A DNA stretch of 64,000 bases, taken from the NCBI RefSeq assembly GCF_005771435.1, contig NZ_VANI01000021.1:1-64000 (forward strand), read 5' to 3'. Both the position numbers and the translations under genes were made by a program. This stretch comes from Microbulbifer harenosus (GTDB taxonomy: Bacteria; Pseudomonadota; Gammaproteobacteria; Pseudomonadales; Cellvibrionaceae). Below are positions 1-64,000 of the stretch, one piece after another; position 1 is the first letter of the stretch, and each line of letters starts with the position of its first letter. The notes below the pieces were generated by a model that saw nothing but the letters and a program-made list of their open reading frames with translations, made no database searches and was not told the origin of the DNA.

Positions 1-945
1 GCCGCCGGTTACTGCCGCCAGGAGTATGGTGAACAGGACTTCAAACGCCGCGGCACCGGAGAATTCAGTGATTTCAATGGCGTGTTGGGCTTTGACGTAG
101 TCTTTGACGAAGCGCCGGAGGTCGGCCTGCAGGGCTGGGTCTTCCCAGATGAGATCGGCGAGTTCCGTGGCGCGCTGGAACTGTTCCCTGGTAATCGTCG
201 TGGGGTCGAAGCCGAGTACCTGTACGATTTCACGCTTTTCCGCGGTTAGAATTTCATCCTGATAGGCAGCCATCAGGTTTTCGCCGTTATCGCTGCGCTG
301 CGATGCCCGGTAGGCGGCTTGTACGCCCCGCAGGCTGCGTTGCAGTGGGCTCACTACATCGTTGACGTCTTTCAGCCACTGCGCAAGGCCCGAACCCGCC
401 TGCCACAGGCCGGTGAGGAAGGCGCCAGTATAAATCAGCCCGCGATTTACCGACGTTTCCTGCCGCAGTTGTCTGGCGTGTTGCGAGGCTTCGGCTCTTT
501 CGGCCGCAACAATCGCTAGCAGTGCCTGGCGAATCTTCACTCGCAGCAAATTGCGGGTATCGTGCGGCTGTTCTTCCTTGGTTTTTTTCGCGCTGCCGGT
601 ATGGATAAACCGGAGGTTTCCCTGATGTATGGCATCGAGAATCCTCGGCCAGCGGCCGGGTAAAAACCCGATGCCAATGTGCGGATGGTGCGCTTGGGTA
701 CTGAAAATCCCGACGGAATTCATATCCTGCCAGCCGGACCCCGGTTGGCAGAAGAGGCTTCGCTCGAGGTCTCCGCCATAGAAGCGGAACAACTGATCTT
801 CCGCGGCCGCCAACTGATGAACATCAATGCGCCCGAGCGCCTCCAGTGCCGTGAAATAATCGGCAATGGCCAGGGATTCTATTCGATCACCGGAGGTGAG
901 TTGGTACGTATTTCCCAAATTATCCGTAAGGGTGCAGAACGACAT
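1..945 (-). CDS. Polymorphic-toxin / T6SS effector-like protein, C-terminus off the window
   Basis: The reverse strand is open from an ATG at 945 to the left edge (315 codons, no stop), so only the N-terminal part is visible. The start was chosen because in-frame TAA codons lie just upstream; residues begin MSFCTLTDNLGN. The first ~125 residues are a mixed region with several aromatic and His residues. After that the chain is mostly helical and charged, followed by a block (KDYVKAQHAIEITEFSGAAA) leading into a hydrophobic stretch with Gly at the edge. Helical pre-toxin regions ending in an Ala/Gly-rich hydrophobic segment are common in polymorphic toxins and type VI effectors. The AHH nuclease/Imm11 pair just upstream supports this. 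No catalytic domain is visible, so toxin activity is inference. Confidence 0.5.
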   Translation of the reverse strand, partial: MSFCTLTDNLGNTYQLTSGDRIESLAIADYFTALEALGRIDVHQLAAAEDQLFRFYGGDLERSLFCQPGSGWQDMNSVGIFSTQAHHPHIGIGFLPGRWPRILDAIHQGNLRFIHTGSAKKTKEEQPHDTRNLLRVKIRQALLAIVAAERAEASQHARQLRQETSVNRGLIYTGAFLTGLWQAGSGLAQWLKDVNDVVSPLQRSLRGVQAAYRASQRSDNGENLMAAYQDEILTAEKREIVQVLGFDPTTITREQFQRATELADLIWEDPALQADLRRFVKDYVKAQHAIEITEFSGAAAFEVLFTILLAAVTGG

Positions 946-1020
946 ATCCGTGTCATATTCCGTGAAACGATAAATTTTGAGCGCGGAAAATTAACACACT
1001 TGGATTTAGAGAGCTAGGGT

Positions 1021-1623
1021 TTAACCATTGTGCATACTTTTAGCGACGTCCAATGAAAAAGGGTTCCCAAGATCAGGAGTAAAAATAACCCCCTTGAGAC
1101 CTTCCTGTTCGACTTTTCTCATTAAGCTGGCCTGACAGTAGATGCTGCGGAAATTATCGAATCGCGCCCGAAATACAGTAAACGCGGCAACCAAGTCCTC
1201 ATGAAAAGCAGTATTTTCTATATCACCCCATTCATTCTTAATACTTAGCTTCTCGTTCAGTCCGTTGACGTCCTCTGCTACCTGCAGCGGATTGAAGATA
1301 AATGCGCTTTGACCATCAGCAACGACTGGAAGAAACTCGCCATCGTTGCTTAACAATTCTTTCAAAGCTCGATAAGCACGGTCATTCAGTACCAGACGAC
1401 CGTTGTGTTCAGAAATATCAGGATAGAGGTCACCTGCGGCATGGTCGGAGCTTTTCACATACGCCACATTCAGCGGCGACCATGAGTGACGGTAACTTTT
1501 TGCCTCGAAATTCACATCAAACTGATCTGCAATGTTATCGCCAAAGACTGACCGGCTTTGCTCCCTATCGAAACTAGGAATGCGATATTGTTGAGTGTTG
1601 GCATACACTGATAGAAGAGGCAT
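1021..1623 (-). CDS. Imm11-like (DUF1629) immunity protein
   Basis: Encodes about 200 residues beginning MPLLSVYANTQQY. The ATG at 1623 lies two bases past the stop of the nuclease gene, so the pair is almost certainly co-transcribed. The central part (NGRLVLNDRAYRALKELLSNDGEFLPV, then a FIFNPLQV block) matches the pattern of the DUF1629/Imm11 family as I remember it: an 'L-x-SERA' helix followed by a 'GEFLPL' strand. Such proteins neutralise a cognate secreted toxin. The expected role is cytoplasmic binding of the AHH nuclease encoded immediately upstream. An in-frame longer start (MYPKAHC) overlaps the toxin gene and is less likely. GC content is visibly below that of the core genes, which fits acquired DNA. 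Confidence 0.6.
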   Translation of the reverse strand: MPLLSVYANTQQYRIPSFDREQSRSVFGDNIADQFDVNFEAKSYRHSWSPLNVAYVKSSDHAAGDLYPDISEHNGRLVLNDRAYRALKELLSNDGEFLPVVADGQSAFIFNPLQVAEDVNGLNEKLSIKNEWGDIENTAFHEDLVAAFTVFRARFDNFRSIYCQASLMRKVEQEGLKGVIFTPDLGNPFSLDVAKSMHNG

Positions 1624-1625
1624 AT

Positions 1626-2225
1626 TCACAGCCCCATTTCCGTGACAATGTGCTTTGGGATACACCCACTTTGCAGTCTCAAACGCACCATCTTTAGCGT
1701 TCTCACTAAGTCATCCGTACCTTTAATTAGCATCGGATTAATTACATCACCCAGCCAGCGGTAATAACTTTTTCGATGTATGCGACTGTGCGGCACGGCA
1801 TTTTTTAGCCACTCCGGCATGTGCATTCTCGCTTTCAAGTTACGTGGTAGCCAACATCCATTGCGTGGGTCATCGATACGCATGAAGCACCATGCCAACA
1901 CCGCACGCACCGTCGCTGATTCTGCATGTGCACCTGAAACCATTGCGTGGCAATGGCAATACTCACCAGACGCAGGGCGAGGATCGTTTGCCGCAGCCAT
2001 ATTTTGCGCTAACCGCACAGAGCAATGGGCCTCAACTTCCAACTCTTTAGCACTCATTTTGAGCGCTTTGAGCCTAAACGTATCAAGCTGACACTGAATA
2101 TCGGCCTGCACTCGTACTGCATTCAAATCCGCAATTGTTGGGCTTTTTTTCGCGGCAAAAGTATCAATAACGTGATCGATTCTAGTCTTTTCGTATGCTT
2201 TGAGCGTGTACTCAGGTATTGGCAT
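1626..2225 (-). CDS. AHH-type HNH/Endo VII nuclease toxin
   Basis: A 199-residue protein with a good binding site (AAGGGA) upstream of its ATG. Residues ~95-170 carry an AHH-like nuclease signature: an H-x-H pair (CHCHAMVSGAHA), then DDPRNGCWLPRN, and a final conserved His before an aromatic (SRIHRKSYYRWL). In the AHH group of HNH/Endo VII nucleases these residues bind metal and cut DNA or RNA. The canonical Ala-His-His is changed here to His-Cys-His, so activity is not assured. The ~90-residue N-terminus has no recognisable delivery domain, so this may be an orphan toxin module left by recombination at the end of a larger effector. The immunity gene follows after two bases. Confidence 0.6.
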   Translation of the reverse strand: MPIPEYTLKAYEKTRIDHVIDTFAAKKSPTIADLNAVRVQADIQCQLDTFRLKALKMSAKELEVEAHCSVRLAQNMAAANDPRPASGEYCHCHAMVSGAHAESATVRAVLAWCFMRIDDPRNGCWLPRNLKARMHMPEWLKNAVPHSRIHRKSYYRWLGDVINPMLIKGTDDLVRTLKMVRLRLQSGCIPKHIVTEMGL

Positions 2226-3006
2226 CTTCAGAGTTCCCTTCTAAGTAAGAATTTCAGCTGAGTTTACCACCCTTCCACCACCTGAAAAGATGCGGACTTT
2301 CAGCGTACTAATTTAAACGTCAACAATCTGCAGAAGTAAATAATTGAGAACCAGTAGGCGACGCTGCTGTGGCTATACCTGAATGGCCTTTCAGCGGGTG
2401 AGATGGAAGAGGCTTGTCGATACTGATTGGTCCGGAAGCGAAAGGTCTCTCAGCCGCTCAGTGGCTCGCCTAAACGTGCAGTGGAAGGACGGAGATGATA
2501 TCTAGCGACAAGCGACCGGATAAAGACCGCTGGGTATACATCTGGGCAGGCGGCATATACAACGGCCTGCGTTAGGAAGAAAGCAAGCTTTGCGCGCTGG
2601 TCTTAATCGGCGTGAACGAGCGCGGGGGAAAGCACTTTCTGGCGATTGAAGATGGAGATCGGGAATCTACGCTGAGCTGGGAAGGCGTACTAGGGTGCAA
2701 TGATCTACTAATCCCGGGTTTTACGCGAGTCCAGATACAAGCCCCGCTCTTGGGCACGGATTCCGGTCCACCAATCTGTGCGCAGGGTTCTCCCTAACGT
2801 GACATTTTGTTATTTTTGTCGCGCTAGAAGCTGACTTTGAAGCGATTCCTAATTAAATGTCAATAATGTGATGGAATTCCGTTATTGCCTTGCTTTACCC
2901 TAGCTGCGCGGTTTTCGGACGAAGGTCGCGCATATAAATCTTGAAGACCTAACAGTGCCCCCGGGTGGTTTGCAGGGAAGGCATCGGAAAATTACAGGAG
3001 TGGAAA
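2226..3006. other. Gene-poor stretch with IS remnant
   Basis: The only content I can support here is the decayed IS256-type transposase (separate entry). About 300 bp follow it without a credible ORF, and they hold the presumed promoter of the small gene at 3007. Base composition is lower in GC than the flanks from 5000 onward. I looked for terminal inverted repeats and target duplications around the IS remnant and found none. Confidence 0.5.
2361..2697 (+). pseudogene. Degraded IS256-family (mutator) transposase fragment
   Basis: Reading across frames gives pieces of an IS256-family transposase in the correct order: WLYLNGLSAGEMEEA; then LVGPEAKGLSAAQ and ARLNVQWKDGD in different frames; then DKDRWVYIWAGGIYNGLR followed by a stop; then CALVLIGVNERGGKHFLAI and EDGDRESTLSW. 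These correspond to the central DDE region of the family, where the segment 'YV-x-W-A-D-G-I' carries a catalytic Asp (here Gly in WAGGIY). At least one frameshift and two in-frame stops are present and both ends are missing, so it cannot be active. It marks past mobile-element activity beside the toxin/immunity pair. Confidence 0.75.
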
Positions 3007-3504
3007 ATGGATAGCACTGAGCAAAAGTGTGCGGACATGAAAGTCCTAGAGTGGAACTTTCCGGAAGATGGGCGGGAGATCAATCTGATACTCAAACCGA
3101 AGCCGGCGAATGAGCAGGGTATTCCCAGCTATTGGCAACTAAATGAGGCCGGTAATCCCGGAGAGGCGGAAGCTTACGGGAACATGAATTTTAAATTCAA
3201 ATGCGGCAAGGGGTTTCTGACATTGAATGTCACTCTGGACCCTTCCGAGTTTGGTATTGACGATCTGCAGTTCTTTGATTTCCCGGGCCTGTTGCAGGCG
3301 GATGGCGTTATACCTCTGACCAGGGGCTTCAGGCACCAGTTCCATTCGCGGGTAGTTTCTGCGGACAAGCGCACACTGAAAATCCGTATCCGGGATGAGG
3401 ATATGGTGCCCGATGAATTTGCGTTTCTCTGGTTCTGCTACAGCCCTTCGGCGGATGCGCATTTTGTTTCTGGTGACCCGAAGGCGCGGCTTGATCCAGA
3501 GTAA
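3007..3504 (+). CDS. Conserved-looking small hypothetical protein
   Basis: Encodes 165 residues from an ATG at 3007 preceded by AGGAG; a longer in-frame start at 2965 lacks a comparable site. The protein has no signal peptide or membrane segment and reads as an all-beta, acidic, soluble protein (for example FKCGKGFLTLNVTLDPSEFG and RTLKIRIRDEDMVPDEFAF). I do not recognise the family. Its stop codon directly abuts the stop of the convergent kinase gene, with no base between them, so the two transcripts must overlap at their 3' ends. Being next to a kinase/FHA locus makes a link to signalling possible, but nothing in the sequence shows it. Confidence 0.6.
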   Translation: MDSTEQKCADMKVLEWNFPEDGREINLILKPKPANEQGIPSYWQLNEAGNPGEAEAYGNMNFKFKCGKGFLTLNVTLDPSEFGIDDLQFFDFPGLLQADGVIPLTRGFRHQFHSRVVSADKRTLKIRIRDEDMVPDEFAFLWFCYSPSADAHFVSGDPKARLDPE

Positions 3505-6105
3505 TCAGTTACAGATCGTCGATTTTACTTCATCGGAGACCTGGGGTTGAGCGCAGAGTTGGTGGAATACCGGCAAATTAAACCACTCTACGCTCATACC
3601 CTGGCGAATTAACTGTTCTATCTGGTAGCCTGCGGAATAGAATTCACCGGTGAGAGCAAACACTTGGGCAGCAACATGAATTACATAAGTATCGTCGGGG
3701 GCTTGTCTTAGCATCGTGTTTACTAGATTGATGGCTTCGGTTTCCCTATCCAAATTTGCTAAGCCTAGCGCCCTAAACTGGCGAGCCTCAAGATCGTCAC
3801 TCCCTTCAGTTAATGCTATAAGACGTTGGTAATATTGCCTCGCAGATTTTTGATCACCTGCCATCAGATATGTTTCTGCGATTTGGCCTATTGTGCCTGG
3901 ATCGTCAGGGATTAATTGCAATACGCCAAGAAATTCCTGTAACGCTGGTTTATGCTTTAACTGTAAAAAATAAACTACTCCGAGATTTGATCTGGTACGC
4001 CAGCTGCGCAAGTTTTCTGGAATAGTAGTGATAGCCTTCTCTGCCTCGAAAAAATTGCCGCTCTCCAGCTCAATAACGCCAAGTGCAGAATAGGATGACC
4101 AGTGCTCTGGAAAAATGCTGATAATTTTCCCCAGTGTTAGACGTGCATCGGAATAGTTCCCGCTTGAAATTTGATTTAACGCAATCAGATAAAGGTTGTC
4201 AGCTGATGGGTTTAGTGCGGTGGCTGCTTGTGCATACTTTAGCCCGGCCTTGTAGTCGCCTCGCGTAAACAGGTATCTTGAAAATTTTGCTATCAAGGCT
4301 GCGGAAGGAAACTTTTGTTGGTCTGCTTTATTAAGCAGTTCGTCGAATTTTTCGCTATCGACATTGTAAGTGTGAAGCCGAATTTCCTGTTCCAGTAATT
4401 GTTGACTATCAATTTTATGGGTGCGCGCTTTTTCAAGCATTGCAAGGCCACGCTCAATAAATGCGTCCCGGTCAGTTTGTACAAACAGCTTTGCCGAAAC
4501 GCTCGTATAAGCCTGGTAAAGGCTGGAGTTTAGAGGGTATTGATTAATTAGTGCTTCCAAAGTGCTTAGGTCTTCTGAGTTAAGATCTTTTCGATCCAGT
4601 CTGCTGAGGATATCCAGATATTGATTGTAAGCTTGGTCAGACATCGAAATTTGTTTTGTAGCCTGGGTGAAATAGTCGGCTGGAAATAATGCTGAAGCAC
4701 TGTTGGTTACGCGATATTCCGCTTCTTGTTCTTTATTTGTCAAAAAAGCAAAATTTGATTGCTGGCCGATCTGACTGTCTTTAGTGCTTATTCGTTGGAG
4801 CTCAATCTCACACCGCACCTCCGCACACTCCAACCTCGCAAACAGCGCATCCGTAACCCCCTTATCCCGCAACGCCTGCAATTGCTCTTCAAAATCCATC
4901 CCCTCTTTAGGCTCAAAACTCACCAGCGCACTCGCCTTCAACTGAGAAACCGAATTCATCAACGCCTGCCGCACCATGGTGCGGGTCAGCGCTTTGGCGT
5001 TCTCCTCGCCGCGAATCTCGCCGTTAATCTCCACCGGCATCACCGCGATATACTGAGGCTCCAGCCGGGTGATTTCCTTCCAGCCCCAGTAACCGCCGGC
5101 GCTTACAACAAGTGCAGCGACAATGCCGGCGGCAACCCGCTGCCAGCGGCGGCGGCTTTTTACCTGCTGGCGGGTGAACAGGTCGGTGAGGGTTGCGGTG
5201 TAATCTTCGGCCTCGGTGTCGAGTCCCTGTTTGTGCAATAGCGCGAATCCCTGGTGCACGATTAGTGCGCTTTCGGGGCGTTGAGCGGGATCTTTGGCGA
5301 GCAGTTTGTCCAGCAGTATGGCCAGTGGTTCGGGGATGCTCGGCCACGCCTGCTGTGGTGGCTGATGCGGTTCGTTGGTGATGCGGTTGGCCATGGCCAG
5401 TGCGCCGGCTTCGTGTTTTTCGAAGGGCCGACTGCCGCACAGCAGTTCATAGGCGATGGTGCCGAGGCTGAACAGGTCGCTGCGGGCATCTAATGCTTTG
5501 CCGAGAATTTGTTCCGGCGACATGGCGGTGACGGTGCCGGCCAGCTGGTTTTCCGCTGTTAAGGTTTTCTCATCCAGTTGCTGGGATTTGGCGATGCCGA
5601 AATCGGTGATCTTGGCGGTGGGCTGGCCCTTGGCGTTTTCGGTGATGAGGATGTTGTCGGGCTTCAGGTCCCGGTGAATGATGCCGAGGTCATGGGCCTG
5701 CTGCAGTCCGAGGCTGATCTGCATCAGCAGGCTGAGTTTCTGCTGCAGGCTGGGTGTGCGCTCGCGCATCCAGGCGCGTAGGGAGGCGCCTTCGATGTAT
5801 TCCATCACCAGCGCGACGCTGCCGTTTTCTTCGAGCACGTCGTACAGGGCGACGATATTGGGGTGGTTGAGCTGGGCGAGGAGGCGGGCTTCCTGCTGGA
5901 TGCGGTCGCGGGCGTTCTGGCTGGCGACGTCGTCTTTCAGTTTTTTGATGGCTACCTGGCGGTGCAGTTTCAGGTCTTCTGCCAGGTAGACGATGCCCAT
6001 GCCGCCGGCACCAAGGGTGCTGTGGATAACGTAGCGGTCGCTGTCGACGACCAATTTATTGGGCGCGCTGGCGTGCCGTCCAACCTCGGAATCTGCAATG
6101 TCCAT
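3505..6105 (-). CDS. Receptor-like Ser/Thr protein kinase with C-terminal TPR-type repeats
   Basis: 866 residues. Residues ~24-295 form a PknB-type kinase domain: glycine loop LGAGGMGIVY (31-40), ATP lysine K54 in VAIKK, catalytic HRDLKPDN (144-151), DFG (168-170) and the MSPEQ activation-segment anchor. All key residues are present, so it should be active. A single membrane segment at ~324-341 follows an Arg-rich stop, putting the ~500-residue C-terminus in the periplasm; that part contains helical TPR-like repeats. It follows the second kinase gene by 82 bp on the same strand, in a probable FHA-kinase-kinase operon. The 3' half is clearly lower in GC than the kinase half, with the change near 4790, which suggests a mosaic gene. 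Confidence 0.85.
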   Translation of the reverse strand: MDIADSEVGRHASAPNKLVVDSDRYVIHSTLGAGGMGIVYLAEDLKLHRQVAIKKLKDDVASQNARDRIQQEARLLAQLNHPNIVALYDVLEENGSVALVMEYIEGASLRAWMRERTPSLQQKLSLLMQISLGLQQAHDLGIIHRDLKPDNILITENAKGQPTAKITDFGIAKSQQLDEKTLTAENQLAGTVTAMSPEQILGKALDARSDLFSLGTIAYELLCGSRPFEKHEAGALAMANRITNEPHQPPQQAWPSIPEPLAILLDKLLAKDPAQRPESALIVHQGFALLHKQGLDTEAEDYTATLTDLFTRQQVKSRRRWQRVAAGIVAALVVSAGGYWGWKEITRLEPQYIAVMPVEINGEIRGEENAKALTRTMVRQALMNSVSQLKASALVSFEPKEGMDFEEQLQALRDKGVTDALFARLECAEVRCEIELQRISTKDSQIGQQSNFAFLTNKEQEAEYRVTNSASALFPADYFTQATKQISMSDQAYNQYLDILSRLDRKDLNSEDLSTLEALINQYPLNSSLYQAYTSVSAKLFVQTDRDAFIERGLAMLEKARTHKIDSQQLLEQEIRLHTYNVDSEKFDELLNKADQQKFPSAALIAKFSRYLFTRGDYKAGLKYAQAATALNPSADNLYLIALNQISSGNYSDARLTLGKIISIFPEHWSSYSALGVIELESGNFFEAEKAITTIPENLRSWRTRSNLGVVYFLQLKHKPALQEFLGVLQLIPDDPGTIGQIAETYLMAGDQKSARQYYQRLIALTEGSDDLEARQFRALGLANLDRETEAINLVNTMLRQAPDDTYVIHVAAQVFALTGEFYSAGYQIEQLIRQGMSVEWFNLPVFHQLCAQPQVSDEVKSTICN

Positions 6106-6187
6106 CTGCTTATATTCTTGTTCTGGTTGAGCCCGGACCCGCCACCCCTGGGTCCCGTTGCAACGAATCGCGCTTGAAGCTGCTTAT

Positions 6188-8842
6188 TTACAGCTTCTCA
6201 CTGGATTCGCTGTTGCGGGCAATCTGGGAATTGCCCGTATTGTTTGTATCGCCGCTGCCGCAGAGACCGGGATATTGCTGTCGCAGGTCGTCAAAGGCGG
6301 GGATGCCGCAGATTTTGACAAAGCGCGCGGTGCAATACCAGATCGGGGAGATCCCCTGTTCCAATGTTTTGCGTATATGCACCTTGGCGGAGAGCAGGTC
6401 GCCGGTGCTGATGTACACCTGGGCGCGGGCGTAGTTGGTGTAGAGGTCGTCCGGGGCGTCGCGGCGGATCCTGAGCAGGTTTTCCACGGCTTTTTCCGCC
6501 TCGCCCAGTTCTGCGTAGGCGCGGGCCTGCATCAACAGGCCTTCCCAGTCGGTGCGCTCGGAGGTGAGCTCCAGGGCGCGGCGCGCCATGTCCAGTGCGA
6601 CATCGGGCTGCTCCAGCTCGCGGGCGATTTCCGCGCGGTACAGCAGCGGGTCGGCGTCTTTGGGTGCGAGGCTGGATACGCGCTCAAAGCAGGAGCGGGA
6701 CTCCACGTACTTTTTCTCGATGTAATAAGCGAGGCACAGATTGTAGGTATCCATGGGGCCGATGCGGTCGAGGCCTGCGTCACTGAGGATGCGGATGGTC
6801 TCCCCGACATTGCCGCTGTCGAGCATATTGGCGGCGAGCAGGGAGATGGCGTCGATGGACTCGGCATTGAGTGCAATGGCCTGCCGCAGCACGTCGTTGG
6901 CGGCGTCCATGTCGCCTCTCAATGTCAGGGTGAGGGCCTTCTGCGACAGATAGGCATAGCTGGTACGCAGGGCCAGTGCGCTGTCGATATGCTCCAGCGC
7001 CAGCGCGTAGTCGCCGCGCAGATGGTGGTAGAAGGCGCGCAGCTGGTGGTAGCTGGCCTGGTCCGGCAGGGTCAGCTCCAGTCGCGCCAGCAGTGCTTCT
7101 GCCTGGCCCGGTTCGTTGCGTAGCACGGCGAGGCGCAGTTCATTGATCAGGATTTCCGGCGTGTCCGCCAGGCTGGCCGGCGCCCGCTCCAGCAGTTTGG
7201 CCAGGCGCGCGTCTGCCTCGGCGGCGCGGGTGTTGAACTCCTGGTCCATCACCATTTCACCGTAGAGATCGTACAGTGGCGCGAAGTGGCTGGCGCGCTC
7301 TTGCAGGGCGTCCAGCCGATCCAGCAGCTCGCCGAGATGCAGGTAGTCATGCCGGCGCTCGTAAATCTCCAGGTAGGTGAGGTAATCCTCGGCGCTGATT
7401 TGTGCGCTGTGTTCTGTGTTCCGGGCCGGGAAATCCGCGAGCAGGCCATCCAGCTGGTGCAGTGTGCGGGCGCGGCTTTCAAGTCCTTCCTCCATCGCCA
7501 GGCGGGTGCTGCGGCTGTTAATGACGGCGAGGGTGCTGCTGTCGAGCAGCTCCAGTGACAGTTCGCAGCTGCGAGTGTCGCAGTCGATGGAGGGGATCAG
7601 CAGCAAGTCGGCGTTCAACGATGCGGCCTGGGCGCGCAGCGGCTGTCCCTGCAACCGGCGGGATTCAGAAAATGACACCAGATGCAGTCCCCGCCGCCCC
7701 GAGAGGCCCTGCTTCAGGGCACTTTGCACATTGTTGCCGAGCAGGCGCTGGGCGCGAGCGGTCGAGGCATCTTGCGAGTAGCCCACTTCCTGCGGTTCCA
7801 GCACGGCGATGTATTTGCTCTCAGCCGGTGATGGTGGCGCGGTAACTTCGCGGATTGCTATAAATGCCGCCGCACCCGCGGTACACAGGGCGAGGGCGGC
7901 AACCGCGGTGCGCCGCAACCACTTGCGGCTGCCGGAACTCTGGTGATAGTAGCTCTCGGCCGTGACGGTTTCGGTCGCGCTATGGGTGCGGGTAAAGCTG
8001 GAGCCGCTACCCTGAATCTGCAGCAGCAGGGTTTCCAGCTCGTCGGCGACGGCGGCGGCGGTCAGGGGGCGCTGTTGCGGATTTTTTGCCAACAGGCGGT
8101 CGAGCAGCGCGCACAGTGCTTGAGGCAGTTCTGGTGCCAGCCGCGCCGCTGGCGGGTGCGGGCTTTTCACGATGCGGTCGACGATTACGTAAGGACTGCT
8201 GTTGTCGCCGAAGGGGTTCTGTCCGCACAGTAGGCGATAGGCGAGTACCCCGAGAGCGAACAGGTCGCTGCGGTTGTCGAGTGGCTTGCCCTGGGCCTGT
8301 TCCGGTGACATGGCGCCCCAGCTGCCGGCAATATGCTGCTCGCGGGTGAGGTCGCTGTCTTCCTGCCAGTTCTTGGCGATACCGAAATCGGTAATCTTGA
8401 TATTGCCACCGCTGTCCACCAGGATGTTTTCGGCCTTGAGGTCGCGGTGAATGATGCCGGCGCTGTGGGCGCGGGTGAGGCCGGCACAGATCTGCTTCAG
8501 CAGATGCAATTTCTGCGGCAGGCCGGGGCTGCGCTCTTTCTGCCAGCGGTCCAGGCTGCAGCCGTCTACGTATTCCATCACCAGCGCGATGCCGTCGTTA
8601 CCCTCCACAACGTCGTACAGCTGCACGATATTGTTGTGGTTGAGTTGCGCGAGCAACAGGGCTTCGCGGCGGATACGCTCGCCGGCGTTACTGCTGTTGG
8701 GATTGCGCAGCAGCTTCTTGATGGCAACCAGGCGGTTTAGGCGTTCATCGGTGGCCAGGTACACCACGCCCATACCGCCGGAGCCCAGACGGGCGGTGGC
8801 GCGATAGCGGCCGATGTAAAAAGGTAACTGCTCTGGTTGCAT
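6188..8842 (-). CDS. Receptor-like Ser/Thr protein kinase with C-terminal TPR-type repeats
   Basis: 884 residues from an ATG at 8842. The kinase domain spans ~10-275: LGSGGMGVVY loop (19-28), K42, HRDLKAEN (132-139; Ala replaces the usual Pro, which is tolerated), DFG (152-154) and MSPEQ. A membrane segment lies at ~312-330, and the remaining ~550 residues are mainly helix pairs typical of TPR repeats, presumably periplasmic. The N-terminal half closely parallels the kinase at 3505-6105, so the two are probable paralogues from duplication. It lies 99 bp downstream of the FHA gene. Paired kinases and an FHA reader suggest phospho-Thr signalling; the signal sensed is unknown. Confidence 0.85.
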   Translation of the reverse strand: MQPEQLPFYIGRYRATARLGSGGMGVVYLATDERLNRLVAIKKLLRNPNSSNAGERIRREALLLAQLNHNNIVQLYDVVEGNDGIALVMEYVDGCSLDRWQKERSPGLPQKLHLLKQICAGLTRAHSAGIIHRDLKAENILVDSGGNIKITDFGIAKNWQEDSDLTREQHIAGSWGAMSPEQAQGKPLDNRSDLFALGVLAYRLLCGQNPFGDNSSPYVIVDRIVKSPHPPAARLAPELPQALCALLDRLLAKNPQQRPLTAAAVADELETLLLQIQGSGSSFTRTHSATETVTAESYYHQSSGSRKWLRRTAVAALALCTAGAAAFIAIREVTAPPSPAESKYIAVLEPQEVGYSQDASTARAQRLLGNNVQSALKQGLSGRRGLHLVSFSESRRLQGQPLRAQAASLNADLLLIPSIDCDTRSCELSLELLDSSTLAVINSRSTRLAMEEGLESRARTLHQLDGLLADFPARNTEHSAQISAEDYLTYLEIYERRHDYLHLGELLDRLDALQERASHFAPLYDLYGEMVMDQEFNTRAAEADARLAKLLERAPASLADTPEILINELRLAVLRNEPGQAEALLARLELTLPDQASYHQLRAFYHHLRGDYALALEHIDSALALRTSYAYLSQKALTLTLRGDMDAANDVLRQAIALNAESIDAISLLAANMLDSGNVGETIRILSDAGLDRIGPMDTYNLCLAYYIEKKYVESRSCFERVSSLAPKDADPLLYRAEIARELEQPDVALDMARRALELTSERTDWEGLLMQARAYAELGEAEKAVENLLRIRRDAPDDLYTNYARAQVYISTGDLLSAKVHIRKTLEQGISPIWYCTARFVKICGIPAFDDLRQQYPGLCGSGDTNNTGNSQIARNSESSEKL

Positions 8843-8941
8843 GCTGGTGACTGCGGTAACTGATTTTTACGGATAAACCGCCGTCCGTGGATGAAGTTCC
8901 GTTCCCTGCAGAGTCGGCTTTTTGGTCGAAACGGTTTCTGG

Positions 8942-9943
8942 TTAAACCGTCTCGACGTCTGCTATCTGGTATTCCCCGGTGCTGGCTTCCAGCTCTTCTT
9001 TCTGTGAACCCTTGAAAATGTCCAGCAGGTAACAGCCCAGGCGCATCTCGTAAGAGCGGCGTTCCACCAGACGCGAGGTGTCGATAGCGTCCGGCAGGCT
9101 GTCGGCAATCTGTTTGCGCGCTCGGAAAATCTGCGTGTTCAGATGATTGACGGTAATACCCAGCTCGCGGGTGGCGAGGTCGGCAGGTATCCAGCCCTGA
9201 TCCGCGTGGTCGATGCCGCGCTGGATATCGCGAATGCGCGCACGCGCGAGGTATAGCAGCAGGTAATTGTGGGTGCGCGCCGGCAAGTCGAGGCGCATGT
9301 CGTCCCGGGTGAGCTGCAGCAGGATGTGCTCTTCGTGGTGACTGACGGAAAAGCGCAGGCGGAAATCCGATACACAAAGGTTCTTGAATGAGAGCTCGGT
9401 GGTGGTGCTCTGGCTGTTGCCGAGAAAAAGCTCCCAGCTGTGGCGCGCGCAGTCGATGCGATCGCCGTGTCTCACAACCCTGGCGGTGCTGCTGTTTTCG
9501 GAGCCGTCGAGCAACTCGTAAATCCACACCCCATTCACCGGATTGAAGTGCAGGCTGGCAATCGGGTCGTGTTCGTCCGGCAACAGATGGTAGGACTCGA
9601 GTGAAGTGGCCTCACCGCTGTGTATGTCGATGAGCAGGTTTTCCGGCGCGTCGAGATTCTCCACCTTCCACACCGGATTAGTGGCGCGGCCGAAGGTGAT
9701 TCTGTCGCCGATCTGTAATTGCTGGTTCTTGGCAGGGATCAGTTGCTGGCCATTTACCCAGGTGCCATTGCGGCTGATATCGCGAATGATCCAGTGGCTT
9801 CCGGTCCATTGGATAGCAGCGTGAATGCCGGAAATCTCCGGCAGAGTGATACGTGTGTCGGCCACCCCCTGGCGACGCCCAACGGTGTGGTGCGCCATCA
9901 GATAGACGGGTTGATCCCGGTCGGGATGTTGCAAGCAGGCCAT
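8942..9943 (-). CDS. FHA-domain protein with winged-helix-like C-terminus
   Basis: 333 residues from the ATG at 9943, which has an AAGGGA site seven bases upstream; a longer in-frame extension to 10063 lacks one. Residues ~12-90 form an FHA phospho-threonine binding domain: VGRR, LPEISGIHA (Ser38, His41), SRNGTWVNG (Asn59-Gly60) and LQIGDRITFG. Residues ~240-330 contain THNYLLLYLARARI and NHLNTQIFRARKQI, which resemble the recognition part of an OmpR/SARP-type winged helix, so a DNA-binding output is plausible. It heads the probable operon with the two downstream kinases and is their likely reader: phosphorylated kinase, or itself, binds FHA and changes transcription. Target genes are not indicated. 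Confidence 0.75.
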   Translation of the reverse strand: MACLQHPDRDQPVYLMAHHTVGRRQGVADTRITLPEISGIHAAIQWTGSHWIIRDISRNGTWVNGQQLIPAKNQQLQIGDRITFGRATNPVWKVENLDAPENLLIDIHSGEATSLESYHLLPDEHDPIASLHFNPVNGVWIYELLDGSENSSTARVVRHGDRIDCARHSWELFLGNSQSTTTELSFKNLCVSDFRLRFSVSHHEEHILLQLTRDDMRLDLPARTHNYLLLYLARARIRDIQRGIDHADQGWIPADLATRELGITVNHLNTQIFRARKQIADSLPDAIDTSRLVERRSYEMRLGCYLLDIFKGSQKEELEASTGEYQIADVETV

Positions 9944-10433
9944 GTTCAGTCCCTTCCCCAAAATGCTCCATCCGGAAAGGCCGCTGATGCTACAGGATCG
10001 GCGTGCGACATCGGATGCAGAAGTTATCAAGACAGGGCGGCCGGATTGGCGCTCGCCAGGCACAGCCGTGTGCGCGGCAAGCTGTCAGGGATCGTGCCTT
10101 ATTGCATGACGGGAACCCGTTCTGATGCGGGCTCTCACTGACGCATTCAATTTTCGCCGGGGCGCGGTCGCGGTGTGGAATAGCTACATCATTTACCGCG
10201 AACGATAATGTGCGCCACTTCTCATTTTTGTTGCCGCGACAGAGCTTTGCGCCGCTGTCTTGAGTCAGTAGGCGCTAACCAATAGGCGAGCGTCCACTAT
10301 AGTGTTGCCGCTCCATTTATACCGGACTCAGGGCCGAATGCAATGATCAGATGCGAATAGTTGGCAAATGTCTGAGTGTGCTTTCTTGGCCGTCCGGTGG
10401 CGCGTAAGTCTACCTCATGTGTGGTAAACGGCG
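9944..10433. other. 490-bp intergenic region
   Basis: Lies between the 5' end of the FHA gene (reverse strand) and the 3' end of ectR (also reverse strand). It must hold the FHA operon promoter, but I cannot point to convincing -35/-10 boxes. No ORF with coding character, no RNA gene and no strong T-tailed terminator was seen. Confidence 0.4.
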
Positions 10434-10967
10434 TCAGTGGTCGCTGCCGCTTCCGTGGTCGTCCGCGGCGTTGTCATCGGGCAGGTTGCGTTCGTCCTTG
10501 CGGTCCAGGTCGCCCACATCCAGCACCGGTGAGGCGTCGATATGCTCGGCGTCCATCATCAGCGCCACCCGCTGCAGGGAGGAGATGATCATGGATTGCT
10601 CCCACTCGCGCAGGTCGCGGAATTGTTTGACGAAGTGGTCCTGCAGTGGTGTGGGTGCATCGCGGATGATTTCCATTCCTTTCTCTGTCAGGTAGGCGTG
10701 CACCTTGCGCTTGTCTTCTGCGGAGCGCTCGCGGAACACCAGGCCGCGTTTCTCCAGGCGATCGAGGATGGTGGTGACGGTGGCCTGGCTGAGGCTGATC
10801 TCCTTCGCCAGCGCGCCGATGGTGACTTCCCCGTGCTCGCGGATGGCCTGCAACAGCAGCAGCTGCGGCGCGGTGAGCCCGGCGGTTTTGACCAGTTGGC
10901 GGGAGTGCAGGTCGGTGGCGCGGATCAGACGGCGCAGGGTCGTTAGTACTTCTTCGATTTTGTCCAT
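10434..10967 (-). CDS. ectR: MarR-family regulator of ectoine synthesis
   Basis: The core is ~177 residues starting MDKIEEVLTTLRRLIRATDL, the usual N-terminus of EctR proteins. A MarR winged helix follows: ISLSQATVTTILDRLEKRGL is the recognition helix region and RERSAEDKRKVHAYLTEKG the wing. In methylotrophs EctR represses the ectABC-ask operon. Here it is divergent from ectA with a fitting palindrome between them. The frame stays open upstream to an ATG at 11252, which would add 95 low-complexity, charged residues; the nearest GGAGGG is 14 bases from that ATG, so the extension is doubtful. The acidic C-terminal tail (DRKDERNLPDDNAADDHG) is longer than I would expect. Confidence 0.85.
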   Translation of the reverse strand: MDKIEEVLTTLRRLIRATDLHSRQLVKTAGLTAPQLLLLQAIREHGEVTIGALAKEISLSQATVTTILDRLEKRGLVFRERSAEDKRKVHAYLTEKGMEIIRDAPTPLQDHFVKQFRDLREWEQSMIISSLQRVALMMDAEHIDASPVLDVGDLDRKDERNLPDDNAADDHGSGSDH

Positions 10968-11302
10968 CAGCAGCAGGGTCTCAATTTCTTCGCGGTGGCA
11001 GATATGCCCGCGCCCGACTTTAGGTGCTGCACCATTTTTGTCAAATCCTGTGCCACCCGCGGCGTTGCCTGGCGCGGCGGCCGGATCCTGGCTGTCCCCT
11101 CGGGTGGATTCCCGCGTCTCTTTTTTCTCCTTGCCGGGACTTGGCGTTCGCAGACCTTCGGTGGTGCGTGAACCCCCGTGGCTGCTGGATTCGCGGTGGG
11201 ATCGGGCGCCGATGGGGACGTCGCGATTGATCGCATTCTGGTCATGTTGCATGAGTCTTGGTCTTGAACCCTCCGCAATGTTTAGAGTACTATGGATTTA
11301 AA

Positions 11303-11320
11303 TATTTAGAGCAGTAAATA
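11303..11320. promoter_or_regulatory. Candidate EctR operator
   Basis: TATTTA-6-TAAATA is a perfect inverted repeat within an AT-rich patch between ectR and ectA. It resembles the published EctR1 box of halotolerant methylotrophs (pseudo-palindrome beginning TATTTAGT, from memory). It sits ~115 bp upstream of the ectA ATG and inside the 5' extension-free leader of ectR, so it could control both genes. A related half-match (TTTAGAGTACTATGG) begins at 11281. Confidence 0.45.
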
Positions 11321-11437
11321 ATTTTTTGCGGGTCAGGTCAAATTTTCAACGCCAACTGAGTGCTAATCGGCGCCTTGATTGGGTTGTCTGGTATCAATCC
11401 ACTTGTTACTGAAATCTGACACTGATTTAACATTTTG

Positions 11438-12037
11438 ATGACTAAAGGTATTGGTTTGAGTGCCAACAGCGAACTGAAAGAAGATTCTATTGACGACAAG
11501 GTAAACGAGGCGCAGCAGGGAAAGATCCGGGTGATCAAGCGCGAAGCTTCCCAGGTTCTGCTGCGCCGCCCGGTCAGTGAAGATGGTGCCGCCGTGCATC
11601 GGCTGATCGGCAACTGTCCTCCCCTGGACACCAACTCCCTCTATTGCAACCTGCTGCAGGCCAGCCACTTCTCCGCGACCAGCGTGGCGGCGGAACTGGA
11701 TGGCAGACTGGTGGGTTTTATCTCCGGCTACCTGATCCCTGAACGCCCCGACACCCTGTTCATCTGGCAGGTTGCAGTGGCGGAGCAGGGCCGCGGCATG
11801 GGGCTTGCCGGCCGCATGCTGCGCGAGATTCTCGACCGCCCCGCGTGCAAGCAGGTGCGTCACCTGGAAACCACCATCACCCCGGACAACGACGCCTCCT
11901 GGGCGCTGTTTCGCAGCCTCGCGCGCAAACTCGACGCGAACTGTTGCGACTCGGTGCTGTTCGACCGCGAGCGCCATTTCAACGGCCAGCACGATAGCGA
12001 AATGCTGCTGCGCATCGGGCCGTTTGCCGCCAGCTGA
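11438..12037 (+). CDS. ectA: L-2,4-diaminobutyrate acetyltransferase
   Basis: EctA acetylates the gamma-amino group of diaminobutyrate using acetyl-CoA, the second step from aspartate semialdehyde to ectoine. The 199-residue protein is a GNAT enzyme: family signature CPPLDTNSLYCNLL, acetyl-CoA loop VAVAEQGRGMGLAGRM and the very conserved HLETTITPDNDASWALF. The ~40-residue N-terminal extension is longer than the catalytic fold but within the family range. The ATG at 11438 has a poor ribosome site; a GTG at 11531 with AGGGAAAG upstream is a possible alternative. It is the first gene of the ectABC-ask operon, 80 bp before ectB, and should be induced by high osmolarity through EctR. Confidence 0.95.
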   Translation: MTKGIGLSANSELKEDSIDDKVNEAQQGKIRVIKREASQVLLRRPVSEDGAAVHRLIGNCPPLDTNSLYCNLLQASHFSATSVAAELDGRLVGFISGYLIPERPDTLFIWQVAVAEQGRGMGLAGRMLREILDRPACKQVRHLETTITPDNDASWALFRSLARKLDANCCDSVLFDRERHFNGQHDSEMLLRIGPFAAS

Positions 12038-12117
12038 TACGCATTCCGTTGTCCTGTGTTTCACCGCTTTACCTGAACACCAGGCACTCAATCAATCACC
12101 ACATAGGGATTGTCGAC

Positions 12118-13449
12118 ATGAAAGTATTTGACGAGATTGAATCAGAAGTAATGAGCTACGCCCGCGCTTTTCCGCGGGTGTTCAACAAGGCGCAGGGCGA
12201 GTACCTGTACGATGAGGAAGGCAACCAGTACCTGGATTTCCTCGCCGGTGCCGGCACCCTGAATTACGGCCACAACAATCCGCTATTTAAAGAGGCGCTG
12301 CTGGAATACATCCAGCAGGATGGCATTACCCACGGCCTCGATCTGCACACCAAGGCCAAGCGGGAATTCCTGGAGACTTTTTACGAGAAAATTCTCAAGC
12401 CGCGCGACATGAGCTATGTCATGCAGTTTACCGGCCCCACCGGTACCAACGCGGTGGAAGCAGCGCTGAAAATCGCGCGCAAGTACAAGGGCCGCGAAAA
12501 CATCATCTCCTTCACCAACGGCTTCCACGGCTGCAGCCTGGGTGCGCTCGCCGCCACCGGTAACTCCCACCACCGCGGCGCATCCGGTGTGAGCATGAGC
12601 GGTGTTACCCGCATGCCCTACGAAAACTATCTCGGTGATGACATCGACACCACTGCTTACCTCGACAAAGTATTGAGCGATTCATCCAGTGGTGTCGATC
12701 ACCCCGCCGCCGTACTGGTGGAAACCGTACAAGGCGAGGGCGGTATCAACGCTGCCAGCGTGGAATGGTTGCGTAACCTGCAGGACGTATGCCGCAAGCA
12801 CGATGTGCTGTTGATCGTCGACGATATTCAGGCGGGCTGTGGCCGTACCGGCAGCTACTTCAGTTTTGAGGAAGCCGGCATTGAGCCGGACATCGTCACC
12901 CTGTCCAAATCCCTGAGCGGTTACGGCCTGCCGTTCGCGGTGGTGCTGATGAAACCGGAGCTGGACCAGTGGAAGCCCGGCGAGCACAACGGCACCTTCC
13001 GCGGCAACAACCTGGCCTTCGTCACCGCCACTGCGGCGATCAATCACTACTGGAGCGACGACGCCTTCGGTAAGGAAGTGCTGCGCAAGGGCGAATACAT
13101 CGGCCAGCGCCTGGATCGCATTGTCGAGAAATACGGCGACGGCAATATGACCACCCGCGGGCGCGGCATGTTCCGCGGCCTCAACTGCGTGAGCGGCGAG
13201 CTGGCCGACAAGATCACCAGTGAAGCGTTCCGCAACGGGCTGGTGATTGAAACCAGTGGTGCCGACGACCATGTGGTGAAAACCCTGTGCCCGCTGACCA
13301 TCAGCGACGACAACCTTAAAAAGGCGCTGGATATCGTCGAGGCGGCCGTGGCGAAGGTATTGAAGGGTGAAGATGTGCCGGAAGAGCACGATTTCTTCGC
13401 CAGCAGCGAGGAAGAGCTAGCGGTAAAAAGTCTCGCGGGTGCCGCCTGA
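12118..13449 (+). CDS. ectB: Diaminobutyrate-2-oxoglutarate transaminase
   Basis: EctB transfers an amino group from glutamate to aspartate-4-semialdehyde, giving 2,4-diaminobutyrate. The 443-residue protein is a class III PLP aminotransferase: TGPTGTNAVEAALKIARKYKG is the cofactor-phosphate region, LIVDDIQAGCGRTG holds the PLP-ring Asp, and K264 in TLSKSLSGYG is the Schiff-base lysine. The start at ATG 12118 (MKVFDEIESEV) follows AGGGAT and matches the family N-terminus; a longer in-frame reading from 12049 is not needed. It lies between ectA and ectC. Confidence 0.97.
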   Translation: MKVFDEIESEVMSYARAFPRVFNKAQGEYLYDEEGNQYLDFLAGAGTLNYGHNNPLFKEALLEYIQQDGITHGLDLHTKAKREFLETFYEKILKPRDMSYVMQFTGPTGTNAVEAALKIARKYKGRENIISFTNGFHGCSLGALAATGNSHHRGASGVSMSGVTRMPYENYLGDDIDTTAYLDKVLSDSSSGVDHPAAVLVETVQGEGGINAASVEWLRNLQDVCRKHDVLLIVDDIQAGCGRTGSYFSFEEAGIEPDIVTLSKSLSGYGLPFAVVLMKPELDQWKPGEHNGTFRGNNLAFVTATAAINHYWSDDAFGKEVLRKGEYIGQRLDRIVEKYGDGNMTTRGRGMFRGLNCVSGELADKITSEAFRNGLVIETSGADDHVVKTLCPLTISDDNLKKALDIVEAAVAKVLKGEDVPEEHDFFASSEEELAVKSLAGAA

Positions 13450-13504
13450 TCCCTCTGCTGCGTCCCCTGAATGAACCCGAAGAATTGACGAAAAGAGTGA
13501 ACCG

Positions 13505-13909
13505 ATGATCGTAAGAAAATTGCAAGAGGCCGAAAAAGGCAACCGTCGTATTGTATCCGAGGGCTGGGAGAGCACCCGCCTGGCGCTGAAGAACGACAAT
13601 ATGGGCTTCTCCTTCCATATCACCACCATATATGAAGGGGCCGAGCTGCATTTGCATTACCAGAACCACCTGGAAGCCGTGTACTGCATTTCCGGTGAGG
13701 GTTCGGTGATGGCCGAGGCGGATGGCGTGGTACATGAAATCACACCGGGCACCATCTACCTGCTGGATCAGCACGACAAGCACGTACTGAAAGGCAAAAC
13801 AGAAATGAAAATGGCCTGTGTATTCAACCCGCCGCTGCACGGCAAGGAAGTGCACAACGCCGAAGGCGCCTACGAGCTGGAAGCCGAAGAGGTGCAGGAC
13901 GAAAAATAA
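13505..13909 (+). CDS. ectC: L-ectoine synthase
   Basis: EctC cyclises N-gamma-acetyl-diaminobutyrate to ectoine by loss of water. The 134-residue protein is a cupin of the usual family length. [20 protein letters not shown] and [19 protein letters not shown] form the metal-binding cupin motifs, and [14 protein letters not shown] is the conserved C-terminal part. The start follows AAAAGAG. It lies 55 bp after ectB. No ectoine hydroxylase gene (ectD) is present in the window, so only ectoine, not hydroxyectoine, is predicted from this locus. Confidence 0.97.
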
Positions 13910-14012
13910 GGTGGCCATGTTCAACGCAGCGGCGGATTTCTGGGGTACAAGCCGTGCCTATTTCGCCGCAACCGCGCAATCGACATCCGCAGATGGTCAA
14001 CGCAGGGATTCC

Positions 14013-15458
14013 ATGAAGACACATACGGTAGAAAAAATCGGCGGTACGTCCATGAGCGACTACCGCGCAGTTCGCGACAATATTGTTTTCAAAAATGGCA
14101 GGGCGAAAGGTGAGGGGCTGTACCAGCGCGTGTTTGTGGTCTCCGCCTATGGCGGCATGACCGACATGCTGCTGGAGCACAAGAAATCCGGCCGCCCGGG
14201 TGTATTCGCGTTGTTCGCCGGCGCCGATGACGAGCGCGAGTGGTCTGATGCCATGGGCGGTGTGCGCCAGCGCATGCAAGAAATCAACGCATCGCTGTTC
14301 CAGGATGACGTAACTCTCGCCAAGGCTAACGCTTTTATCGGCGAACGCCTGGACGATGCGGCGCGCTGTCTCGCGGATCTCGAGCGGGTATGCCAGCACG
14401 GCCACTTTGCGCTGGAAGGACATCTCGACGTAGTGAGTGAAATGCTCGCCAGTCTCGGCGAGGCGCACAGCGCATGGAATACCGTGCAACTGTTGAAGCA
14501 GGAAGGCGTGAATGCGCGCTTTGTGGACCTCACCGGCTGGCGCGATGGCGAACACAAGTCACTGGACGAGCGCATTGAACAGGCGTTTGCGGACGTGGAT
14601 TTCGCCCGCGAGCTGCCTATCGCCACCGGCTACGCCCACACCGCCGATGGCCTGATGAAAACCTTCGCGCGCGGTTACAGTGAAATGACGTTCAGCCGCA
14701 TTGCGGTGATGACCGGCGCCAGCGAGGCAATCATCCACAAGGAATATCACCTGAGCAGTGCCGATCCGCGTCTCGTTGGCGAGGAGCAGGCGGTGCCCAT
14801 TGGCCGCACCAATTACGATGTGGCGGACCAGCTCGCCAATCTCGGCATGGAAGCCATTCATCCACGCGCGGCAAAAGGCCTGCGCCAGAATGCCATTCCG
14901 CTGCGGGTGATGAACACCTTCGAGCCCGAGCATCGCGGCACGCTGGTTACAGGCGACTATGTAAGCGACACACCGCGGGTGGAGATCATTGCGGGGCGTA
15001 AAAACATCTATGCTGTTGAATGTTTCGATCAGGACATGATGGGCAGCATGACCAGTTACGACCGGGCGATCAACGAAATCATCGCGCGCTTCAAGGGCGC
15101 CGTGGTGACGAAGGACATCAACGCCAATACGATCACGCACTACCTCGCGATCACCCTGAAAACCGTCAAACGGATCAAGAGCGCGATCAACGAGCGCTTT
15201 CCCGATTGCGATATTCAGGTACGCAAGGTGGCGGTGGTTTCCGCCATCGGCAGTGACATGAAAGTCTCCGGCATGCTGTCGCGTGCGGTCAGCGCCCTGG
15301 CCAGCTCCGGCATCAGCATTCTTGCGGTGCACCAGTCCATGCGGCAGGTGGACATGCAGTTCATCATCGACGAGAGCGACTACGAGAGCGCCGTCAAAAG
15401 TCTGCACGCGGCGCTGGTGGAAGTGCACGAGCACGGCGACGCCATATGCGCCGCCTGA
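14013..15458 (+). CDS. ask: Ectoine-specific aspartate kinase
   Basis: The dedicated aspartokinase (Ask_Ect) makes aspartyl phosphate for the ectoine route, avoiding feedback limits on general aspartate-family synthesis. The 481-residue protein begins MKTHTVEKIGGTSMSDYRAV (kinase motif K-x-GGTS), with AGGGAT before the ATG. It has a central DADPR-like segment (SSADPRLVGEEQAVPI) and two ACT-type domains at the C-terminus (VAVVSAIGSDMKVSGM). The frame is open well upstream, but that part overlaps ectC in another frame and is not family-like. The last 13 bases overlap the following TPR gene, indicating translational coupling. Confidence 0.93.
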   Translation: MKTHTVEKIGGTSMSDYRAVRDNIVFKNGRAKGEGLYQRVFVVSAYGGMTDMLLEHKKSGRPGVFALFAGADDEREWSDAMGGVRQRMQEINASLFQDDVTLAKANAFIGERLDDAARCLADLERVCQHGHFALEGHLDVVSEMLASLGEAHSAWNTVQLLKQEGVNARFVDLTGWRDGEHKSLDERIEQAFADVDFARELPIATGYAHTADGLMKTFARGYSEMTFSRIAVMTGASEAIIHKEYHLSSADPRLVGEEQAVPIGRTNYDVADQLANLGMEAIHPRAAKGLRQNAIPLRVMNTFEPEHRGTLVTGDYVSDTPRVEIIAGRKNIYAVECFDQDMMGSMTSYDRAINEIIARFKGAVVTKDINANTITHYLAITLKTVKRIKSAINERFPDCDIQVRKVAVVSAIGSDMKVSGMLSRAVSALASSGISILAVHQSMRQVDMQFIIDESDYESAVKSLHAALVEVHEHGDAICAA

Positions 15459-16468
15459 TTCCGTTTAGGCGCTCCCTGCTGCCGCCGGCTTTGCTGGCGG
15501 CAGTTTGCGTTGTGGCCTGGGTACTGCTTTTTTTCACTCGCCCCACTGCCGCTCAATCCCAGGTTCAGGATCAAACCGAAGTGCCATCTCCGCCGGAAGT
15601 CACCAGTGAAGAGAAGGCGCAAAACCAGCAAAAACAGCAGGAGCTGGAGAAGGTTGCCGAAGCGGTGGAAAACCTCGACAAACCGCTCTACTCGGCGTTT
15701 ATCGAGCGCTATGTGCTCGACGAGCTGAAGCAGCTGCGCATCGATATGGCCGCGCAGAAAGTCTCGCTGACGGAGAACATCGTCGACCGCCAGCTGAGCG
15801 CCGCGGACAAGGCCATCACCTACGCCACCGATACCATTACTTATTTCTTTTATCTGATTGCCGGCTTCAGTTCCCTGTTGGTGATTATGGGCTGGACTTC
15901 CATTCGCGATGTGAAAGAAAAAGTGCACACCCTTGCCAATCAGGAAATTTCCAAACTGGTGGAGCAGTACGAGGCGCGCCTGCGCAGTATCGAGGAGCAG
16001 TTGTCGGAAAAGACCCAGCATATCGAGAGCAACCGGGATGAAATTGAACTCACCCGGGAGATTCACTCCCTGTGGCTGCGCGCCGGCCGCGAGCAGACAC
16101 CGACGGGGAAAATCGCGGTATACGACCAGATCCTGAATTTGCGCCAAGACGACGGCGAAGCGCTTACCTACAAGGCCGATGCGGTACTGGAACTGGACGA
16201 GCCCCAGTGGGCCATCAACCTGTGTTTGCAGGCGCTGCAGATCGACGGCGAAAACGGCAACGCCTACTACCAGCTCGCTTGCGCCTATGCCTATTTGGAG
16301 CAGTGGGAAGAGGCCATCAATTATCTGAAAAAAGCACTGGCGATTTCTCCCACCTATCGCGATGAAGCGCTGGAAGATCCCGCGTTTAATGCGCTGTACG
16401 AGCGCAAGGAGTTCGCCCAGCTGATGGGCATCCAGTCGGATAAGCCGAAGCCGAAAGATAACGAATAA
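15446..16468 (+). CDS. Membrane-anchored TPR protein coupled to the ectoine operon
   Basis: 340 residues. A signal-like hydrophobic segment (~10-31) is followed by a Gln/Glu-rich linker, a helical region, and a second membrane segment at ~130-150 (FFYLIAGFSSLLVIMGW). A coiled coil (~160-205) and about three TPR-type repeats (~210-310, e.g. AYYQLACAYAYLEQWEEAI) complete it. The ATG lies inside the end of ask in another frame, so ribosomes finishing ask can re-initiate here; this ties its dosage to ectoine synthesis. I do not know a characterised homologue. An envelope scaffold or osmosensing role is possible but unproven. Confidence 0.75.
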   Translation: MRRLIPFRRSLLPPALLAAVCVVAWVLLFFTRPTAAQSQVQDQTEVPSPPEVTSEEKAQNQQKQQELEKVAEAVENLDKPLYSAFIERYVLDELKQLRIDMAAQKVSLTENIVDRQLSAADKAITYATDTITYFFYLIAGFSSLLVIMGWTSIRDVKEKVHTLANQEISKLVEQYEARLRSIEEQLSEKTQHIESNRDEIELTREIHSLWLRAGREQTPTGKIAVYDQILNLRQDDGEALTYKADAVLELDEPQWAINLCLQALQIDGENGNAYYQLACAYAYLEQWEEAINYLKKALAISPTYRDEALEDPAFNALYERKEFAQLMGIQSDKPKPKDNE

Positions 16469-16530
16469 CAGGTTGGCGGATAGCGGCTCATTGAGTCCTT
16501 TTCGTTACCGCACCTATAAAAAATCCGTTC

Positions 16531-16603
16531 TCGTCACCCCCGCGAAGGCGGGGGTCCAGATGCCACTGGATTTCTGGATTCCCGCATTCGCGGGAATGAC
16601 GAC
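16531..16603. repeat. Intergenic imperfect palindrome bounded by TCGTCA/TGACGA
   Basis: A ~73-bp element with two mini-hairpins (CCCCCGCGAAGGCGGGGG and TTCCCGCATTCGCGGGAA) and inverted ends TCGTCA...TGACGA, plus internal CCAG/CTGG arms. This is the widely scattered 'CCCGCGAAAGCGGG' type of intergenic repeat found in many proteobacterial genomes. It sits between the TPR gene and the symporter gene, where it may also act as a transcript-processing or attenuation hairpin. Confidence 0.65.
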
Positions 16604-16635
16604 CGTAAAAATCTATAAAAATACGGGGGCCAGCC

Positions 16636-18054
16636 ATGCTGCTCAGCTTTCTTTTTTTCCTCAGCTTATTTGCCGCCGTCGGCATCAGTTCCTATCGCAA
16701 GAGCCGCGGAACCAAAAAAGACTACTACCTCGCCAGCCAGGATGTTTCCCCCATGCTGGTGGGTTTGTCTGCGGTGGCCACGAATAACAGCGGCTACATG
16801 TTCATCGGTGTTATTGGTTACACCTACGCCACCGGCCTCGCGTCCATCTGGCTGATGCTGGGCTGGATTCTGGGGGATTTTCTTGGCTCTCTGTGGATAC
16901 ACAAAAACCTGCGGGAGGCGGCCAAACGCAGTGGTGAATCCAGCTACGCCGGCGTACTCGCCTGCTGGCAGGGTACCCGCTTCGGCGCCTGGCAGAAACT
17001 CGCGGGCCTGCTTTCACTATTGTTCCTGCTGGCTTACGCCAGCGCGCAGCTGGTGGCGGGCAGTAAGGCGTTGCATGTGGTGCTGGATCTTCCGTTGTGG
17101 AGCGGTGCGGTGATTGGCGGTGTGATTGTTGCGGCCTACTGCCTTGCCGGCGGCATCCGCGCGTCCATCTGGACCGATGCGGCGCAGTCGCTGGTGATGG
17201 TGGTGGCGATGGGCTCGCTGTTGTTTGTGGCCACACAATCCGTTGGTGGGCTGGCAGCGGCATGGCAGGCGATGGGACAGGTGGAAGGTTTCCTGAACTG
17301 GTATCCGCAGGATCTGTTACTGCCGGGCGTGGCCGGTGGCATTCTGTTTGCGCTGAGCTGGCTGTTTGCCGGTATTTCTGTGGTGGGCCAGCCCCATGTG
17401 ATGGTGCGCTTTATGGCGTTGAACGATTCGAAGCGCATGGTGCAGGCGCGCTGCTGGTATTACCTGTGGTTTACGATTTTCTATTTTATGGCGACGGCGG
17501 TGGGTATGTTGTCGCGCATTCTGTTGAATGATCCCGGCTCGTTTGATGCGGAGCTGGCGCTGCCGATGATGGCGATGGAGCTGCTGTCGCCGATAATGGT
17601 GGGCTTGGTCCTCGCCGGTATTTTTGCCGCAACCATGTCCACGGCGGATTCTCTGGTGCTCAGCTGTTCCGCCGCACTCACTCACGATCTGTTGCCACAG
17701 CGCACGGAAAATACCCGTTTACTGAAACTCGCCACGCTGGGGATTACGGCAGCGGCGGTGTCTTGGGCGCTGTTGAATAAGCAGAGTGTGTTCAGTCTGG
17801 TAGTAATGAGCTGGTCGGCGCTGGCTTCGGCCTTTGCTCCTTTGTTGATGGTGCTGGCTGCGGGAGGGAAGCCATCGCAGAAGCTGGCCATTACGATGAG
17901 TGTATTGGGCCTTTCGACCGCGCTGGTTTGGCGTTGGGCCGGGTGGCACGCACATGTGTACGAGGGTATGCCCGGAATTTTGGGTGGGCTGCTCGTGTTT
18001 GTCATTGGGCGATTGGTGGTTCGGGACTCTGTAGGCCGCGCTGTAAATGCGTGA
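16636..18054 (+). CDS. Sodium/solute symporter (SSS family, PutP-like)
   Basis: 472 residues with about 13 hydrophobic segments. Family marks include YRKSRGTKKDYYLAS at the start, NNSGYMFIGVIGYTY in TM2 (sodium-site region) and GIFAATMSTADSLVLSCSAAL in the TM8 region, which is diagnostic of SSS carriers. Members import proline, pantothenate, sugars or osmolytes with sodium. It lies directly downstream of the ectoine block on the same strand, separated by 167 bp containing a palindrome. Import of proline or another compatible solute (as OpuE does in Bacillus) is a reasonable inference, but substrate cannot be read from sequence. Confidence 0.85.
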   Translation: MLLSFLFFLSLFAAVGISSYRKSRGTKKDYYLASQDVSPMLVGLSAVATNNSGYMFIGVIGYTYATGLASIWLMLGWILGDFLGSLWIHKNLREAAKRSGESSYAGVLACWQGTRFGAWQKLAGLLSLLFLLAYASAQLVAGSKALHVVLDLPLWSGAVIGGVIVAAYCLAGGIRASIWTDAAQSLVMVVAMGSLLFVATQSVGGLAAAWQAMGQVEGFLNWYPQDLLLPGVAGGILFALSWLFAGISVVGQPHVMVRFMALNDSKRMVQARCWYYLWFTIFYFMATAVGMLSRILLNDPGSFDAELALPMMAMELLSPIMVGLVLAGIFAATMSTADSLVLSCSAALTHDLLPQRTENTRLLKLATLGITAAAVSWALLNKQSVFSLVVMSWSALASAFAPLLMVLAAGGKPSQKLAITMSVLGLSTALVWRWAGWHAHVYEGMPGILGGLLVFVIGRLVVRDSVGRAVNA

Positions 18055-18089
18055 TGGTGTAGTGGTCCGCTTTGTTTAGGTTTAGTGGC

Positions 18090-18201
18090 GGCAGATCGGT
18101 GGGGATTCGTTTTTGAAACCGCCATGAATACGTCCCTGTAGGCTGCGTCGGAAACATCCCTGTTTCCGACGCTTTCAAAAACGAATCCCCACCGCTCTGC
18201 C
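18090..18201 (+). repeat. Palindromic element, copy A
   Basis: Outer arms of 29 bases at 18090-18118 and 18173-18201 are complementary with one mismatch. They enclose a core with CCGC, TGAATAC, CTGTA, GCTGCGTCGG, and an inner perfect 10-bp hairpin GTCGGAAACA / TGTTTCCGAC around TCCC. The core is shared with copies B, C and D, but the arms are different in each. It lies just after the symporter stop. Confidence 0.85.
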
Positions 18202-18334
18202 TTCGCATCGGTTCCTGTACTTCGTTAGTAAAAAAGAAAAACTCCTTAGCGTGAATAATTACGAAGTGACAACTTTCCAGTTATCCACTGTTCGAAAAAG
18301 CTGACGAAGTGCAGTACCCGAATTGAAGGTAAAG

Positions 18335-18432
18335 CACCGGGTAGCCCCTTTCGGAAGCGTCGGCGACAGGGACGTCGCCGACGCAGCGTACATGGATGTA
18401 TTCACAGCGGTTCCGAAAGGGGCTACCCGGTG
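18335..18432 (-). repeat. Palindromic element, copy B (inverted relative to A)
   Basis: Perfect 22-base arms at 18335-18356 and 18411-18432 (ends CACCGGGTAG / CTACCCGGTG). Read on the reverse strand, the core matches copy A (CCGC, TGAATAC, GTACGCTGCGTCGG, TCCCTG). The inner hairpin is changed on both sides (GTCGGCGAC / GTCGCCGAC), keeping pairing. Together with A it forms a head-to-head pair filling the gap between two convergent genes. Confidence 0.85.
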
Positions 18433-18480
18433 ATTTTCCGCCACAGGAGCGAGAACAGGGCTCGAACCACCAGCACCGTA

Positions 18481-18517
18481 CCCCAAACCCCAAACCCCAA
18501 ACCCCAAACCCCAAAAA
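18481..18517. repeat. Short tandem CCCCAAA heptamer array
   Basis: Five consecutive C4 runs separated by AAA. On the reverse strand this reads (GGGGTTT)n, a telomere-like, potential G-quadruplex sequence. It lies immediately beyond the yceI terminator on the strand yceI is transcribed from. Confidence 0.85.
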
Positions 18518-18520
18518 CAA

Positions 18521-18546
18521 GAAACCCGGCACTGAGGCCGGGTTTC
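18521..18546 (-). terminator. Rho-independent terminator of yceI
   Basis: GAAACCCGGC and GCCGGGTTTC pair as a 10-bp stem with a 6-base loop. Reading on the reverse strand the stem is followed by TTGTTTTTGG, a U-rich tail. It sits 40 bp after the yceI stop codon. Confidence 0.8.
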
Positions 18547-18585
18547 CTGTCCATCCTGTGAGACGGAAGTCGTTTCAACGAAGGC

Positions 18586-19152
18586 TTACTGGCGGACACC
18601 TTCCACATCCAGAATCAGCTCAACGGTCTGGGACGCCGGGCCCAGGTCGTAGTCAATGCCGAAGTCTTTCAGTTTGAACTCAGTCTTGCCGGTGAAGCCC
18701 TGACGGTAGCCACCCCAGGGGTCCTTGCCACCACCGATCTCGGTCACATCAATCGCGATCGGCTTGGTCACACCGTGCAGGGTCAGGTCGCCCTTCAGGA
18801 CCGCCTTGCCATCGCCCTTCGGCTCAAAACTGGTGCTCTTGAAGGTGGCAGAGGGGAACTTGTCTACGTTCAGGAAATCCTTGCCGCGCAGGTGCTTATC
18901 GCGCTCCGCATGGTTGCTGTTCAGGCTGGTGGTGTCCACCGTCATCTCAATGGAAGAAGCTTCCGGCTTGGCTTCGTCATAGGAAAAGCTGCCGTCAAAC
19001 TTGTCAAAGCGGCCATACAGCCAGCTGTAACCGAGATGCTTGATGCGGAACTGCACAAATGCGTGTGCACCCTGGGTGTCGACTTTATAAATGGCCGCCT
19101 GGGCAGAAGTGCCGACCAGCGCAGCGAACAACAGAACAGCAAGTTTCTTCAT
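18586..19152 (-). CDS. YceI-family periplasmic protein
   Basis: 188 residues with a clear Sec signal peptide ([19 protein letters not shown], cleavage after AQA). The mature part is a YceI lipocalin-like beta-barrel: [43 protein letters not shown] and [23 protein letters not shown]. The family binds isoprenoid or other hydrophobic ligands in the periplasm and is often paired with a cytochrome b561, as here (85 bp downstream of it on the same strand). That pairing suggests a shared envelope redox or quinone-related role. A T-tailed hairpin follows the gene. Confidence 0.92.
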
Positions 19153-19207
19153 GGTTCAGTTTCCTGTGGTTGGGTCCAAATCATTGGATTCGAGAAAAAT
19201 CGAAAGT

Positions 19208-19219
19208 GAGTGATCACTC
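19208..19219. promoter_or_regulatory. Perfect 12-bp palindrome upstream of yceI
   Basis: GAGTGATCACTC lies 56 bp upstream of the yceI start, in the short gap after the cytochrome b561 gene. It could be an operator; no regulator can be assigned. Confidence 0.25.
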
Positions 19220-19237
19220 TCAAGGTCAAAACTTATC

Positions 19238-19801
19238 TCAGGCGGCATTATTGCGCGGCGCCAGCCCGAACATCTTTCTGAGTGTGCCATCTTTATTGAC
19301 GAAATGATGCTTGAAGGCCGCAAGTCCGTGCAGCAGTACCAGCCCCATCAGCGTCCACGCCAGATACTTGTGGATCACCCCCGCGATATCCTCCTGATTC
19401 TCCAGCCCCTGCAGAGTGGCCGGTACTTGAAACCAGCTGAAAACCTCAATCGCGCGGCCATCTGCCGTACTGATCAGATACCCGGAAACGGAAATCGCCA
19501 GCAACAGGCCATAAATTACCCAATGCGCGAAACCCGCCGCACGCTGCTGCCAGCGCGGCGCGGGCTCCGGTGCAGGGCTCACATTGGCCCAGCGCCACAG
19601 CAGGCGCGCCGTCAGCAGAATCAGCAGCAGAATACCGACGGACTTATGGATATCCGGGCCCTGGCGATACCAGGGGTCGTAGTAAGACAATCCGCGCATC
19701 CACCAGCCCAGTGCAAACATACCGATGATCGCCGGCGCCATCAGCCAGTGGAAGGCGACGGCCACCCAGCCATAGTGCGTCGGACTGTTGCGGGTCTGCA
19801 T
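19238..19801 (-). CDS. Cytochrome b561 (dihaem membrane cytochrome)
   Basis: 187 residues from the ATG at 19801, which follows AAGGAGTGG; a longer in-frame reading to 19933 has no such site. Four membrane helices carry the haem-ligand histidines of the CybB type: VAVAFHWLMAPA (helix 1), DIHKSVGILLLIL (helix 2), and HKYLAWTLMGLVLLHGLAAFKHHF (helix 4). It should pass electrons from quinol to a periplasmic acceptor. It precedes yceI on the same strand, a common pairing. Confidence 0.9.
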   Translation of the reverse strand: MQTRNSPTHYGWVAVAFHWLMAPAIIGMFALGWWMRGLSYYDPWYRQGPDIHKSVGILLLILLTARLLWRWANVSPAPEPAPRWQQRAAGFAHWVIYGLLLAISVSGYLISTADGRAIEVFSWFQVPATLQGLENQEDIAGVIHKYLAWTLMGLVLLHGLAAFKHHFVNKDGTLRKMFGLAPRNNAA

Positions 19802-19982
19802 TGGTAATTCCACTCCTTTTCTGAGAAGGCTCGCATTATAAAAATTCTCGAGCGCTGGAATAGCGCAAAAAGCCGGAACTATTTTTCGAAAAATTCGCAC
19901 GTGTGCCAATTGCGGTTGGCTATGGCCTGCCATTGGCTCAGCCTATGGCAGATCAGGACGGGTAGCGGAGCGGGAGATTGGG

Positions 19983-20699
19983 TCAGTGGTGAGCGCTGTG
20001 CTGGCGTTCTGCGGCGTTCAGTACTCTGCCCAACAGAACCGGATCCAAATGGGAGCGGTCGCAGAGTTCATGGGTGAGCCAGTCGAGGTCATGCGCGGGT
20101 GCGCCTCCTTCCTGGCCATTTTGCATCGCCATCTGTTCCAGCTGCCAGATCACGTCGAGCAGCAGGTCGGGTGCTAATGGTTGCTCATCGTCGCTGGAGA
20201 ACAGTTCGCGCTCCAGCCGATCCAGATCCCGGCGCTTTACCACCAGCTCACTGTAGTTGGGATACCAGTGGCTACTAAAGGGCTCGGGGCGGTTGCTGAA
20301 ATCGAAGGCGATCCGCAGGCGGTTGCCGTCGGTATCCTGGAGCGTCGGGGTGTCGTTTTCTTCCGCTGGCAGTGCGGGGCGCTGGCGCAGGACACCGACG
20401 ATGGCACGCCAATCGCTGCTGTGCTCGGGGCTGAGGCGCAGGGGGTGTTTAAGGGTGGTGCGGGGCTTTTCCGGCAGGTCGATATAGCTGAGCATCTGGC
20501 CGGGGCGGTACCAGTAAAGATCCAGCAGGTGGTCTTCAGCGAGACGGGCGAGGTCGTCGCTGGTCAACGGTTCTTCCGACAGGGCGCTCAGATGATCGAC
20601 GGCCTGCTGGATACTGAGCCAGCGCCGCATGTGGAATGGCCTGTCGTTTGAATTTCCCGCCGCCATGCTCGCCCCGTTTCCCTGCGATTTTTTACCCAT
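19983..20699 (-). CDS. Hypothetical cytoplasmic protein
   Basis: 238 residues, no signal peptide or membrane segment. The N-terminus (WLSIQQAVDHLSALSEEPLTSDDLARLAEDHLLDLYW) looks like a helix-turn-helix/excisionase-type fold. A Pro-rich middle and a C-terminal helical part (LDWLTHELCDRSHLDPVLLGRVLNAAERQ) follow. I do not recognise the family; a DNA-binding or adaptor role is only a guess. The start is uncertain: ATG codons at 20699, 20666 and 20630 are all possible and none has a strong site. It is downstream of corA by 64 bp on the same strand. Confidence 0.6.
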   Translation of the reverse strand: MGKKSQGNGASMAAGNSNDRPFHMRRWLSIQQAVDHLSALSEEPLTSDDLARLAEDHLLDLYWYRPGQMLSYIDLPEKPRTTLKHPLRLSPEHSSDWRAIVGVLRQRPALPAEENDTPTLQDTDGNRLRIAFDFSNRPEPFSSHWYPNYSELVVKRRDLDRLERELFSSDDEQPLAPDLLLDVIWQLEQMAMQNGQEGGAPAHDLDWLTHELCDRSHLDPVLLGRVLNAAERQHSAHH

Positions 20700-20763
20700 T
20701 TAAGGTTAGCAGTTGGCGGTGGATTTGGTGGGGCATCGCTGCCTTCGCATCGGAGTTTTGATG

Positions 20764-21717
20764 CTACAACCACCCCTTCTTCTTGAAGTAGAGATACGGC
20801 GCCATGCCCGCCATCAACATCAACAACAGCGCCCAGGGGTAGCCCAGCAGCCACTGTAGCTCCGGCATGTGCTCGAAGTTCATGCCGTAGATGCTCGCCA
20901 CCATGGTGGGCGGCAGGAAGACCACCGCGGCGATGGAGAAGATCTTGATGATCTTGTTCTGTTCGATATTGATGAAACCCTGGGTGGAGTCCATCAGGAA
21001 GTTGATCTTCTCGAACAGGAAGGTGGTGTGTGACATCAGGGTGTCGATATCGCGCAGGATGCCCCAGCAGTCTTCGCGCAGTTCCGGGTCGTCTTTCAGG
21101 TGGCGCTGCAGGAAAGCGATGGAGCGCTGGGTGTCCATCAGGCACAGGCGGATTTTTCCGTTGGAGTCCTCAAGCTTGGCGAGGTGGTCGATGGCGTCTT
21201 CCAGGTCCGCCTCCTCCTCTTCGAGCACCAGGTGGCTGACTTCACCGAGTTTCAGGTAGTTGTCTTCCAGCGCGTCGGCGAGGTTTTCCACCTTCTGTTC
21301 AAATAGCAGGATTAACAGCTCCTGCGCATTGTGCGCCTCCACCTGGTTGCGGCGGGCGCGCATGCGCAGCAGGCGGAAGTCCGCGAGTTCGCTCTCGCGC
21401 ACGGTGATCAGACGCTGCGGCTGCAGGATGAAGGCGACGGTGGCGGTATCGTGGCGGCCTTCGCTCTGGGTCAGGTACAGGGAGTGTACGTGAATGCCAG
21501 CGGTATCCACGAAGTAGCGCGCGGACGATTCGATCTCGTCCACGTCCTCAGACTCCGGCAGTTCAGTGCGCAGCAACTGCTCCAGCAGGTCGCGCTCGTC
21601 GTCCTCCGGATCTTGTAAGTCGATCCAGGCGGCGTCGGACAACGGCTGGGTGTGGTAGTCGCTGCCGGCGTAGGTTTCTTTGATCTTGCCGCGGAGGATT
21701 TGAAACAGTCTCAGCAT
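20764..21717 (-). CDS. corA: CorA-family magnesium/cobalt (or zinc) transporter
   Basis: 317 residues from the ATG at 21717, preceded by AAGGAAG. A large acidic cytoplasmic domain with long helices (VLEEEEADLEDAIDHLAKLEDSN) leads into two C-terminal membrane helices. The YGMNF signature, here YGMNFEHMPEL, which forms the pore selectivity loop, is intact. The C-terminus ends KKKGWL, as usual for the family. It imports divalent cations as a pentamer in the inner membrane. The E-x-MPEL loop type is shared by CorA and ZntB-like members, so the ion is not fully certain. Confidence 0.92.
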   Translation of the reverse strand: MLRLFQILRGKIKETYAGSDYHTQPLSDAAWIDLQDPEDDERDLLEQLLRTELPESEDVDEIESSARYFVDTAGIHVHSLYLTQSEGRHDTATVAFILQPQRLITVRESELADFRLLRMRARRNQVEAHNAQELLILLFEQKVENLADALEDNYLKLGEVSHLVLEEEEADLEDAIDHLAKLEDSNGKIRLCLMDTQRSIAFLQRHLKDDPELREDCWGILRDIDTLMSHTTFLFEKINFLMDSTQGFINIEQNKIIKIFSIAAVVFLPPTMVASIYGMNFEHMPELQWLLGYPWALLLMLMAGMAPYLYFKKKGWL

Positions 21718-21858
21718 TACCGCTTCCTTGGTGGTCAGGGTTGTGCCGCGGCACGGGGCCCCGGGTAGTGTGGGGCATGGTGTCAGCCTGTCGACCACAA
21801 ATCAATTGCCGCCACCCGCGGCGGTGTGCGGGTGGCGTGCGGTAGCGCCTTACGGCTG

Positions 21859-22296
21859 TTAGAGCCACATGGGCAGTTGCGCGCGGATTTCGTCGCTGTC
21901 GCAGGTGGTGAGATTCTTGCGTGATTCGCCGGCGATGGTGGCCAGGCAGGGCGTGCTCATGGACATACGCAGGCTGCCGGCCATAGAGGGGTCGGCAACG
22001 ATGTAGAGACGGTCAAAGCGCCCCTGTTGGCGGCCGCGCTCCAGAGCATGGGCGATATCGCGTGCGAATTTGCGCGCGCCCTGTTTGCGCAGGCTGGTGG
22101 GTTCCTCCATGGCGTGGCGGCCCTGGCCTTTGCTGTCGAAGGCGCGCCCCGGGGCGTCGCTGAGTAGCTCCCGGCCTTTCATGCGTCCTTCCGGATAAAC
22201 CAGAGATTCTATTTCTGTCAGGGAGCCCGCACGTTTTTCCGCTTCAAATACGCGGGCATGAGTATGGTTGGCTACCAGAACCCAGGCTTTTGACAT
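21859..22296 (-). CDS. Host attachment protein family (PF10116-type)
   Basis: 145 residues starting MSKAWVLVANHTHARVFEAE, the typical N-terminus of the 'protein required for attachment to host cells' family. Further marks are HAMEEPTSLRKQGARKFARDIAHALERGRQ and LYIVADPSMAGSLR. The fold resembles an eRF1/baeRF-type domain. A plant-attachment role has been reported for one homologue, but in marine bacteria the function is unknown and often stress-linked. The longer in-frame reading to 22671 adds a Pro/Arg-rich non-family segment and is rejected. Confidence 0.85.
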   Translation of the reverse strand: MSKAWVLVANHTHARVFEAEKRAGSLTEIESLVYPEGRMKGRELLSDAPGRAFDSKGQGRHAMEEPTSLRKQGARKFARDIAHALERGRQQGRFDRLYIVADPSMAGSLRMSMSTPCLATIAGESRKNLTTCDSDEIRAQLPMWL

Positions 22297-22759
22297 GGCC
22301 GTATACCTCTGTTTATTGCTGAGTCTTACTGCCCAATGGTAGGCCGGTGGGGGTGGGCTTCCTAATGGAGATACGGTCGGGACACGCTGGTGCCGGGGAG
22401 GAGGTGGGAGGATTCCGGTCAAAAAAAGTGCGTCCCTGCACTCATAACGCCAGCCGGCGGGCGTATAACGCCGGCTCGCCCCGAAATTGCAAGATGCGGA
22501 GAAATCCCGGGACAGTGCATCCGTGCACTGCGTGCTTGAAGCGCGCCTTGGGTCCCGCCTGTGAACAGGCCCCTGCGCATCAGAACTCCTTGGTATTCGC
22601 CGCGAGCACCGTGATGTGCAAAAAAATAAATGCGAATACTTATCATTTATAGTAAAGTTTTTTCGCTCCACTTTCCTGGTTTTCCGGTGTGCGCAATCGG
22701 CAAATTGCTATGCGGAATCGCCAGGCTGGTCAGTTATCGGAGATGGAACGGATGGGGAT
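22297..22759. other. Divergent intergenic region, 463 bp
   Basis: Contains the promoters of the reverse-strand attachment-type gene and the forward AraC gene, and the Fur-like site listed separately. No coding or RNA feature was seen; the in-frame extensions of both neighbours into this space have non-family, low-complexity translations. Confidence 0.45.
22627..22651. promoter_or_regulatory. Candidate Fur box
   Basis: An AT-rich stretch reads, on the reverse strand, AAATGATAAGTATTCGCATT. This matches the Fur 7-1-7 consensus TGATAAT-A-ATTATCA at TGATAA and ATT. It lies ~110 bp upstream of the AraC-family gene, a typical place for iron control of a siderophore regulator. Confidence 0.4.
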
Positions 22760-23824
22760 ATGGAAAACGCGAGAAAATCGGCGCTGAAGGAGCGGCCAAA
22801 AATGGATAAAGATGGGGCCGCTGAACGGTCGCCGCTTCGGCAGCAGACACTGGAAGACATGCTGGAAGTCACGGGTGTGCGCCACCGTATTTTTCCCTCG
22901 GGAAGTGTGGAGAACTCCCGCAATGTGGTGATGCGCGGGCGCTTCTCATTTCACAACCACGGCGGGCTCAGTGTGCACTGCGGTCACGGTGTCGAAACCC
23001 GCAGCCTCAGTAGCGTGGCGGAGCTGCCTCCCGGTCTGAGTTTCAATCTGCTGTTTCGTGGCAGTGTGGATTTTTCGCTTGGTGGCCGCAGGCATCGCCT
23101 CGGTGCTCGCGATCTGTCGCCCATAGAGTGTTCCGGTTTCGCGCTCTCGCGCCCGGAAATGATGACCCGATTTACCCGCAGCGGTGCCTATGTCGACAAG
23201 CTGAATATTTTTGTACAGCAGAGCTGGTTGCAGCAGCGCTGCCAGTCGGAAGCGGGTAGGGTGCAGGTGCAACGCCTGTTTGCCCGCCATGCCATCCCCC
23301 ACTTCTGGGCTGCCGACGCCGAAACCGAGTCCCTCGCCCGGCGACTGATGGCGCTTGACGCCGCGCAGAGTTTCAGTGAACAACTGCAGCAGGAACAGCT
23401 CGCGATCGAACTTCTGTCCCGCTGTGTTGATGCGTTTGACGCGCAGCTGCTCGCTGGCGATGTTCGCCCGGCGGCGTTGCCGGGAGCCAGTGATTTTTTG
23501 CTGAAACAACGGGTGGATGAAAAACTGCGCGATTGCCGTGGTCTGAATGAGATTGCCACCGCGCTCGGGGTCAGCGTCAGTACGCTGCAGCGCAAGTTCA
23601 AAGCGGTTTACGGCACCACGGTGATCGACTACGTGCGCCGTCGCCGTCTGGAAATCGCCCGCGCTGCGCTCATTATGGACGGGCTCAGCATCGGCGAGGC
23701 CGCCTATCTGGCCGGTTACAATCACGCGTCCAATTTTGTTGCGGCGTTTAAAAAAGCCTTTCAGGTGACGCCTGCGCAACTGGTGCGCAGTCACCGGCGG
23801 TCGAGGAGATTCGAACCGGGCTGA
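22760..23824 (+). CDS. AraC/XylS-family regulator, PchR-like
   Basis: About 354 residues. The C-terminal ~100 residues carry two helix-turn-helix motifs: LNEIATALGVSVSTLQRKFKA and LSIGEAAYLAGYNHASNFVAAFKKAF, followed by the closing VTPAQLVR. The N-terminal half (ELPPGLSFNLLFRGSVDFSLGGRRHRL) resembles the ligand-binding part of PchR-type siderophore regulators. Start is uncertain: ATG at 22760 with a weak GGGGAT, or ATG at 22802. A Fur-like site lies upstream, supporting iron-dependent expression. No siderophore genes are in the window; the nearest TonB receptor is at 26067. Confidence 0.8.
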   Translation: MENARKSALKERPKMDKDGAAERSPLRQQTLEDMLEVTGVRHRIFPSGSVENSRNVVMRGRFSFHNHGGLSVHCGHGVETRSLSSVAELPPGLSFNLLFRGSVDFSLGGRRHRLGARDLSPIECSGFALSRPEMMTRFTRSGAYVDKLNIFVQQSWLQQRCQSEAGRVQVQRLFARHAIPHFWAADAETESLARRLMALDAAQSFSEQLQQEQLAIELLSRCVDAFDAQLLAGDVRPAALPGASDFLLKQRVDEKLRDCRGLNEIATALGVSVSTLQRKFKAVYGTTVIDYVRRRRLEIARAALIMDGLSIGEAAYLAGYNHASNFVAAFKKAFQVTPAQLVRSHRRSRRFEPG

Positions 23825-23853
23825 GGCTGCGCCAGCGCCGCGAGGTCATCGGT

Positions 23854-23871
23854 TTGTCATGAAACGTACAT
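23854..23871 (+). promoter_or_regulatory. Weak Pho-box-like site
   Basis: TTGTCAT-GAAA-CGTACAT: the first half matches CTGTCAT in 6 of 7 positions, the second in 4 of 7, with the correct 4-base AT-rich spacer. It lies 36 bp before the binding-protein gene. The match is modest. Confidence 0.25.
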
Positions 23872-23907
23872 AGACTGGCCAGCAAGACCGACAGACCATC
23901 ACGGCCC

Positions 23908-24759
23908 ATGACCACCCCGCTATTTCTCGCACGCCGCAGGATATATTTCACCGCGCTCGGACTGCTACTGGCTGCGGGCGTGGCGCTGTGTATATGGAGT
24001 GCCGGGCAGCGGGTAACGCCACCGGTACTCGGCGACTACCACCTCTATCAGTGCGATACCGGCGGAGCGGCGGGCTCCCCGGTATTCAAGCTCCAACTGG
24101 TAACTTCTGTGCGCGCACGTGAAATCGCCGAGCGCCTGTGCGCGGCGCCCTCGGTGCAGCGGATCTATCGCGGGGTACAGGTATCGTGGAAGCCTCGCGC
24201 GCTCCTCACCGCGGAGGAGATCCTCAGCGAGGAGTACGACCTGATCTGGAGCCGCTCCCACAGTATGGCGGGATTGGTCCCGGAATACGGCGACTACTAC
24301 GAGCCCCTGTTGCACTACGACCACTACCGGGTCTACTGGTACAGCCGTGGCGGTGCGCCGCAGCTCACGGCAGATTACTTTCACGGCAAGCGCGTCGGCC
24401 TGCTGAATGACAAACTCAGCCACACGCTTTACCTACTGCCACTCGCCTCATTGAAAGAGGCCGGAGTCAATTTCAGCGAGGAGAACCTGCGCTACTTTGA
24501 CGATGCCGTGAGCCTGTACCAGGCCTTTGCCCGCGACGAACTGGATCTGGTCAGTGGGGGGGATTACGTGCGCACCGATCTGGATATTCCCCTCAGCCGC
24601 ACGTTGATTTCCGGCGACGCCAATGCGGCGACCCTGTTTGTGCGCAAAACGCGCGCGGGTGCAACCGATTGCGCAGTGGCGGAGGCCTTTGACGGGCTGG
24701 CCGATGCCTACCTGCGGGGGCGGCGTGTTTTTGCCGGGGCTGAACACTGTGTTCCCTGA
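23908..24759 (+). CDS. Periplasmic binding-protein-like (type 2 / PhnD-like) membrane-anchored sensor
   Basis: 283 residues. An N-terminal hydrophobic segment (~12-33) after RRR acts as anchor or signal. The rest reads like a type 2 periplasmic binding fold of the PhnD/phosphonate class: an early strand-helix unit, LTADYFHGKRVGLLNDKLSHTLYLLPLASL at the lobe crossover, and LYQAFARDELDLVSGGDYVRTDL. No ABC permease or ATPase gene is adjacent. Instead the gene is followed after four bases by a membrane protein with a DNA-binding-like C-terminus, so it may sense a ligand for that partner instead of feeding a transporter. The ligand is unknown. Confidence 0.65.
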   Translation: MTTPLFLARRRIYFTALGLLLAAGVALCIWSAGQRVTPPVLGDYHLYQCDTGGAAGSPVFKLQLVTSVRAREIAERLCAAPSVQRIYRGVQVSWKPRALLTAEEILSEEYDLIWSRSHSMAGLVPEYGDYYEPLLHYDHYRVYWYSRGGAPQLTADYFHGKRVGLLNDKLSHTLYLLPLASLKEAGVNFSEENLRYFDDAVSLYQAFARDELDLVSGGDYVRTDLDIPLSRTLISGDANAATLFVRKTRAGATDCAVAEAFDGLADAYLRGRRVFAGAEHCVP

Positions 24760-24763
24760 TGGT

Positions 24764-25825
24764 ATGCGGAGCGCGCCGAATCCGCGTGTTCTGCTGCTGG
24801 CCTGGGGGACGTTGAGCCTGTTGCTCTGTTCCCTCGCCGGTTGGCAGGTGCAGCGCAGTCTGTCGCTCGATCTGACACGGCAACTGAACCAGCAATTGCC
24901 GGACAAACTCGCGCTGGCCCTGCAGACACGTCTCAGTGACGAGCCGCTGCGGCAGTGGCTGGTGAACCGGCTGGAGCAGGATCTCCAAACATTAAATGCC
25001 GAGGGTGGCCTGCCGTTGGTGCACAGCTGTTCGGCTCGGGTAACGCAGCTGATGGAAGATGGTCACGCGCCGATGGCCGGGGCCGCTGCTCGAAGCATCA
25101 ATATCGCCTGGAACATTGGCAGTGAACCGCGCGCGACGTCGCTGATGCTTGAATGTCACTACAACTGGCCGGTGCTCCTGTTGAGCCAATCGCTGCTGGC
25201 GCTACTGCTGGTCATTATCGCGTCGCGCTTGCCATATCCCCTGTCAAAACCGCAGCGGGCGCGCATTGCCAGGCTGATTGCCATGGGGCTGCCCGCATCC
25301 CGGGCACGTCGCCTCGCCTCGCAGTTGTGTGACGCGCAGATCGCGTGGTTCGTTCGCGCACTGAGTCTCAACGGCGGGGATTGCGACGCGGCTCTGGTTG
25401 CCGCGCATGCGCAGCAGCAGCTGGTGTTGGATACCGCTTCACAGCAGGTACAGATTCACGGTGTGGCAATCAAGCTGGCGAAGACCCCGTTCTTTTACTA
25501 CCTCTGGTACGCGCAGTTGCGGCAGCAGGGCGAGGGCTGGCTGCTGAATCCGCCGGTTAACCGCCCGGACCGCGCCGGCGCGGAATCCCTGATTGCGCTG
25601 ATGGAAACTCACGGCGGTCACGCCAAGTCGATCAATGACCTGCGGGAGCACGGTCTGCGGGCAAAAAAACTGGACCAGAACCGCAACAAGATCCGCGATG
25701 AACTGGTTTCCGCCCTCGGTGAAGAGCTTGCCAGCGCCTATCTGTTTGAGTCTGAAAGAGATCTCAAAAGTGGCCGCTATCGCTATCGGCTGTCACTTGC
25801 CGCCGGGCAGATAAACGTTCTCTGA
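24764..25825 (+). CDS. Membrane protein with periplasmic domain and winged-helix-like cytoplasmic C-terminus
   Basis: 353 residues from the ATG at 24764. Membrane segment 1 (~9-27) and segment 2 (~138-160, LLSQSLLALLLVIIASRLPY) enclose a ~110-residue periplasmic domain. The ~190-residue cytoplasmic end has LASQLCDAQIAWFVRALSL and then VQIHGVAIKLAKTPFFYYLWYAQL, reminiscent of an OmpR-type winged-helix N-terminal sheet. Its last part (KKLDQNRNKIRDELVSALG) resembles a recognition helix. I infer a one-component membrane regulator working with the adjacent binding protein. No family is recognised and other roles are possible. Confidence 0.6.
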   Translation: MRSAPNPRVLLLAWGTLSLLLCSLAGWQVQRSLSLDLTRQLNQQLPDKLALALQTRLSDEPLRQWLVNRLEQDLQTLNAEGGLPLVHSCSARVTQLMEDGHAPMAGAAARSINIAWNIGSEPRATSLMLECHYNWPVLLLSQSLLALLLVIIASRLPYPLSKPQRARIARLIAMGLPASRARRLASQLCDAQIAWFVRALSLNGGDCDAALVAAHAQQQLVLDTASQQVQIHGVAIKLAKTPFFYYLWYAQLRQQGEGWLLNPPVNRPDRAGAESLIALMETHGGHAKSINDLREHGLRAKKLDQNRNKIRDELVSALGEELASAYLFESERDLKSGRYRYRLSLAAGQINVL

Positions 25826-25917
25826 AACCTGCCACCCGCCGCGAGGCGGCCCGCTAGCGGCACCGCCTCCAAATCTGCAAGTCTGCAACTATCTGATTTG
25901 CGGACATTTTCTTTTTT

Positions 25918-25929
25918 GGAGATATCTCC
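25918..25929. promoter_or_regulatory. Perfect 12-bp palindrome upstream of a TonB receptor gene
   Basis: GGAGATATCTCC is self-complementary and lies 137 bp before the receptor ATG, inside the only AT-rich part of the intergenic region. A wider inverted pair TGCGGA/TCCGCA surrounds it. It is a candidate operator for the adjacent membrane regulator. Confidence 0.3.
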
Positions 25930-26066
25930 TTTCCGCACACAAGTCTCTTTTTAACCCCGTTGTCACACGCAATTTTGATCATCTGCGCCAAGCGGTCAGG
26001 ACACAGGCCTGGCCATCTCTAACAAACCTAACCCCGTCAAAAAACGGCGTTAATTGGAGCAGAACT

Positions 26067-28574
26067 ATGATCGCAATCCCCCGCAACCGACTGTCACTGC
26101 TGGTGGCACTCAGTGTGACCGGTGGTGCCGGCCCGGCGGTGGCGCAGCAGGCCGTCGACGCCCGTGCCCTGGAAGAGGTCACGGTAATGGCGTCGCCAAT
26201 CCGCGACAGCCAAAAGGCCGCCATCGACGCCAAGCGCGATGCCGACAATAACGTAGACGTCATCTCCGCTGACACCATTGGCCGCTTCCCCGACCAGAAC
26301 CTGGCCGACTCCCTGGGCCGGGTACCGGGGCTGGCCATCGAACGCGACCAGGGCCAGGCGCGCTACATCAACTTCCGCGGTGCCCCCTTCCGCTATACCT
26401 CCCTTGCCATCGACGGTCTCAGTATTCCCGGTGCCGAGAACGGTCGCGTGCCGCGCTTCGACAGCTTCCCGTCCGTGATCACCAGCCGCATCGATGCCAA
26501 CAAGGCGATCATGCCTGGCGATGCTGTTTCCGGTTACATCAATATCTCCACCTTCGATCCTTTTGCGAAAGAAGGCTGGGCTTTCTCCAGCGATCTGGGC
26601 ATGGGGAACCAGCAACTGGGCGATGGCGATATCGAAAAGCTTGCCCTGCGTACCTCCTGGTCCAACGAGACCGTCGGCTTCACCCTTTTTGCTTCTGAAA
26701 ACAGCCGCGAACAGATCACCGACAACCGCGAGTACGACCTGGAACTGGTGGATGGCGAAGTGCTGGTGAACGAACTGGATTTCCGCAGCTACAAGGTGAC
26801 TCGCGAAGATCGCGCCTACGGTGGCCGTTTCGAACTTCGTCCGCAAAACAGCGCCATCGAGCGTCTGTTCGTCAGCACCCTGTACAACGAATTCCAGGAT
26901 TTCGAAGAGCGCAACCAATACATTCTTGACTTCGCCGGCGGTGCGGCAGCAAGCGGCGCGCCTCACAAGGCCGGGGTTCACGGGACGCAACCCCTGGTAA
27001 TGGCCAACCGCATGCTGCAAGACGGCGTGTATGAAAACTCCACCTTCACCAATACCCTGGGCGGCGATTTCGCATTGGGTGAGTGGTTTGTGGAGGCGCG
27101 CCTGAACCTGACGGAAACCGAAAACAGCATGTTCCTGCCGATAGCCATGAGCCGCGCGGGTGTGGTGTCTGGCAGCTACGATCTCAGCGATCTGGAAAAT
27201 CCGCTGGTGGAAGTTACCCGGTTGGGAACAGAAGAAACCGCTGACCTCAGCCAGGTCGATTACTACATGACTCTCGGCTACCTGATCGGCTCGGAACTCA
27301 CCATCGACGCGACCAAATTCAAGCTCGACGGTGAGCGTGACCTTACGCTGGCTGGCAAACCGGCCACCCTGAAACTCGGTGTGGAATTGGATGATCGCGA
27401 AGCCGACGGCTTTGGTGTCGCCCAGGGCTACGGTGCCTTTCCCGGCAGCATTGACATCGGCAGCTTCGCCACCGACAAGGTCTGGGATACCGACTTCACC
27501 AACAGTATCAACGGTACCTACTACGACAACCAAAGCCTGCGTGCGGCCTGGGAGCAGGCCGCGGGCGGACTCAGCGTGGAGCCGACACCGGACCAGCTGA
27601 TCAAGCTGGACGAGCAGGTAATGGCGGGTTACGCCATGGTCACCACCGAATTCAGCTGGGGCAACCTGGTACTGGGCTCCCGCTTTGAAAATACCGACTA
27701 CAGCAGCGCCGGTCCGGAAGGTGACTATTCCGATTCCTTCACCAATGTACTACCCAGCGCGCACCTGAACGTCAATCTCACCGACGACGTGAAACTGCGA
27801 GTGTCCACTTCCACCGGTGTCAGCCGCCCGACCTACAACGAGTGGCGCGCGTCCGCCGCCGTCAATATAACCGACAAGATCGTAGTGGGTGGCAACCCAA
27901 CCCTGGAAGCGGAAGAAGCCTGGGGTGGCGATGTGGCACTGGAGTGGTACCTGGGAGAGGCGAGCCTGATGTCAGTCGGCGCCTTTGCCCGCAACATCGA
28001 CAACGTGATCTATGCGGACAGCGCTACCATCGACGGCGGCGTCTATCTGCCTTCCGCCGACGGCGAAGAGTGGACCTACACCGGTTACGTCAACGGCGAT
28101 AACGGCAAGCTGAGCGGTGTGGAGCTGAACGTGATTGCCCAGGCCGATGACCTGCTGCCGGCGCTTTCCGGTTTCGGTGTCGGCGCCAACCTGACGGCAC
28201 TGGACAGTGAATTTGAAACCCGCAACGGTACCAGGTTCGGCCTGCCAGGCACGTCTGATCTGATTTTCAACACCTCCGTTTTCTATGAAATGGACAGCTT
28301 CTCCATCCGTCTGAACCATCAGTACCGTGACGACTGGCTCTCCACCACCGAGAACGACAGCATGGCGGAATACTGGGCGGCACAGAAGCGCATGGATCTA
28401 CAGGTGAGCTACACCCTGCCCACACCGGTCTTCGGTGCCGACGTATCCGTTTATGCCAATGCCAACAACCTGACCGATGAACGCGACGTGCGCTATGTGG
28501 GGGACGAGCGCACACCGAACCAGGTAGAAGGCTACGGTCGTCGCTACCTGGCGGGCTTCCGGGTGAACTTCTGA
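26067..28574 (+). CDS. TonB-dependent outer-membrane receptor
   Basis: 835 residues. The signal peptide ends near AVAQQAVDA. The plug includes VISADTIGRFPDQNLADSLGRVPGLAIERDQGQ and YINFRGAPFRYTSLAIDG, characteristic of the TIGR01782-type carbohydrate/ligand receptors of Caulobacter and Cellvibrionales. The barrel ends YLAGFRVNF with the expected C-terminal Phe. A GGAG site precedes the ATG. The receptor imports an unknown ligand with TonB energy. It is followed after 26 bp by a phosphatase-type lipoprotein and preceded by the binding-protein/membrane-regulator pair, suggesting one uptake locus. Confidence 0.92.
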   Translation: MIAIPRNRLSLLVALSVTGGAGPAVAQQAVDARALEEVTVMASPIRDSQKAAIDAKRDADNNVDVISADTIGRFPDQNLADSLGRVPGLAIERDQGQARYINFRGAPFRYTSLAIDGLSIPGAENGRVPRFDSFPSVITSRIDANKAIMPGDAVSGYINISTFDPFAKEGWAFSSDLGMGNQQLGDGDIEKLALRTSWSNETVGFTLFASENSREQITDNREYDLELVDGEVLVNELDFRSYKVTREDRAYGGRFELRPQNSAIERLFVSTLYNEFQDFEERNQYILDFAGGAAASGAPHKAGVHGTQPLVMANRMLQDGVYENSTFTNTLGGDFALGEWFVEARLNLTETENSMFLPIAMSRAGVVSGSYDLSDLENPLVEVTRLGTEETADLSQVDYYMTLGYLIGSELTIDATKFKLDGERDLTLAGKPATLKLGVELDDREADGFGVAQGYGAFPGSIDIGSFATDKVWDTDFTNSINGTYYDNQSLRAAWEQAAGGLSVEPTPDQLIKLDEQVMAGYAMVTTEFSWGNLVLGSRFENTDYSSAGPEGDYSDSFTNVLPSAHLNVNLTDDVKLRVSTSTGVSRPTYNEWRASAAVNITDKIVVGGNPTLEAEEAWGGDVALEWYLGEASLMSVGAFARNIDNVIYADSATIDGGVYLPSADGEEWTYTGYVNGDNGKLSGVELNVIAQADDLLPALSGFGVGANLTALDSEFETRNGTRFGLPGTSDLIFNTSVFYEMDSFSIRLNHQYRDDWLSTTENDSMAEYWAAQKRMDLQVSYTLPTPVFGADVSVYANANNLTDERDVRYVGDERTPNQVEGYGRRYLAGFRVNF

Positions 28575-28600
28575 TATCCAGTTAAATAACGAGGTGAATT

Positions 28601-29536
28601 ATGTATAAATTTGTATCCAACACATTGATGGCTGCGATCGCGGCCCTCGCTCTGGGCGGCTGCACTTCTTCCGACTCCACGGGTGGCAATGCACTCAGTG
28701 CGAATATGGCACCGGTACCGGCGAAGGTGGCCGCCGAAACTGAAGTTTCCCACACCCGTTTGTTGCCACTGCAAGGCGGCCGCAATTTTCGCGATCTGGG
28801 TGGCTATAAAACCACTGATGGCAGGGAAGTGAAGTGGGGCAAGTTGTACCGTTCCGGTGTTCTGACCAATCTGACCAGCGGCGACTACGATTACCTGCGC
28901 GAGCGCGAAATTGCCACCATCGTGGATTTCCGCTCGTCAAATGAGCGTGAAACCGAACCGACCCGCTGGGCTGCAGGTAATGTCATCGCGATGAACTGGG
29001 ATTACGAGATGGGCAACTGGGAGCAGGAATTTGCCAGAGTGTTGTCCAAGCCCGGTTTTGGCAAGGAAGACCTGGTGAAACTAATGGACCAGGGTTATGT
29101 GGGGCTGGTTCAGCAGCAGACGCCCCACTACCGGGCCATGTTCCAGCAGATGATCAATCAAGATGAGCCTCTCTTGTTCCACTGCACCGCGGGCAAGGAC
29201 CGCACCGGCATCGGCGCAGCACTGATTCTGACGGCGCTGGGAGTGGATCGCGAGACCGTGAAAAAGGATTATCTGCTGTCCAATGACTATCTGAAGAATT
29301 CCGATATGTTCAAATTGCCGGTGGATGCGAGTGAGAAAGAAAAACGCATGTTCGCGTTCTTTTCCCAGCTGCCGGAAGATGTGCGCGGTGTGCTGGCCGG
29401 AGTCGAAGCATCCTGGCTGGACTCCGCCTTCGCCGAAATGGAGCGCGAGCACGGCTCCGTTGACGGGTATATCCAGCATGCGCTGGATGTGGATGCCCGG
29501 GAGCTGGCGCTGTTGAGAAGCCGCTACCTGCAGTAG
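28601..29536 (+). CDS. Tyrosine/inositol phosphatase-like lipoprotein (Y_phosphatase3 type)
   Basis: 311 residues. The signal peptide ends in the lipobox LGGC (Cys21), so the protein should be anchored in the envelope. The fold is that of PF13350 tyrosine phosphatases: GGRNFRDLGGYKTTDGR (60-75), LYRSGVL, IVDFRSSNERE, and the catalytic P-loop HCTAGKDRTG with Cys195 and Arg201 (C-x5-R). All catalytic residues are present. A strong GAGGTG site precedes the start. Envelope location and coupling to a TonB receptor point to hydrolysis of an external phosphate ester instead of protein phosphotyrosine; the substrate is unknown. Confidence 0.88.
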   Translation: MYKFVSNTLMAAIAALALGGCTSSDSTGGNALSANMAPVPAKVAAETEVSHTRLLPLQGGRNFRDLGGYKTTDGREVKWGKLYRSGVLTNLTSGDYDYLREREIATIVDFRSSNERETEPTRWAAGNVIAMNWDYEMGNWEQEFARVLSKPGFGKEDLVKLMDQGYVGLVQQQTPHYRAMFQQMINQDEPLLFHCTAGKDRTGIGAALILTALGVDRETVKKDYLLSNDYLKNSDMFKLPVDASEKEKRMFAFFSQLPEDVRGVLAGVEASWLDSAFAEMEREHGSVDGYIQHALDVDARELALLRSRYLQ

Positions 29537-29549
29537 CGCCGTCCGCGGT

Positions 29550-29575
29550 AACCCGGCCATGCTGACGGCCGGGTT
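29550..29575 (+). terminator. Hairpin after the phosphatase gene
   Basis: AACCCGGCC and GGCCGGGTT form a perfect 9-bp stem with an 8-base loop, 14 bp after the stop codon. No T-run follows, so it may be a weak or factor-assisted terminator. Confidence 0.45.
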
Positions 29576-29686
29576 GTCCATGTGCGGAATTCGCGATCTG
29601 TCGAGATGTGGCCCGTTGGTTGCAAGGGTGAGGGTTCCGGCTTAACTGGCCAGTTCATCTTATCTGAAGCGCTCGGGAGCGAAGCC

Positions 29687-30406
29687 ATGCCACTGAAACG
29701 ACGTTTTTCCTCCAATTTCCCCGCGGTAACACCGCTTCTGATTCTCGCGGCGTCCGTGTGCCTGTTTTCTGTAACAAGCGCCAGCGCCTCATCCGGCTGG
29801 TCCGGATATACCGGCAGTGATCCGGTGCTCTCTCTGGCGGCTACGCCGGTGGAAATTCGTATAGACGCGCCAACGCCGCTGACAGGTAACAATCTGCAGT
29901 TGCTGCTCGCGCTCTCAGGCGGCGATGGCGGCCTGGGGGACATGCGGAAAAAGGCCAGCCAGGAATTCAGTGACTACCTGAATCAACAGGTGCAGCGGCG
30001 CTTTGGCGAATTTTTTGACGATGAACGGGTGCGCCTAGTCGATGCAGGTGCGGCGCTCACGTTGCACACCAACTTCAGCGTGACCATTCGCCAGAAAATT
30101 ATCGACATTGTCAGTGGCAAAGACTACGACCTCGAAAAAGGCATCATGACGGCCTACGGCGAGTTTCGCTACCGCGTACAGGGCACTGCGCTGGGGGCCC
30201 ATGCGCTGCGCGAGGGCTCGGTGGATATTGCGCGGCTGAATCTGGAGGCTCGCTACCTCACGCGGGCGCCGACGGATGGCGGTGTGGTTGAAGATACCAC
30301 CCGGCAGGCCACCGAGCGGTTGCTGGAGGACATTGCCGAGGAAGTTCTCGATCAGATCGAGGATGTGCTGGATGCCGATGCCCTGCTGGAGCTGACCCGG
30401 CGGTGA
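29687..30406 (+). CDS. Secreted hypothetical protein
   Basis: 239 residues from the ATG at 29687 with GGGAGCG upstream. A signal peptide (PLLILAASVCLFSVTSASAS) is followed by a soluble, probably periplasmic domain with alternating strands and a helical C-terminus (ATERLLEDIAEEVLDQIEDVLDADALLEL). I do not recognise the family. It follows the phosphatase gene by 150 bp but a hairpin lies between, so co-transcription is uncertain. Confidence 0.65.
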   Translation: MPLKRRFSSNFPAVTPLLILAASVCLFSVTSASASSGWSGYTGSDPVLSLAATPVEIRIDAPTPLTGNNLQLLLALSGGDGGLGDMRKKASQEFSDYLNQQVQRRFGEFFDDERVRLVDAGAALTLHTNFSVTIRQKIIDIVSGKDYDLEKGIMTAYGEFRYRVQGTALGAHALREGSVDIARLNLEARYLTRAPTDGGVVEDTTRQATERLLEDIAEEVLDQIEDVLDADALLELTRR

Positions 30407-30441
30407 CGACTTCCTACCGGGCGCACTGGGGGTGCCGCTAA

Positions 30442-30822
30442 TTAATTCAGCACCGGCAAACCGCGGTACATTTTGTGCGGAAGCGCAGGCCAACCTCTAC
30501 CATCGTGTAATGCCAGCTCCTCGCCGTAAATCATTTCGTAGATATCTTTCCGCCTGGTTTCTTCGAGAACCTTATGTCCGCGATATAAGCGCTCGGGTGC
30601 TTCTTCACCGGTCAGGAAGGGACTGCCGCGCAGTACTTCCAGGTTGGCGATGAGCTTGCGGGTGTCGCTGTCCTTGGTGCGGTGTTTGAGCTCGGCGAGC
30701 TGGGATTCAAAGTCGAAGTCGGAAAAACGCAGATTGATGCCGAATTCGGCCTGGATACGTTTGCGGAGTTTGCGCAGGGTGTTGAGCGCCTGGGAGGTCA
30801 TCAGCCATTGGTGGTCGGTCAT
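30442..30822 (-). CDS. Small hypothetical protein
   Basis: 126 residues, Arg/Lys/Glu-rich, cytoplasmic, mostly helical (LNTLRKLRKRIQAEFGINLRFSDFDFESQLAELKHRT). No catalytic motif and no family recognised. The gene converges on the secreted protein gene at 30406, leaving a 35-bp gap. A second start (MTSQALNTL, seven codons later) is possible. Confidence 0.6.
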   Translation of the reverse strand: MTDHQWLMTSQALNTLRKLRKRIQAEFGINLRFSDFDFESQLAELKHRTKDSDTRKLIANLEVLRGSPFLTGEEAPERLYRGHKVLEETRRKDIYEMIYGEELALHDGRGWPALPHKMYRGLPVLN

Positions 30823-31008
30823 CGTCGTTGAGCCCGCTGTTGTCTTTTACGTTTTAGTGGAGCAAAGAACGGGCCAAGTTATGTAAAGCACCTGGGATTG
30901 GCTCGCGGGCACTGTCGCACCAAGTGGGGGCGCGCCGGGTGTATAAGGGTGCGACAGTTGCCCAGCGAAGGTGCAATTGAGACAGGCAGCGGTAGTCTGA
31001 TCTGTTAA

Positions 31009-32187
<1,179 letters not shown>

Positions 32188-32198
32188 GAGGGGCGGGA

Positions 32199-33044
32199 AT
32201 GACTTTACAACTTGTCAGCAGAACCCAGTGTTTTGACGGTGCTCAGTGCCAGTACAGCCACCGCTCCAGCGCGCTCGACTGCGAGATGCGCTTTTCCATT
32301 TTCCTGCCCTCCCAGGCGGAGAAGGACCAGCGTTTTCCCGTACTCTACTGGCTCTCCGGGCTGACCTGCACGGATGAAAATTTCTCGCAGAAAGCCGGCG
32401 CACAACGCATGGCGGCGGAGCTTGGAATTGTACTGGTGATTCCGGATACCAGCCCGCGCGGTGAGGCGGTGGCGGACGCGGACGGTTACGACCTGGGCAA
32501 GGGGGCGGGATTCTATGTCAATGCGACGCAATCGCCGTGGAAGCCGCACTACCGCATGTACGATTACATCGTGGAGGAATTGCCTGCACTGATTGAGGCG
32601 AACTTTCCGGTGAGCGAGCGCCGTGCCATCTCCGGTCACTCTATGGGGGGGCACGGTGCACTGACCATTGCGCTCAAGAATCCCGCGCGTTACCTGTCGG
32701 TGTCTGCGTTCAGCCCTATCTGCAATCCCATTGCCTGTCCCTGGGGGGAGAAAGCGTTTGCCGCCTATCTCGGTGAAAACCGCGCGGCCTGGGAGGAGCA
32801 CGACGCGACCGTGCTGTTGAGTCGAGCGACCGAACAATTACCGATGCTGATTTCCCAGGGCGAGGAAGACCAGTTCCTGGAGCAGCAGCTGAAACCAAAT
32901 GCGCTGGAGGCCGCAGCCAAGGCGGCGGGCTATCCGGTAAAGATCGAATACCACGCGGGCTACGATCACAGTTACTTTTTCATTGCCACATTTATCGAAC
33001 AACACCTGCGCTTCCATGCGGATTATTTACTGCATGCGGGATAA
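32199..33044 (+). CDS. fghA: S-formylglutathione hydrolase
   Basis: 281 residues; the start follows GGGGCGGGA 11 bp after frmA. It hydrolyses S-formylglutathione to formate and glutathione. An esterase D-type alpha/beta hydrolase: [18 protein letters not shown] (oxyanion region), the nucleophile motif [12 protein letters not shown], Asp in SQGEEDQFL and the catalytic His in [11 protein letters not shown]. Length is as expected for the family. It completes the two-step operon with frmA. Confidence 0.95.
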
Positions 33045-33077
33045 AGGATAATTGCGTAACTGAACGTTATACGAAGC

Positions 33078-33114
33078 CGCTACCGGGAACTGTATTGTGA
33101 CGGTCCCGGTAGCG
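33078..33114 (+). terminator. Strong hairpin after frmA-fghA
   Basis: CGCTACCGGGA and TCCCGGTAGCG pair perfectly over 11 bp with a 15-base loop, 34 bp after the fghA stop. There is no T-run, so a terminator or mRNA-stabilising role is equally possible. Confidence 0.5.
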
Positions 33115-33251
33115 ACGTCACATCGGGATTTACACGTCGGGCGATTCGCGATTTGGAGCTCAACTTAATCATTTTCAGGTGTGTTATTCATTTTCTACGC
33201 CTTGTACTTTGGTTTCCGTTATTCGATGGTTTCCGTTATTCCATGCGTTGG

Positions 33252-33782
33252 TCAGCCCGCGCGGCACTCGCCACGGATTTCCACTGATCCCTGCAAGTTA
33301 CTTTTCTCAATCACAAACCAGCCGTGGGGGCAGTAGCTGGTTTTGGCGAGGACTTCCTGCAGGCGTTCCTGCGCGGCTTTTTCCGAGTTTTCCCGCATCT
33401 TGCTGCTCATGCCGCCACCACCGGGGCCACCGCCCACGCCTCCAGGACCGCCGCCCATACCGCCGCCCGGTCCGCCCCCCATACCTCCGCCACCGGGACC
33501 GCCGCCCATACCGCCGCCCGGTCCGCCCCCCATACCTCCGCCACCGGGACCGCCGCCTTTCCCTCCGCTGGGACCGCGTCCGCCGCCGCCCATGCCGCCA
33601 TCCGGGCCGCCGCGTTCACCACCGCTGTTGATCGTGGCGGTGTAGGTGAACATACGGTTGCCCTGTTCGGTGATATTGGCGATGAAGGATTCAGAAAATA
33701 CCGGCGGTGCCTTGGGGGCGCTGGCACACCCGGCGACGGTAGCGATGGCGGCAGCGACCGCGGCAGAACATAGCGCTTTCAT
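33252..33782 (-). CDS. Lipoprotein with glycine-rich tandem repeats
   Basis: 176 residues. The signal peptide ends at a lipobox VAGC (Cys19). A short N-terminal domain (ESFIANITEQGNRMFTYTATI) is followed at ~55-125 by almost pure Gly/Pro/Met repeats with a 17-residue unit (GGPGGGGMGGGPGGGMG). A C-terminal part with two Cys (KTSYCPHGWFVIE...RGECRAG) may form a disulphide. The repeat comes from a 51-bp tandem DNA repeat (~33445-33555). I do not recognise the family. The proline-rich ORFs on the forward strand are shadows of this repeat. Confidence 0.7.
   Translation of the reverse strand: MKALCSAAVAAAIATVAGCASAPKAPPVFSESFIANITEQGNRMFTYTATINSGGERGGPDGGMGGGGRGPSGGKGGGPGGGGMGGGPGGGMGGGPGGGGMGGGPGGGMGGGPGGVGGGPGGGGMSSKMRENSEKAAQERLQEVLAKTSYCPHGWFVIEKSNLQGSVEIRGECRAG
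33445..33546. repeat. 51-bp tandem repeat inside the glycine-rich lipoprotein gene
   Basis: Two nearly identical 51-base units start at 33445 and 33496, with partial units on either side. Each encodes 17 residues, so copy-number changes keep the reading frame; slippage here could vary protein length between strains. Confidence 0.75.
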
Positions 33783-34041
33783 GGTGACTCCTGTGTGTGG
33801 TGAACATCATGAGACCACAGCGGTGTAGTGGTGTTGAGCGCTGGCGGGTAAAGATTGGTTAACGAGTGTTAAGGCGACTTGGTTATCCGGAGGCGGGTGA
33901 CGTAACAACAATTTTGTCGGCGATTCAGTCACCGGCTCCGTTGACGGTGCTAAACAGAGTCAGGAAAAACTGATTCTAAACAGATCCGGCTCTTCATAAG
34001 AGTAATCGCGCACGGGTCCGTCTCTTCTGGAAATTCGCTGC

Positions 34042-37000
34042 ATGTGCAGTGCGTCAGAGAGCGGAGAGCACCGGTATGGCTGGATGCCATTGGTGCAACC
34101 GTGCGCGCAGGGAGCAGCGGATTTCTCGGCGTGTGGCGGGGCGAGGTTGCGCAATTCAAGGAAGAATTATCCGGCAGTCGGCGGCGGTTGGGCGAGAGTG
34201 CTTGGTCTCGTACTTGTCATCGTTGTTGCTGTGGCTGCCGGCACGGCTGGGGCGCAAACCACGCAGACCAGCAATAGCGCGACCATCGCCCTTGATCCAT
34301 CGTCCGATCTGATCGACAGCAACCCCAGCAACAACGAAGACACGGCGGTGATCAATGTCGAACCGCCGCCGGATATCTCCTTCCACAAGAGCGCAGATCT
34401 GGATGTCGCCTCCGTGGGCGACACCATTACCTACACCGTTACCGTCACCGTGGCCGATGCGCCACTGACACAGGATTTTGTGGCGACGGACACTCTGGGA
34501 CCGGGACTTGCCTTTGGCGCTGTCACCAGTTCCGGGAGTTTTTCATGCAACGGTGCCAATCCCCTGCGTTGTACCTTGCCCGCTGGAACCGCACCCGGCA
34601 GCTACAGCTTCAGCTACACCGCGATCGTTACCGACAGCGCGGACACCCAGGTGGAAAACGCGGTGACCGGCGAGGGTGGCGGCGATCCCACACCCAGCTG
34701 CGATGGGGATTGCGACATCGTGATTCCGATCAACCCGGCGGTTACCTATCACAAGGTGGCGGATGTTACCTCAGCGCCGGTTGGCGATATCGTCACCTAT
34801 ACGGTAACGGTGGAGATATCCAATGCGCCGTTGCCGCAGGACCTGTTGCTGCAGGACAACTTCGGCACGGGTCTCGCCTTCGTTGATTTTATTGATCCTG
34901 TGGCGCCGTTCGTGTGCAGCGGCGGGGCCTCACCGCAATGTACGCTGCCCGCGGGCACTGGGCCCGGCAGCTTCACGGTGAGTTATACCGCGCAGATTAC
35001 TCCGGACGCGGGCGCCACGGTGACCAACAACGTGAGTGCCAGCGGTGGCGGCGAACCTCCGGTATGCGATGCCGAGTGCAGCGTGGTAGTGGATGTCGTC
35101 TTTCCGTCAATTGTTTACAACAAAGTGGCGGATACCGCGGGGCCTGTCAGCAGCGGCGAAAACATTACCTACACCATTACCGTTGAAATTGCGGATGCGC
35201 CGCTGAACGCGGATCTGATATTGAGTGACACCCTGGGGCCGGGGCTGGATTTTGTGGCTGTCACCAACGCAAATCCCGCGTTCAGTTGCGGCAGTGGCAT
35301 CTCGTTTGATTGCACCCTGCCGGCAGGCACGGTGCCCGGTGTGTACAGTTTTGACCTCACCGCAACCGTCAACGCCACGGCCACCGGCTCGGTGATCAAC
35401 TCGGTTACCGCCGATGGCGGCGGCGGTAACCAACCGCCGGTGTGTAACCCCGATTGTGATCCGCACGTTCCGATTACCGATACCTATATCACCTACAGCA
35501 AAACCGGTGCGCCCGCGCTGGCACAGATCGGCGATACGGTGACTTATCAGGTGTCCACGACGGTAAGCAACTCAAGCACCACCGCGGAAATACTCGTCGC
35601 GGATACCCTTGGCGCCGGCCTCGTGTTTAACCAGCTTGTCAGTGCAGACAGTGCCTATACCTGCCCCGGCAATACGCTGCCCTGCACCATCCCGGCCAAC
35701 ACGGCACCGGGCACCTATGTACTGACTTACACTGCCACCATTACCGCGGATGCCGGTGACAGCGTCAGCAACGCGCTGGTGGAAACCGGTGGCGGCGGTG
35801 CCGGCCCGGACTGTGTGGGCAGTTGCACTGTGACCACAGATATTCTGCGCCCCGTGGTGACCTACGAAAAAACCGCGAGTCCGGCAGGGCCGGTGCAGGT
35901 GGGTGATCTCATCACCTACACCATCGCGGTGGATGTGGCGGATGCAAGGCTGACCGCGGATCTGCAGCTCACTGACACTCTTGGCACCGGCCTGGACTTT
36001 GTGGGCTTTGACGGTGCCACCGCCCCCTTTACCTGCTCCAGCGGCAACAGTTTCGATTGCACACTGCCCGCCGGCGCGGGCCCCGGTAGCTTCGCCCTTA
36101 CCTTTACGGCGCGGGTGAATGACCAGGCGCTGGCTCAGGTGCAGAACACGGTGACTGCAGCCGGTGCCGACAACCCCACCTGCAGTGGTGACTGCGCGCC
36201 GGTAACACCGCTGGCGGACGCGGGTATCACCGTCAGCAAGGCGGCCTCACCGTCACCAGTGGCGGTGGGCGATACCATCACATTCACCGTGACCACCACC
36301 ATTGCCAGTGCCCCGCTCACCTCGGACCTGCAGCTCACCGACACCCTCGGTACCGGGCTGACCTTTGCCGGGCTCGACAGTGCCAATACTGATCCCGCCT
36401 ACCAGTGTGCCCTGGGTGATCCGCTTTACTGCGCCCTGCCGGTGGGCACAGCTCCAGGCACTTATGTCGTTACCTATATGGCGACGGTCAATGCCTCCGC
36501 TGGGGAATCGGTGGAAAACAGTGTGGAAGCCACTGGCGGCAGCGAGACTCCCCCCGATTGTGTGGACTGCGCAACGGTGACGCCGGTCATCCGCCCGGCG
36601 GTTACCTACCGCAAAGTCCCCGATGTGACTCAGGTGGAAATCGGCGATGTGGTGACCTATACCGTGTCGGTAACCGTGGCCGATACCGCGCTCGACGGTG
36701 ACGTGGTGTTGCAGGATGCGCTCGGCAGTGGTCTGCAGTTCCAGGCGTTCGACCAGCCCACCGATCCGTTCAGTTGTACTGGTTCAGGCCCTCTTATCTG
36801 CACGCTGCCCGCGGGCACCGCACCGGGTACCTACACATTCAGCTACACCGCGCTGGTAACGCCGGAGGCGGGTACCAGTGTCAGCAACCGGGTAACGGCA
36901 TCGAACGAAGGTGGCGGCAATCCACCGGAATGCGATGGCGACTGCGCACCGGTGATTCCCGTGGTGGGGCCGCAGATTACCTACAGTAAAACGGCAGACA

Positions 37001-39576
37001 AAGACCGCACGGCGGTGGGCGACACCATCACCTACACCGTCGAGGTGGAGATTACCGATGCTGCGTTGTCCAGCGATCTGAACCTGGAGGACAGTCTCGA
37101 CATCGGTCTGATCTTCGGCACCCTGATACAACCGGTCGATCCATTCAGCTGTAGCCCGGGCAAACCACTCCAGTGCGTGTTGCCGAACGGCACCCAGCCC
37201 GGTACTTACGCATTCAGCTATACCGCAACGGTGACCGAGGACGCGGGTCAGAGCGTGCGCAACCAGGTGACCGCAAGTGGCGGCGGCGGCGATCCGGTGT
37301 GCAGTGCGGAATGCGCCATCATCATCCCCCTGGCACCGCAGGTGACCTATCACAAAACTGCAGTGCCGGCCGAAGCCCAGGTGGGCGACACCATCACCTA
37401 CACCGTCGACGTCATGGTGCGCGATGCGGATCTCAGTGAAGACCTGACACTGACCGACACCACCGCAACGGGGCTTGCCATTGAGCAGGTCACGGATGCC
37501 GGTAACTTCCGTTGCAGCGGGCAGAATCCGCTTACCTGCGTGTTGCCCGCGGGCACCGCGCCGGGGGATTACCAGCTGACCTATACCGCGCTGGTTACCG
37601 AGGATTCCGGGGATTCTGTCAGCAACTCGGTGGTCGCCAGCGGAGGCGGAACTCAGCCGGAGTGCGACGGTGAATGCGCAGTGACCACGCCGGTTAAACG
37701 GCCCGCGGTGACCTATGAGAAAAGCGCCAGCGTCAGCCAGGTGCGCCCGGGTGACGTGGTGACCTACGGCCTGAGTGTGACCGTAACTGCGGCGGCGCTT
37801 TCTGAGCCGGTTGTACTCACGGACACACCGGGAGTGGGGCTGTCTTTTATTGCCGTCACCGACAGCGGAGGCTTCAGCTGTAACGATGCCTCGCCGCTGG
37901 TGTGCAGCCTGCCGGCGGGCACCGCGCCTGGCACCTACAGCCTGCAGTACACCGCCCGGGTAACTGCCGAGGCCAGTGGCACCGTGGATAACGCGGTGGT
38001 GGCCAGCGGTGGTGGCGGCAGCACACCGGCCTGTGCGGAGCAGTGCGACATCCACATCCCGCTGGTCGACCCGCAGATTACCGTGAGCAAATCGGCCAAC
38101 CCCGTTTCCGGCACGGAAGTGGTTGTGGGGCAGACCATTGTTTACACCTTGCTGGTGGGCATCGAAAACTCCGCGCTGCCGGAAGACCTGCTGTTGACCG
38201 ACATCGCCGACACCGGGTTGACCATCACCTCAATACCACCGGACTGTGTACAGAACGGCAATGAATTCCAGTGCACCCTGCCCGCGGGCTCACCGGTTGG
38301 CGAATATGAATTGATGTATACCGCCGTGGTCAACAACGGTGCCGGCGCAGAGGTGACCAATCTGGTGGTGCCGGCGGGCGGCGGTGATGCAAATCCCGAG
38401 TGCGCGGTGTGCGAAACCCGACACCCGGTGGAACCGGTGAGCATCCGCCTGCAAAAAACCGCGAGCGTGCGGGAAGCGCAGGTGGGCGACATCGTGTTCT
38501 ACACCCTCACCGCAGAGAACATCAGCAGTCGCGACCTGATCAATGGCATCGTTGTGGACACCCCGCCGGCCGGGTTCACCTATGTGGAGGGATCCCTGGT
38601 GGTGGACGATGTGGACCAGAGCGGAATCCTGCTCAACACCTATCCGCTGACCGTGGGTGATATCGACATTCCCGCCGGTGACACCGCCATCATTTCTTAC
38701 GCCCTGCGTGTCGGCGCCGGCGTGCGCCCGGGCAGCTACGTCAACGAAGCGGAGGTGCAGGACGCAGACGGCGATAGCGTGTCCAACCGCGCCACCGCGG
38801 AAGTGGTGCTCGCCGTGGACCCGCTCACCCAGGAATCCCTGATCATCGGCACCGTCTTCCACGACCGCAACGGCAACAGCATTCAGGACAGTGCGAACCT
38901 TACCGGGGTACGTGTGCGCGGTGGATTCGACCCCGCGTTTTACGTGCCCGGTACTACCTCGATCAACGGTGTAGCCGTCGCCGATGCCAGCGCGCCGCTG
39001 CTGCGCGGGCTCGAACTGGGAGAACTGCCCGGCGTATCGGGCGAGGGTAGCGGGCAGGCGCGCATTGTTATTCGCCAGAAGCTTACACGGGCCGCGTTTA
39101 CCGACGACTTCAAACTCAGCAGCCATCAGGGATACACCCTGCGCCTCGATGCCGCCGGTGTGGCGCGCGTGCGCCAGGGCAATTCCGCGGCGGCGGTCCA
39201 GATCAAGCGCCGCCTGGAAATCACCGGCGATGGGGTATTTGTGGACTACATCATCGTCAATCGCGGCCTGGATGAACGCGGTATTCCCGGGGTGCGTATC
39301 GCGTCGGTGGACGGACTGCTGGTGGAAACCGATCGCTACGGGCGCTACCACCTGGTGGGTATCGACGGCGGCCACTGGGAGCGCGGGCGCAACTTCATTC
39401 TCAAGGTGGATACCGCGACCCTGCCGGAAGGAACCCGCTTTACCACCAGCAACCCGTTGATCCGGCGTGTTACCCCCGGGGTGCCGGTGCGTTTTGATTT
39501 CGGCGTGCTGTTGCCGCCGCTGTACCCTGACCAGCCCGCGAGTGCTGCCCGGCCGTTACATGGGGGTGCCGAATGA
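34042..39576 (+). CDS. Giant secreted DUF11-repeat surface protein
   Basis: 1844 residues. A hydrophobic signal (VLGLVLVIVVAVAAGTAGAQ) sits unusually far in, after ~50 residues, so the true start may be later; no start has a good site. Residues ~111-1595 are twelve DUF11 (TIGR01451-type) beta-sandwich repeats. Each opens with a 'Y-x-K-x-A...VGD-x-x-TYTV' strand and contains FSC...CTLPAGTAPG and a closing P-x-C-x3-C, giving two Cys pairs per repeat. Residues ~1600-1844 hold an SdrD B-like segment (GTVFHDRNGNSIQD, GLLVETDRYGRYHLVGIDGG). It is probably an extracellular adhesin or matrix protein. Its stop overlaps the next gene's ATG (ATGA). Confidence 0.82.
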   Translation: MCSASESGEHRYGWMPLVQPCAQGAADFSACGGARLRNSRKNYPAVGGGWARVLGLVLVIVVAVAAGTAGAQTTQTSNSATIALDPSSDLIDSNPSNNEDTAVINVEPPPDISFHKSADLDVASVGDTITYTVTVTVADAPLTQDFVATDTLGPGLAFGAVTSSGSFSCNGANPLRCTLPAGTAPGSYSFSYTAIVTDSADTQVENAVTGEGGGDPTPSCDGDCDIVIPINPAVTYHKVADVTSAPVGDIVTYTVTVEISNAPLPQDLLLQDNFGTGLAFVDFIDPVAPFVCSGGASPQCTLPAGTGPGSFTVSYTAQITPDAGATVTNNVSASGGGEPPVCDAECSVVVDVVFPSIVYNKVADTAGPVSSGENITYTITVEIADAPLNADLILSDTLGPGLDFVAVTNANPAFSCGSGISFDCTLPAGTVPGVYSFDLTATVNATATGSVINSVTADGGGGNQPPVCNPDCDPHVPITDTYITYSKTGAPALAQIGDTVTYQVSTTVSNSSTTAEILVADTLGAGLVFNQLVSADSAYTCPGNTLPCTIPANTAPGTYVLTYTATITADAGDSVSNALVETGGGGAGPDCVGSCTVTTDILRPVVTYEKTASPAGPVQVGDLITYTIAVDVADARLTADLQLTDTLGTGLDFVGFDGATAPFTCSSGNSFDCTLPAGAGPGSFALTFTARVNDQALAQVQNTVTAAGADNPTCSGDCAPVTPLADAGITVSKAASPSPVAVGDTITFTVTTTIASAPLTSDLQLTDTLGTGLTFAGLDSANTDPAYQCALGDPLYCALPVGTAPGTYVVTYMATVNASAGESVENSVEATGGSETPPDCVDCATVTPVIRPAVTYRKVPDVTQVEIGDVVTYTVSVTVADTALDGDVVLQDALGSGLQFQAFDQPTDPFSCTGSGPLICTLPAGTAPGTYTFSYTALVTPEAGTSVSNRVTASNEGGGNPPECDGDCAPVIPVVGPQITYSKTADKDRTAVGDTITYTVEVEITDAALSSDLNLEDSLDIGLIFGTLIQPVDPFSCSPGKPLQCVLPNGTQPGTYAFSYTATVTEDAGQSVRNQVTASGGGGDPVCSAECAIIIPLAPQVTYHKTAVPAEAQVGDTITYTVDVMVRDADLSEDLTLTDTTATGLAIEQVTDAGNFRCSGQNPLTCVLPAGTAPGDYQLTYTALVTEDSGDSVSNSVVASGGGTQPECDGECAVTTPVKRPAVTYEKSASVSQVRPGDVVTYGLSVTVTAAALSEPVVLTDTPGVGLSFIAVTDSGGFSCNDASPLVCSLPAGTAPGTYSLQYTARVTAEASGTVDNAVVASGGGGSTPACAEQCDIHIPLVDPQITVSKSANPVSGTEVVVGQTIVYTLLVGIENSALPEDLLLTDIADTGLTITSIPPDCVQNGNEFQCTLPAGSPVGEYELMYTAVVNNGAGAEVTNLVVPAGGGDANPECAVCETRHPVEPVSIRLQKTASVREAQVGDIVFYTLTAENISSRDLINGIVVDTPPAGFTYVEGSLVVDDVDQSGILLNTYPLTVGDIDIPAGDTAIISYALRVGAGVRPGSYVNEAEVQDADGDSVSNRATAEVVLAVDPLTQESLIIGTVFHDRNGNSIQDSANLTGVRVRGGFDPAFYVPGTTSINGVAVADASAPLLRGLELGELPGVSGEGSGQARIVIRQKLTRAAFTDDFKLSSHQGYTLRLDAAGVARVRQGNSAAAVQIKRRLEITGDGVFVDYIIVNRGLDERGIPGVRIASVDGLLVETDRYGRYHLVGIDGGHWERGRNFILKVDTATLPEGTRFTTSNPLIRRVTPGVPVRFDFGVLLPPLYPDQPASAARPLHGGAE

Positions 39577-42500
39577 ACCCGACGTTGTCTGTCCGTGCGG
39601 TATTGTTCGCGCTTGCACTTGCGCAGGTGCTGACCGGAGTGTCCTGGTGCCGCGCGCAGTCCGCCACGGCAATGGACGGCATCGCGGGCGAACGCATACC
39701 CGGGCGCCTGGAACTGCCCCGCGGCGGCGTGATCTGGGCCACCGAAGATCCCACGCTGGGGGTACCGCAATTGGCGATTACCAGCCCTGGCATGGTGGCC
39801 TTCGATGGTCGCGCCATCGCCGAACCGGTGCGTTTTATGGTGCGGTCCAATTACACCGCGTTTATGTCGCGTATGGAGGTGCGGATCTACCGCGCGAGCG
39901 ACGGCGATCGCGTGTTGCCGCTGGTGGTGTTGCCGGTGCCTGTGGTGCCGGTGAGCGAGGTGACATGGGATGGCGACCTGCCCTCGGAAGTACCGTTGCG
40001 CTACGGCGATGAACTGATCTATGTGTTGCGCGCCTACGCCGCTCCCGAGGCCTACGCGGCCCAGTATGGCGGGACCTTGTCGCAGCACTACGCGCAACTG
40101 CAGAGCATTTACGATGAAACCGTGCCAGAAAGTATCCAGCTGGTGCGCAGCAACGAAGCCGAACGCCAGCGCCAGCGCGTGCGCCGCCAGGGAGAATTTG
40201 ATCTCGCCCGCCAGTTGAGCGGGCAACAGGCACAGACCCAGAGCATGCTGAATGAGGTGTTCCGGGGCAGTGGCCTGCGCCAGCAGAATATTCCTGTGTA
40301 CGGTTCACGTGTGCGTATTCTCGGCAGTGATATTCCGCCCGACAGAAGTCTGCTAATCAACCACCAGCCCTACCCAGTGGACATGAACAATCAGTTTGCC
40401 GCGGAATTTTTATTGCCCATCGGCCATCACCAGTTTGATATTGGCCTGCAGGGCCCGGGCGGTTACGAGCAATACACTCTGGATATACCGGTGAGTGGAC
40501 GCTATTTCTTTGGTGTTGCCATGGCCGATATCACCATCGCGAAATCGGATATCGACGGCAGCCGCGCAACCTTTGAAGGCGATGATCGTTTCGATGATGA
40601 CGACGACATTCTGCAGGAGGGGCGGCTCGCTTTTTATCTCAAGGGCAAGGCGCAGGGAAAATATCTGCTCACCGCGCAGATGGACACGACGGAAAAAGCG
40701 CTCGACAACCTGTTCAGTGATTTCAGCGAGGCCTACCCATCGGATATTTTCCGTCGTCTCGATCCGGATTATTACTACCCCACCTATGGCGACGACTCCA
40801 CCACTTTCCGCGACGTGGATACCCAGGGGCGTTTCTATCTGCGCGCGGACTGGGATAAAAACCAGGTGCTGTGGGGCAATTACACCACCGGATTGACGGG
40901 CACCGATCTGGCGATGTTTGTGCGCTCGCTGTATGGCGCCGCGGGCAGTTGGTATTCGCGCAGTATCAATCTGTGGGGCGACCCATTGAGCGAGGTGCGG
41001 ATTTTCGGCTCCCAGGCGGAGACCGCGCCCGGGCACAACGAATTTCTCGGCACTGGTGGCAGTCTCTACTATCTGCGTGAGACCGATATCCTGCCCGGCT
41101 CCGACCGAGTGGCGCTGGAAATCCGCGATATCACCACCGGTCGGGTGGAAGCGCGCATCGACCTGCAGCGCGGGGTGGACTATGAGATCGACGAGTTACA
41201 GGGGCGGATCATTCTCACCCGCCCGCTGACGCAGATCACCCGCGCCAATGTGCCCACCCTGTCCCGCGATGTACCGCTGGATGGCTACGAGCAGCGCCTG
41301 ATCGTCGATTACGAGTGGGTGCCCACAGACTGGGACGACGACAACCTCACCTCCGGTGCTCGCGTAAAACAGTGGATGGGCGATTACGTCGGCCTGGGGG
41401 GCACCTATGCGGACGAGTCCCGCTCCGGAGACGATTACCGGCTCGCCGCTGGCGACCTCACGCTGCAGGGTGGCGAGGGCACTTATCTCAAGCTGGAGTA
41501 CGCCAGCAGCGATTCCTACAGCGCGCCCTCATATTTTTCCGACAACGGCGGTTTCAATTTTGCGCTGACCAACGCCGATCTGGTCGACGACGACTATACC
41601 TCCGGCGATGCGCGACTGGTGGAGGGGCGCATCAATCTACAGGAACTGGGCTGGAGCCAAAGCCCTTGGACCGCCGCCGCCTGGTGGCGCGACATGGATC
41701 CTGGTTATTCCGCCAATCGCTACAACAGTGGTCGCGCCATGACCGAATACGGCGGCGAACTGTTGGGGGATATCTATACCAACCTGAATCTCTACCTCCG
41801 TTACAGCGAGGCCGAGAGCGGGGAGGAGAGTTTCGAGCAGGCACAGGCGACCGTCAGCTGGGGAGTCGACGACACCAACAGTCTCAGCAGTGAGCTGCGC
41901 TACGTCGACGAACAGAGTATGTACAGCGATGGCAGCGCCATTTTGGCCGCGCTGCAGTACACCCACCGGATGAATACTTTCCTCGACGTGTACGGGTTGG
42001 TGCAGGGTTCGTTTGATGAAAGCGAAGGTTACGACAGCAACAACCTGATGGGTATCGGTGGACGCTGGCTGTATGGCAACAGTGCCTCGGTGGGTGCGGA
42101 ATACACCCACGGCGATCGCGGTGAGGGGCTCACTGTGGACGGTGATTACCGGGTCAATGCGGATTACAGCATATACGCCGGTTACAACTATTCCACCGAC
42201 AGCACCGAACGCAACACCATCTTCAATCCCAGGGTGAATGGCGGCTGGACCGTCGGCCAGCGCTGGCGGTTGTCGAACCAGGTCAATCTGTTCAACGAAA
42301 ATACTTTTTTGAAAGAGCCCAACCGCTCCGGCATTGCCCACACCGTGGGGCTCGATTTCTTCCCCTCCGCCGGCTGGAATCTCGGCGTCACCGTGCAGTC
42401 CGGGACCCTGGTGGATATTTTCAGCGGGGATGTGGAGCGGCGTGCGGTGAGTATCGCCGGCGGCCGTCGCAGCCCGGCAAGCGATTGGCAGAGCAAGATT

Positions 42501-43151
42501 GAATGGCGACAAGACCGCGGCTTTGAACGGCGCGAGCAGTGGGTCAGCACCAACAGCATCAGTCACAAGATCAACGAAAGCTGGCGCATCGCCGGGAGGG
42601 TGAATGTCTCGGATACCGACGACCTGACCCTCGGCGTTGGCGGCGCGCGTTTTGTGGAGGGCAACATGGGGTTCGCCTGGCGCCCGTGGGACAACACCCG
42701 CTGGGCGGCGTTCGGTCGTCTCACGTATCTGTACGACCTGGCAACCCTGGGCCAACGCGGTGGTGCGGATTATGACCAACGCACCAGAGTGATGTCGTTC
42801 GAGGGAATCCGCCAGCTCGGTTCGGACTGGGAGCTGTCGCTCAAACTGGCGCGGCGGGAAGGCGATGTGCGCCTTGGACGGGGCAGCGGCCCATGGGTAG
42901 ACAGTGCCTCCAGTTTCAGTGCCTCGCAACTGCGCTACGACTTTGGTCTGTTTCACGCGCTGGTGGAGTACCGCTGGCTGGATGTGGAATCCGGCGGCAG
43001 TCGCGACGGCTTTCTGGTCGGCTACGACTGGGACATCGCGGAGTATTTTCGCATGGGGGTCGGCTACAACTTCACAGACTTCAGCGACGACCTTACCGAT
43101 TTTGATTACGACCACAATGGCTGGTACGTGAACTTTGTCGGCGCATATTGA
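39573..43151 (+). CDS. Large outer-membrane beta-barrel partner of DUF11 proteins
   Basis: 1192 residues with a signal peptide (VLFALALAQVLTGVSWCRAQS). The N-terminal ~400 residues contain beta-rich periplasmic domains and a charged helix (SNEAERQRQRVRRQGEFDLARQL). Residues ~400-1192 alternate short aromatic/polar strands with Gly/Asp turns and end NGWYVNFVGAY, as in large outer-membrane barrels. The ATG overlaps the stop of the DUF11 gene by four bases, indicating coupled translation. The likely role is anchoring or export of the DUF11 protein, but no secretion-pore family is recognised. Confidence 0.75.
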   Translation: MNPTLSVRAVLFALALAQVLTGVSWCRAQSATAMDGIAGERIPGRLELPRGGVIWATEDPTLGVPQLAITSPGMVAFDGRAIAEPVRFMVRSNYTAFMSRMEVRIYRASDGDRVLPLVVLPVPVVPVSEVTWDGDLPSEVPLRYGDELIYVLRAYAAPEAYAAQYGGTLSQHYAQLQSIYDETVPESIQLVRSNEAERQRQRVRRQGEFDLARQLSGQQAQTQSMLNEVFRGSGLRQQNIPVYGSRVRILGSDIPPDRSLLINHQPYPVDMNNQFAAEFLLPIGHHQFDIGLQGPGGYEQYTLDIPVSGRYFFGVAMADITIAKSDIDGSRATFEGDDRFDDDDDILQEGRLAFYLKGKAQGKYLLTAQMDTTEKALDNLFSDFSEAYPSDIFRRLDPDYYYPTYGDDSTTFRDVDTQGRFYLRADWDKNQVLWGNYTTGLTGTDLAMFVRSLYGAAGSWYSRSINLWGDPLSEVRIFGSQAETAPGHNEFLGTGGSLYYLRETDILPGSDRVALEIRDITTGRVEARIDLQRGVDYEIDELQGRIILTRPLTQITRANVPTLSRDVPLDGYEQRLIVDYEWVPTDWDDDNLTSGARVKQWMGDYVGLGGTYADESRSGDDYRLAAGDLTLQGGEGTYLKLEYASSDSYSAPSYFSDNGGFNFALTNADLVDDDYTSGDARLVEGRINLQELGWSQSPWTAAAWWRDMDPGYSANRYNSGRAMTEYGGELLGDIYTNLNLYLRYSEAESGEESFEQAQATVSWGVDDTNSLSSELRYVDEQSMYSDGSAILAALQYTHRMNTFLDVYGLVQGSFDESEGYDSNNLMGIGGRWLYGNSASVGAEYTHGDRGEGLTVDGDYRVNADYSIYAGYNYSTDSTERNTIFNPRVNGGWTVGQRWRLSNQVNLFNENTFLKEPNRSGIAHTVGLDFFPSAGWNLGVTVQSGTLVDIFSGDVERRAVSIAGGRRSPASDWQSKIEWRQDRGFERREQWVSTNSISHKINESWRIAGRVNVSDTDDLTLGVGGARFVEGNMGFAWRPWDNTRWAAFGRLTYLYDLATLGQRGGADYDQRTRVMSFEGIRQLGSDWELSLKLARREGDVRLGRGSGPWVDSASSFSASQLRYDFGLFHALVEYRWLDVESGGSRDGFLVGYDWDIAEYFRMGVGYNFTDFSDDLTDFDYDHNGWYVNFVGAY

Positions 43152-43197
43152 ATACAGACAGAACCAAATCTGAACCAATGAGTGATTGCAGGCAACG

Positions 43198-46100
43198 ATG
43201 AGCGCGCAACAGATAACAGCAGACATTTTCCGGCACAGCCGGTGCATCGCGCTCTGGCTCGTGCGGGTGTTGCTGCTGTCGGTAATATCGCTCGGGTTCG
43301 CCGGCCATGCCGCGGCACAGGAAGATTTTGGCCAGTGCGACAGCCGCCTGTGGTTTTATGCCGAGAATGCGAATGGCCAACCTGTGCTGTATTCCGGCGA
43401 TAGCAACACCCCTCCACAGTCAATCCGCCGTGCCGGCACCGGAGTTGCGCCCGGCCGCCTGACTGCGGTGGCCTATAACGCCGGTGATCAGTTCGTCTAC
43501 GCGATATCCCCCGCAGGCGATGGCGCGCGCGGCGAGGTATTGCGTATCGACCGTCGCGGCGTGGCGCAGAGCGTTTCGGAAATACCTTTTACCCGTGAGG
43601 GCGGAGAGCGGCATCACGTCGCCGTCGCACGAGGCGCTTTCGATCATCGGGGTTTTTATTACGTAGTACCGGTCGCAGAGAAGGGTGTGGCGGAGATCCA
43701 TCGGGTCGATCCTCAGAGCGGGACGGTTCAGGTCCTCACCCTGTCCGAGCCAGTCGCCATCACCGGACTCAGCTGGTTCGACGGCTATCTGTACGCGGTA
43801 GACCGCACCGCGGGTCTGCTGCGCATTGACGTGCAGTCCTATCTCTCGGGCAGCGCCGCACAGGTGCCGGTTGAGCGCTGGCGCGCGACGGACAACCCGC
43901 CCGCGGTGCGCGGTATGGCCGCCGCCGCCAACGGGGTGTTTGCGTATGACGACAGCGGCCGGGTTTACCGCTACGACCTGAATTCCGGGGCCCCCGACGC
44001 TTTCGGATATTGGGATACCGTGCGCGGCGAGGTGCTGCGCTGCGCAGAGGCGCCGTTGGAGCTGCCGGATTTTGCCGCCGCCCGCTACCGTATGGGGCTG
44101 CCACATCTGACCGGCAGCGGCGTCGGTGACGAATTGCGGGGCGTCACGGTACAGGTAGAAATCTACACGCGCATAGAGTTGCGCAGCCGCAGTTTTGTAC
44201 CCGGCGAGCCGGTGAGTTTCCGCCTGGTGGTGGGAACAGAAAGTGACATTCTGCTGGACGGCGTGCGCGTGCAGTTCCAGTTGCCTGCGGCGCTGGCAAG
44301 TGCGCGTTGGATCTGCCGCGCCGACGGCGACTCCCGGTGCGGCGAGCCTCGGGGATTCGGCCCCATAGACACGCTGGTAAGCCTGGATGGCGGCGAGATT
44401 TTTTTCGACGTGGTGGCTGACACCGCGACGACGGCGCGGGGGCCGCAAACGGTGAGGCTGTCTGCTGCACCGCCGGCGAACATACTTGAGGCAAGGCTCG
44501 ACAATAACAGCGACAGTGTGACCCTGCGCCCGGTGGTGCGCGAAGATTTTGGCAGTTGCGACAGCCGCATGTACCTGCATCAGGGGGCGGGCACCACGGA
44601 TCTGATACTGATGGACACCGGCACCAGTCCATTCAGTTACACCACCCTCGGCAACACGCCCAATGTGCAGTACAACGCCGCGGCCTATAATCCGGCGGAC
44701 AATTTTATCTATGCGATTTCCAGCGACCTGTCCCTGATCCGGATCAGTGCAGACGGTTCCTCCGAGGTGGTCGCCATCAATATTCTGCCCGCGGCGGAGT
44801 GGGTCGCCGGGACGTTCGCCAGCGACGGTTTCATGTATGTGACCACCGGTGGCGCCCAGCAGAATATCTTCCGCATTGATGTGACTCTGCAGGATCCTTT
44901 CCCGACCCAGGCGTTATTGTTTGATACCTCTCAGGTCACCAGCCCCGGCGATCTCGCGTTCTACAACGGGCGTATGTACACCGTAGATACCGCGACCCGT
45001 CAATTGCGCACCTTTAATGTGGTGGGCCAGCCTCAGGGTGCGGTGCTGCCAGTCACCGTCGTCGGCGATACCAACACCTTCTCGCCGATTACCGCCATGT
45101 GGGGCGCAAGCAACGGTGTGTTTGGTGCCGATGACTTCGGCAACGTGTACCAGTTCGACATCAACAGCGGTCGCGCATCGAACATCGGCAATGCGCCGAC
45201 GTCCTCGGTCAGTGATGGCTCCCACTGTTTCACGGCGCCGTTTGAACTGAGCACGGATCTCGCCATTACCAAGGACGATTTCCAAACCCTCTACACACCG
45301 GGGCAATCGGTTACCTACTTCATCACCGTGACCAACAATGGCCCCGCGGCGGTCGAGAAGGCGGTGGTGAGCGATCCACTGCCGGCGGGAATCACCGAAG
45401 CGAGCTGGACCTGCAGCGGCAATAACGGCGGCACCTGTGGCGCGGCAAACGGCAACGGCGCGCTGAACGACACCCCGGATATCCCGGTGTTCGGCAGCGT
45501 AACGTACAACTTCACGTTGAATGTCCCGCGGGACTTTCCCGGCGATCTGGTTAACACAGCCACGGTCACGCCACCTGCGGGCGTGACGGATTCAAACCCC
45601 GACAACAACACCGCCACCGACACCAACCAGCGCCAGCCATTGCTGACGATTGAAAAGATTTCATTCGGTGGTGTGGGCACCTTTTTCTTCAGTGTGCAGA
45701 ATGCCGGCGGCTCGCCGAATATCACCACCGTGGAGGAGGGCGTTGCGGTACAGGCGCCGGCGCAGAGTATCGTCAATGCGGGGCAGCAGGTGGTGGTCAG
45801 GGAACCCACGCTTGCGCCGGGCTTTACCCTCACCGATATCACCTGTACCGGTCTTTCCGAGGGCGGCAATTACACGGTGGACCTCAATGAGCGTCAGGTC
45901 TCCATCGACGGCAGCGGCACCCTGCCGGGCGCAGACATCGTCTGCACCTTTACCAATAATGCGGAACCACAGGCCAGTATCAGCTTGCAAAAATCCCTGC
46001 CGGATGGGCGGTTCGCCGAGGGGGATCAGTTCCAGTTGAGTATCAACGGTGCCGGCGGCACCAGCGCCACTACCACGGGCTCCGGCACCGCGGTGTCGCC

Positions 46101-47352
46101 GACCATTACCGCATCACAGCCGGTGGTGGGTAGCAGCTACACGCTTTCGGAAGCCGGCAGCGGGTCCACCAATCTAGCCAACTACACCACGACCTACTCC
46201 TGCACCAACGGGTTGGCGGGTGGCCAGACACCCAGCGGCAGCGGTACGAACTTTTCTTTTACCCTGAACCAGGGCGATCAACTCGCCTGTACCTTCGTGA
46301 ATACACTGCGGGAATTGCAGGCGGATCTGGCGGTTACCAAAACCGACAATAGCGACCTGTATGTGCCGGGCTCCGATCTAACCTACACCATTGTCGTGAA
46401 CAACAATGGCCCGGATGATGTGACGGGGGCAACGGTCAGTGACGCGCTGCCCGCGGGTGTGAGCAGCGCCAGCTGGACCTGCTCCGCCAATGGCGGTGCC
46501 AGTTGTGGCGCACTTTCCGGCACCGGCGCTATCAACGAGACGGTAGACCTGCCGGCAGGCGGCAGCATTACCTATCTGTTTACAATTACGGTGCCGGAGG
46601 ACTACACCGGAGATCTCATCAATACCGCCCGCGCGGATGTACCGGATGGCGTGATCGATCCCGATCCCGGTAATAACTCCGCAACCGACACGAATAGGCG
46701 CGCGCCGGAAGTGACGATTGAAAAAGTATCCGAGGGGGATGTAGGGACCTTTTCTTTCAGCGGCGGCAACGGTGTGCCGGAGCAGAGTATTACCACCACC
46801 AGCCCCGGACAGGTGCAGCGGGGCAACAGCTTTTATCTGTCCAGTGCCAATACCGCGACCCCCATTACCGAGTCCGGTATTCCCGCAACGTTTGAACTTA
46901 CGGACATCACCTGCCGAGGTCTGCAAGCGGGTAGTGCGGTTGTCGATATCAACACCGCGACCGTCACGCTGGATGCGGCTGCCACCGCAGCGGGCAGTGA
47001 GATCACCTGTCGTTTTACCAACGAGCGACTGTCGACGGACCTGGCCGTTACCAAGAGTGCACAGCCCACTACCGTCGTCGCCGGTGATAACGTGACTTAC
47101 ACCATCACCGTCGACAACCTGGGACCGCGGGACACCACCAATGCCATACTGACTGACACCCCAGACGCGAACCAGGATTGCATTACTCCGGCGACGATCT
47201 CCTGCAGCGCCACGGGCGGCGCCCAGTGTCCGGTGGCGCCGATCGATCCCGCGCAGCTGGTGGGTGGCGGTCTGGTAATCCCCGTCCTGCCCGCCAACAG
47301 CGAGGTGGTGTTTACCCTGGTGTGTCAAGTGAGTGCGGGCGCAGCGCCGTGA
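43198..47352 (+). CDS. Secreted beta-propeller (DUF6923-like) plus DUF11 protein
   Basis: 1384 residues from the ATG at 43198; a TTG four codons earlier is possible. The signal peptide ends GHAAAQ. Two similar modules begin EDFGQCDSRLWFY (residue ~42) and EDFGSCDSRMYLH (~449), each followed by propeller-like blades (VYAISPAG..., IYAISSDLSLIRIS) of the DUF6923 type, so the N-terminal half is an internal duplication. DUF11 and collagen-binding-B-like units follow (ADLAVTKTDNSDLYVPGSDLTYTI, VTIEKVSEGDVGTFSFSGG). The gene stops abruptly after a DUF11 unit with no sorting signal. It lies 46 bp after the barrel gene. Confidence 0.78.
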   Translation: MSAQQITADIFRHSRCIALWLVRVLLLSVISLGFAGHAAAQEDFGQCDSRLWFYAENANGQPVLYSGDSNTPPQSIRRAGTGVAPGRLTAVAYNAGDQFVYAISPAGDGARGEVLRIDRRGVAQSVSEIPFTREGGERHHVAVARGAFDHRGFYYVVPVAEKGVAEIHRVDPQSGTVQVLTLSEPVAITGLSWFDGYLYAVDRTAGLLRIDVQSYLSGSAAQVPVERWRATDNPPAVRGMAAAANGVFAYDDSGRVYRYDLNSGAPDAFGYWDTVRGEVLRCAEAPLELPDFAAARYRMGLPHLTGSGVGDELRGVTVQVEIYTRIELRSRSFVPGEPVSFRLVVGTESDILLDGVRVQFQLPAALASARWICRADGDSRCGEPRGFGPIDTLVSLDGGEIFFDVVADTATTARGPQTVRLSAAPPANILEARLDNNSDSVTLRPVVREDFGSCDSRMYLHQGAGTTDLILMDTGTSPFSYTTLGNTPNVQYNAAAYNPADNFIYAISSDLSLIRISADGSSEVVAINILPAAEWVAGTFASDGFMYVTTGGAQQNIFRIDVTLQDPFPTQALLFDTSQVTSPGDLAFYNGRMYTVDTATRQLRTFNVVGQPQGAVLPVTVVGDTNTFSPITAMWGASNGVFGADDFGNVYQFDINSGRASNIGNAPTSSVSDGSHCFTAPFELSTDLAITKDDFQTLYTPGQSVTYFITVTNNGPAAVEKAVVSDPLPAGITEASWTCSGNNGGTCGAANGNGALNDTPDIPVFGSVTYNFTLNVPRDFPGDLVNTATVTPPAGVTDSNPDNNTATDTNQRQPLLTIEKISFGGVGTFFFSVQNAGGSPNITTVEEGVAVQAPAQSIVNAGQQVVVREPTLAPGFTLTDITCTGLSEGGNYTVDLNERQVSIDGSGTLPGADIVCTFTNNAEPQASISLQKSLPDGRFAEGDQFQLSINGAGGTSATTTGSGTAVSPTITASQPVVGSSYTLSEAGSGSTNLANYTTTYSCTNGLAGGQTPSGSGTNFSFTLNQGDQLACTFVNTLRELQADLAVTKTDNSDLYVPGSDLTYTIVVNNNGPDDVTGATVSDALPAGVSSASWTCSANGGASCGALSGTGAINETVDLPAGGSITYLFTITVPEDYTGDLINTARADVPDGVIDPDPGNNSATDTNRRAPEVTIEKVSEGDVGTFSFSGGNGVPEQSITTTSPGQVQRGNSFYLSSANTATPITESGIPATFELTDITCRGLQAGSAVVDINTATVTLDAAATAAGSEITCRFTNERLSTDLAVTKSAQPTTVVAGDNVTYTITVDNLGPRDTTNAILTDTPDANQDCITPATISCSATGGAQCPVAPIDPAQLVGGGLVIPVLPANSEVVFTLVCQVSAGAAP

Positions 47353-47406
47353 GGCCGCAGGGCCTCCGGGGAGAGGATGAGTTGGTGTGTGTTCAGGGGG
47401 CGGTGA

Positions 47407-48063
47407 TCACGCGGTCGTCTTACTCAGAATGATCTCGAGCTGATGTTCAAACGCTGCCACTTCTTCCGCGCCGCTGATGGCGTAGTCGTGATTGAACATG
47501 AACAGCGGCACCCCCTGAATTCCCTGAAGCACTAACTGCTCCTCCCGCGCCAGAGTCTGGCGGGCGATGGCGGTATCCTCTAGCGCCTTAGAGGCTTCCG
47601 CGCGATCCAACCCTACCGATTCAGCGGCATCCAGCAGAACGCTCTCGTGATTGAGATTTTTTCCGTGGGTGAAGTAATCACTGAAAAGCTGGAGCTGCAG
47701 GTCCGTTTGCCGGTCGCTGTTCTCTGACCAGTGCAGGAGCTTGTGGGCTTGGCGCGTATTGTAGATACGCAGGTCGTCGGTGAAATTGATCTCGAATCCT
47801 ACCGCTGCTGCCAGCGTCTGCAGGCGTTGACGATTCTCTCTGCTCTGCTGCTCCGAGATCCGGTATTTACGCGCCAGGTGATCGCGCAGGTTCTCGCCGG
47901 CTTCCGGCATGTCGGGGTTCAGCTCGAAGGGGTGCCACACCGTATTTACGGTAAACCGATCGCCGAATTTCTCCAGCGCGCGCGCGAGCCGGTAGTAGCC
48001 GATGGCGCACCAGGGGCAGACAACGTCGGAAACTATATCGATTCTCAGATAGGTATTTGGCAT
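47407..48063 (-). CDS. DsbA-family oxidoreductase, FrnE-like
   Basis: 218 residues, no signal peptide, so cytoplasmic. A thioredoxin-like fold with active site CPWC (DVVCPWCAIGYYRL) and the cis-Pro loop GIQGVPLFMFN. The inserted helical domain and the segment HPFELNPDMPEAGENLRDHLARKY are typical of FrnE/2-hydroxychromene-isomerase-like DsbA relatives. It probably handles oxidised thiols or glutathione conjugates in stress. It converges on the DUF11 operon, with 54 bp between. Confidence 0.9.
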   Translation of the reverse strand: MPNTYLRIDIVSDVVCPWCAIGYYRLARALEKFGDRFTVNTVWHPFELNPDMPEAGENLRDHLARKYRISEQQSRENRQRLQTLAAAVGFEINFTDDLRIYNTRQAHKLLHWSENSDRQTDLQLQLFSDYFTHGKNLNHESVLLDAAESVGLDRAEASKALEDTAIARQTLAREEQLVLQGIQGVPLFMFNHDYAISGAEEVAAFEHQLEIILSKTTA

Positions 48064-48638
48064 CGGATTCCCACCAGACTTTCCGCTCTTTTACGCATAA
48101 TGGCGCCATCCGAATGGCGTGTAAATGTTCTTTGGGAGACTCTCGTCACTATATCGACTGGTTGGCGTGTTTTGTGCACCGGTGGCGCAGTCCCGAACCC
48201 GCTCCCTCAGTCTAAGCGCTGAGGGTGCATATGCCTCATCGTCCGCGAGCTTTTGCGTCAGATTGCGAACCTTTCGCGGTAGATACCAGGCGGTAGGTGC
48301 CCTCGCACCAGGTTGTGAAAATATCTAACATTTAAAGTTATATTTGTTGAAAGTTATTTTCTCGGTTGGTATGTTTCCTCCATGCGCTGGCATCACCAGT
48401 CCATATTTGATGTTCACCTTGTATCGCTCGCAGTCGGGACTCCCGTTGGAATTGCCGGTTATGGGAGATCCCGGAGCTTTTTTTGCATTCCTCCGGATGT
48501 GGATAAGCAAATGTGGAACAGAACTGGAGGCCGCGCGGGGCTTTTGAGGACGCAACAATAAAAGAGGGTACTGGGCAAGGAGTGCCAGGGGTAGTGCCAT
48601 CGTACGAATAAAAAGATAAACACCACCGAGGGTTAGCC
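48064..48638. other. 575-bp intergenic region upstream of a TonB receptor gene
   Basis: Divergent promoter space between the DsbA-like gene and the receptor gene. It contains AT-rich tandem half-sites TTTAAAGTTAT and TGTTGAAAGTTAT at 48331-48357, similar to the site in the RpiR promoter. The leader after them is ~280 bp long, with a GC-rich hairpin-forming stretch and a T-run near 48478. No ORF of coding character. Confidence 0.4.
48331..48357. promoter_or_regulatory. Candidate RpiR-type half-sites upstream of the receptor
   Basis: TTTAAAGTTAT and TTGAAAGTTAT stand ~16 bp apart. The second shares GTTGAAAGT-A with the region between the PLP-enzyme and RpiR genes. Shared motif plus shared pathway suggests common control; the match is short. 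Confidence 0.25.
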
Positions 48639-51600
48639 ATGCCAAGGAAATTCAACCAGAAACTGCTCAGCATCGCCGTATGTGGTGCAGTCTGCGGCCT
48701 GCTGCCGGGGCAACTCGCCGCGCAGGCATCACACACGGACGACGCGCTCGTCGAGGAAGTCGTGGTCTACGGGGATATGCGCGCAACACTGCAGTCCGCC
48801 CAAGACCTCAAGCGCGATGCCGACACCGTCAAGGACGTGATCACCGCGTCGGATATCGGCGCGCTACCGGACAAATCTGTTACCGAGGCCCTGCAGCGGG
48901 TACCCGGCGTGAGTATCGAGCGCTTTGCCGCCTCCGACGACCCCAACCACTACGCCGACGAGGGCACCGGTGTGCTGGTGCGCGGCCTTGATCGTGTGCG
49001 CAGTGAGATCAACGGTCGCGACTCTTTCAGTGCTACCCCCAGCGGCGGCCTCAATTTCGAAGATATTTCCCCGGAATTATTGGGTGCGGTAGAGGTAGTG
49101 AAGAACCAGACCGCGGATATGATCGCCGGCGGCATCGCCGGTACCGTCAATCTGGTTACCCGCAAGCCGTTTGACACCAATGAACAGTTGATCGCCGGCA
49201 CCGTAAAAACCAACTACGGCGACTTCCGCGAAGAGAGCACGCCTACGGCCTCCGGCCTGTTCAGTGACGTGTGGGAAACCGACGCCGGTGATTTCGGCTT
49301 CCTGGTCTCTGCCTCACACTCCGAACTCGCCACCCGCGGCGATGGGATCGGCGTGGCCAACTTTTATTCCCGCGGTGATGCGCATATCAATGTGCCACCT
49401 GGCTGGGACTCTACCGGCACTGTGATCGGAGGTACTGCACCAGACTCCCCGCTGGAAGGTCCGGTCGCCTTCCCGGATCAGCCCGCGGGCTCGGTCTATT
49501 ACACCCCTGGTCAGTATTCCCTGCGCAGCGCCGAGAACGATCGCGAGCGCACCGGTTTCGCAACCTCCCTCCAATGGCGGAGCCCGAATGACAGCGTTAT
49601 CACCACGCTGGAATACCTGCGTTCCGAGGCGTCGCTGGTGTGGCGTGAAAACGTGATCGGCCCGCAGGCGCAGGGCTTTGCGCAGGGGCAGTGGTGGGAT
49701 TCCCGTGTGCGCACCGATGTGTCGGAAGACATGATGCCAACCTGGGATGAGAACAACATGTTCACCAGCGGTGTGATCAGCTTCGGCCCGGAAATGCCGA
49801 TGCACCTGTCCTCCCGCTACAACGAAACCGAAACCTCTGTTGAAGATCTCTCCTTCAATATCGAATGGCAGGCCACCGAGCGACTCAATGTAGGTCTGGA
49901 TATCCAGCGTGTGGACGCCACCGAAGAAATGATCAACAACGGCATCAATGCCCGCGCGCAGCACTCTGTGTCCGACGTGTATCTGGATCTGCGCGGCAGC
50001 CGCCCGAGCATCGAGTTCCTGAGCGATCGCCTGTTCGAGCCCGACTACACACCCAACTGGGATGGTCCACGCCCGGATGTGTTGCTGGCGACCGCCCTGG
50101 ACACCGCGGTGGATTCCGATGCGAGTATGAACGCGCTGAAGCTGGATCTGGAATACGAACTGGGCGACGGCTGGGCGCGTACTCTGAGCGGCGGCGTGTA
50201 CCGTTCCGACAAGGATCTCACCGTGCGCGATAGCGAGTACTCCAACTGGGGGGCGGTAAATACCCCATGGAATACCGCCATCTCCATGAACGGTGATTAC
50301 AACGCGATCAGCGATGAATTCGAGCGCCAGAACTGGAGCGACTTTTACCAGGGTGGCATTCTCGACGGTCGCGACGACTTTCTGTTTATCAAGATGGCGT
50401 CCGCGCAGGATTTCGCCAGTTTCATGCGCCGCGCCTGCGAGGAAGGTTTCAACACTGCTCCCTACGGCGAGACCAACCCGGGCGGCGCTTCGCCGGTGGG
50501 GCAGAGCAACCCGAACTGCTACCAGGCCATGGTCGACATGGCTGGTCGCGTAGCACCGGGCAGCCCCTTTGCGCCGCACGATATCACCTCCACCAACGAG
50601 AAGCGCCAGGAAGCTTATGTGCGCTTCGACTTCGCAGACGACACCCTGGAAATGCCATACCGCGGTAACTTTGGCCTGCGCTATGTAAGCTACCAGTTGG
50701 AGTCCAGCGGCTACGTGGTAATGCCGCTGGCCGGTGGTGAAGGTGCCGACTTCCTGAGTGAAAACCTGCAGGCGTTTGCCGACGGACAGGGTGCGGTGAG
50801 CACCGTCGATGGCACCGACTACAGCACCGTGCTGCCAAGCTTCAACCTGGCGGTGAATGTAAAGGAAGATGTGATTGTGCGCGTCGGGGCGTCGCAGAGT
50901 CTGTACTTCCCGAACCTGCAGGACACTCGCAACTCGCGCATCGTGACCTTGGAGTACGAAGTACAGCGCGACGGCGAGAACGGCCCGATCACCGGCATCA
51001 CTCCCGGCAGTGTGCAGATCAACGGTACCGCGCGCAACCCGTTCCTGGAGCCGGAAGAAGCCCTCAACCTCGACCTGACCACAGAGTGGTATTTTTCAGA
51101 TACCGGTTCTCTGGCACTGGCGCTGTTCCGCAAGGATATCGATAACCTGTTCCGCGAGCGTCCCTTCCTGGCGGATGTGACCAACCCGCGCACCGGCGTG
51201 ACCGAGTCGGTTTCCTTCAACGGCCCGGCGAACGACGGCGAGGGCTCGATACAGGGCTTTGAGATTTCCTATAGCCAGTTCTTCGACAACCTGCCGGGCG
51301 CTTGGAGCGGCCTCGGTGTACAGCTGAACTACACCTATATTGATCAGAAGGATCTGAATGATCCGATGAGTGACGAGCAAATGGGTGCGGTGCGCTTTGA
51401 TACCAACGGCAATCCAATCTACGACGGCCGCAACAGCTTCCGCGCTTTCACAGATCTGCCGCTGCCGGGCTACTCGGATGAGAGCTACAACATCGTGGGG
51501 ATGTACGAGTATGCGGATCTGTCGGTGCGCCTGGCGTACAACTGGCGCTCCGATTATCTGGTAACCCGCCGCGATTCCAACGAGTTTGCGCCGGTGTATG

Positions 51601-51797
51601 CGAAGGCGGCGGGCTTCCTCGATGGTTCCGCGTACTACAACATCACCGACAATATTCAGATTGGTCTGGAGGCGAGCAATATCCTGAATACTGAGACTCG
51701 CACTGAGTTGCAGCTGGATCAGGAAGGGACACGTACGGACTCTCTGAATTTCATCACCGACCGTCGGTACGCGTTGGGACTTCGTGCGAAGTTCTGA
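48639..51797 (+). CDS. TonB-dependent receptor of the amino-sugar island
   Basis: 1052 residues with a signal peptide ending GQLAAQA. A TonB-box-like VEEVVVYGD is followed by the plug (ITASDIGALPDKSVTEALQRVPGVSIERF, VLVRGLDRVRSEINGRDSFSA, VEVVKNQTADMIAGGIAGTVNLVTRKPFD). The plug type is that of TIGR01782 carbohydrate receptors. The barrel ends RRYALGLRAKF. A bidirectional terminator follows at 51821. Its position at the head of the GH9/GH20 cluster suggests uptake of chitin-derived oligosaccharides. Confidence 0.93.
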   Translation: MPRKFNQKLLSIAVCGAVCGLLPGQLAAQASHTDDALVEEVVVYGDMRATLQSAQDLKRDADTVKDVITASDIGALPDKSVTEALQRVPGVSIERFAASDDPNHYADEGTGVLVRGLDRVRSEINGRDSFSATPSGGLNFEDISPELLGAVEVVKNQTADMIAGGIAGTVNLVTRKPFDTNEQLIAGTVKTNYGDFREESTPTASGLFSDVWETDAGDFGFLVSASHSELATRGDGIGVANFYSRGDAHINVPPGWDSTGTVIGGTAPDSPLEGPVAFPDQPAGSVYYTPGQYSLRSAENDRERTGFATSLQWRSPNDSVITTLEYLRSEASLVWRENVIGPQAQGFAQGQWWDSRVRTDVSEDMMPTWDENNMFTSGVISFGPEMPMHLSSRYNETETSVEDLSFNIEWQATERLNVGLDIQRVDATEEMINNGINARAQHSVSDVYLDLRGSRPSIEFLSDRLFEPDYTPNWDGPRPDVLLATALDTAVDSDASMNALKLDLEYELGDGWARTLSGGVYRSDKDLTVRDSEYSNWGAVNTPWNTAISMNGDYNAISDEFERQNWSDFYQGGILDGRDDFLFIKMASAQDFASFMRRACEEGFNTAPYGETNPGGASPVGQSNPNCYQAMVDMAGRVAPGSPFAPHDITSTNEKRQEAYVRFDFADDTLEMPYRGNFGLRYVSYQLESSGYVVMPLAGGEGADFLSENLQAFADGQGAVSTVDGTDYSTVLPSFNLAVNVKEDVIVRVGASQSLYFPNLQDTRNSRIVTLEYEVQRDGENGPITGITPGSVQINGTARNPFLEPEEALNLDLTTEWYFSDTGSLALALFRKDIDNLFRERPFLADVTNPRTGVTESVSFNGPANDGEGSIQGFEISYSQFFDNLPGAWSGLGVQLNYTYIDQKDLNDPMSDEQMGAVRFDTNGNPIYDGRNSFRAFTDLPLPGYSDESYNIVGMYEYADLSVRLAYNWRSDYLVTRRDSNEFAPVYAKAAGFLDGSAYYNITDNIQIGLEASNILNTETRTELQLDQEGTRTDSLNFITDRRYALGLRAKF

Positions 51798-51820
51798 TAC
51801 GGCGTGCGCTGTTTGTTAAA

Positions 51821-51860
51821 AAAAGCCCGGCCGCCAACAGGCGGCCGGGCTTTTGTTTTT
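51821..51860. terminator. Bidirectional Rho-independent terminator
   Basis: AAAAGCCCGGCCGCC and GGCGGCCGGGCTTTT form a 15-bp stem with a 5-base loop, with A- and T-runs on both sides. It separates the receptor gene from the convergent GH9 gene. Confidence 0.92.
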
Positions 51861-51910
51861 TGGGGTATGGTCATGGCCGGTCGAACAACCGCCGCGATCA
51901 GTGTCGGCTA

Positions 51911-54538
51911 TCAAATATCCTCAGGCTGCAATAATGCCTGCACCGCATTGGCCAGGAAAATATAACTGGCACCAACGGTGATCACATACTCGTTCTGGCC
52001 CCAGAAAAATGGCCAGTTTTCCTTGTTTTCCGGAAAATCCGGCGGAAGTATCAGCACACCGGGCACGACGCCGCCGGGAATAAACGAGAAGTCCGCGCGG
52101 TTGGAGCCGTAGGCCACCAGTTTGGATTCCGCACCCACGCCCGATACCAGAGAAAGGTTCGAACCGGGGTGGCGGCCAAGAATATAGTCGAGGCTGCGGA
52201 ACACCAGATCATTTTCAACGATGTGCGGAAAGTGCTTGTGCAGCCAGTAATTGGTGTTGCCGAAATTGACAACACCGCCGGCACCGGCCCAGCCGCCGCG
52301 GGTAACGGGAACACCGTAGGGGGTTTCGCGCTCGAAGGCGCGGATCTGCTCGCGGTAGTCGCGCGCAAGCTGCTGCATGTTATCCCGGAAGTCCTCATCC
52401 ATCAGCGGAATCGCCTGCGCCAGCGTGACGGCGTTGAAAGCAAACCGCTCGCGTACCTGGGGCAGCAATGTGTGTACGGACGCGGCGTACTGGGCGTCTT
52501 CCGTGCTGATCAGCAGTTCCACGGCCGCGGCCAGTTGCTCCTCCTCCAAGCGTCCGCCGGTGGTGTTGCCGTAGTGGTACAGATTGGGCTCGCGCTGCTG
52601 TTCGTACTGCCACACACGCACTGCGGTGGCGAGGCACTCATCGGCGAGTTTTTCATTGTAATTGCGTAGTGCGCGGCTGGCGGCGGCGAGCGCTGCGGCG
52701 GAGCCGTAGTTAAGCGCAGAAGTGTTGCTGGTAAACGCCCAGCGGTCGTCGAACTCGCCACTTTTCTCGCCATCGGTATTCATTACCCGGCGCTCTGGCG
52801 GCGGTGCAACGGTAGAAGGCAGGTACATTTTCCCGACCCGTCGCTCTTCGGCGAATGGGTCCAGCGCCCGGGCGTAAACGCGGTTGTCGGTTTTGGTGGA
52901 ACCGTCGCCCAGATGCGGATATTGGTAGAGATGCGCGGCCACGATACCGGGGATGGCGTGGCCGAGAGCGCGGTGCTGCGCGATCAGAGCCAGGGTGCCG
53001 TGCTCTATCTGCTGGATGATATCCGGCACACCGTCCGGCCGGTGCATCTGCACACTGCGTTTCTGCTGGCTGATGGTGGTGTTGTCCCGGTCTATACCGA
53101 ACTCTTCCCAGGCGTGCACCAGGTTGCGCACCGTATGGTATTGAGACTGGGTGCGAATATCGTAGTCACCTGCGTCATACCAGCCGCCGACATCCAGCCC
53201 GGGAATATGCTCAAAGGGTTTGAACTTTGTATCGGTCTGCGCATTGTGTGCGTAGAGATCGAAATGCTCATAGTCGGCTGGTGCCTGCAGCGCATCGTCC
53301 AGGTGTGAGCGGCCGTGCCACACCCGGTAGGCCTCGCGTACTTCCATATGGTCCATCTGTACCGGCAGGAAAACATCCAGCGTCGGCTGCCAGATGTCGG
53401 CATGTGCTGCGGCGTCGATGGGGAAGGGCGCACTCAGCTGATCGCCGTATTCGATCTGGTACAGCCCCGGCTGCGCCACCGCGGAAAAATCGAAGGTAAC
53501 GTACCGGTAGCGCAGGTATTCCCCCCACGAATCCACTGCCGCATCCAGCGCTGTGGATTTTTTGCCATCCGGTTCGATTTTCAACAGCCGCGCGTGGTCA
53601 TGCGGCTTGTCATTGCTGTCGAGTTCGATCACCGCCCGTTTCGGCTGTGCCGGGTGGTAGCCCGCCTGGGAAAAACCGATCACTGGCTTGCGTATCCAGT
53701 CGGGGTCCGCCTGCACATCCAGCTCCCAGCGGACCACCTCGCCCGAGCGCCCCGCGGGGATCAGGCTGCGCACTACAAACCAGCCGTTCTGCGCCTTGTT
53801 GCGGCCGTCGAACAGCATCAGCGGGTTGTCGCCGCCGAGATTGCGGATGGCAACGCGGTTGATGGGATCTTCCGGAGACAGTACCAGCTTGTGACCCGTG
53901 GCGAGTGGCAGTGGTTCGGTGCGCCCAGTCTCGTCGAACTGCATACCACCGCCGGGGTGCCGCGGAAACAGGCCGCCGCGGCCGTCCATCAGGTACGCCT
54001 TGCCGAAATAGCTGGCCGGCAGGAATTCCATATTGAAGCCGGCTTTGCCTGCAAGCTTTTGCGGCAGGGGCTCGTCCAGCTGCACACTGATTTCCATTTT
54101 CCCGCCCTCGGCCTGCGCGACTACGCGATAGGAGAAACCGAGTTCGGGATATTCCAGCCGCGCTTCGATGCGACTTGCCTCGCGCTCAACGCTGCGCTCA
54201 ATTAACTGACCCATCCCATCCCACTGTTCCGGGGTGTGCAACAGGCGCAGGTCGCCGTTGGTGGCGATCCGCTCGCCGCGCTGGATGATTTCGATACCGC
54301 TGGTCTTGGCATCGTAGAAGAGGCCGCCCGGTGGGTTGCTGAAGGCGAGAATGTTGACCCCCGGGGCCTGGAAATACTCGCGATCATTGAGGCGCAGGTC
54401 CGGTGTTATCGCGCTGGCTGTTCCAGCTTCGGTGAAAACCTGTGAATTGGAATCGACAACGGGGGATTCACCGTCGCAGGCAGAGAGTCCCAGCGCGATC
54501 AACGGCAGGGACAGCAACACGAGATTCTTACTTTTCAC
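51911..54538 (-). CDS. GH9 lipoprotein glycoside hydrolase with N-terminal Ig-like domain
   Basis: 875 residues starting at a GTG (54538). The signal peptide ends in the lipobox LSAC (Cys21). An N-terminal beta region (~40-290) and a CelD-type Ig-like domain (~285-385) precede the (alpha/alpha)6 GH9 domain. Catalytic marks are GGWYDAGDYDIRTQ, whose Asp residues activate water, and PFFWGQNEYVITVG near the C-terminus with the acid Glu. This DAGDYD-type GH9 resembles the exo-glucosaminidase-like members found in Vibrio chitobiose operons more than cellulases, which carry DAGDHVKF. The substrate is probably GlcN/GlcNAc-containing. A LacI-type operator lies 28 bp upstream. Confidence 0.88.
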   Translation of the reverse strand: MKSKNLVLLSLPLIALGLSACDGESPVVDSNSQVFTEAGTASAITPDLRLNDREYFQAPGVNILAFSNPPGGLFYDAKTSGIEIIQRGERIATNGDLRLLHTPEQWDGMGQLIERSVEREASRIEARLEYPELGFSYRVVAQAEGGKMEISVQLDEPLPQKLAGKAGFNMEFLPASYFGKAYLMDGRGGLFPRHPGGGMQFDETGRTEPLPLATGHKLVLSPEDPINRVAIRNLGGDNPLMLFDGRNKAQNGWFVVRSLIPAGRSGEVVRWELDVQADPDWIRKPVIGFSQAGYHPAQPKRAVIELDSNDKPHDHARLLKIEPDGKKSTALDAAVDSWGEYLRYRYVTFDFSAVAQPGLYQIEYGDQLSAPFPIDAAAHADIWQPTLDVFLPVQMDHMEVREAYRVWHGRSHLDDALQAPADYEHFDLYAHNAQTDTKFKPFEHIPGLDVGGWYDAGDYDIRTQSQYHTVRNLVHAWEEFGIDRDNTTISQQKRSVQMHRPDGVPDIIQQIEHGTLALIAQHRALGHAIPGIVAAHLYQYPHLGDGSTKTDNRVYARALDPFAEERRVGKMYLPSTVAPPPERRVMNTDGEKSGEFDDRWAFTSNTSALNYGSAAALAAASRALRNYNEKLADECLATAVRVWQYEQQREPNLYHYGNTTGGRLEEEQLAAAVELLISTEDAQYAASVHTLLPQVRERFAFNAVTLAQAIPLMDEDFRDNMQQLARDYREQIRAFERETPYGVPVTRGGWAGAGGVVNFGNTNYWLHKHFPHIVENDLVFRSLDYILGRHPGSNLSLVSGVGAESKLVAYGSNRADFSFIPGGVVPGVLILPPDFPENKENWPFFWGQNEYVITVGASYIFLANAVQALLQPEDI

Positions 54539-54565
54539 GGTACGTATTCCGTATTTATTATCGAA

Positions 54566-54581
54566 ATGGTACCGCTACCAT
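54566..54581. promoter_or_regulatory. LacI-type operator upstream of GH9
   Basis: ATGGTACCGCTACCAT is a 16-base near-perfect palindrome with the central CG typical of LacI/GalR-family sites. It lies 28 bp upstream of the GH9 GTG start. No LacI-family gene is in the window. Confidence 0.55.
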
Positions 54582-54670
54582 AAATGCTTGAAATCGATCT
54601 TGTCAAAGTGTTTCCCGAGATTCGGGTCGGCCAATTTTTAATCAAAAATCTCGGCAGCTATCGGCCTCCC

Positions 54671-55519
54671 TCAGCGCCCCGTAGAAAACCGTTCAATCGC
54701 CCCGCGCTTCTGCATGGTTACATAGCCGGTTTTTTCATCATCGCTCAGAGCAACGTTGGTTGGGTGTTGGCCCGTCAGGCGAACAGTGGAAAGTACTTCA
54801 CCAGTGGGGGAAACCTTGAGAACCACACCCGCGCCGTAGCGGGTGATGTAGAGATTGCCTTCGACGTCTGTCTGCATTCCATCCAGTCCGAAGTCATCGA
54901 ATTCCAACAGCAGTTTTTTGTTGGCCACATCGCCGTTGTCCAACACGTCATACACCCACACCCGACGCTGCACGCTTTCATTGAGATACAGTTTCCTGCC
55001 GTCGGGGCTCAGCTCAATGCCATTGGTGGTGCCCATATTTCTTTCCAGCAGAGTGAATGCACCCTCGGGAGAAATACGCCACAGCTGGCCACTGTTGTTG
55101 GCCCAGTCCGGATCGCTGGCATAAATGGTGCCGTCTTGGGCGATGGCGATATCGTTGGGTTGGTGCATTTCCGGATTGTGGAATTTGCGCAGGATTTTTC
55201 TGGTGGCGGGGTCGATCTGCAACACATTGTGGCCGGTGTAGTCGGCGACGTACATCAGTCCATTGTGGAAGCGCAGACTGTTGCCGGTGCTGCCTTCCGG
55301 CAGTTGCAGCCAGACTTCTCCGCGGCCCTTTTCAGTAACACGGCCAATGGTGCCCTGATGGGAAAAATTCACCGCGTACAGGCTGCCATCCGGCCCCACC
55401 ACCGGGCCCTCCACACCGCTGGTAAAGCTGCCCTCCGGCATCCAGTCTGTGGTTTGCGTATCCGCCGCGCTGCCAGCGATTGCCAGTGCCAGAATTGAAG
55501 CGCCGAAAAAATTAATCAT
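54671..55519 (-). CDS. SMP-30/gluconolactonase-like secreted protein
   Basis: 282 residues with a signal peptide (FFGASILALAIAGSAAD), so periplasmic. A six-bladed propeller of the SMP-30/LRE family: VEGPVVGPDGSLYAVN (Glu of the metal site), NDIAIAQDGTIYASDPDW, NGIELSPDGRKLYLNES (Asn and Asp metal ligands), LDGMQTDVEGNLYITRYG. Family members hydrolyse sugar lactones. The 5' end overlaps the GH20 stop by eight bases, so the two are coupled. In this setting the likely substrate is the lactone of an oxidised amino sugar or oligosaccharide. Confidence 0.87.
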   Translation of the reverse strand: MINFFGASILALAIAGSAADTQTTDWMPEGSFTSGVEGPVVGPDGSLYAVNFSHQGTIGRVTEKGRGEVWLQLPEGSTGNSLRFHNGLMYVADYTGHNVLQIDPATRKILRKFHNPEMHQPNDIAIAQDGTIYASDPDWANNSGQLWRISPEGAFTLLERNMGTTNGIELSPDGRKLYLNESVQRRVWVYDVLDNGDVANKKLLLEFDDFGLDGMQTDVEGNLYITRYGAGVVLKVSPTGEVLSTVRLTGQHPTNVALSDDEKTGYVTMQKRGAIERFSTGR

Positions 55520-58019
55520 GTTGCTTGTCCGTATTGTTGTTCACGCCGGGTCCGGAATACTGCAGCCGATCCATAAAACGTTCCAGCACATAAACAGCCG
55601 GAAGCACAACTTCGCCGTGCATACCCTTGAGCGAGGCAATCTGTGCGCGGACAGCCACCTCTTCATTGGGGGTGAACGGTTGCCGTTCGACAAACCGCGC
55701 GGTAATCAGAAAGCCGAGTTCCATTTGCTGATCTACCAGGTCCGCCAGTTTCCGAATATCCGCGGGAAGCGCCTCCGCGTGCTGCCGAAGGGATTGTGCG
55801 GCTACGCCTGCGCGCCACAGATGCAGCAGGCCGGGCTGCAGCGATTCTACGTCTATGGCTGAAGTGGGATCTCGCGGCAGGCTTTCCGCGAGTGCGCGCA
55901 GCTCCCGCAGCGCGATACTCTCTACCGGCAGACTGTCGGCGAAGCGGTTCAGCGGGTCGCGCCTGGAATAGGTTTCGTGCACGGATTTTTCGTGGTGGCG
56001 GTGATAGTAGTGGGCGGGCTCCAGCACCGCGGAAAATGCCAGGGCCTGCGACTGCAGGCTTTTCGGAAATAGGTGATGCAGCGCGGCGGCCTGCTGTGAA
56101 CGATGCTGCAGGCCGAGGGCGGCTTCCGCCCACCGGTCGATTACTGGCAAGCGCCGGTACAGAAAGGCCTCATCCTGCAGGTCTTCGCCTGACCACAAGC
56201 GCTCCGCCACGGCGAAGGTGCGCGGCCACAGGCGCAGATCGATGGTGTGCTCGTCCACCATTTCCGCCCAGAGTGCGGCTTCTCCGCCGAGGATATTTTC
56301 TACCTGCACATCCGTAAGCCCGTGTTGAGCGCCGGAAAATACCGGTGCCTCGTGTTCCGCCTGCGTGCCGCCGATCTGTTCACCAACGGGGTGATAGGGT
56401 GCATTCCCCACAACAAACTCACCGCTGAGTGTTTTGTTGTTTAAACGCAGCCGCGCCCGCAGCGGGCCCATCCAGGTATCCAGGCTGAAATGGGTGTATG
56501 GGCCCGCACGCTTAACCCCGCGGAGCCGCTGCGGGGTTTTGCCGGAAAATTTCATCACACCGCGCAACTCGCCGTCGCGGGATTCAATCAGGGTAAACGT
56601 GCCGCTGACCGGACTGCCCCGTTTGCGTGGGGCGCTGAATTGCCAGGTCTGCCACTGCTCGCCGGGCTGAACATCCGTAAACTCCAGCGATTCGGGAATG
56701 ATGGCGTTGCGATAGTGATAGCCGGTGTACTGGGGTTGGTCCAGATAGAAACCGGTGGAGAGAATCGCGTTGTGTCCCGCGCGCGCAATATCACCGAGCG
56801 CGTCGGGGCCGCGCCAGGACTGCACCGCGGCATCGGGCGCGAGTCCCGGATGTAGTATTTCGTCCCAACCGATCATCTTGCGGTCGAGCCCTGCGAGGAT
56901 CTCCGACAGCCGACGGTTGAAAAAATTGTGCAGCGCGCGGCTGTCTGGCAGTTGCCGCGTCTGCATGAACCGCTGGATCTCCGCGTTGGCCTCCCAGTGC
57001 TCGGGGTTTACCTCGTCGCCGCCGATATGCACGTATTCGAATGGAAACAGTTCAGCGACTTCTGCGAAGACTTTTTCCGCGAAGGTATAGACTGCCGGGT
57101 TGGCCGGGTTCAGTAGTGGCTTGTGCACTCCCCAGTGGTCTTCGGGTGTATAAGGGCCGGGTGCAGACATGAGTTCCGGGTAGGCGACACCGATGGCGCT
57201 GGCGTGGCCGGGCATGTCGATTTCCGGCACCACCACAATGCCGCGGTCGAACGCGTAGGCGACGATGTCTGCCACCTGCTCGCGGGTATAGAAGTTTCCG
57301 CCGGGCGCGGTTTCATGCAACCGCGGATAGGCGTGGCTTTGCAGTCGCCAGCTCTGGTCATCGGTGAGGTGCCAATGCAAGACATTCAGTTTGGCGGCGG
57401 CCATACCGTCCAGCTGGCGCTTGATCGTGTCCACGGAAAAAAAGTGGCGCGCGGAATCCAGCATCAGGCCGCGCCAGCGGAAGCGTGGCCGGTCGTTGAT
57501 GGTCATGGGCTGCAGTGAAGCCGCGTTGGCCCTTTGTATGCCGAGCAGCTGCGACAGTGTTTGCAGTCCGCGGAGTATGCCTACTTCAAAGTCCGCGCTC
57601 AGGGTGATTCTCTGCGGATTGATTTCGAGCTGGTAGGCGTCCCCGGCGCGGCTCAACTCGCCCAGCGTGCTCGGTGCGTCTTCGCTGGTGACGGCGAGTT
57701 CGACAACAGAAATATTGCCGGCAACGCAGGGCGTATCGCAGCGAGTAGCCGCATTCAGGGAAATCCCGGTCTGGCGCTCGGTGCGCCGTCGAAAACGGGC
57801 TTCCGCTGCGCGCAATCGGTTGCTCGGTGAGTTGCGGAAACAGAGTGCGCTGTTCCCGCTCAGGATAAACTCAGGGGCGGCGGAATGCGGGGTGAGCTGC
57901 TGCGGGTAGGGCATGAGCGCCGGCAGGGAATCCATATCGGATTCGCCATCAGCCGCGAACACCACCAGAGGCAGCAGTGCGCACCAACTGCTGAAAAATA
58001 TATTCTTTATTGTTTTCAT
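55512..58019 (-). CDS. GH20 beta-N-acetylhexosaminidase
   Basis: 835 residues with a signal peptide (FFSSWCALLPLVVFA), so exported. GH20b domain (~35-175), then the catalytic barrel: RFRWRGLMLDSARHFFSV, HWHLTDDQSWRL, PEIDMPGHASA, and the catalytic pair D335-E336 in HIGGDEVNPEHW. A beta-rich insertion (~430-530) splits the barrel before VENILGGEAALWAEMVDEH. It releases terminal GlcNAc from chitooligosaccharides by substrate-assisted catalysis. It lies between the PLP-enzyme gene (56 bp upstream) and the lactonase gene (overlapping), all on the reverse strand. Confidence 0.94.
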   Translation of the reverse strand: MKTIKNIFFSSWCALLPLVVFAADGESDMDSLPALMPYPQQLTPHSAAPEFILSGNSALCFRNSPSNRLRAAEARFRRRTERQTGISLNAATRCDTPCVAGNISVVELAVTSEDAPSTLGELSRAGDAYQLEINPQRITLSADFEVGILRGLQTLSQLLGIQRANAASLQPMTINDRPRFRWRGLMLDSARHFFSVDTIKRQLDGMAAAKLNVLHWHLTDDQSWRLQSHAYPRLHETAPGGNFYTREQVADIVAYAFDRGIVVVPEIDMPGHASAIGVAYPELMSAPGPYTPEDHWGVHKPLLNPANPAVYTFAEKVFAEVAELFPFEYVHIGGDEVNPEHWEANAEIQRFMQTRQLPDSRALHNFFNRRLSEILAGLDRKMIGWDEILHPGLAPDAAVQSWRGPDALGDIARAGHNAILSTGFYLDQPQYTGYHYRNAIIPESLEFTDVQPGEQWQTWQFSAPRKRGSPVSGTFTLIESRDGELRGVMKFSGKTPQRLRGVKRAGPYTHFSLDTWMGPLRARLRLNNKTLSGEFVVGNAPYHPVGEQIGGTQAEHEAPVFSGAQHGLTDVQVENILGGEAALWAEMVDEHTIDLRLWPRTFAVAERLWSGEDLQDEAFLYRRLPVIDRWAEAALGLQHRSQQAAALHHLFPKSLQSQALAFSAVLEPAHYYHRHHEKSVHETYSRRDPLNRFADSLPVESIALRELRALAESLPRDPTSAIDVESLQPGLLHLWRAGVAAQSLRQHAEALPADIRKLADLVDQQMELGFLITARFVERQPFTPNEEVAVRAQIASLKGMHGEVVLPAVYVLERFMDRLQYSGPGVNNNTDKQHD

Positions 58020-58075
58020 GCTCGCATTTTCGTTGGATTTTCCGCGTTTAAAAACTCAGGCCTAAAAGTCTTGGC

Positions 58076-59290
58076 CTAAAAACAGGTATCGACGGTTTCC
58101 AGCACATTGAAGTCGTCGTCGATCACCAGCAGCTGTCGCCACTTGTCGAAGGTCAGGCACGGATGCGAGGTGGAAAGCGCGAGCATATCGCCCACTTGAA
58201 GATCCGCGTCCTCGGGGATTTTCATCATCGCGTGCTGGTCCATGATGCCGGTGAGTTGCCAGCTTTCGTCCGCCGCGCGCGGTGCGCCATCCCGGCCCGG
58301 GCGAAAATGCCGTTCCGGGCGCGGCAGTCCCGCATCATAGGCCGCGTCCCGTTTGCCGAAATTCAGGATAGCCATACCGGGTTCTGGCAGCGACTGCACA
58401 TAGGCCCAGACCTCCAGTGCCGAGTGCAGATCTCCCGGTGGGCAGCAGCGCCCCTCCATCCTTTGCATTACTCCTGCCTGCGCCTTTTGGTAGATGCCGC
58501 GGTCGTGGGTGAGATAGCAGCCGGGGCGCAACACCGGCAGGAGGCGCGGTTCGCGGTGATCGGTAAAAACCTGTGCAACCAGGTCGTACCAGGCGGAGCC
58601 GGCGCCGCTCAGTATCGCCGTTTCGATGCCGATTTTCTCTTGCGCCAGCAGTTCCAGGCACAGGTCGCGCACCTCCTGCAGGTGCTCGATCACCCGCGTC
58701 TCGGCGCGCTCGCCCTGAATCAGGCCCTCATAGGTTTCCACCCCGGCCAGCTGTAGCTGTGGCCAGCGTTGGATTTCGTCGCACAGGGTGTGGGCCTGTG
58801 CAGAATCGCGGCAACCGGTGCGGCCGCCGCGTACGCCGACTTCGAGCAGCAGTTTCAGCGTCTGTTGCCTTTCCGCGAAAAAAGTCCCCAGCTGCCGCGC
58901 GTTTTCCACAGAGTCGATCAGGCAGTAAAACTCCAGCTGCGGGTAATCCGCCAGCAATGCGCTGGCCAGCTGCATATTGCCGCGGCCGACAAGCTGATTG
59001 GCCATCAGCACCCGTGTCGCGCCGGCCTCCGCGGCCACCCGCGCCTGTTGCGGGTTGGCGACGGTCATGCCCCAGGCGCCTGCGGCCAGCTGGAGGCGGA
59101 AGAACGCCGGGGTCATGGTGGTCTTGCCGTGGGGCGCTAGCTTCACGTCATGTTGATCGGCAAAGGCCTGCATCCACTGCAGGTTGTGTTGCAGGCGCGT
59201 GCGGTACACCACCGCTGCCGGCAGTGGGATGTCCTCGCGCAGCAGGTTGGGTGTAGGGCGTGGGTTTTCCGTCTTGTGAGAAAGGTTCAT
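58076..59290 (-). CDS. DSD1-family PLP enzyme (D-serine dehydratase/D-threonine aldolase-like)
   Basis: 404 residues from the ATG at 59290 (GGAGCC upstream). The N-terminal alanine-racemase-type barrel has the PLP lysine K56 in LAPHGKTTM. The C-terminal beta domain carries the metal site H376-x-C378 in TSHPCLTFDKW, characteristic of zinc-dependent D-serine dehydratase/D-threonine aldolase relatives. No signal peptide, so cytoplasmic. With a D-aminoacylase and RidA in the same island, the likely reaction is loss of ammonia from a D-configured 2-amino-3-hydroxy acid such as D-glucosaminate, giving a 2-keto-3-deoxy acid. The precise substrate is inference. Confidence 0.85.
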   Translation of the reverse strand: MNLSHKTENPRPTPNLLREDIPLPAAVVYRTRLQHNLQWMQAFADQHDVKLAPHGKTTMTPAFFRLQLAAGAWGMTVANPQQARVAAEAGATRVLMANQLVGRGNMQLASALLADYPQLEFYCLIDSVENARQLGTFFAERQQTLKLLLEVGVRGGRTGCRDSAQAHTLCDEIQRWPQLQLAGVETYEGLIQGERAETRVIEHLQEVRDLCLELLAQEKIGIETAILSGAGSAWYDLVAQVFTDHREPRLLPVLRPGCYLTHDRGIYQKAQAGVMQRMEGRCCPPGDLHSALEVWAYVQSLPEPGMAILNFGKRDAAYDAGLPRPERHFRPGRDGAPRAADESWQLTGIMDQHAMMKIPEDADLQVGDMLALSTSHPCLTFDKWRQLLVIDDDFNVLETVDTCF

Positions 59291-59330
59291 CGGGCCGGCT
59301 CCATCCCAGTTGTCAGAATAAAGTTTGGTA

Positions 59331-59369
59331 GAAAGTATCACATAAATAATTATGGTGTTGAAAGTAACA
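59331..59369. promoter_or_regulatory. Candidate tandem RpiR sites
   Basis: GAAAGTATCA (59331) and GAAAGTAACA (59360) are direct repeats 29 bp apart, in the AT-rich gap between the divergent PLP-enzyme and RpiR genes. A related GTTGAAAGTTA occurs upstream of the receptor gene. Confidence 0.35.
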
Positions 59370-59489
59370 AACACGATACCTATACTGCACCGACTTGAGT
59401 AACATCCATATCCGCTTCTGAAGCCCGCCCTCTGGCCGTCCGCCGACGGCGTGCGGGATTCGAAACTCCAGCAAAACAGGAAAGCTGCC

Positions 59490-60356
59490 GTGAGTCACGA
59501 ACCGGATATTGTCTCGAAGATTAACGCCCATTACGGCCAGTTGCGCGATGCAGAACAGAAGATTGCCCGGCTGGTGACGGACGATATCAGCTTCGCCGCT
59601 CACGCCAGTATCAGTGAGCTGGCGAGCAAAGCCGGCGTCAGTGAGGCCACGATTACCCGCTTTGCCAAGGCGGTGGGTTGCAAGAATGTGCGCGATCTCA
59701 AACTGCGGCTGGCGCAGGCGGTGGCCATCGGGCAGCGGTTCTACACCGAAGTCAAAGTGGAGCCGGGAGCCAATTACGGGGTTTACGACGAGATCAAAGC
59801 GGCGCTGGATCACAATGCGCGGCTGATTACCGAAGCCGTGATTGAGCCCGCGGTGGAAGCGCTGGCGCGCGCGCGACAGATTTTGATTTTCGGAGTGGGC
59901 GGCGGTTCCACGGTATTTGCGCAGGAGTGCCAGCATCGGTTTTTCCGGCTCGGCTTTCCGGCCACCTCCTATTCGGATCCCATGCTGATGCGCATGGCCG
60001 CCTCCACCATCGACAGCAACGATGTGGTGCTGTGCCTGTCCATGGGCGGTTACAGCCCGGATGTGCAGGAAGCGGCGGAGATTGCGCGGGAATATGGCGC
60101 AACGACGTTGGGTGTGACGGTGGCGGATTCGCCATTGGCGCGGGTGCTGCACCACCTGGTGCCGATGGAGCCGCTGGAGACGGACTACATCTTCAAACCC
60201 ACCGCCGCCCGCTACGTCATGCTCGCCGCCATCGACGTGCTGGCCACGGAGCTGGCGGTAAAACAGAAACGCAAAAGCCGGGAGGCGCTCAGGCGCCTCA
60301 AGCACACTCTGGACAGCCACAAGCACGGTGAAGACCGTTTGCCATTGGGAGACTGA
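59490..60356 (+). CDS. RpiR/MurR-family transcriptional regulator
   Basis: 288 residues from a GTG at 59490 with AGGAAAG upstream; an earlier in-frame GTG at 59451 lacks a site. The N-terminal HTH_6 domain (~1-80) includes FAAHASISELASKAGVSEATITRFAKAVG. The C-terminal SIS domain (~115-250) includes ILIFGVGGGSTVFAQECQHRFFRLG and VVLCLSMGGYSPDVQEAAEIARE, which bind sugar phosphates or acids. It is divergent from the PLP-enzyme/GH20/lactonase genes and starts a forward operon with the deacylase. It is therefore the probable local regulator, responding to an amino-sugar intermediate. Confidence 0.92.
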   Translation: MSHEPDIVSKINAHYGQLRDAEQKIARLVTDDISFAAHASISELASKAGVSEATITRFAKAVGCKNVRDLKLRLAQAVAIGQRFYTEVKVEPGANYGVYDEIKAALDHNARLITEAVIEPAVEALARARQILIFGVGGGSTVFAQECQHRFFRLGFPATSYSDPMLMRMAASTIDSNDVVLCLSMGGYSPDVQEAAEIAREYGATTLGVTVADSPLARVLHHLVPMEPLETDYIFKPTAARYVMLAAIDVLATELAVKQKRKSREALRRLKHTLDSHKHGEDRLPLGD

Positions 60357-60380
60357 ACGGAGGGAACAAAAGGGACGGGA

Positions 60381-61820
60381 ATGAAATACGATACGGTGAT
60401 TCGCAAAGGCTCGGTTGTCGACGGCAGCGGTGCCGCCATCTTTACTGCCGACATCGCCCTCGCCGAAGGCCGTATTCAGCGCATCGCCGAGCCCGGTAGC
60501 ATTTCTGAGCCTGCCCGGGAAATCATCGAGGCGGAAGGCCTGCATCTCGCCCCCGGATTTATCGACGTCCACACCCACGACGATCTGGAAGTCATCCACA
60601 AACCGCAGGTGCCCGCCAAAATCAGCCAGGGTGTGACCACCGTCATCGTCGGCAACTGCGGCATCAGCGCCAGCCCCGTTACGCTCAACAGCGATCCACC
60701 CGACCCGCTGAATCTGCTCGGCGACCGCGCGCGTTTCACCTATCCGCAATTTTCCGACTACGCCCGCGCGGTGCAGGAATCCCGTCCCAACGTCAACGTG
60801 GCCGCACTGGTAGGGCACACGTCACTGCGCAACAACCACATGGACGACCTGCAGCGTACCGCCAGCAAATCCGAACTCGCCGCCATGCGTGCGCAATTGC
60901 GTGAGGCGCTGCAACAGGGCGCGATTGGCCTCAGCTCCGGCCTTGCCTACGGCAGCGCGAAATGTGCGGATACCGCAGAAGTGTTGGAAATGGTCGCGGA
61001 ACTGGCGGCGCAGGGCGGGGTGTACACCACGCATCTACGCACCGAGTTCGACCGCATTCTAGATGCCATCGACGAAGCCCTGCTGACCGCGCGCGAACAC
61101 CGCGTGCCGCTGATTGTCTCCCACCTGAAATGCGCCGGGCGCGGCAATTGGGGGCGCAGTGGGGAAGTGCTCGGGGCATTGGAAAATGCTGTTCAGCATC
61201 AAAAAGTCGCTTGTGACTGTTACCCCTATACTGCGAGTTCGAGCACGCTGGACTTGTCGCAGGTGGCGGACGATATCGACATTTTCATCACCTGGTCCGA
61301 GCCGTTTCCGGAGCAGGGCGGTCGGCCCTTGGCGGAGATTGCACGGGAGTGGAATCTCTCCTGCTATGAGGCGGCGAAAAAGTTGCAGCCGGCGGGTGCG
61401 GTGTACCACTGTATGAGTGATGAGGATGTAAAAAATATCCTCAGGCACCCGCTGACCATGGTCGGTTCCGATGGCCTGCCCAACGATCCGCATCCGCACC
61501 CGAGATTGTGGGGGGCCTTTCCTCGTGTGCTCGCCCAGTACGGGCGGGAGCTTGGTCTGTTTGATCTGCCGCAGGCGGTGCACAAGATGACCGGGCTTTC
61601 GGCGACCAATTTCGGGTTGGCGAATCGCGGGTTTATTCGCGAGGGTTATTCTGCGGATCTGGTGTTGTTTGATTACGCTGGGCTGGAATCGCTGGCGAGT
61701 TATTCCGAACCGCAAAGAGCGGCGCGGGGGATTTCACGGGTCTGGGTGAATGGGGTTTGTGCTTATTCCGACGGTGTTGTGTTGGATAGCCGGAGTGGAG
61801 CGTTTTTGTTTCGCGGCTAG
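60381..61820 (+). CDS. N-acyl-D-amino-acid deacylase (D-aminoacylase)
   Basis: 479 residues; a zinc amidohydrolase of the D-aminoacylase type. Metal-site residues are visible: H64 and H66 in FIDVHTHDD, the bridging Cys93 in VGNCGIS, THLRTEFD and VSHLKCAGRGNWG, and the catalytic Asp in MVGSDGLPND. Length and order match characterised D-aminoacylases (~480 aa). It lies 24 bp after rpiR. Canonical enzymes deacetylate N-acetyl-D-amino acids. In this island an equally fitting substrate is N-acetyl-D-glucosaminate, which has the same D-alpha-acetamido acid group. Confidence 0.93.
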   Translation: MKYDTVIRKGSVVDGSGAAIFTADIALAEGRIQRIAEPGSISEPAREIIEAEGLHLAPGFIDVHTHDDLEVIHKPQVPAKISQGVTTVIVGNCGISASPVTLNSDPPDPLNLLGDRARFTYPQFSDYARAVQESRPNVNVAALVGHTSLRNNHMDDLQRTASKSELAAMRAQLREALQQGAIGLSSGLAYGSAKCADTAEVLEMVAELAAQGGVYTTHLRTEFDRILDAIDEALLTAREHRVPLIVSHLKCAGRGNWGRSGEVLGALENAVQHQKVACDCYPYTASSSTLDLSQVADDIDIFITWSEPFPEQGGRPLAEIAREWNLSCYEAAKKLQPAGAVYHCMSDEDVKNILRHPLTMVGSDGLPNDPHPHPRLWGAFPRVLAQYGRELGLFDLPQAVHKMTGLSATNFGLANRGFIREGYSADLVLFDYAGLESLASYSEPQRAARGISRVWVNGVCAYSDGVVLDSRSGAFLFRG

Positions 61821-61877
61821 GTTCTGTGGTTCTTTTCGGGCTCCGTGGTGCTCTGTTCGGGGTTCGGGGCGGCAAAT

Positions 61878-61974
61878 CACTGGGCGGGTACTTTCAGAAC
61901 CGCTGTGAACCCATCCCTGGGAGCTGCGGCGCAAACATCCTGTTTGCGACGCTTCTGAAAGTGCCCGCCCAGTG
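61878..61974 (+). repeat. Palindromic element, copy C
   Basis: 22-base arms at 61878-61899 and 61953-61974 pair with a single G:T-type mismatch (ends CACTGGGCGG / CCGCCCAGTG). The core has CCGC, TGTGAAC, GCTGCGGCG and an inner stem GCAAACA/TGTTTGC around TCC. Orientation matches copy A; the arm sequence is different from A, B and D. Confidence 0.82.
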
Positions 61975-62054
61975 CTTTACCTTAGCTTCGAATTTCTGTA
62001 CTTCGTAAGCTCGATCGCTCATGCCACTTACGGAGTAAGAAAATTCAATGCGAA

Positions 62055-62166
62055 GGCGGAGCGCCGGGTAAAGCCTTTCGGGAGCGTCGGCAACAGGGAT
62101 GTTGCCGACGCAGCGTACAGGGACGTATTCACAGCGGTCCCGAAAGGCTTTACCCGGTGCTCCGCC
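62055..62166 (-). repeat. Palindromic element, copy D (inverted relative to C)
   Basis: 29-base arms at 62055-62083 and 62138-62166 with one wobble-type mismatch (ends GGCGGAGC / GCTCCGCC). The core on the reverse strand reads CCGC, TGTGAATACG, TCCCTGTACGCTGCGTCGG, with an inner stem GTCGGCAACA/TGTTGCCGAC around TCCC. It ends 55 bp before ridA. Confidence 0.85.
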
Positions 62167-62221
62167 GCCACAGGACCGAGAACAAAGCAGTACCACTAAA
62201 CTTGCAACAAGAGTAGTAATC

Positions 62222-62617
62222 ATGATTCAGAGATTCGGTGCCGAAGGTGGCACAGGTACAGGTGGTCAACACCTGCCATTTTCCAGTGCAGTAGAGGCCG
62301 GTGGTTTTCTCTATGTGTCGGGCCAGACTCCGATGCGCGATGGCGAAGTGGTGGAAGGGGGGATTGTGGAGCAGTCCCAGCTCGCCATCGACAACTGTTT
62401 CGCCATCATGGATAAAGCCGGCTACAGTGTGGAAGACGTGGTGCATGTCACCGTCATTCTGACCGATGCAAGATACTTTCAGTCTTTCAACAAAGTCTTC
62501 AAACAAAATTTCGGAGACCACCCTCCAGCCAGAATCTGCTCCGTGTGCGACCTGGTGGTGGACTGCAAAGTAGAAGTTGGCGTAGTGTGTTACAAGCAAC
62601 CAAAAGGACATCTCTAA
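62222..62617 (+). CDS. ridA: RidA-family enamine/imine deaminase
   Basis: 131 residues of the YjgF/YER057c/UK114 (RidA) family. Marks: GGFLYVSGQTPMRDGEVV, QSQLAIDNCFAIMDKAGYSVEDVVHVTVILTDA, and PPARICSV with the conserved imine-site Arg104. The common 'Leu-Pro' after the Arg strand is changed (VCDLVVDC), as in divergent RidA subgroups. RidA clears reactive enamines/imines released by PLP dehydratases, which fits the DSD1-type enzyme of this island. It precedes the symporter gene by 159 bp. A 12-base inverted repeat overlaps its stop codon. Confidence 0.88.
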   Translation: MIQRFGAEGGTGTGGQHLPFSSAVEAGGFLYVSGQTPMRDGEVVEGGIVEQSQLAIDNCFAIMDKAGYSVEDVVHVTVILTDARYFQSFNKVFKQNFGDHPPARICSVCDLVVDCKVEVGVVCYKQPKGHL

Positions 62618-62690
62618 AAATCTACTGCGCGTGCGCCTGGCGGCGTCCGGCGGCCACCACCAGCCACCCGCTCGCTACGATTTTTAGAGA
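62611..62690. repeat. 12-base inverted repeat spanning the ridA stop
   Basis: TCTCTAAAAATC (62611-62622, containing the ridA stop) and GATTTTTAGAGA (62679-62690) are perfect inverted copies with a 56-base GC-rich loop. It could form a long mRNA stem between ridA and the symporter gene, or be the scar of an insertion. Confidence 0.5.
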
Positions 62691-62776
62691 AGTCCAGAAA
62701 CCTGAGGTCTATACAGGTCGCCGCTGAAATAAAAAAATAATCCAATAACACGCGTTCAATAAAAATAAATTTCCAT

Positions 62777-64000
62777 ATGAATGCCAGTATTTTTCTCGGG
62801 GCCTTCGGCCTCTACATCGTATTCCTGATCGCCATCGGCTGGTTCGCATCCCGTCGTACCCGCAGCGAAGACGACTTCCTGCTCGCCGGCCGCAGCCTGC
62901 CCATTTTCCTCACCATCGGTACCACCGTCGCCACCATGGTGGGCACCGGCTCATCCATGGGGGCGGTCGGATTTGGTTACGCCAACGGCTGGGCCGGGGC
63001 CCTGTACGGGATTGGCGGCGCAGTGGGGATACTGCTGTTGGGGTTGCTGTTTGCCCCCGCGCGCGCGCAGGGCTTTGCCACCATGAGTGAAGAGCTTGCG
63101 TCCTACGTGGGCGATCACCCGCTGGTGAAAAAAATCGTCGCGGTGCTGATCCTGATTGCGAGCCTCGGGTGGCTCGGCGCGCATATTCTCGGCGGCAGTC
63201 TGTATCTCGCGTGGATTGCCGGAATAGATTTGCAGCTGGCAAAACTGCTGGTGGCAACCGGCTTCGGTATTTTTGTAATTGTAGGTGGTTATCACGCCGT
63301 GGTGTGGACAGATACCCTGCAGGCACTGGTGCTGTTTGTCGGATTTTTATTGATGGCAGTGTTCGCCGTCCACACCGTCGGTGGTTGGGAAGTGGTTGTC
63401 GACGTTTCGCAATCCGCCGAGCGTGCGCAGTCCATAGGCGTGCTGCCGGCCATTTCCCTGGCTGCCGTGATTGCGGTGGGGGTACTCGCTACCCCGTCTT
63501 TCCGTCAGCGTATTTATTCGACACGCAGTGTCCGTTCTGCGCGCAGGTCGTTTTATATTTCCGGCGGTCTCTACCTGTTTTTCTCGCTAGTGCCGGCGGT
63601 TATTGGCATTTGTGCGTTTGTGCTAAACCCGCAACTGGAAAACCGCAATTACGCATTCCCCTATCTCGCGATCGAAGTACTGCCGCTCGGTATCGGCGTG
63701 CTGGTGCTGCTGGCCGGCCTCTCCGCCACCATGTCCAGCGCCAGCTCCGATGCCATTGCCGGTGTCTCCGTGCTGGTGCGGGATCTCAGTAAACCGACTA
63801 AACGCGAAAGCCTTGCCCTGTCGCGTATCGGTCTGCTGCTGGTGATCAGTGTGGCGCTGGGTATGGCGCTGCTGTCCGATGACCTGATCGGCTATATCAG
63901 CAAAATGATTTCCACCGTGATGGCGGGGCTGTTTGCCTGCGGATTGCTCGGGCGGTTCTGGCCGCGCTACCGCTGGCAGGGTGCGCTGGCGTCGCTGCTG
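62777..64000 (+). CDS. Sodium/solute symporter (SSS family), cut by the right edge
   Basis: The frame is open from the ATG at 62777 to the end (408 codons), so the C-terminus is missing. It reads MNASIFLGAFGLYIVFLIAI, then a SEDDFLLAGRSLP segment, TTVATMVGTGSSMGAVGFGY in TM2 and LLAGLSATMSSASSDAIAGV at the family signature. These are typical of sodium/sugar or sodium/amino-acid carriers of the SSS family. The upstream ribosome site is weak. Its place after the deacylase and ridA suggests uptake of the amino-sugar acid or N-acetylated compound degraded by this island. The protein differs clearly from the symporter at 16636. Confidence 0.87.
   Translation, partial: MNASIFLGAFGLYIVFLIAIGWFASRRTRSEDDFLLAGRSLPIFLTIGTTVATMVGTGSSMGAVGFGYANGWAGALYGIGGAVGILLLGLLFAPARAQGFATMSEELASYVGDHPLVKKIVAVLILIASLGWLGAHILGGSLYLAWIAGIDLQLAKLLVATGFGIFVIVGGYHAVVWTDTLQALVLFVGFLLMAVFAVHTVGGWEVVVDVSQSAERAQSIGVLPAISLAAVIAVGVLATPSFRQRIYSTRSVRSARRSFYISGGLYLFFSLVPAVIGICAFVLNPQLENRNYAFPYLAIEVLPLGIGVLVLLAGLSATMSSASSDAIAGVSVLVRDLSKPTKRESLALSRIGLLLVISVALGMALLSDDLIGYISKMISTVMAGLFACGLLGRFWPRYRWQGALASLL

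Follow-up and report, generated by a model that had tools for sequence, protein, structure and literature searches.

A high-copy, apparently unnamed palindromic repeat of Gammaproteobacteria whose self-complementary arms are replaced in blocks

It is common practice to treat compensatory base changes as proof that an RNA structure is under selection. Among the palindromic intergenic repeats of bacteria, ERIC, YPAL, Correia/NEMIS and RPE span 100–170 nt and have stems conserved in sequence. These and similar MITE-like repeats are the subject of a review (PMC2229807). REP units are shorter, at 20–40 (60) nt, and compensatory changes are reported in the spacers of REPINs, according to the accessible sections of PMC3733652 and PMC3116915; the REP/BIME/REPIN systems portrayed there are high-copy extragenic palindromes that lie near the 3' ends of genes and form inverted doublets. 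A different route to perfect stems is template switching, described in PMC8794818 as both making and mending them, one arm serving as the template for its partner, in hairpins of RNA genes. Hairpins may also be sites for a regulator: PMC7652899 gives RUACARGGAUGU as the CsrA motif together with an ANGGAN hexaloop, and CsrB/RsmZ-type RNAs present GGA hexaloops of this kind and CAGGA(U/A/C)G on hairpins.

The window analysed here, a 64,000-nucleotide stretch of a Microbulbifer harenosus contig, was originally predicted to hold four palindromes in two head-to-head pairs, and all four were located: a core pattern, allowing up to 3 mismatches, matches the window at these places only (shuffle mean 0.01), and a covariance model (R1) agrees with it. 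All are of type I, and their coordinates take in short terminal feet. Copy A (18085..18210, plus strand; 131.2 bits) consists of the foot GTGGCGG, an outer stem, hairpins 1 and 2, and the foot CTTCG; its left main arm of 22 nt (18097..18118) is the complement of the right main arm (18173..18194), and between them, on the same strand, fold hairpin 1 (18121..18143; loop GTCCCT, AGGGAC on the other strand) and hairpin 2 (18145..18172; a 12 bp stem with loop ATCCCT, the six bases within the last C-G pair, AGGGAT on the other strand). Copy B (18319..18444, minus strand; 135.4 bits; left main arm 18411..18432, right main arm 18335..18356) converges with A, with 108 bp between model ends. Copy C (61866..61990, plus strand; 127.2 bits; left main arm 61878..61899, right main arm 61953..61974) has a hairpin 1 with CCC/GGG and a hairpin 2 with a five-base loop and CAGGATG on the other strand, and copy D (62046..62171, minus strand; 142.5 bits; left main arm, of 20 nt, 62138..62157, right main arm 62064..62083) converges with C across 55 bp. 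Folded as single-strand DNA, the outer main stems of A, B, C and D measure 22, 22, 22 and 20 bp, each with a foot stem in addition, and the folds lie far from those of shuffled sequences (z of -13.1, -11.2, -8.8 and -11.3, respectively).

Copies A–D are members of a high-copy, non-coding extragenic palindromic repeat family, with at least 152 copies of a ~126-nt element in this genome. The total is a lower bound: the covariance model, of 126 positions, is matched by 148 of 150 scored candidates, and there are four more copies besides. Exact core matches number 99 genome-wide against 0 for a reversed-pattern control. The element has the shape of a Y, with two hairpins set inside an outer stem that is itself palindromic, and the predicted combination of a fixed core with differing but self-pairing arms extends to the genome as a whole: across 150 copies, standard pairs make up 96.4% of the paired positions, compared with 70.0% after shuffling and 38–46% when the arms are slid, and two-sided changes are seen in 34 of 40 pairs, although covariance-model alignments are biased towards structure. 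Folds of both strands are very strong. The pairing of window copies is likewise typical, with 80 singles and 34 doublets, of which 31 are convergent (+-), 3 are -+ and none is tandem; neighbours at 600 bp or less number 34, where ~3.3 would be expected at random. Cells of the outer stem comprise 3567 Watson-Crick pairs, 84 A.C, 13 G.T and 85 other mismatches (of these, 25 A.C and 9 G.T fall within its inner 19 pairs; other families have 20 and 17). That G.T and A.C are so rare points to pairing maintained at the level of DNA and not of a single RNA strand. The excess of A.C over G.T might have marked the functional strand, but it is weak away from the foot.

Set beside the described systems, the element resembles REP/BIME/REPIN sequences in its copy number, placement and doublets, but differs in being a 126-nt Y with long arms of free sequence and in showing no dependence on Y1_Tnp; nor, with feet read by eye, is a GTAG or CGTC terminal tag of the REP/REPIN kind conserved across element families, the foot being GTGGCGG in most Microbulbifer copies and variable elsewhere. 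Its free arms would set it apart from ERIC, YPAL, Correia/NEMIS and RPE, with their conserved stems. At gathering score, Rfam has no match in the window or in six loci of other families, and a permissive scan brings up only RF02770 (Ysr224, a Yersinia sRNA), at 28.9 bits (E 1.7e-4) for A and 20.9 bits (E 0.031) for B, well short of the 70 bits that it requires at gathering and probably reflecting a shared long-hairpin shape. Literature searches by core sequence or by Microbulbifer palindromes returned no description in the published text within their reach, and blastn against plasmids and phages, with a single query for each (one copy from genome G039, and copy D), found no match. The repeat family is thus apparently unnamed, as had been supposed.

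The family is spread across the class Gammaproteobacteria: a model built from four families of other genomes matches 160 of 390 genomes of the order and 71 of 369 of the class. How free the arms are differs between families, with self-pairing of 0.88–0.97 and between-copy identity of 0.35–0.65 over the whole range. In three of the four (G039, G041 and G054) arms are only 35–38% identical between copies whilst 91–97% of their positions pair by Watson-Crick rules; G046, the remaining family, contains tandem copies and shows a between-copy identity of 50%. Microbulbifer arms follow a loose consensus, at 62–65% identity, and B and D are 83% identical across 133 nt, arms included. The claim that arms are unrelated between copies therefore does not hold for B and D and holds only loosely in Microbulbifer, whereas three of the four other families bear it out; genome-wide conservation of the arms, by which the original prediction proposed that its idea would fail, is accordingly mixed in Microbulbifer and lacking in those three. 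On the other condition set there, a lack of further paired copies, the 34 doublets clearly bear the prediction out.

Most copies follow closely on the end of a gene, many of them ~17–50 nt past stop codons. With genes called by hexamer scoring, 59 of the 150 copies are antisense and 53 sense between co-directional genes, 35 lie in convergent and 3 in divergent gaps, and a single copy overlaps a predicted gene. Divergent gaps hold 3 of 76 single copies, although they account for 53 of the 380 gaps between genes (P 0.004), and co-directional singles show no orientation bias (26 sense, 32 antisense; P 0.51). Within the window, no terminator-like tail accompanies A–D (no site around A/B, and the sole site in the C/D region lies upstream of C), and the only promoter found around the copies is a weak one to the left of A. 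The idea that distant + and - copies enclose cargo was considered and rejected, as six loci with spacings of 0.35–3 kb hold ordinary-looking predicted ORFs of varied size.

How the arms change is best seen between two close species, in 20 chosen regions each of contig C1 of G028 and G031. Of 49 paired rows, 2 had flanks too dissimilar to be kept (11 further copies had no partner), which left 47 paired orthologous copies, 22 of them nearly unchanged and 25 replaced as blocks, so that block replacement is shown at about half of the paired sites. The 22 conserved copies carry 18 one-sided arm changes and 1 two-sided change in 550 pair positions; the 25 replaced copies carry 151 two-sided Watson-Crick changes, 53 one-sided changes and 11 two-sided changes that are not Watson-Crick on both. 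The apparent co-variation thus comes in jumps, and the original reading of co-varying arms as implying selection on structure finds no support as a gradual process. The replaced tract is the element plus ~50 nt on each side; flanks beyond 60 nt are ~90–98% identical in conserved and replaced classes alike. Subtype is the same in all 47 pairs. Three pairs may be intermediates: one with nearly identical arms and a changed core (L281:4110/L301:4201), one with one arm kept and the other different (L298:16239/L318:16217) and one with opposite orientation at the same site (L287:8745/L307:7787). Donors for most replaced arms were not found among the copies compared, 66 from one genome and 72 from the other, the nearest same-genome copies being typically 9–11 mismatches away; L255 comes closest, within 2–4 mismatches of a few G031 copies, and rows with zero mismatches are at least partly one copy present in two loci (L257 = L301:4201, L267 = L313:726). 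This result supports neither simple ectopic conversion nor recent transposition, and mobility was not seen directly, the sites inspected including no clean empty site and no target duplication.

On balance, we favour with guarded confidence a palindromic repeat that resembles REP/BIME but does not evidently depend on a RAYT, and in which both arms of a pair are rewritten at once, hairpin-templated repair being the probable mechanism. The unit would exist at times as a DNA hairpin or cruciform when replication or transcription exposes single strands, and whenever ectopic recombination or deletion altered one arm, that arm would be re-copied from its partner, by template switching or hairpin-templated repair, which would leave the arms self-complementary while their sequence is free. 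The core may be kept because something reads both loops. Placement would be tolerated, since the palindrome yields a strong hairpin in either orientation, and is perhaps useful as a barrier at the 3' end of mRNAs. In such arm-to-arm copying, which keeps or makes perfect stems, the element would resemble the template-switch hairpins of PMC8794818; those are reported for RNA genes, and here the unit is a repeat scattered over the genome whose core stays constant. Against re-copying, one-sided changes remain uncorrected in conserved copies; orthologue comparisons did not catch template switching in action, and no mobilising enzyme was identified.

What might read the loops leads to a second explanation, possible if rather less probable, in which the element is a scattered CsrA/RsmA-binding RNA element serving as decoy or 3' UTR site. 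Both loops are RTCCMT, hence ANGGAN on the other strand, the variable positions being the two N; that strand's hairpins have a C-G (or G-C) closing pair, and one dimer could take both loops. In 150 copies, 253 of 300 loops are ANGGAN, 30 AGGAN, 9 have inserts and 8 are other: hairpin 1 gives 146 ANGGAN and 4 with inserts, hairpin 2 gives 107 ANGGAN, 30 AGGAN, 5 inserts and 8 other, 6 of which contain GGA. The four other families have ANGGAN in 41 of 43 and 34 of 43 loops (75 of 86 in all). The full RUACARGGAUGU occurs in 39 of 150 copies and ACARGGAUGU in 72, with none on the forward strand; outside elements the consensus motif occurs twice in 519 kb (0.25 expected), and only 2 freestanding hairpins with the same loop were found in 540 kb. 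Against this stand the balanced orientation relative to transcription, the rarity of G.U in the stems, the limit of two sites in each element and the stems, which greatly exceed in strength those of the SELEX ligands in PMC7652899. CsrA was not found in the genome parts searched of G017, G026 and G027, which have at least 60, at least 60 and 58 element matches, although sequence outside those parts may account for this, the match in G007 is a 33-residue piece, and the likeness of the loop motif was noticed after the fact. CsrB/RsmZ-type RNAs differ from the element, each unit of which has two sites, which is dispersed in over 150 copies without a preferred orientation, and which in the window has a single weak promoter site nearby. 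A bolder version, judged doubtful, would make it a Gammaproteobacteria-wide mobile CsrA/RsmA decoy, a dual-ANGGAN Y whose doublets would give one functional copy whichever way transcription ran and whose self-copying arms are free to drift; CsrA would then be buffered, throughout the class, by the number of copies. Separately, element number appears inverse to the number of csrA paralogues when ancestry is left out of account.

That every insertion creates its arms anew, as an inverted copy of the local flank, is unlikely; this is the mobile hairpin of the original prediction. The near-random yet self-paired arms of G039, G041 and G054 and the lack of a donor for replaced arms among the copies searched keep the idea alive, but Microbulbifer arms retain a consensus, orthologous arms show 0 differences in 9 of 47 copies, replacement is within subtype and at the same site in 25 of 25 cases, and no near-empty site inspected has one arm already in place. 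Slightly less credible still is an ordinary structured RNA, a terminator or 3' UTR element with stems co-varying under selection: strong folds on either strand and the many copies shortly after stop codons would suit it, whereas the tail-less A–D, random orientation, rare G.U and one-sided changes in unreplaced copies do not. Mobilisation by RAYT, a Y1 tyrosine transposase, of a REP/REPIN family is highly improbable, and such membership was rejected: the inverted extragenic doublets and 3 Y1_Tnp genes in this genome would fit, but G011, G021 and G035 have 51, 49 and 18 element matches and no Y1_Tnp match (past RAYTs being possible), no element lies within the 6.3 kb examined at each of the three Y1 loci, one of these loci, L128, has a REP of its own beside it, 25 nt long and different in sequence, and the 126-nt unit exceeds REP length.

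A class-wide repeat in which massive 'co-variation' arises via block replacement, with self-complementary arms of free sequence, offers hundreds of natural replicates per genome, through which mutational, hairpin-templated maintenance becomes testable. Should the loops bind CsrA, this global regulator would face hundreds of dispersed sites absent from all models. An unnamed and widespread family is also a hazard for annotation, since it gives rise to spurious ORFs, many of which longest-ORF gene calling puts on the palindromes; genome assembly and the discovery of RNAs from covariation can be misled as well.

The four palindromic copies of the window, A (18085-18210, + strand), B (18319-18444, -), C (61866-61990, +) and D (62046-62171, -), represent one structured element arranged as two convergent doublets, bearing out the original prediction of two head-to-head pairs. 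Each is Y-shaped and about 126 nt long: inside a foot (GTGGCGG ... CTTCG) lie an outer stem of ~25 pairs and two hairpins, the first comprising GCC or CGC, then TGAA, a short stem and a loop, and the second a stem of 8-12 bp and a loop, with RTCCMT as the forward-strand loop in both. A weaker consensus extends over ~20-25 nt outside each foot, and the folds of A-D as single-strand DNA and as RNA score much lower than those of shuffled sequences for the strands tested. An exact core pattern matches 99 times genome-wide (reversed control pattern: 0), and a covariance model built from 31 copies fits 148 of 150 scored candidates in the M. harenosus genome; four copies from fetched stretches outside these candidates (L084:1842, L130:1960, L099:4965 and L047:2187) bring the total to at least 152. 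Among 150 copies, 97 are type I and 53 type II.

As far as tested, the element belongs to no known family, in line with the original remark that no named family resembles it. No Rfam family matched the window or six loci of other families at gathering score (best in a permissive scan: Ysr224, 28.9 bits against a gathering score of 70), and a literature text search with the core letters did not find the element sequence. REPs are shorter, tagged units and are expected with Y1_Tnp, whereas the element is longer and element-rich genomes without any Y1_Tnp match exist. A separate 25-nt REP (TGTAGGAGCCTGCTTGCAGGCGAAC) flanks a RAYT-like gene region at L128:2852-3448 in inverted arrangement.

Placement, derived from hexamer-based gene calls for 150 copies, is intergenic in all but one, which overlaps a gene. 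Between co-directional genes 59 copies are antisense and 53 sense, 35 lie between convergent and three between divergent genes, and spacing from the preceding stop codon clusters at ~17-50 nt. Of 76 single copies, 26 have sense and 32 antisense orientation (P 0.51), 15 lie between convergent genes and three between divergent ones. Neighbours less than 600 bp apart number 34, against ~3.3 expected at random, and are oriented +- in 31 pairs, -+ in three and in tandem in none.

Matches occur in 39 of 58 genomes: M. harenosus itself, 34 of its 36 congeners and four of the 21 other genomes from the order. In these last four the core is kept and arm sequence is close to random from copy to copy (identity 0.37, 0.38, 0.50 and 0.35 in G039, G041, G046 and G054), with self-pairing of 0.97, 0.93, 0.88 and 0.91 respectively; by coordinates, G039 and G041 again have +- doublets, and tandem rows appear in G046. 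A second model built from these copies, whose alignment still included some repeats and three rows that were antisense or incomplete, found matches in 160 of the order's 390 genomes (72 of 143 genera) and in 71 of 369 genomes at class level, 69 of which belong to other orders, with nine candidates scored per genome and rough E-values. The five best new loci of the class scan have the same core, and their arms pair with themselves. Searches of plasmids and phages by blastn, with one query each, gave no match.

In an alignment of 150 copies fitted to the model, standard pairs fill 96.4% of cells (70.0% shuffled, 38-46% slid) and two-sided changes affect 34 of 40 pairs. Left-arm identity between M. 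harenosus copies is 65% for type I and 62% for type II; arms within a copy pair at 95% in both. How arms change can be followed in the close relatives G028 and G031 (flanks ~95% identical), where 20 chosen regions gave 49 paired rows, of which two were dropped and 47 orthologous copies kept. These form two groups, 22 with at most nine mismatches and 25 with at least 13. Little-changed copies hold 18 one-sided and one two-sided change among 550 arm pair positions; replaced copies hold 151 two-sided changes to another Watson-Crick pair, 53 one-sided, and 11 two-sided with pairing lost. Two-sided changes are thus concentrated in replaced copies, and paired changes come as blocks. Of the predicted co-variation, the self-pairing of differing arms survives; the paired changes (151 against one) are to be read as block replacement. 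The drop in identity is limited to the element and ~50 nt each side, and subtype agrees in all 47 pairs (chance agreement in 25/25 replaced copies, P ~2e-7).

No close donor for replaced copies was found among the copies compared, the nearest typically lying 9-11 mismatches away, a distance similar to that seen for unreplaced copies and for another species; a few exceptions have one at 2-5. Individual pairs of orthologous loci depart from this pattern: in L281:4110/L301:4201 the core is new and the arms persist, in L298:16239/L318:16217 a single arm has changed, L287:8745/L307:7787 is one site with flipped orientation, and comparison of L313:14515 with L293 shows a partial deletion from which one arm end remains. 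Orthologous copies also differ in whether they carry small palindromic modules of other kinds, either within hairpin loops or at the junction: 31 nt (L318:719-875 versus L298:676-801), 52 nt (L305:5124-5304 versus L285:5101-5229; found again in the same loop in L099 of M. harenosus) and 14 nt (L300:731-871 versus L280:670-796).

Beyond the observed family, with its fold, placement, doublets, breadth and block replacement, the element would pass through a DNA hairpin phase, its loops may be read by some factor, and one arm could be re-copied from the other. Among known processes, template switching (PMC8794818) most resembles such re-copying. Outer-stem cells comprise 3567 Watson-Crick, 84 A.C, 13 G.T and 85 other mismatches; wobble is therefore rare, which is unlike a helix maintained as RNA.

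The most interesting possible reading is that the element might serve as a CsrA decoy. On the opposite strand, hairpin 1 carries ANGGAN in 146 of 150 copies (inserts in four), and hairpin 2 carries ANGGAN in 107, AGGAN in 30, inserts in five and other loops in eight, six with GGA; in four other families ANGGAN makes up 41 of 43 loops of hairpin 1 and 34 of 43 of hairpin 2. This is exactly the hairpin loop given for RsmE/CsrA in a review (PMC7652899). Thirty-nine copies contain the complete SELEX consensus RUACARGGAUGU, none of them on the forward strand, and 519 kb outside elements contain it two times. Against a decoy, orientation relative to genes is unbiased, G.U is rare in stems, and csrA was not found in the sequence searched of three genomes (G017, G026, G027), each with at least 58-60 element matches. 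By raw counts uncorrected for ancestry, few-element Microbulbifer genomes hold 5-19 csrA-like genes and most element-rich ones hold one, G005 being an exception (59 matches, nine csrA); G002, G003, G008, G009, G013, G029 and G036 have few matches (1, 1, 2, 5, 12, 1 and 3).

Among 18 loci (L132-L149) that are related to the window's own and lie downstream of the same transporter gene, six carry elements, with none seen in the stretch examined of the other 12: two each in M. aggregans, M. guangxiensis and M. flavimaris, one in M. marinus, one plus a remnant in M. elongatus, and in M. mangrovi a site cut by the contig end. In M. elongatus, copy B shows a core type that its neighbours have in A, another sign of exchange between copies. 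In M. elongatus SaN0-4 (L133:5400-5520) most of the copy A palindrome is deleted, and what remains is GTGGCG with the outermost part of the right arm. Elsewhere in the window, AACCCCA units form a short telomere-like stretch (18470-18515) between copy B and the yceI-like gene, a 12-15 nt repeat of proline/glycine type lies at 33413-33622, and an ORF of 1844 codons with ~370-nt repeats spans 34042-39576.
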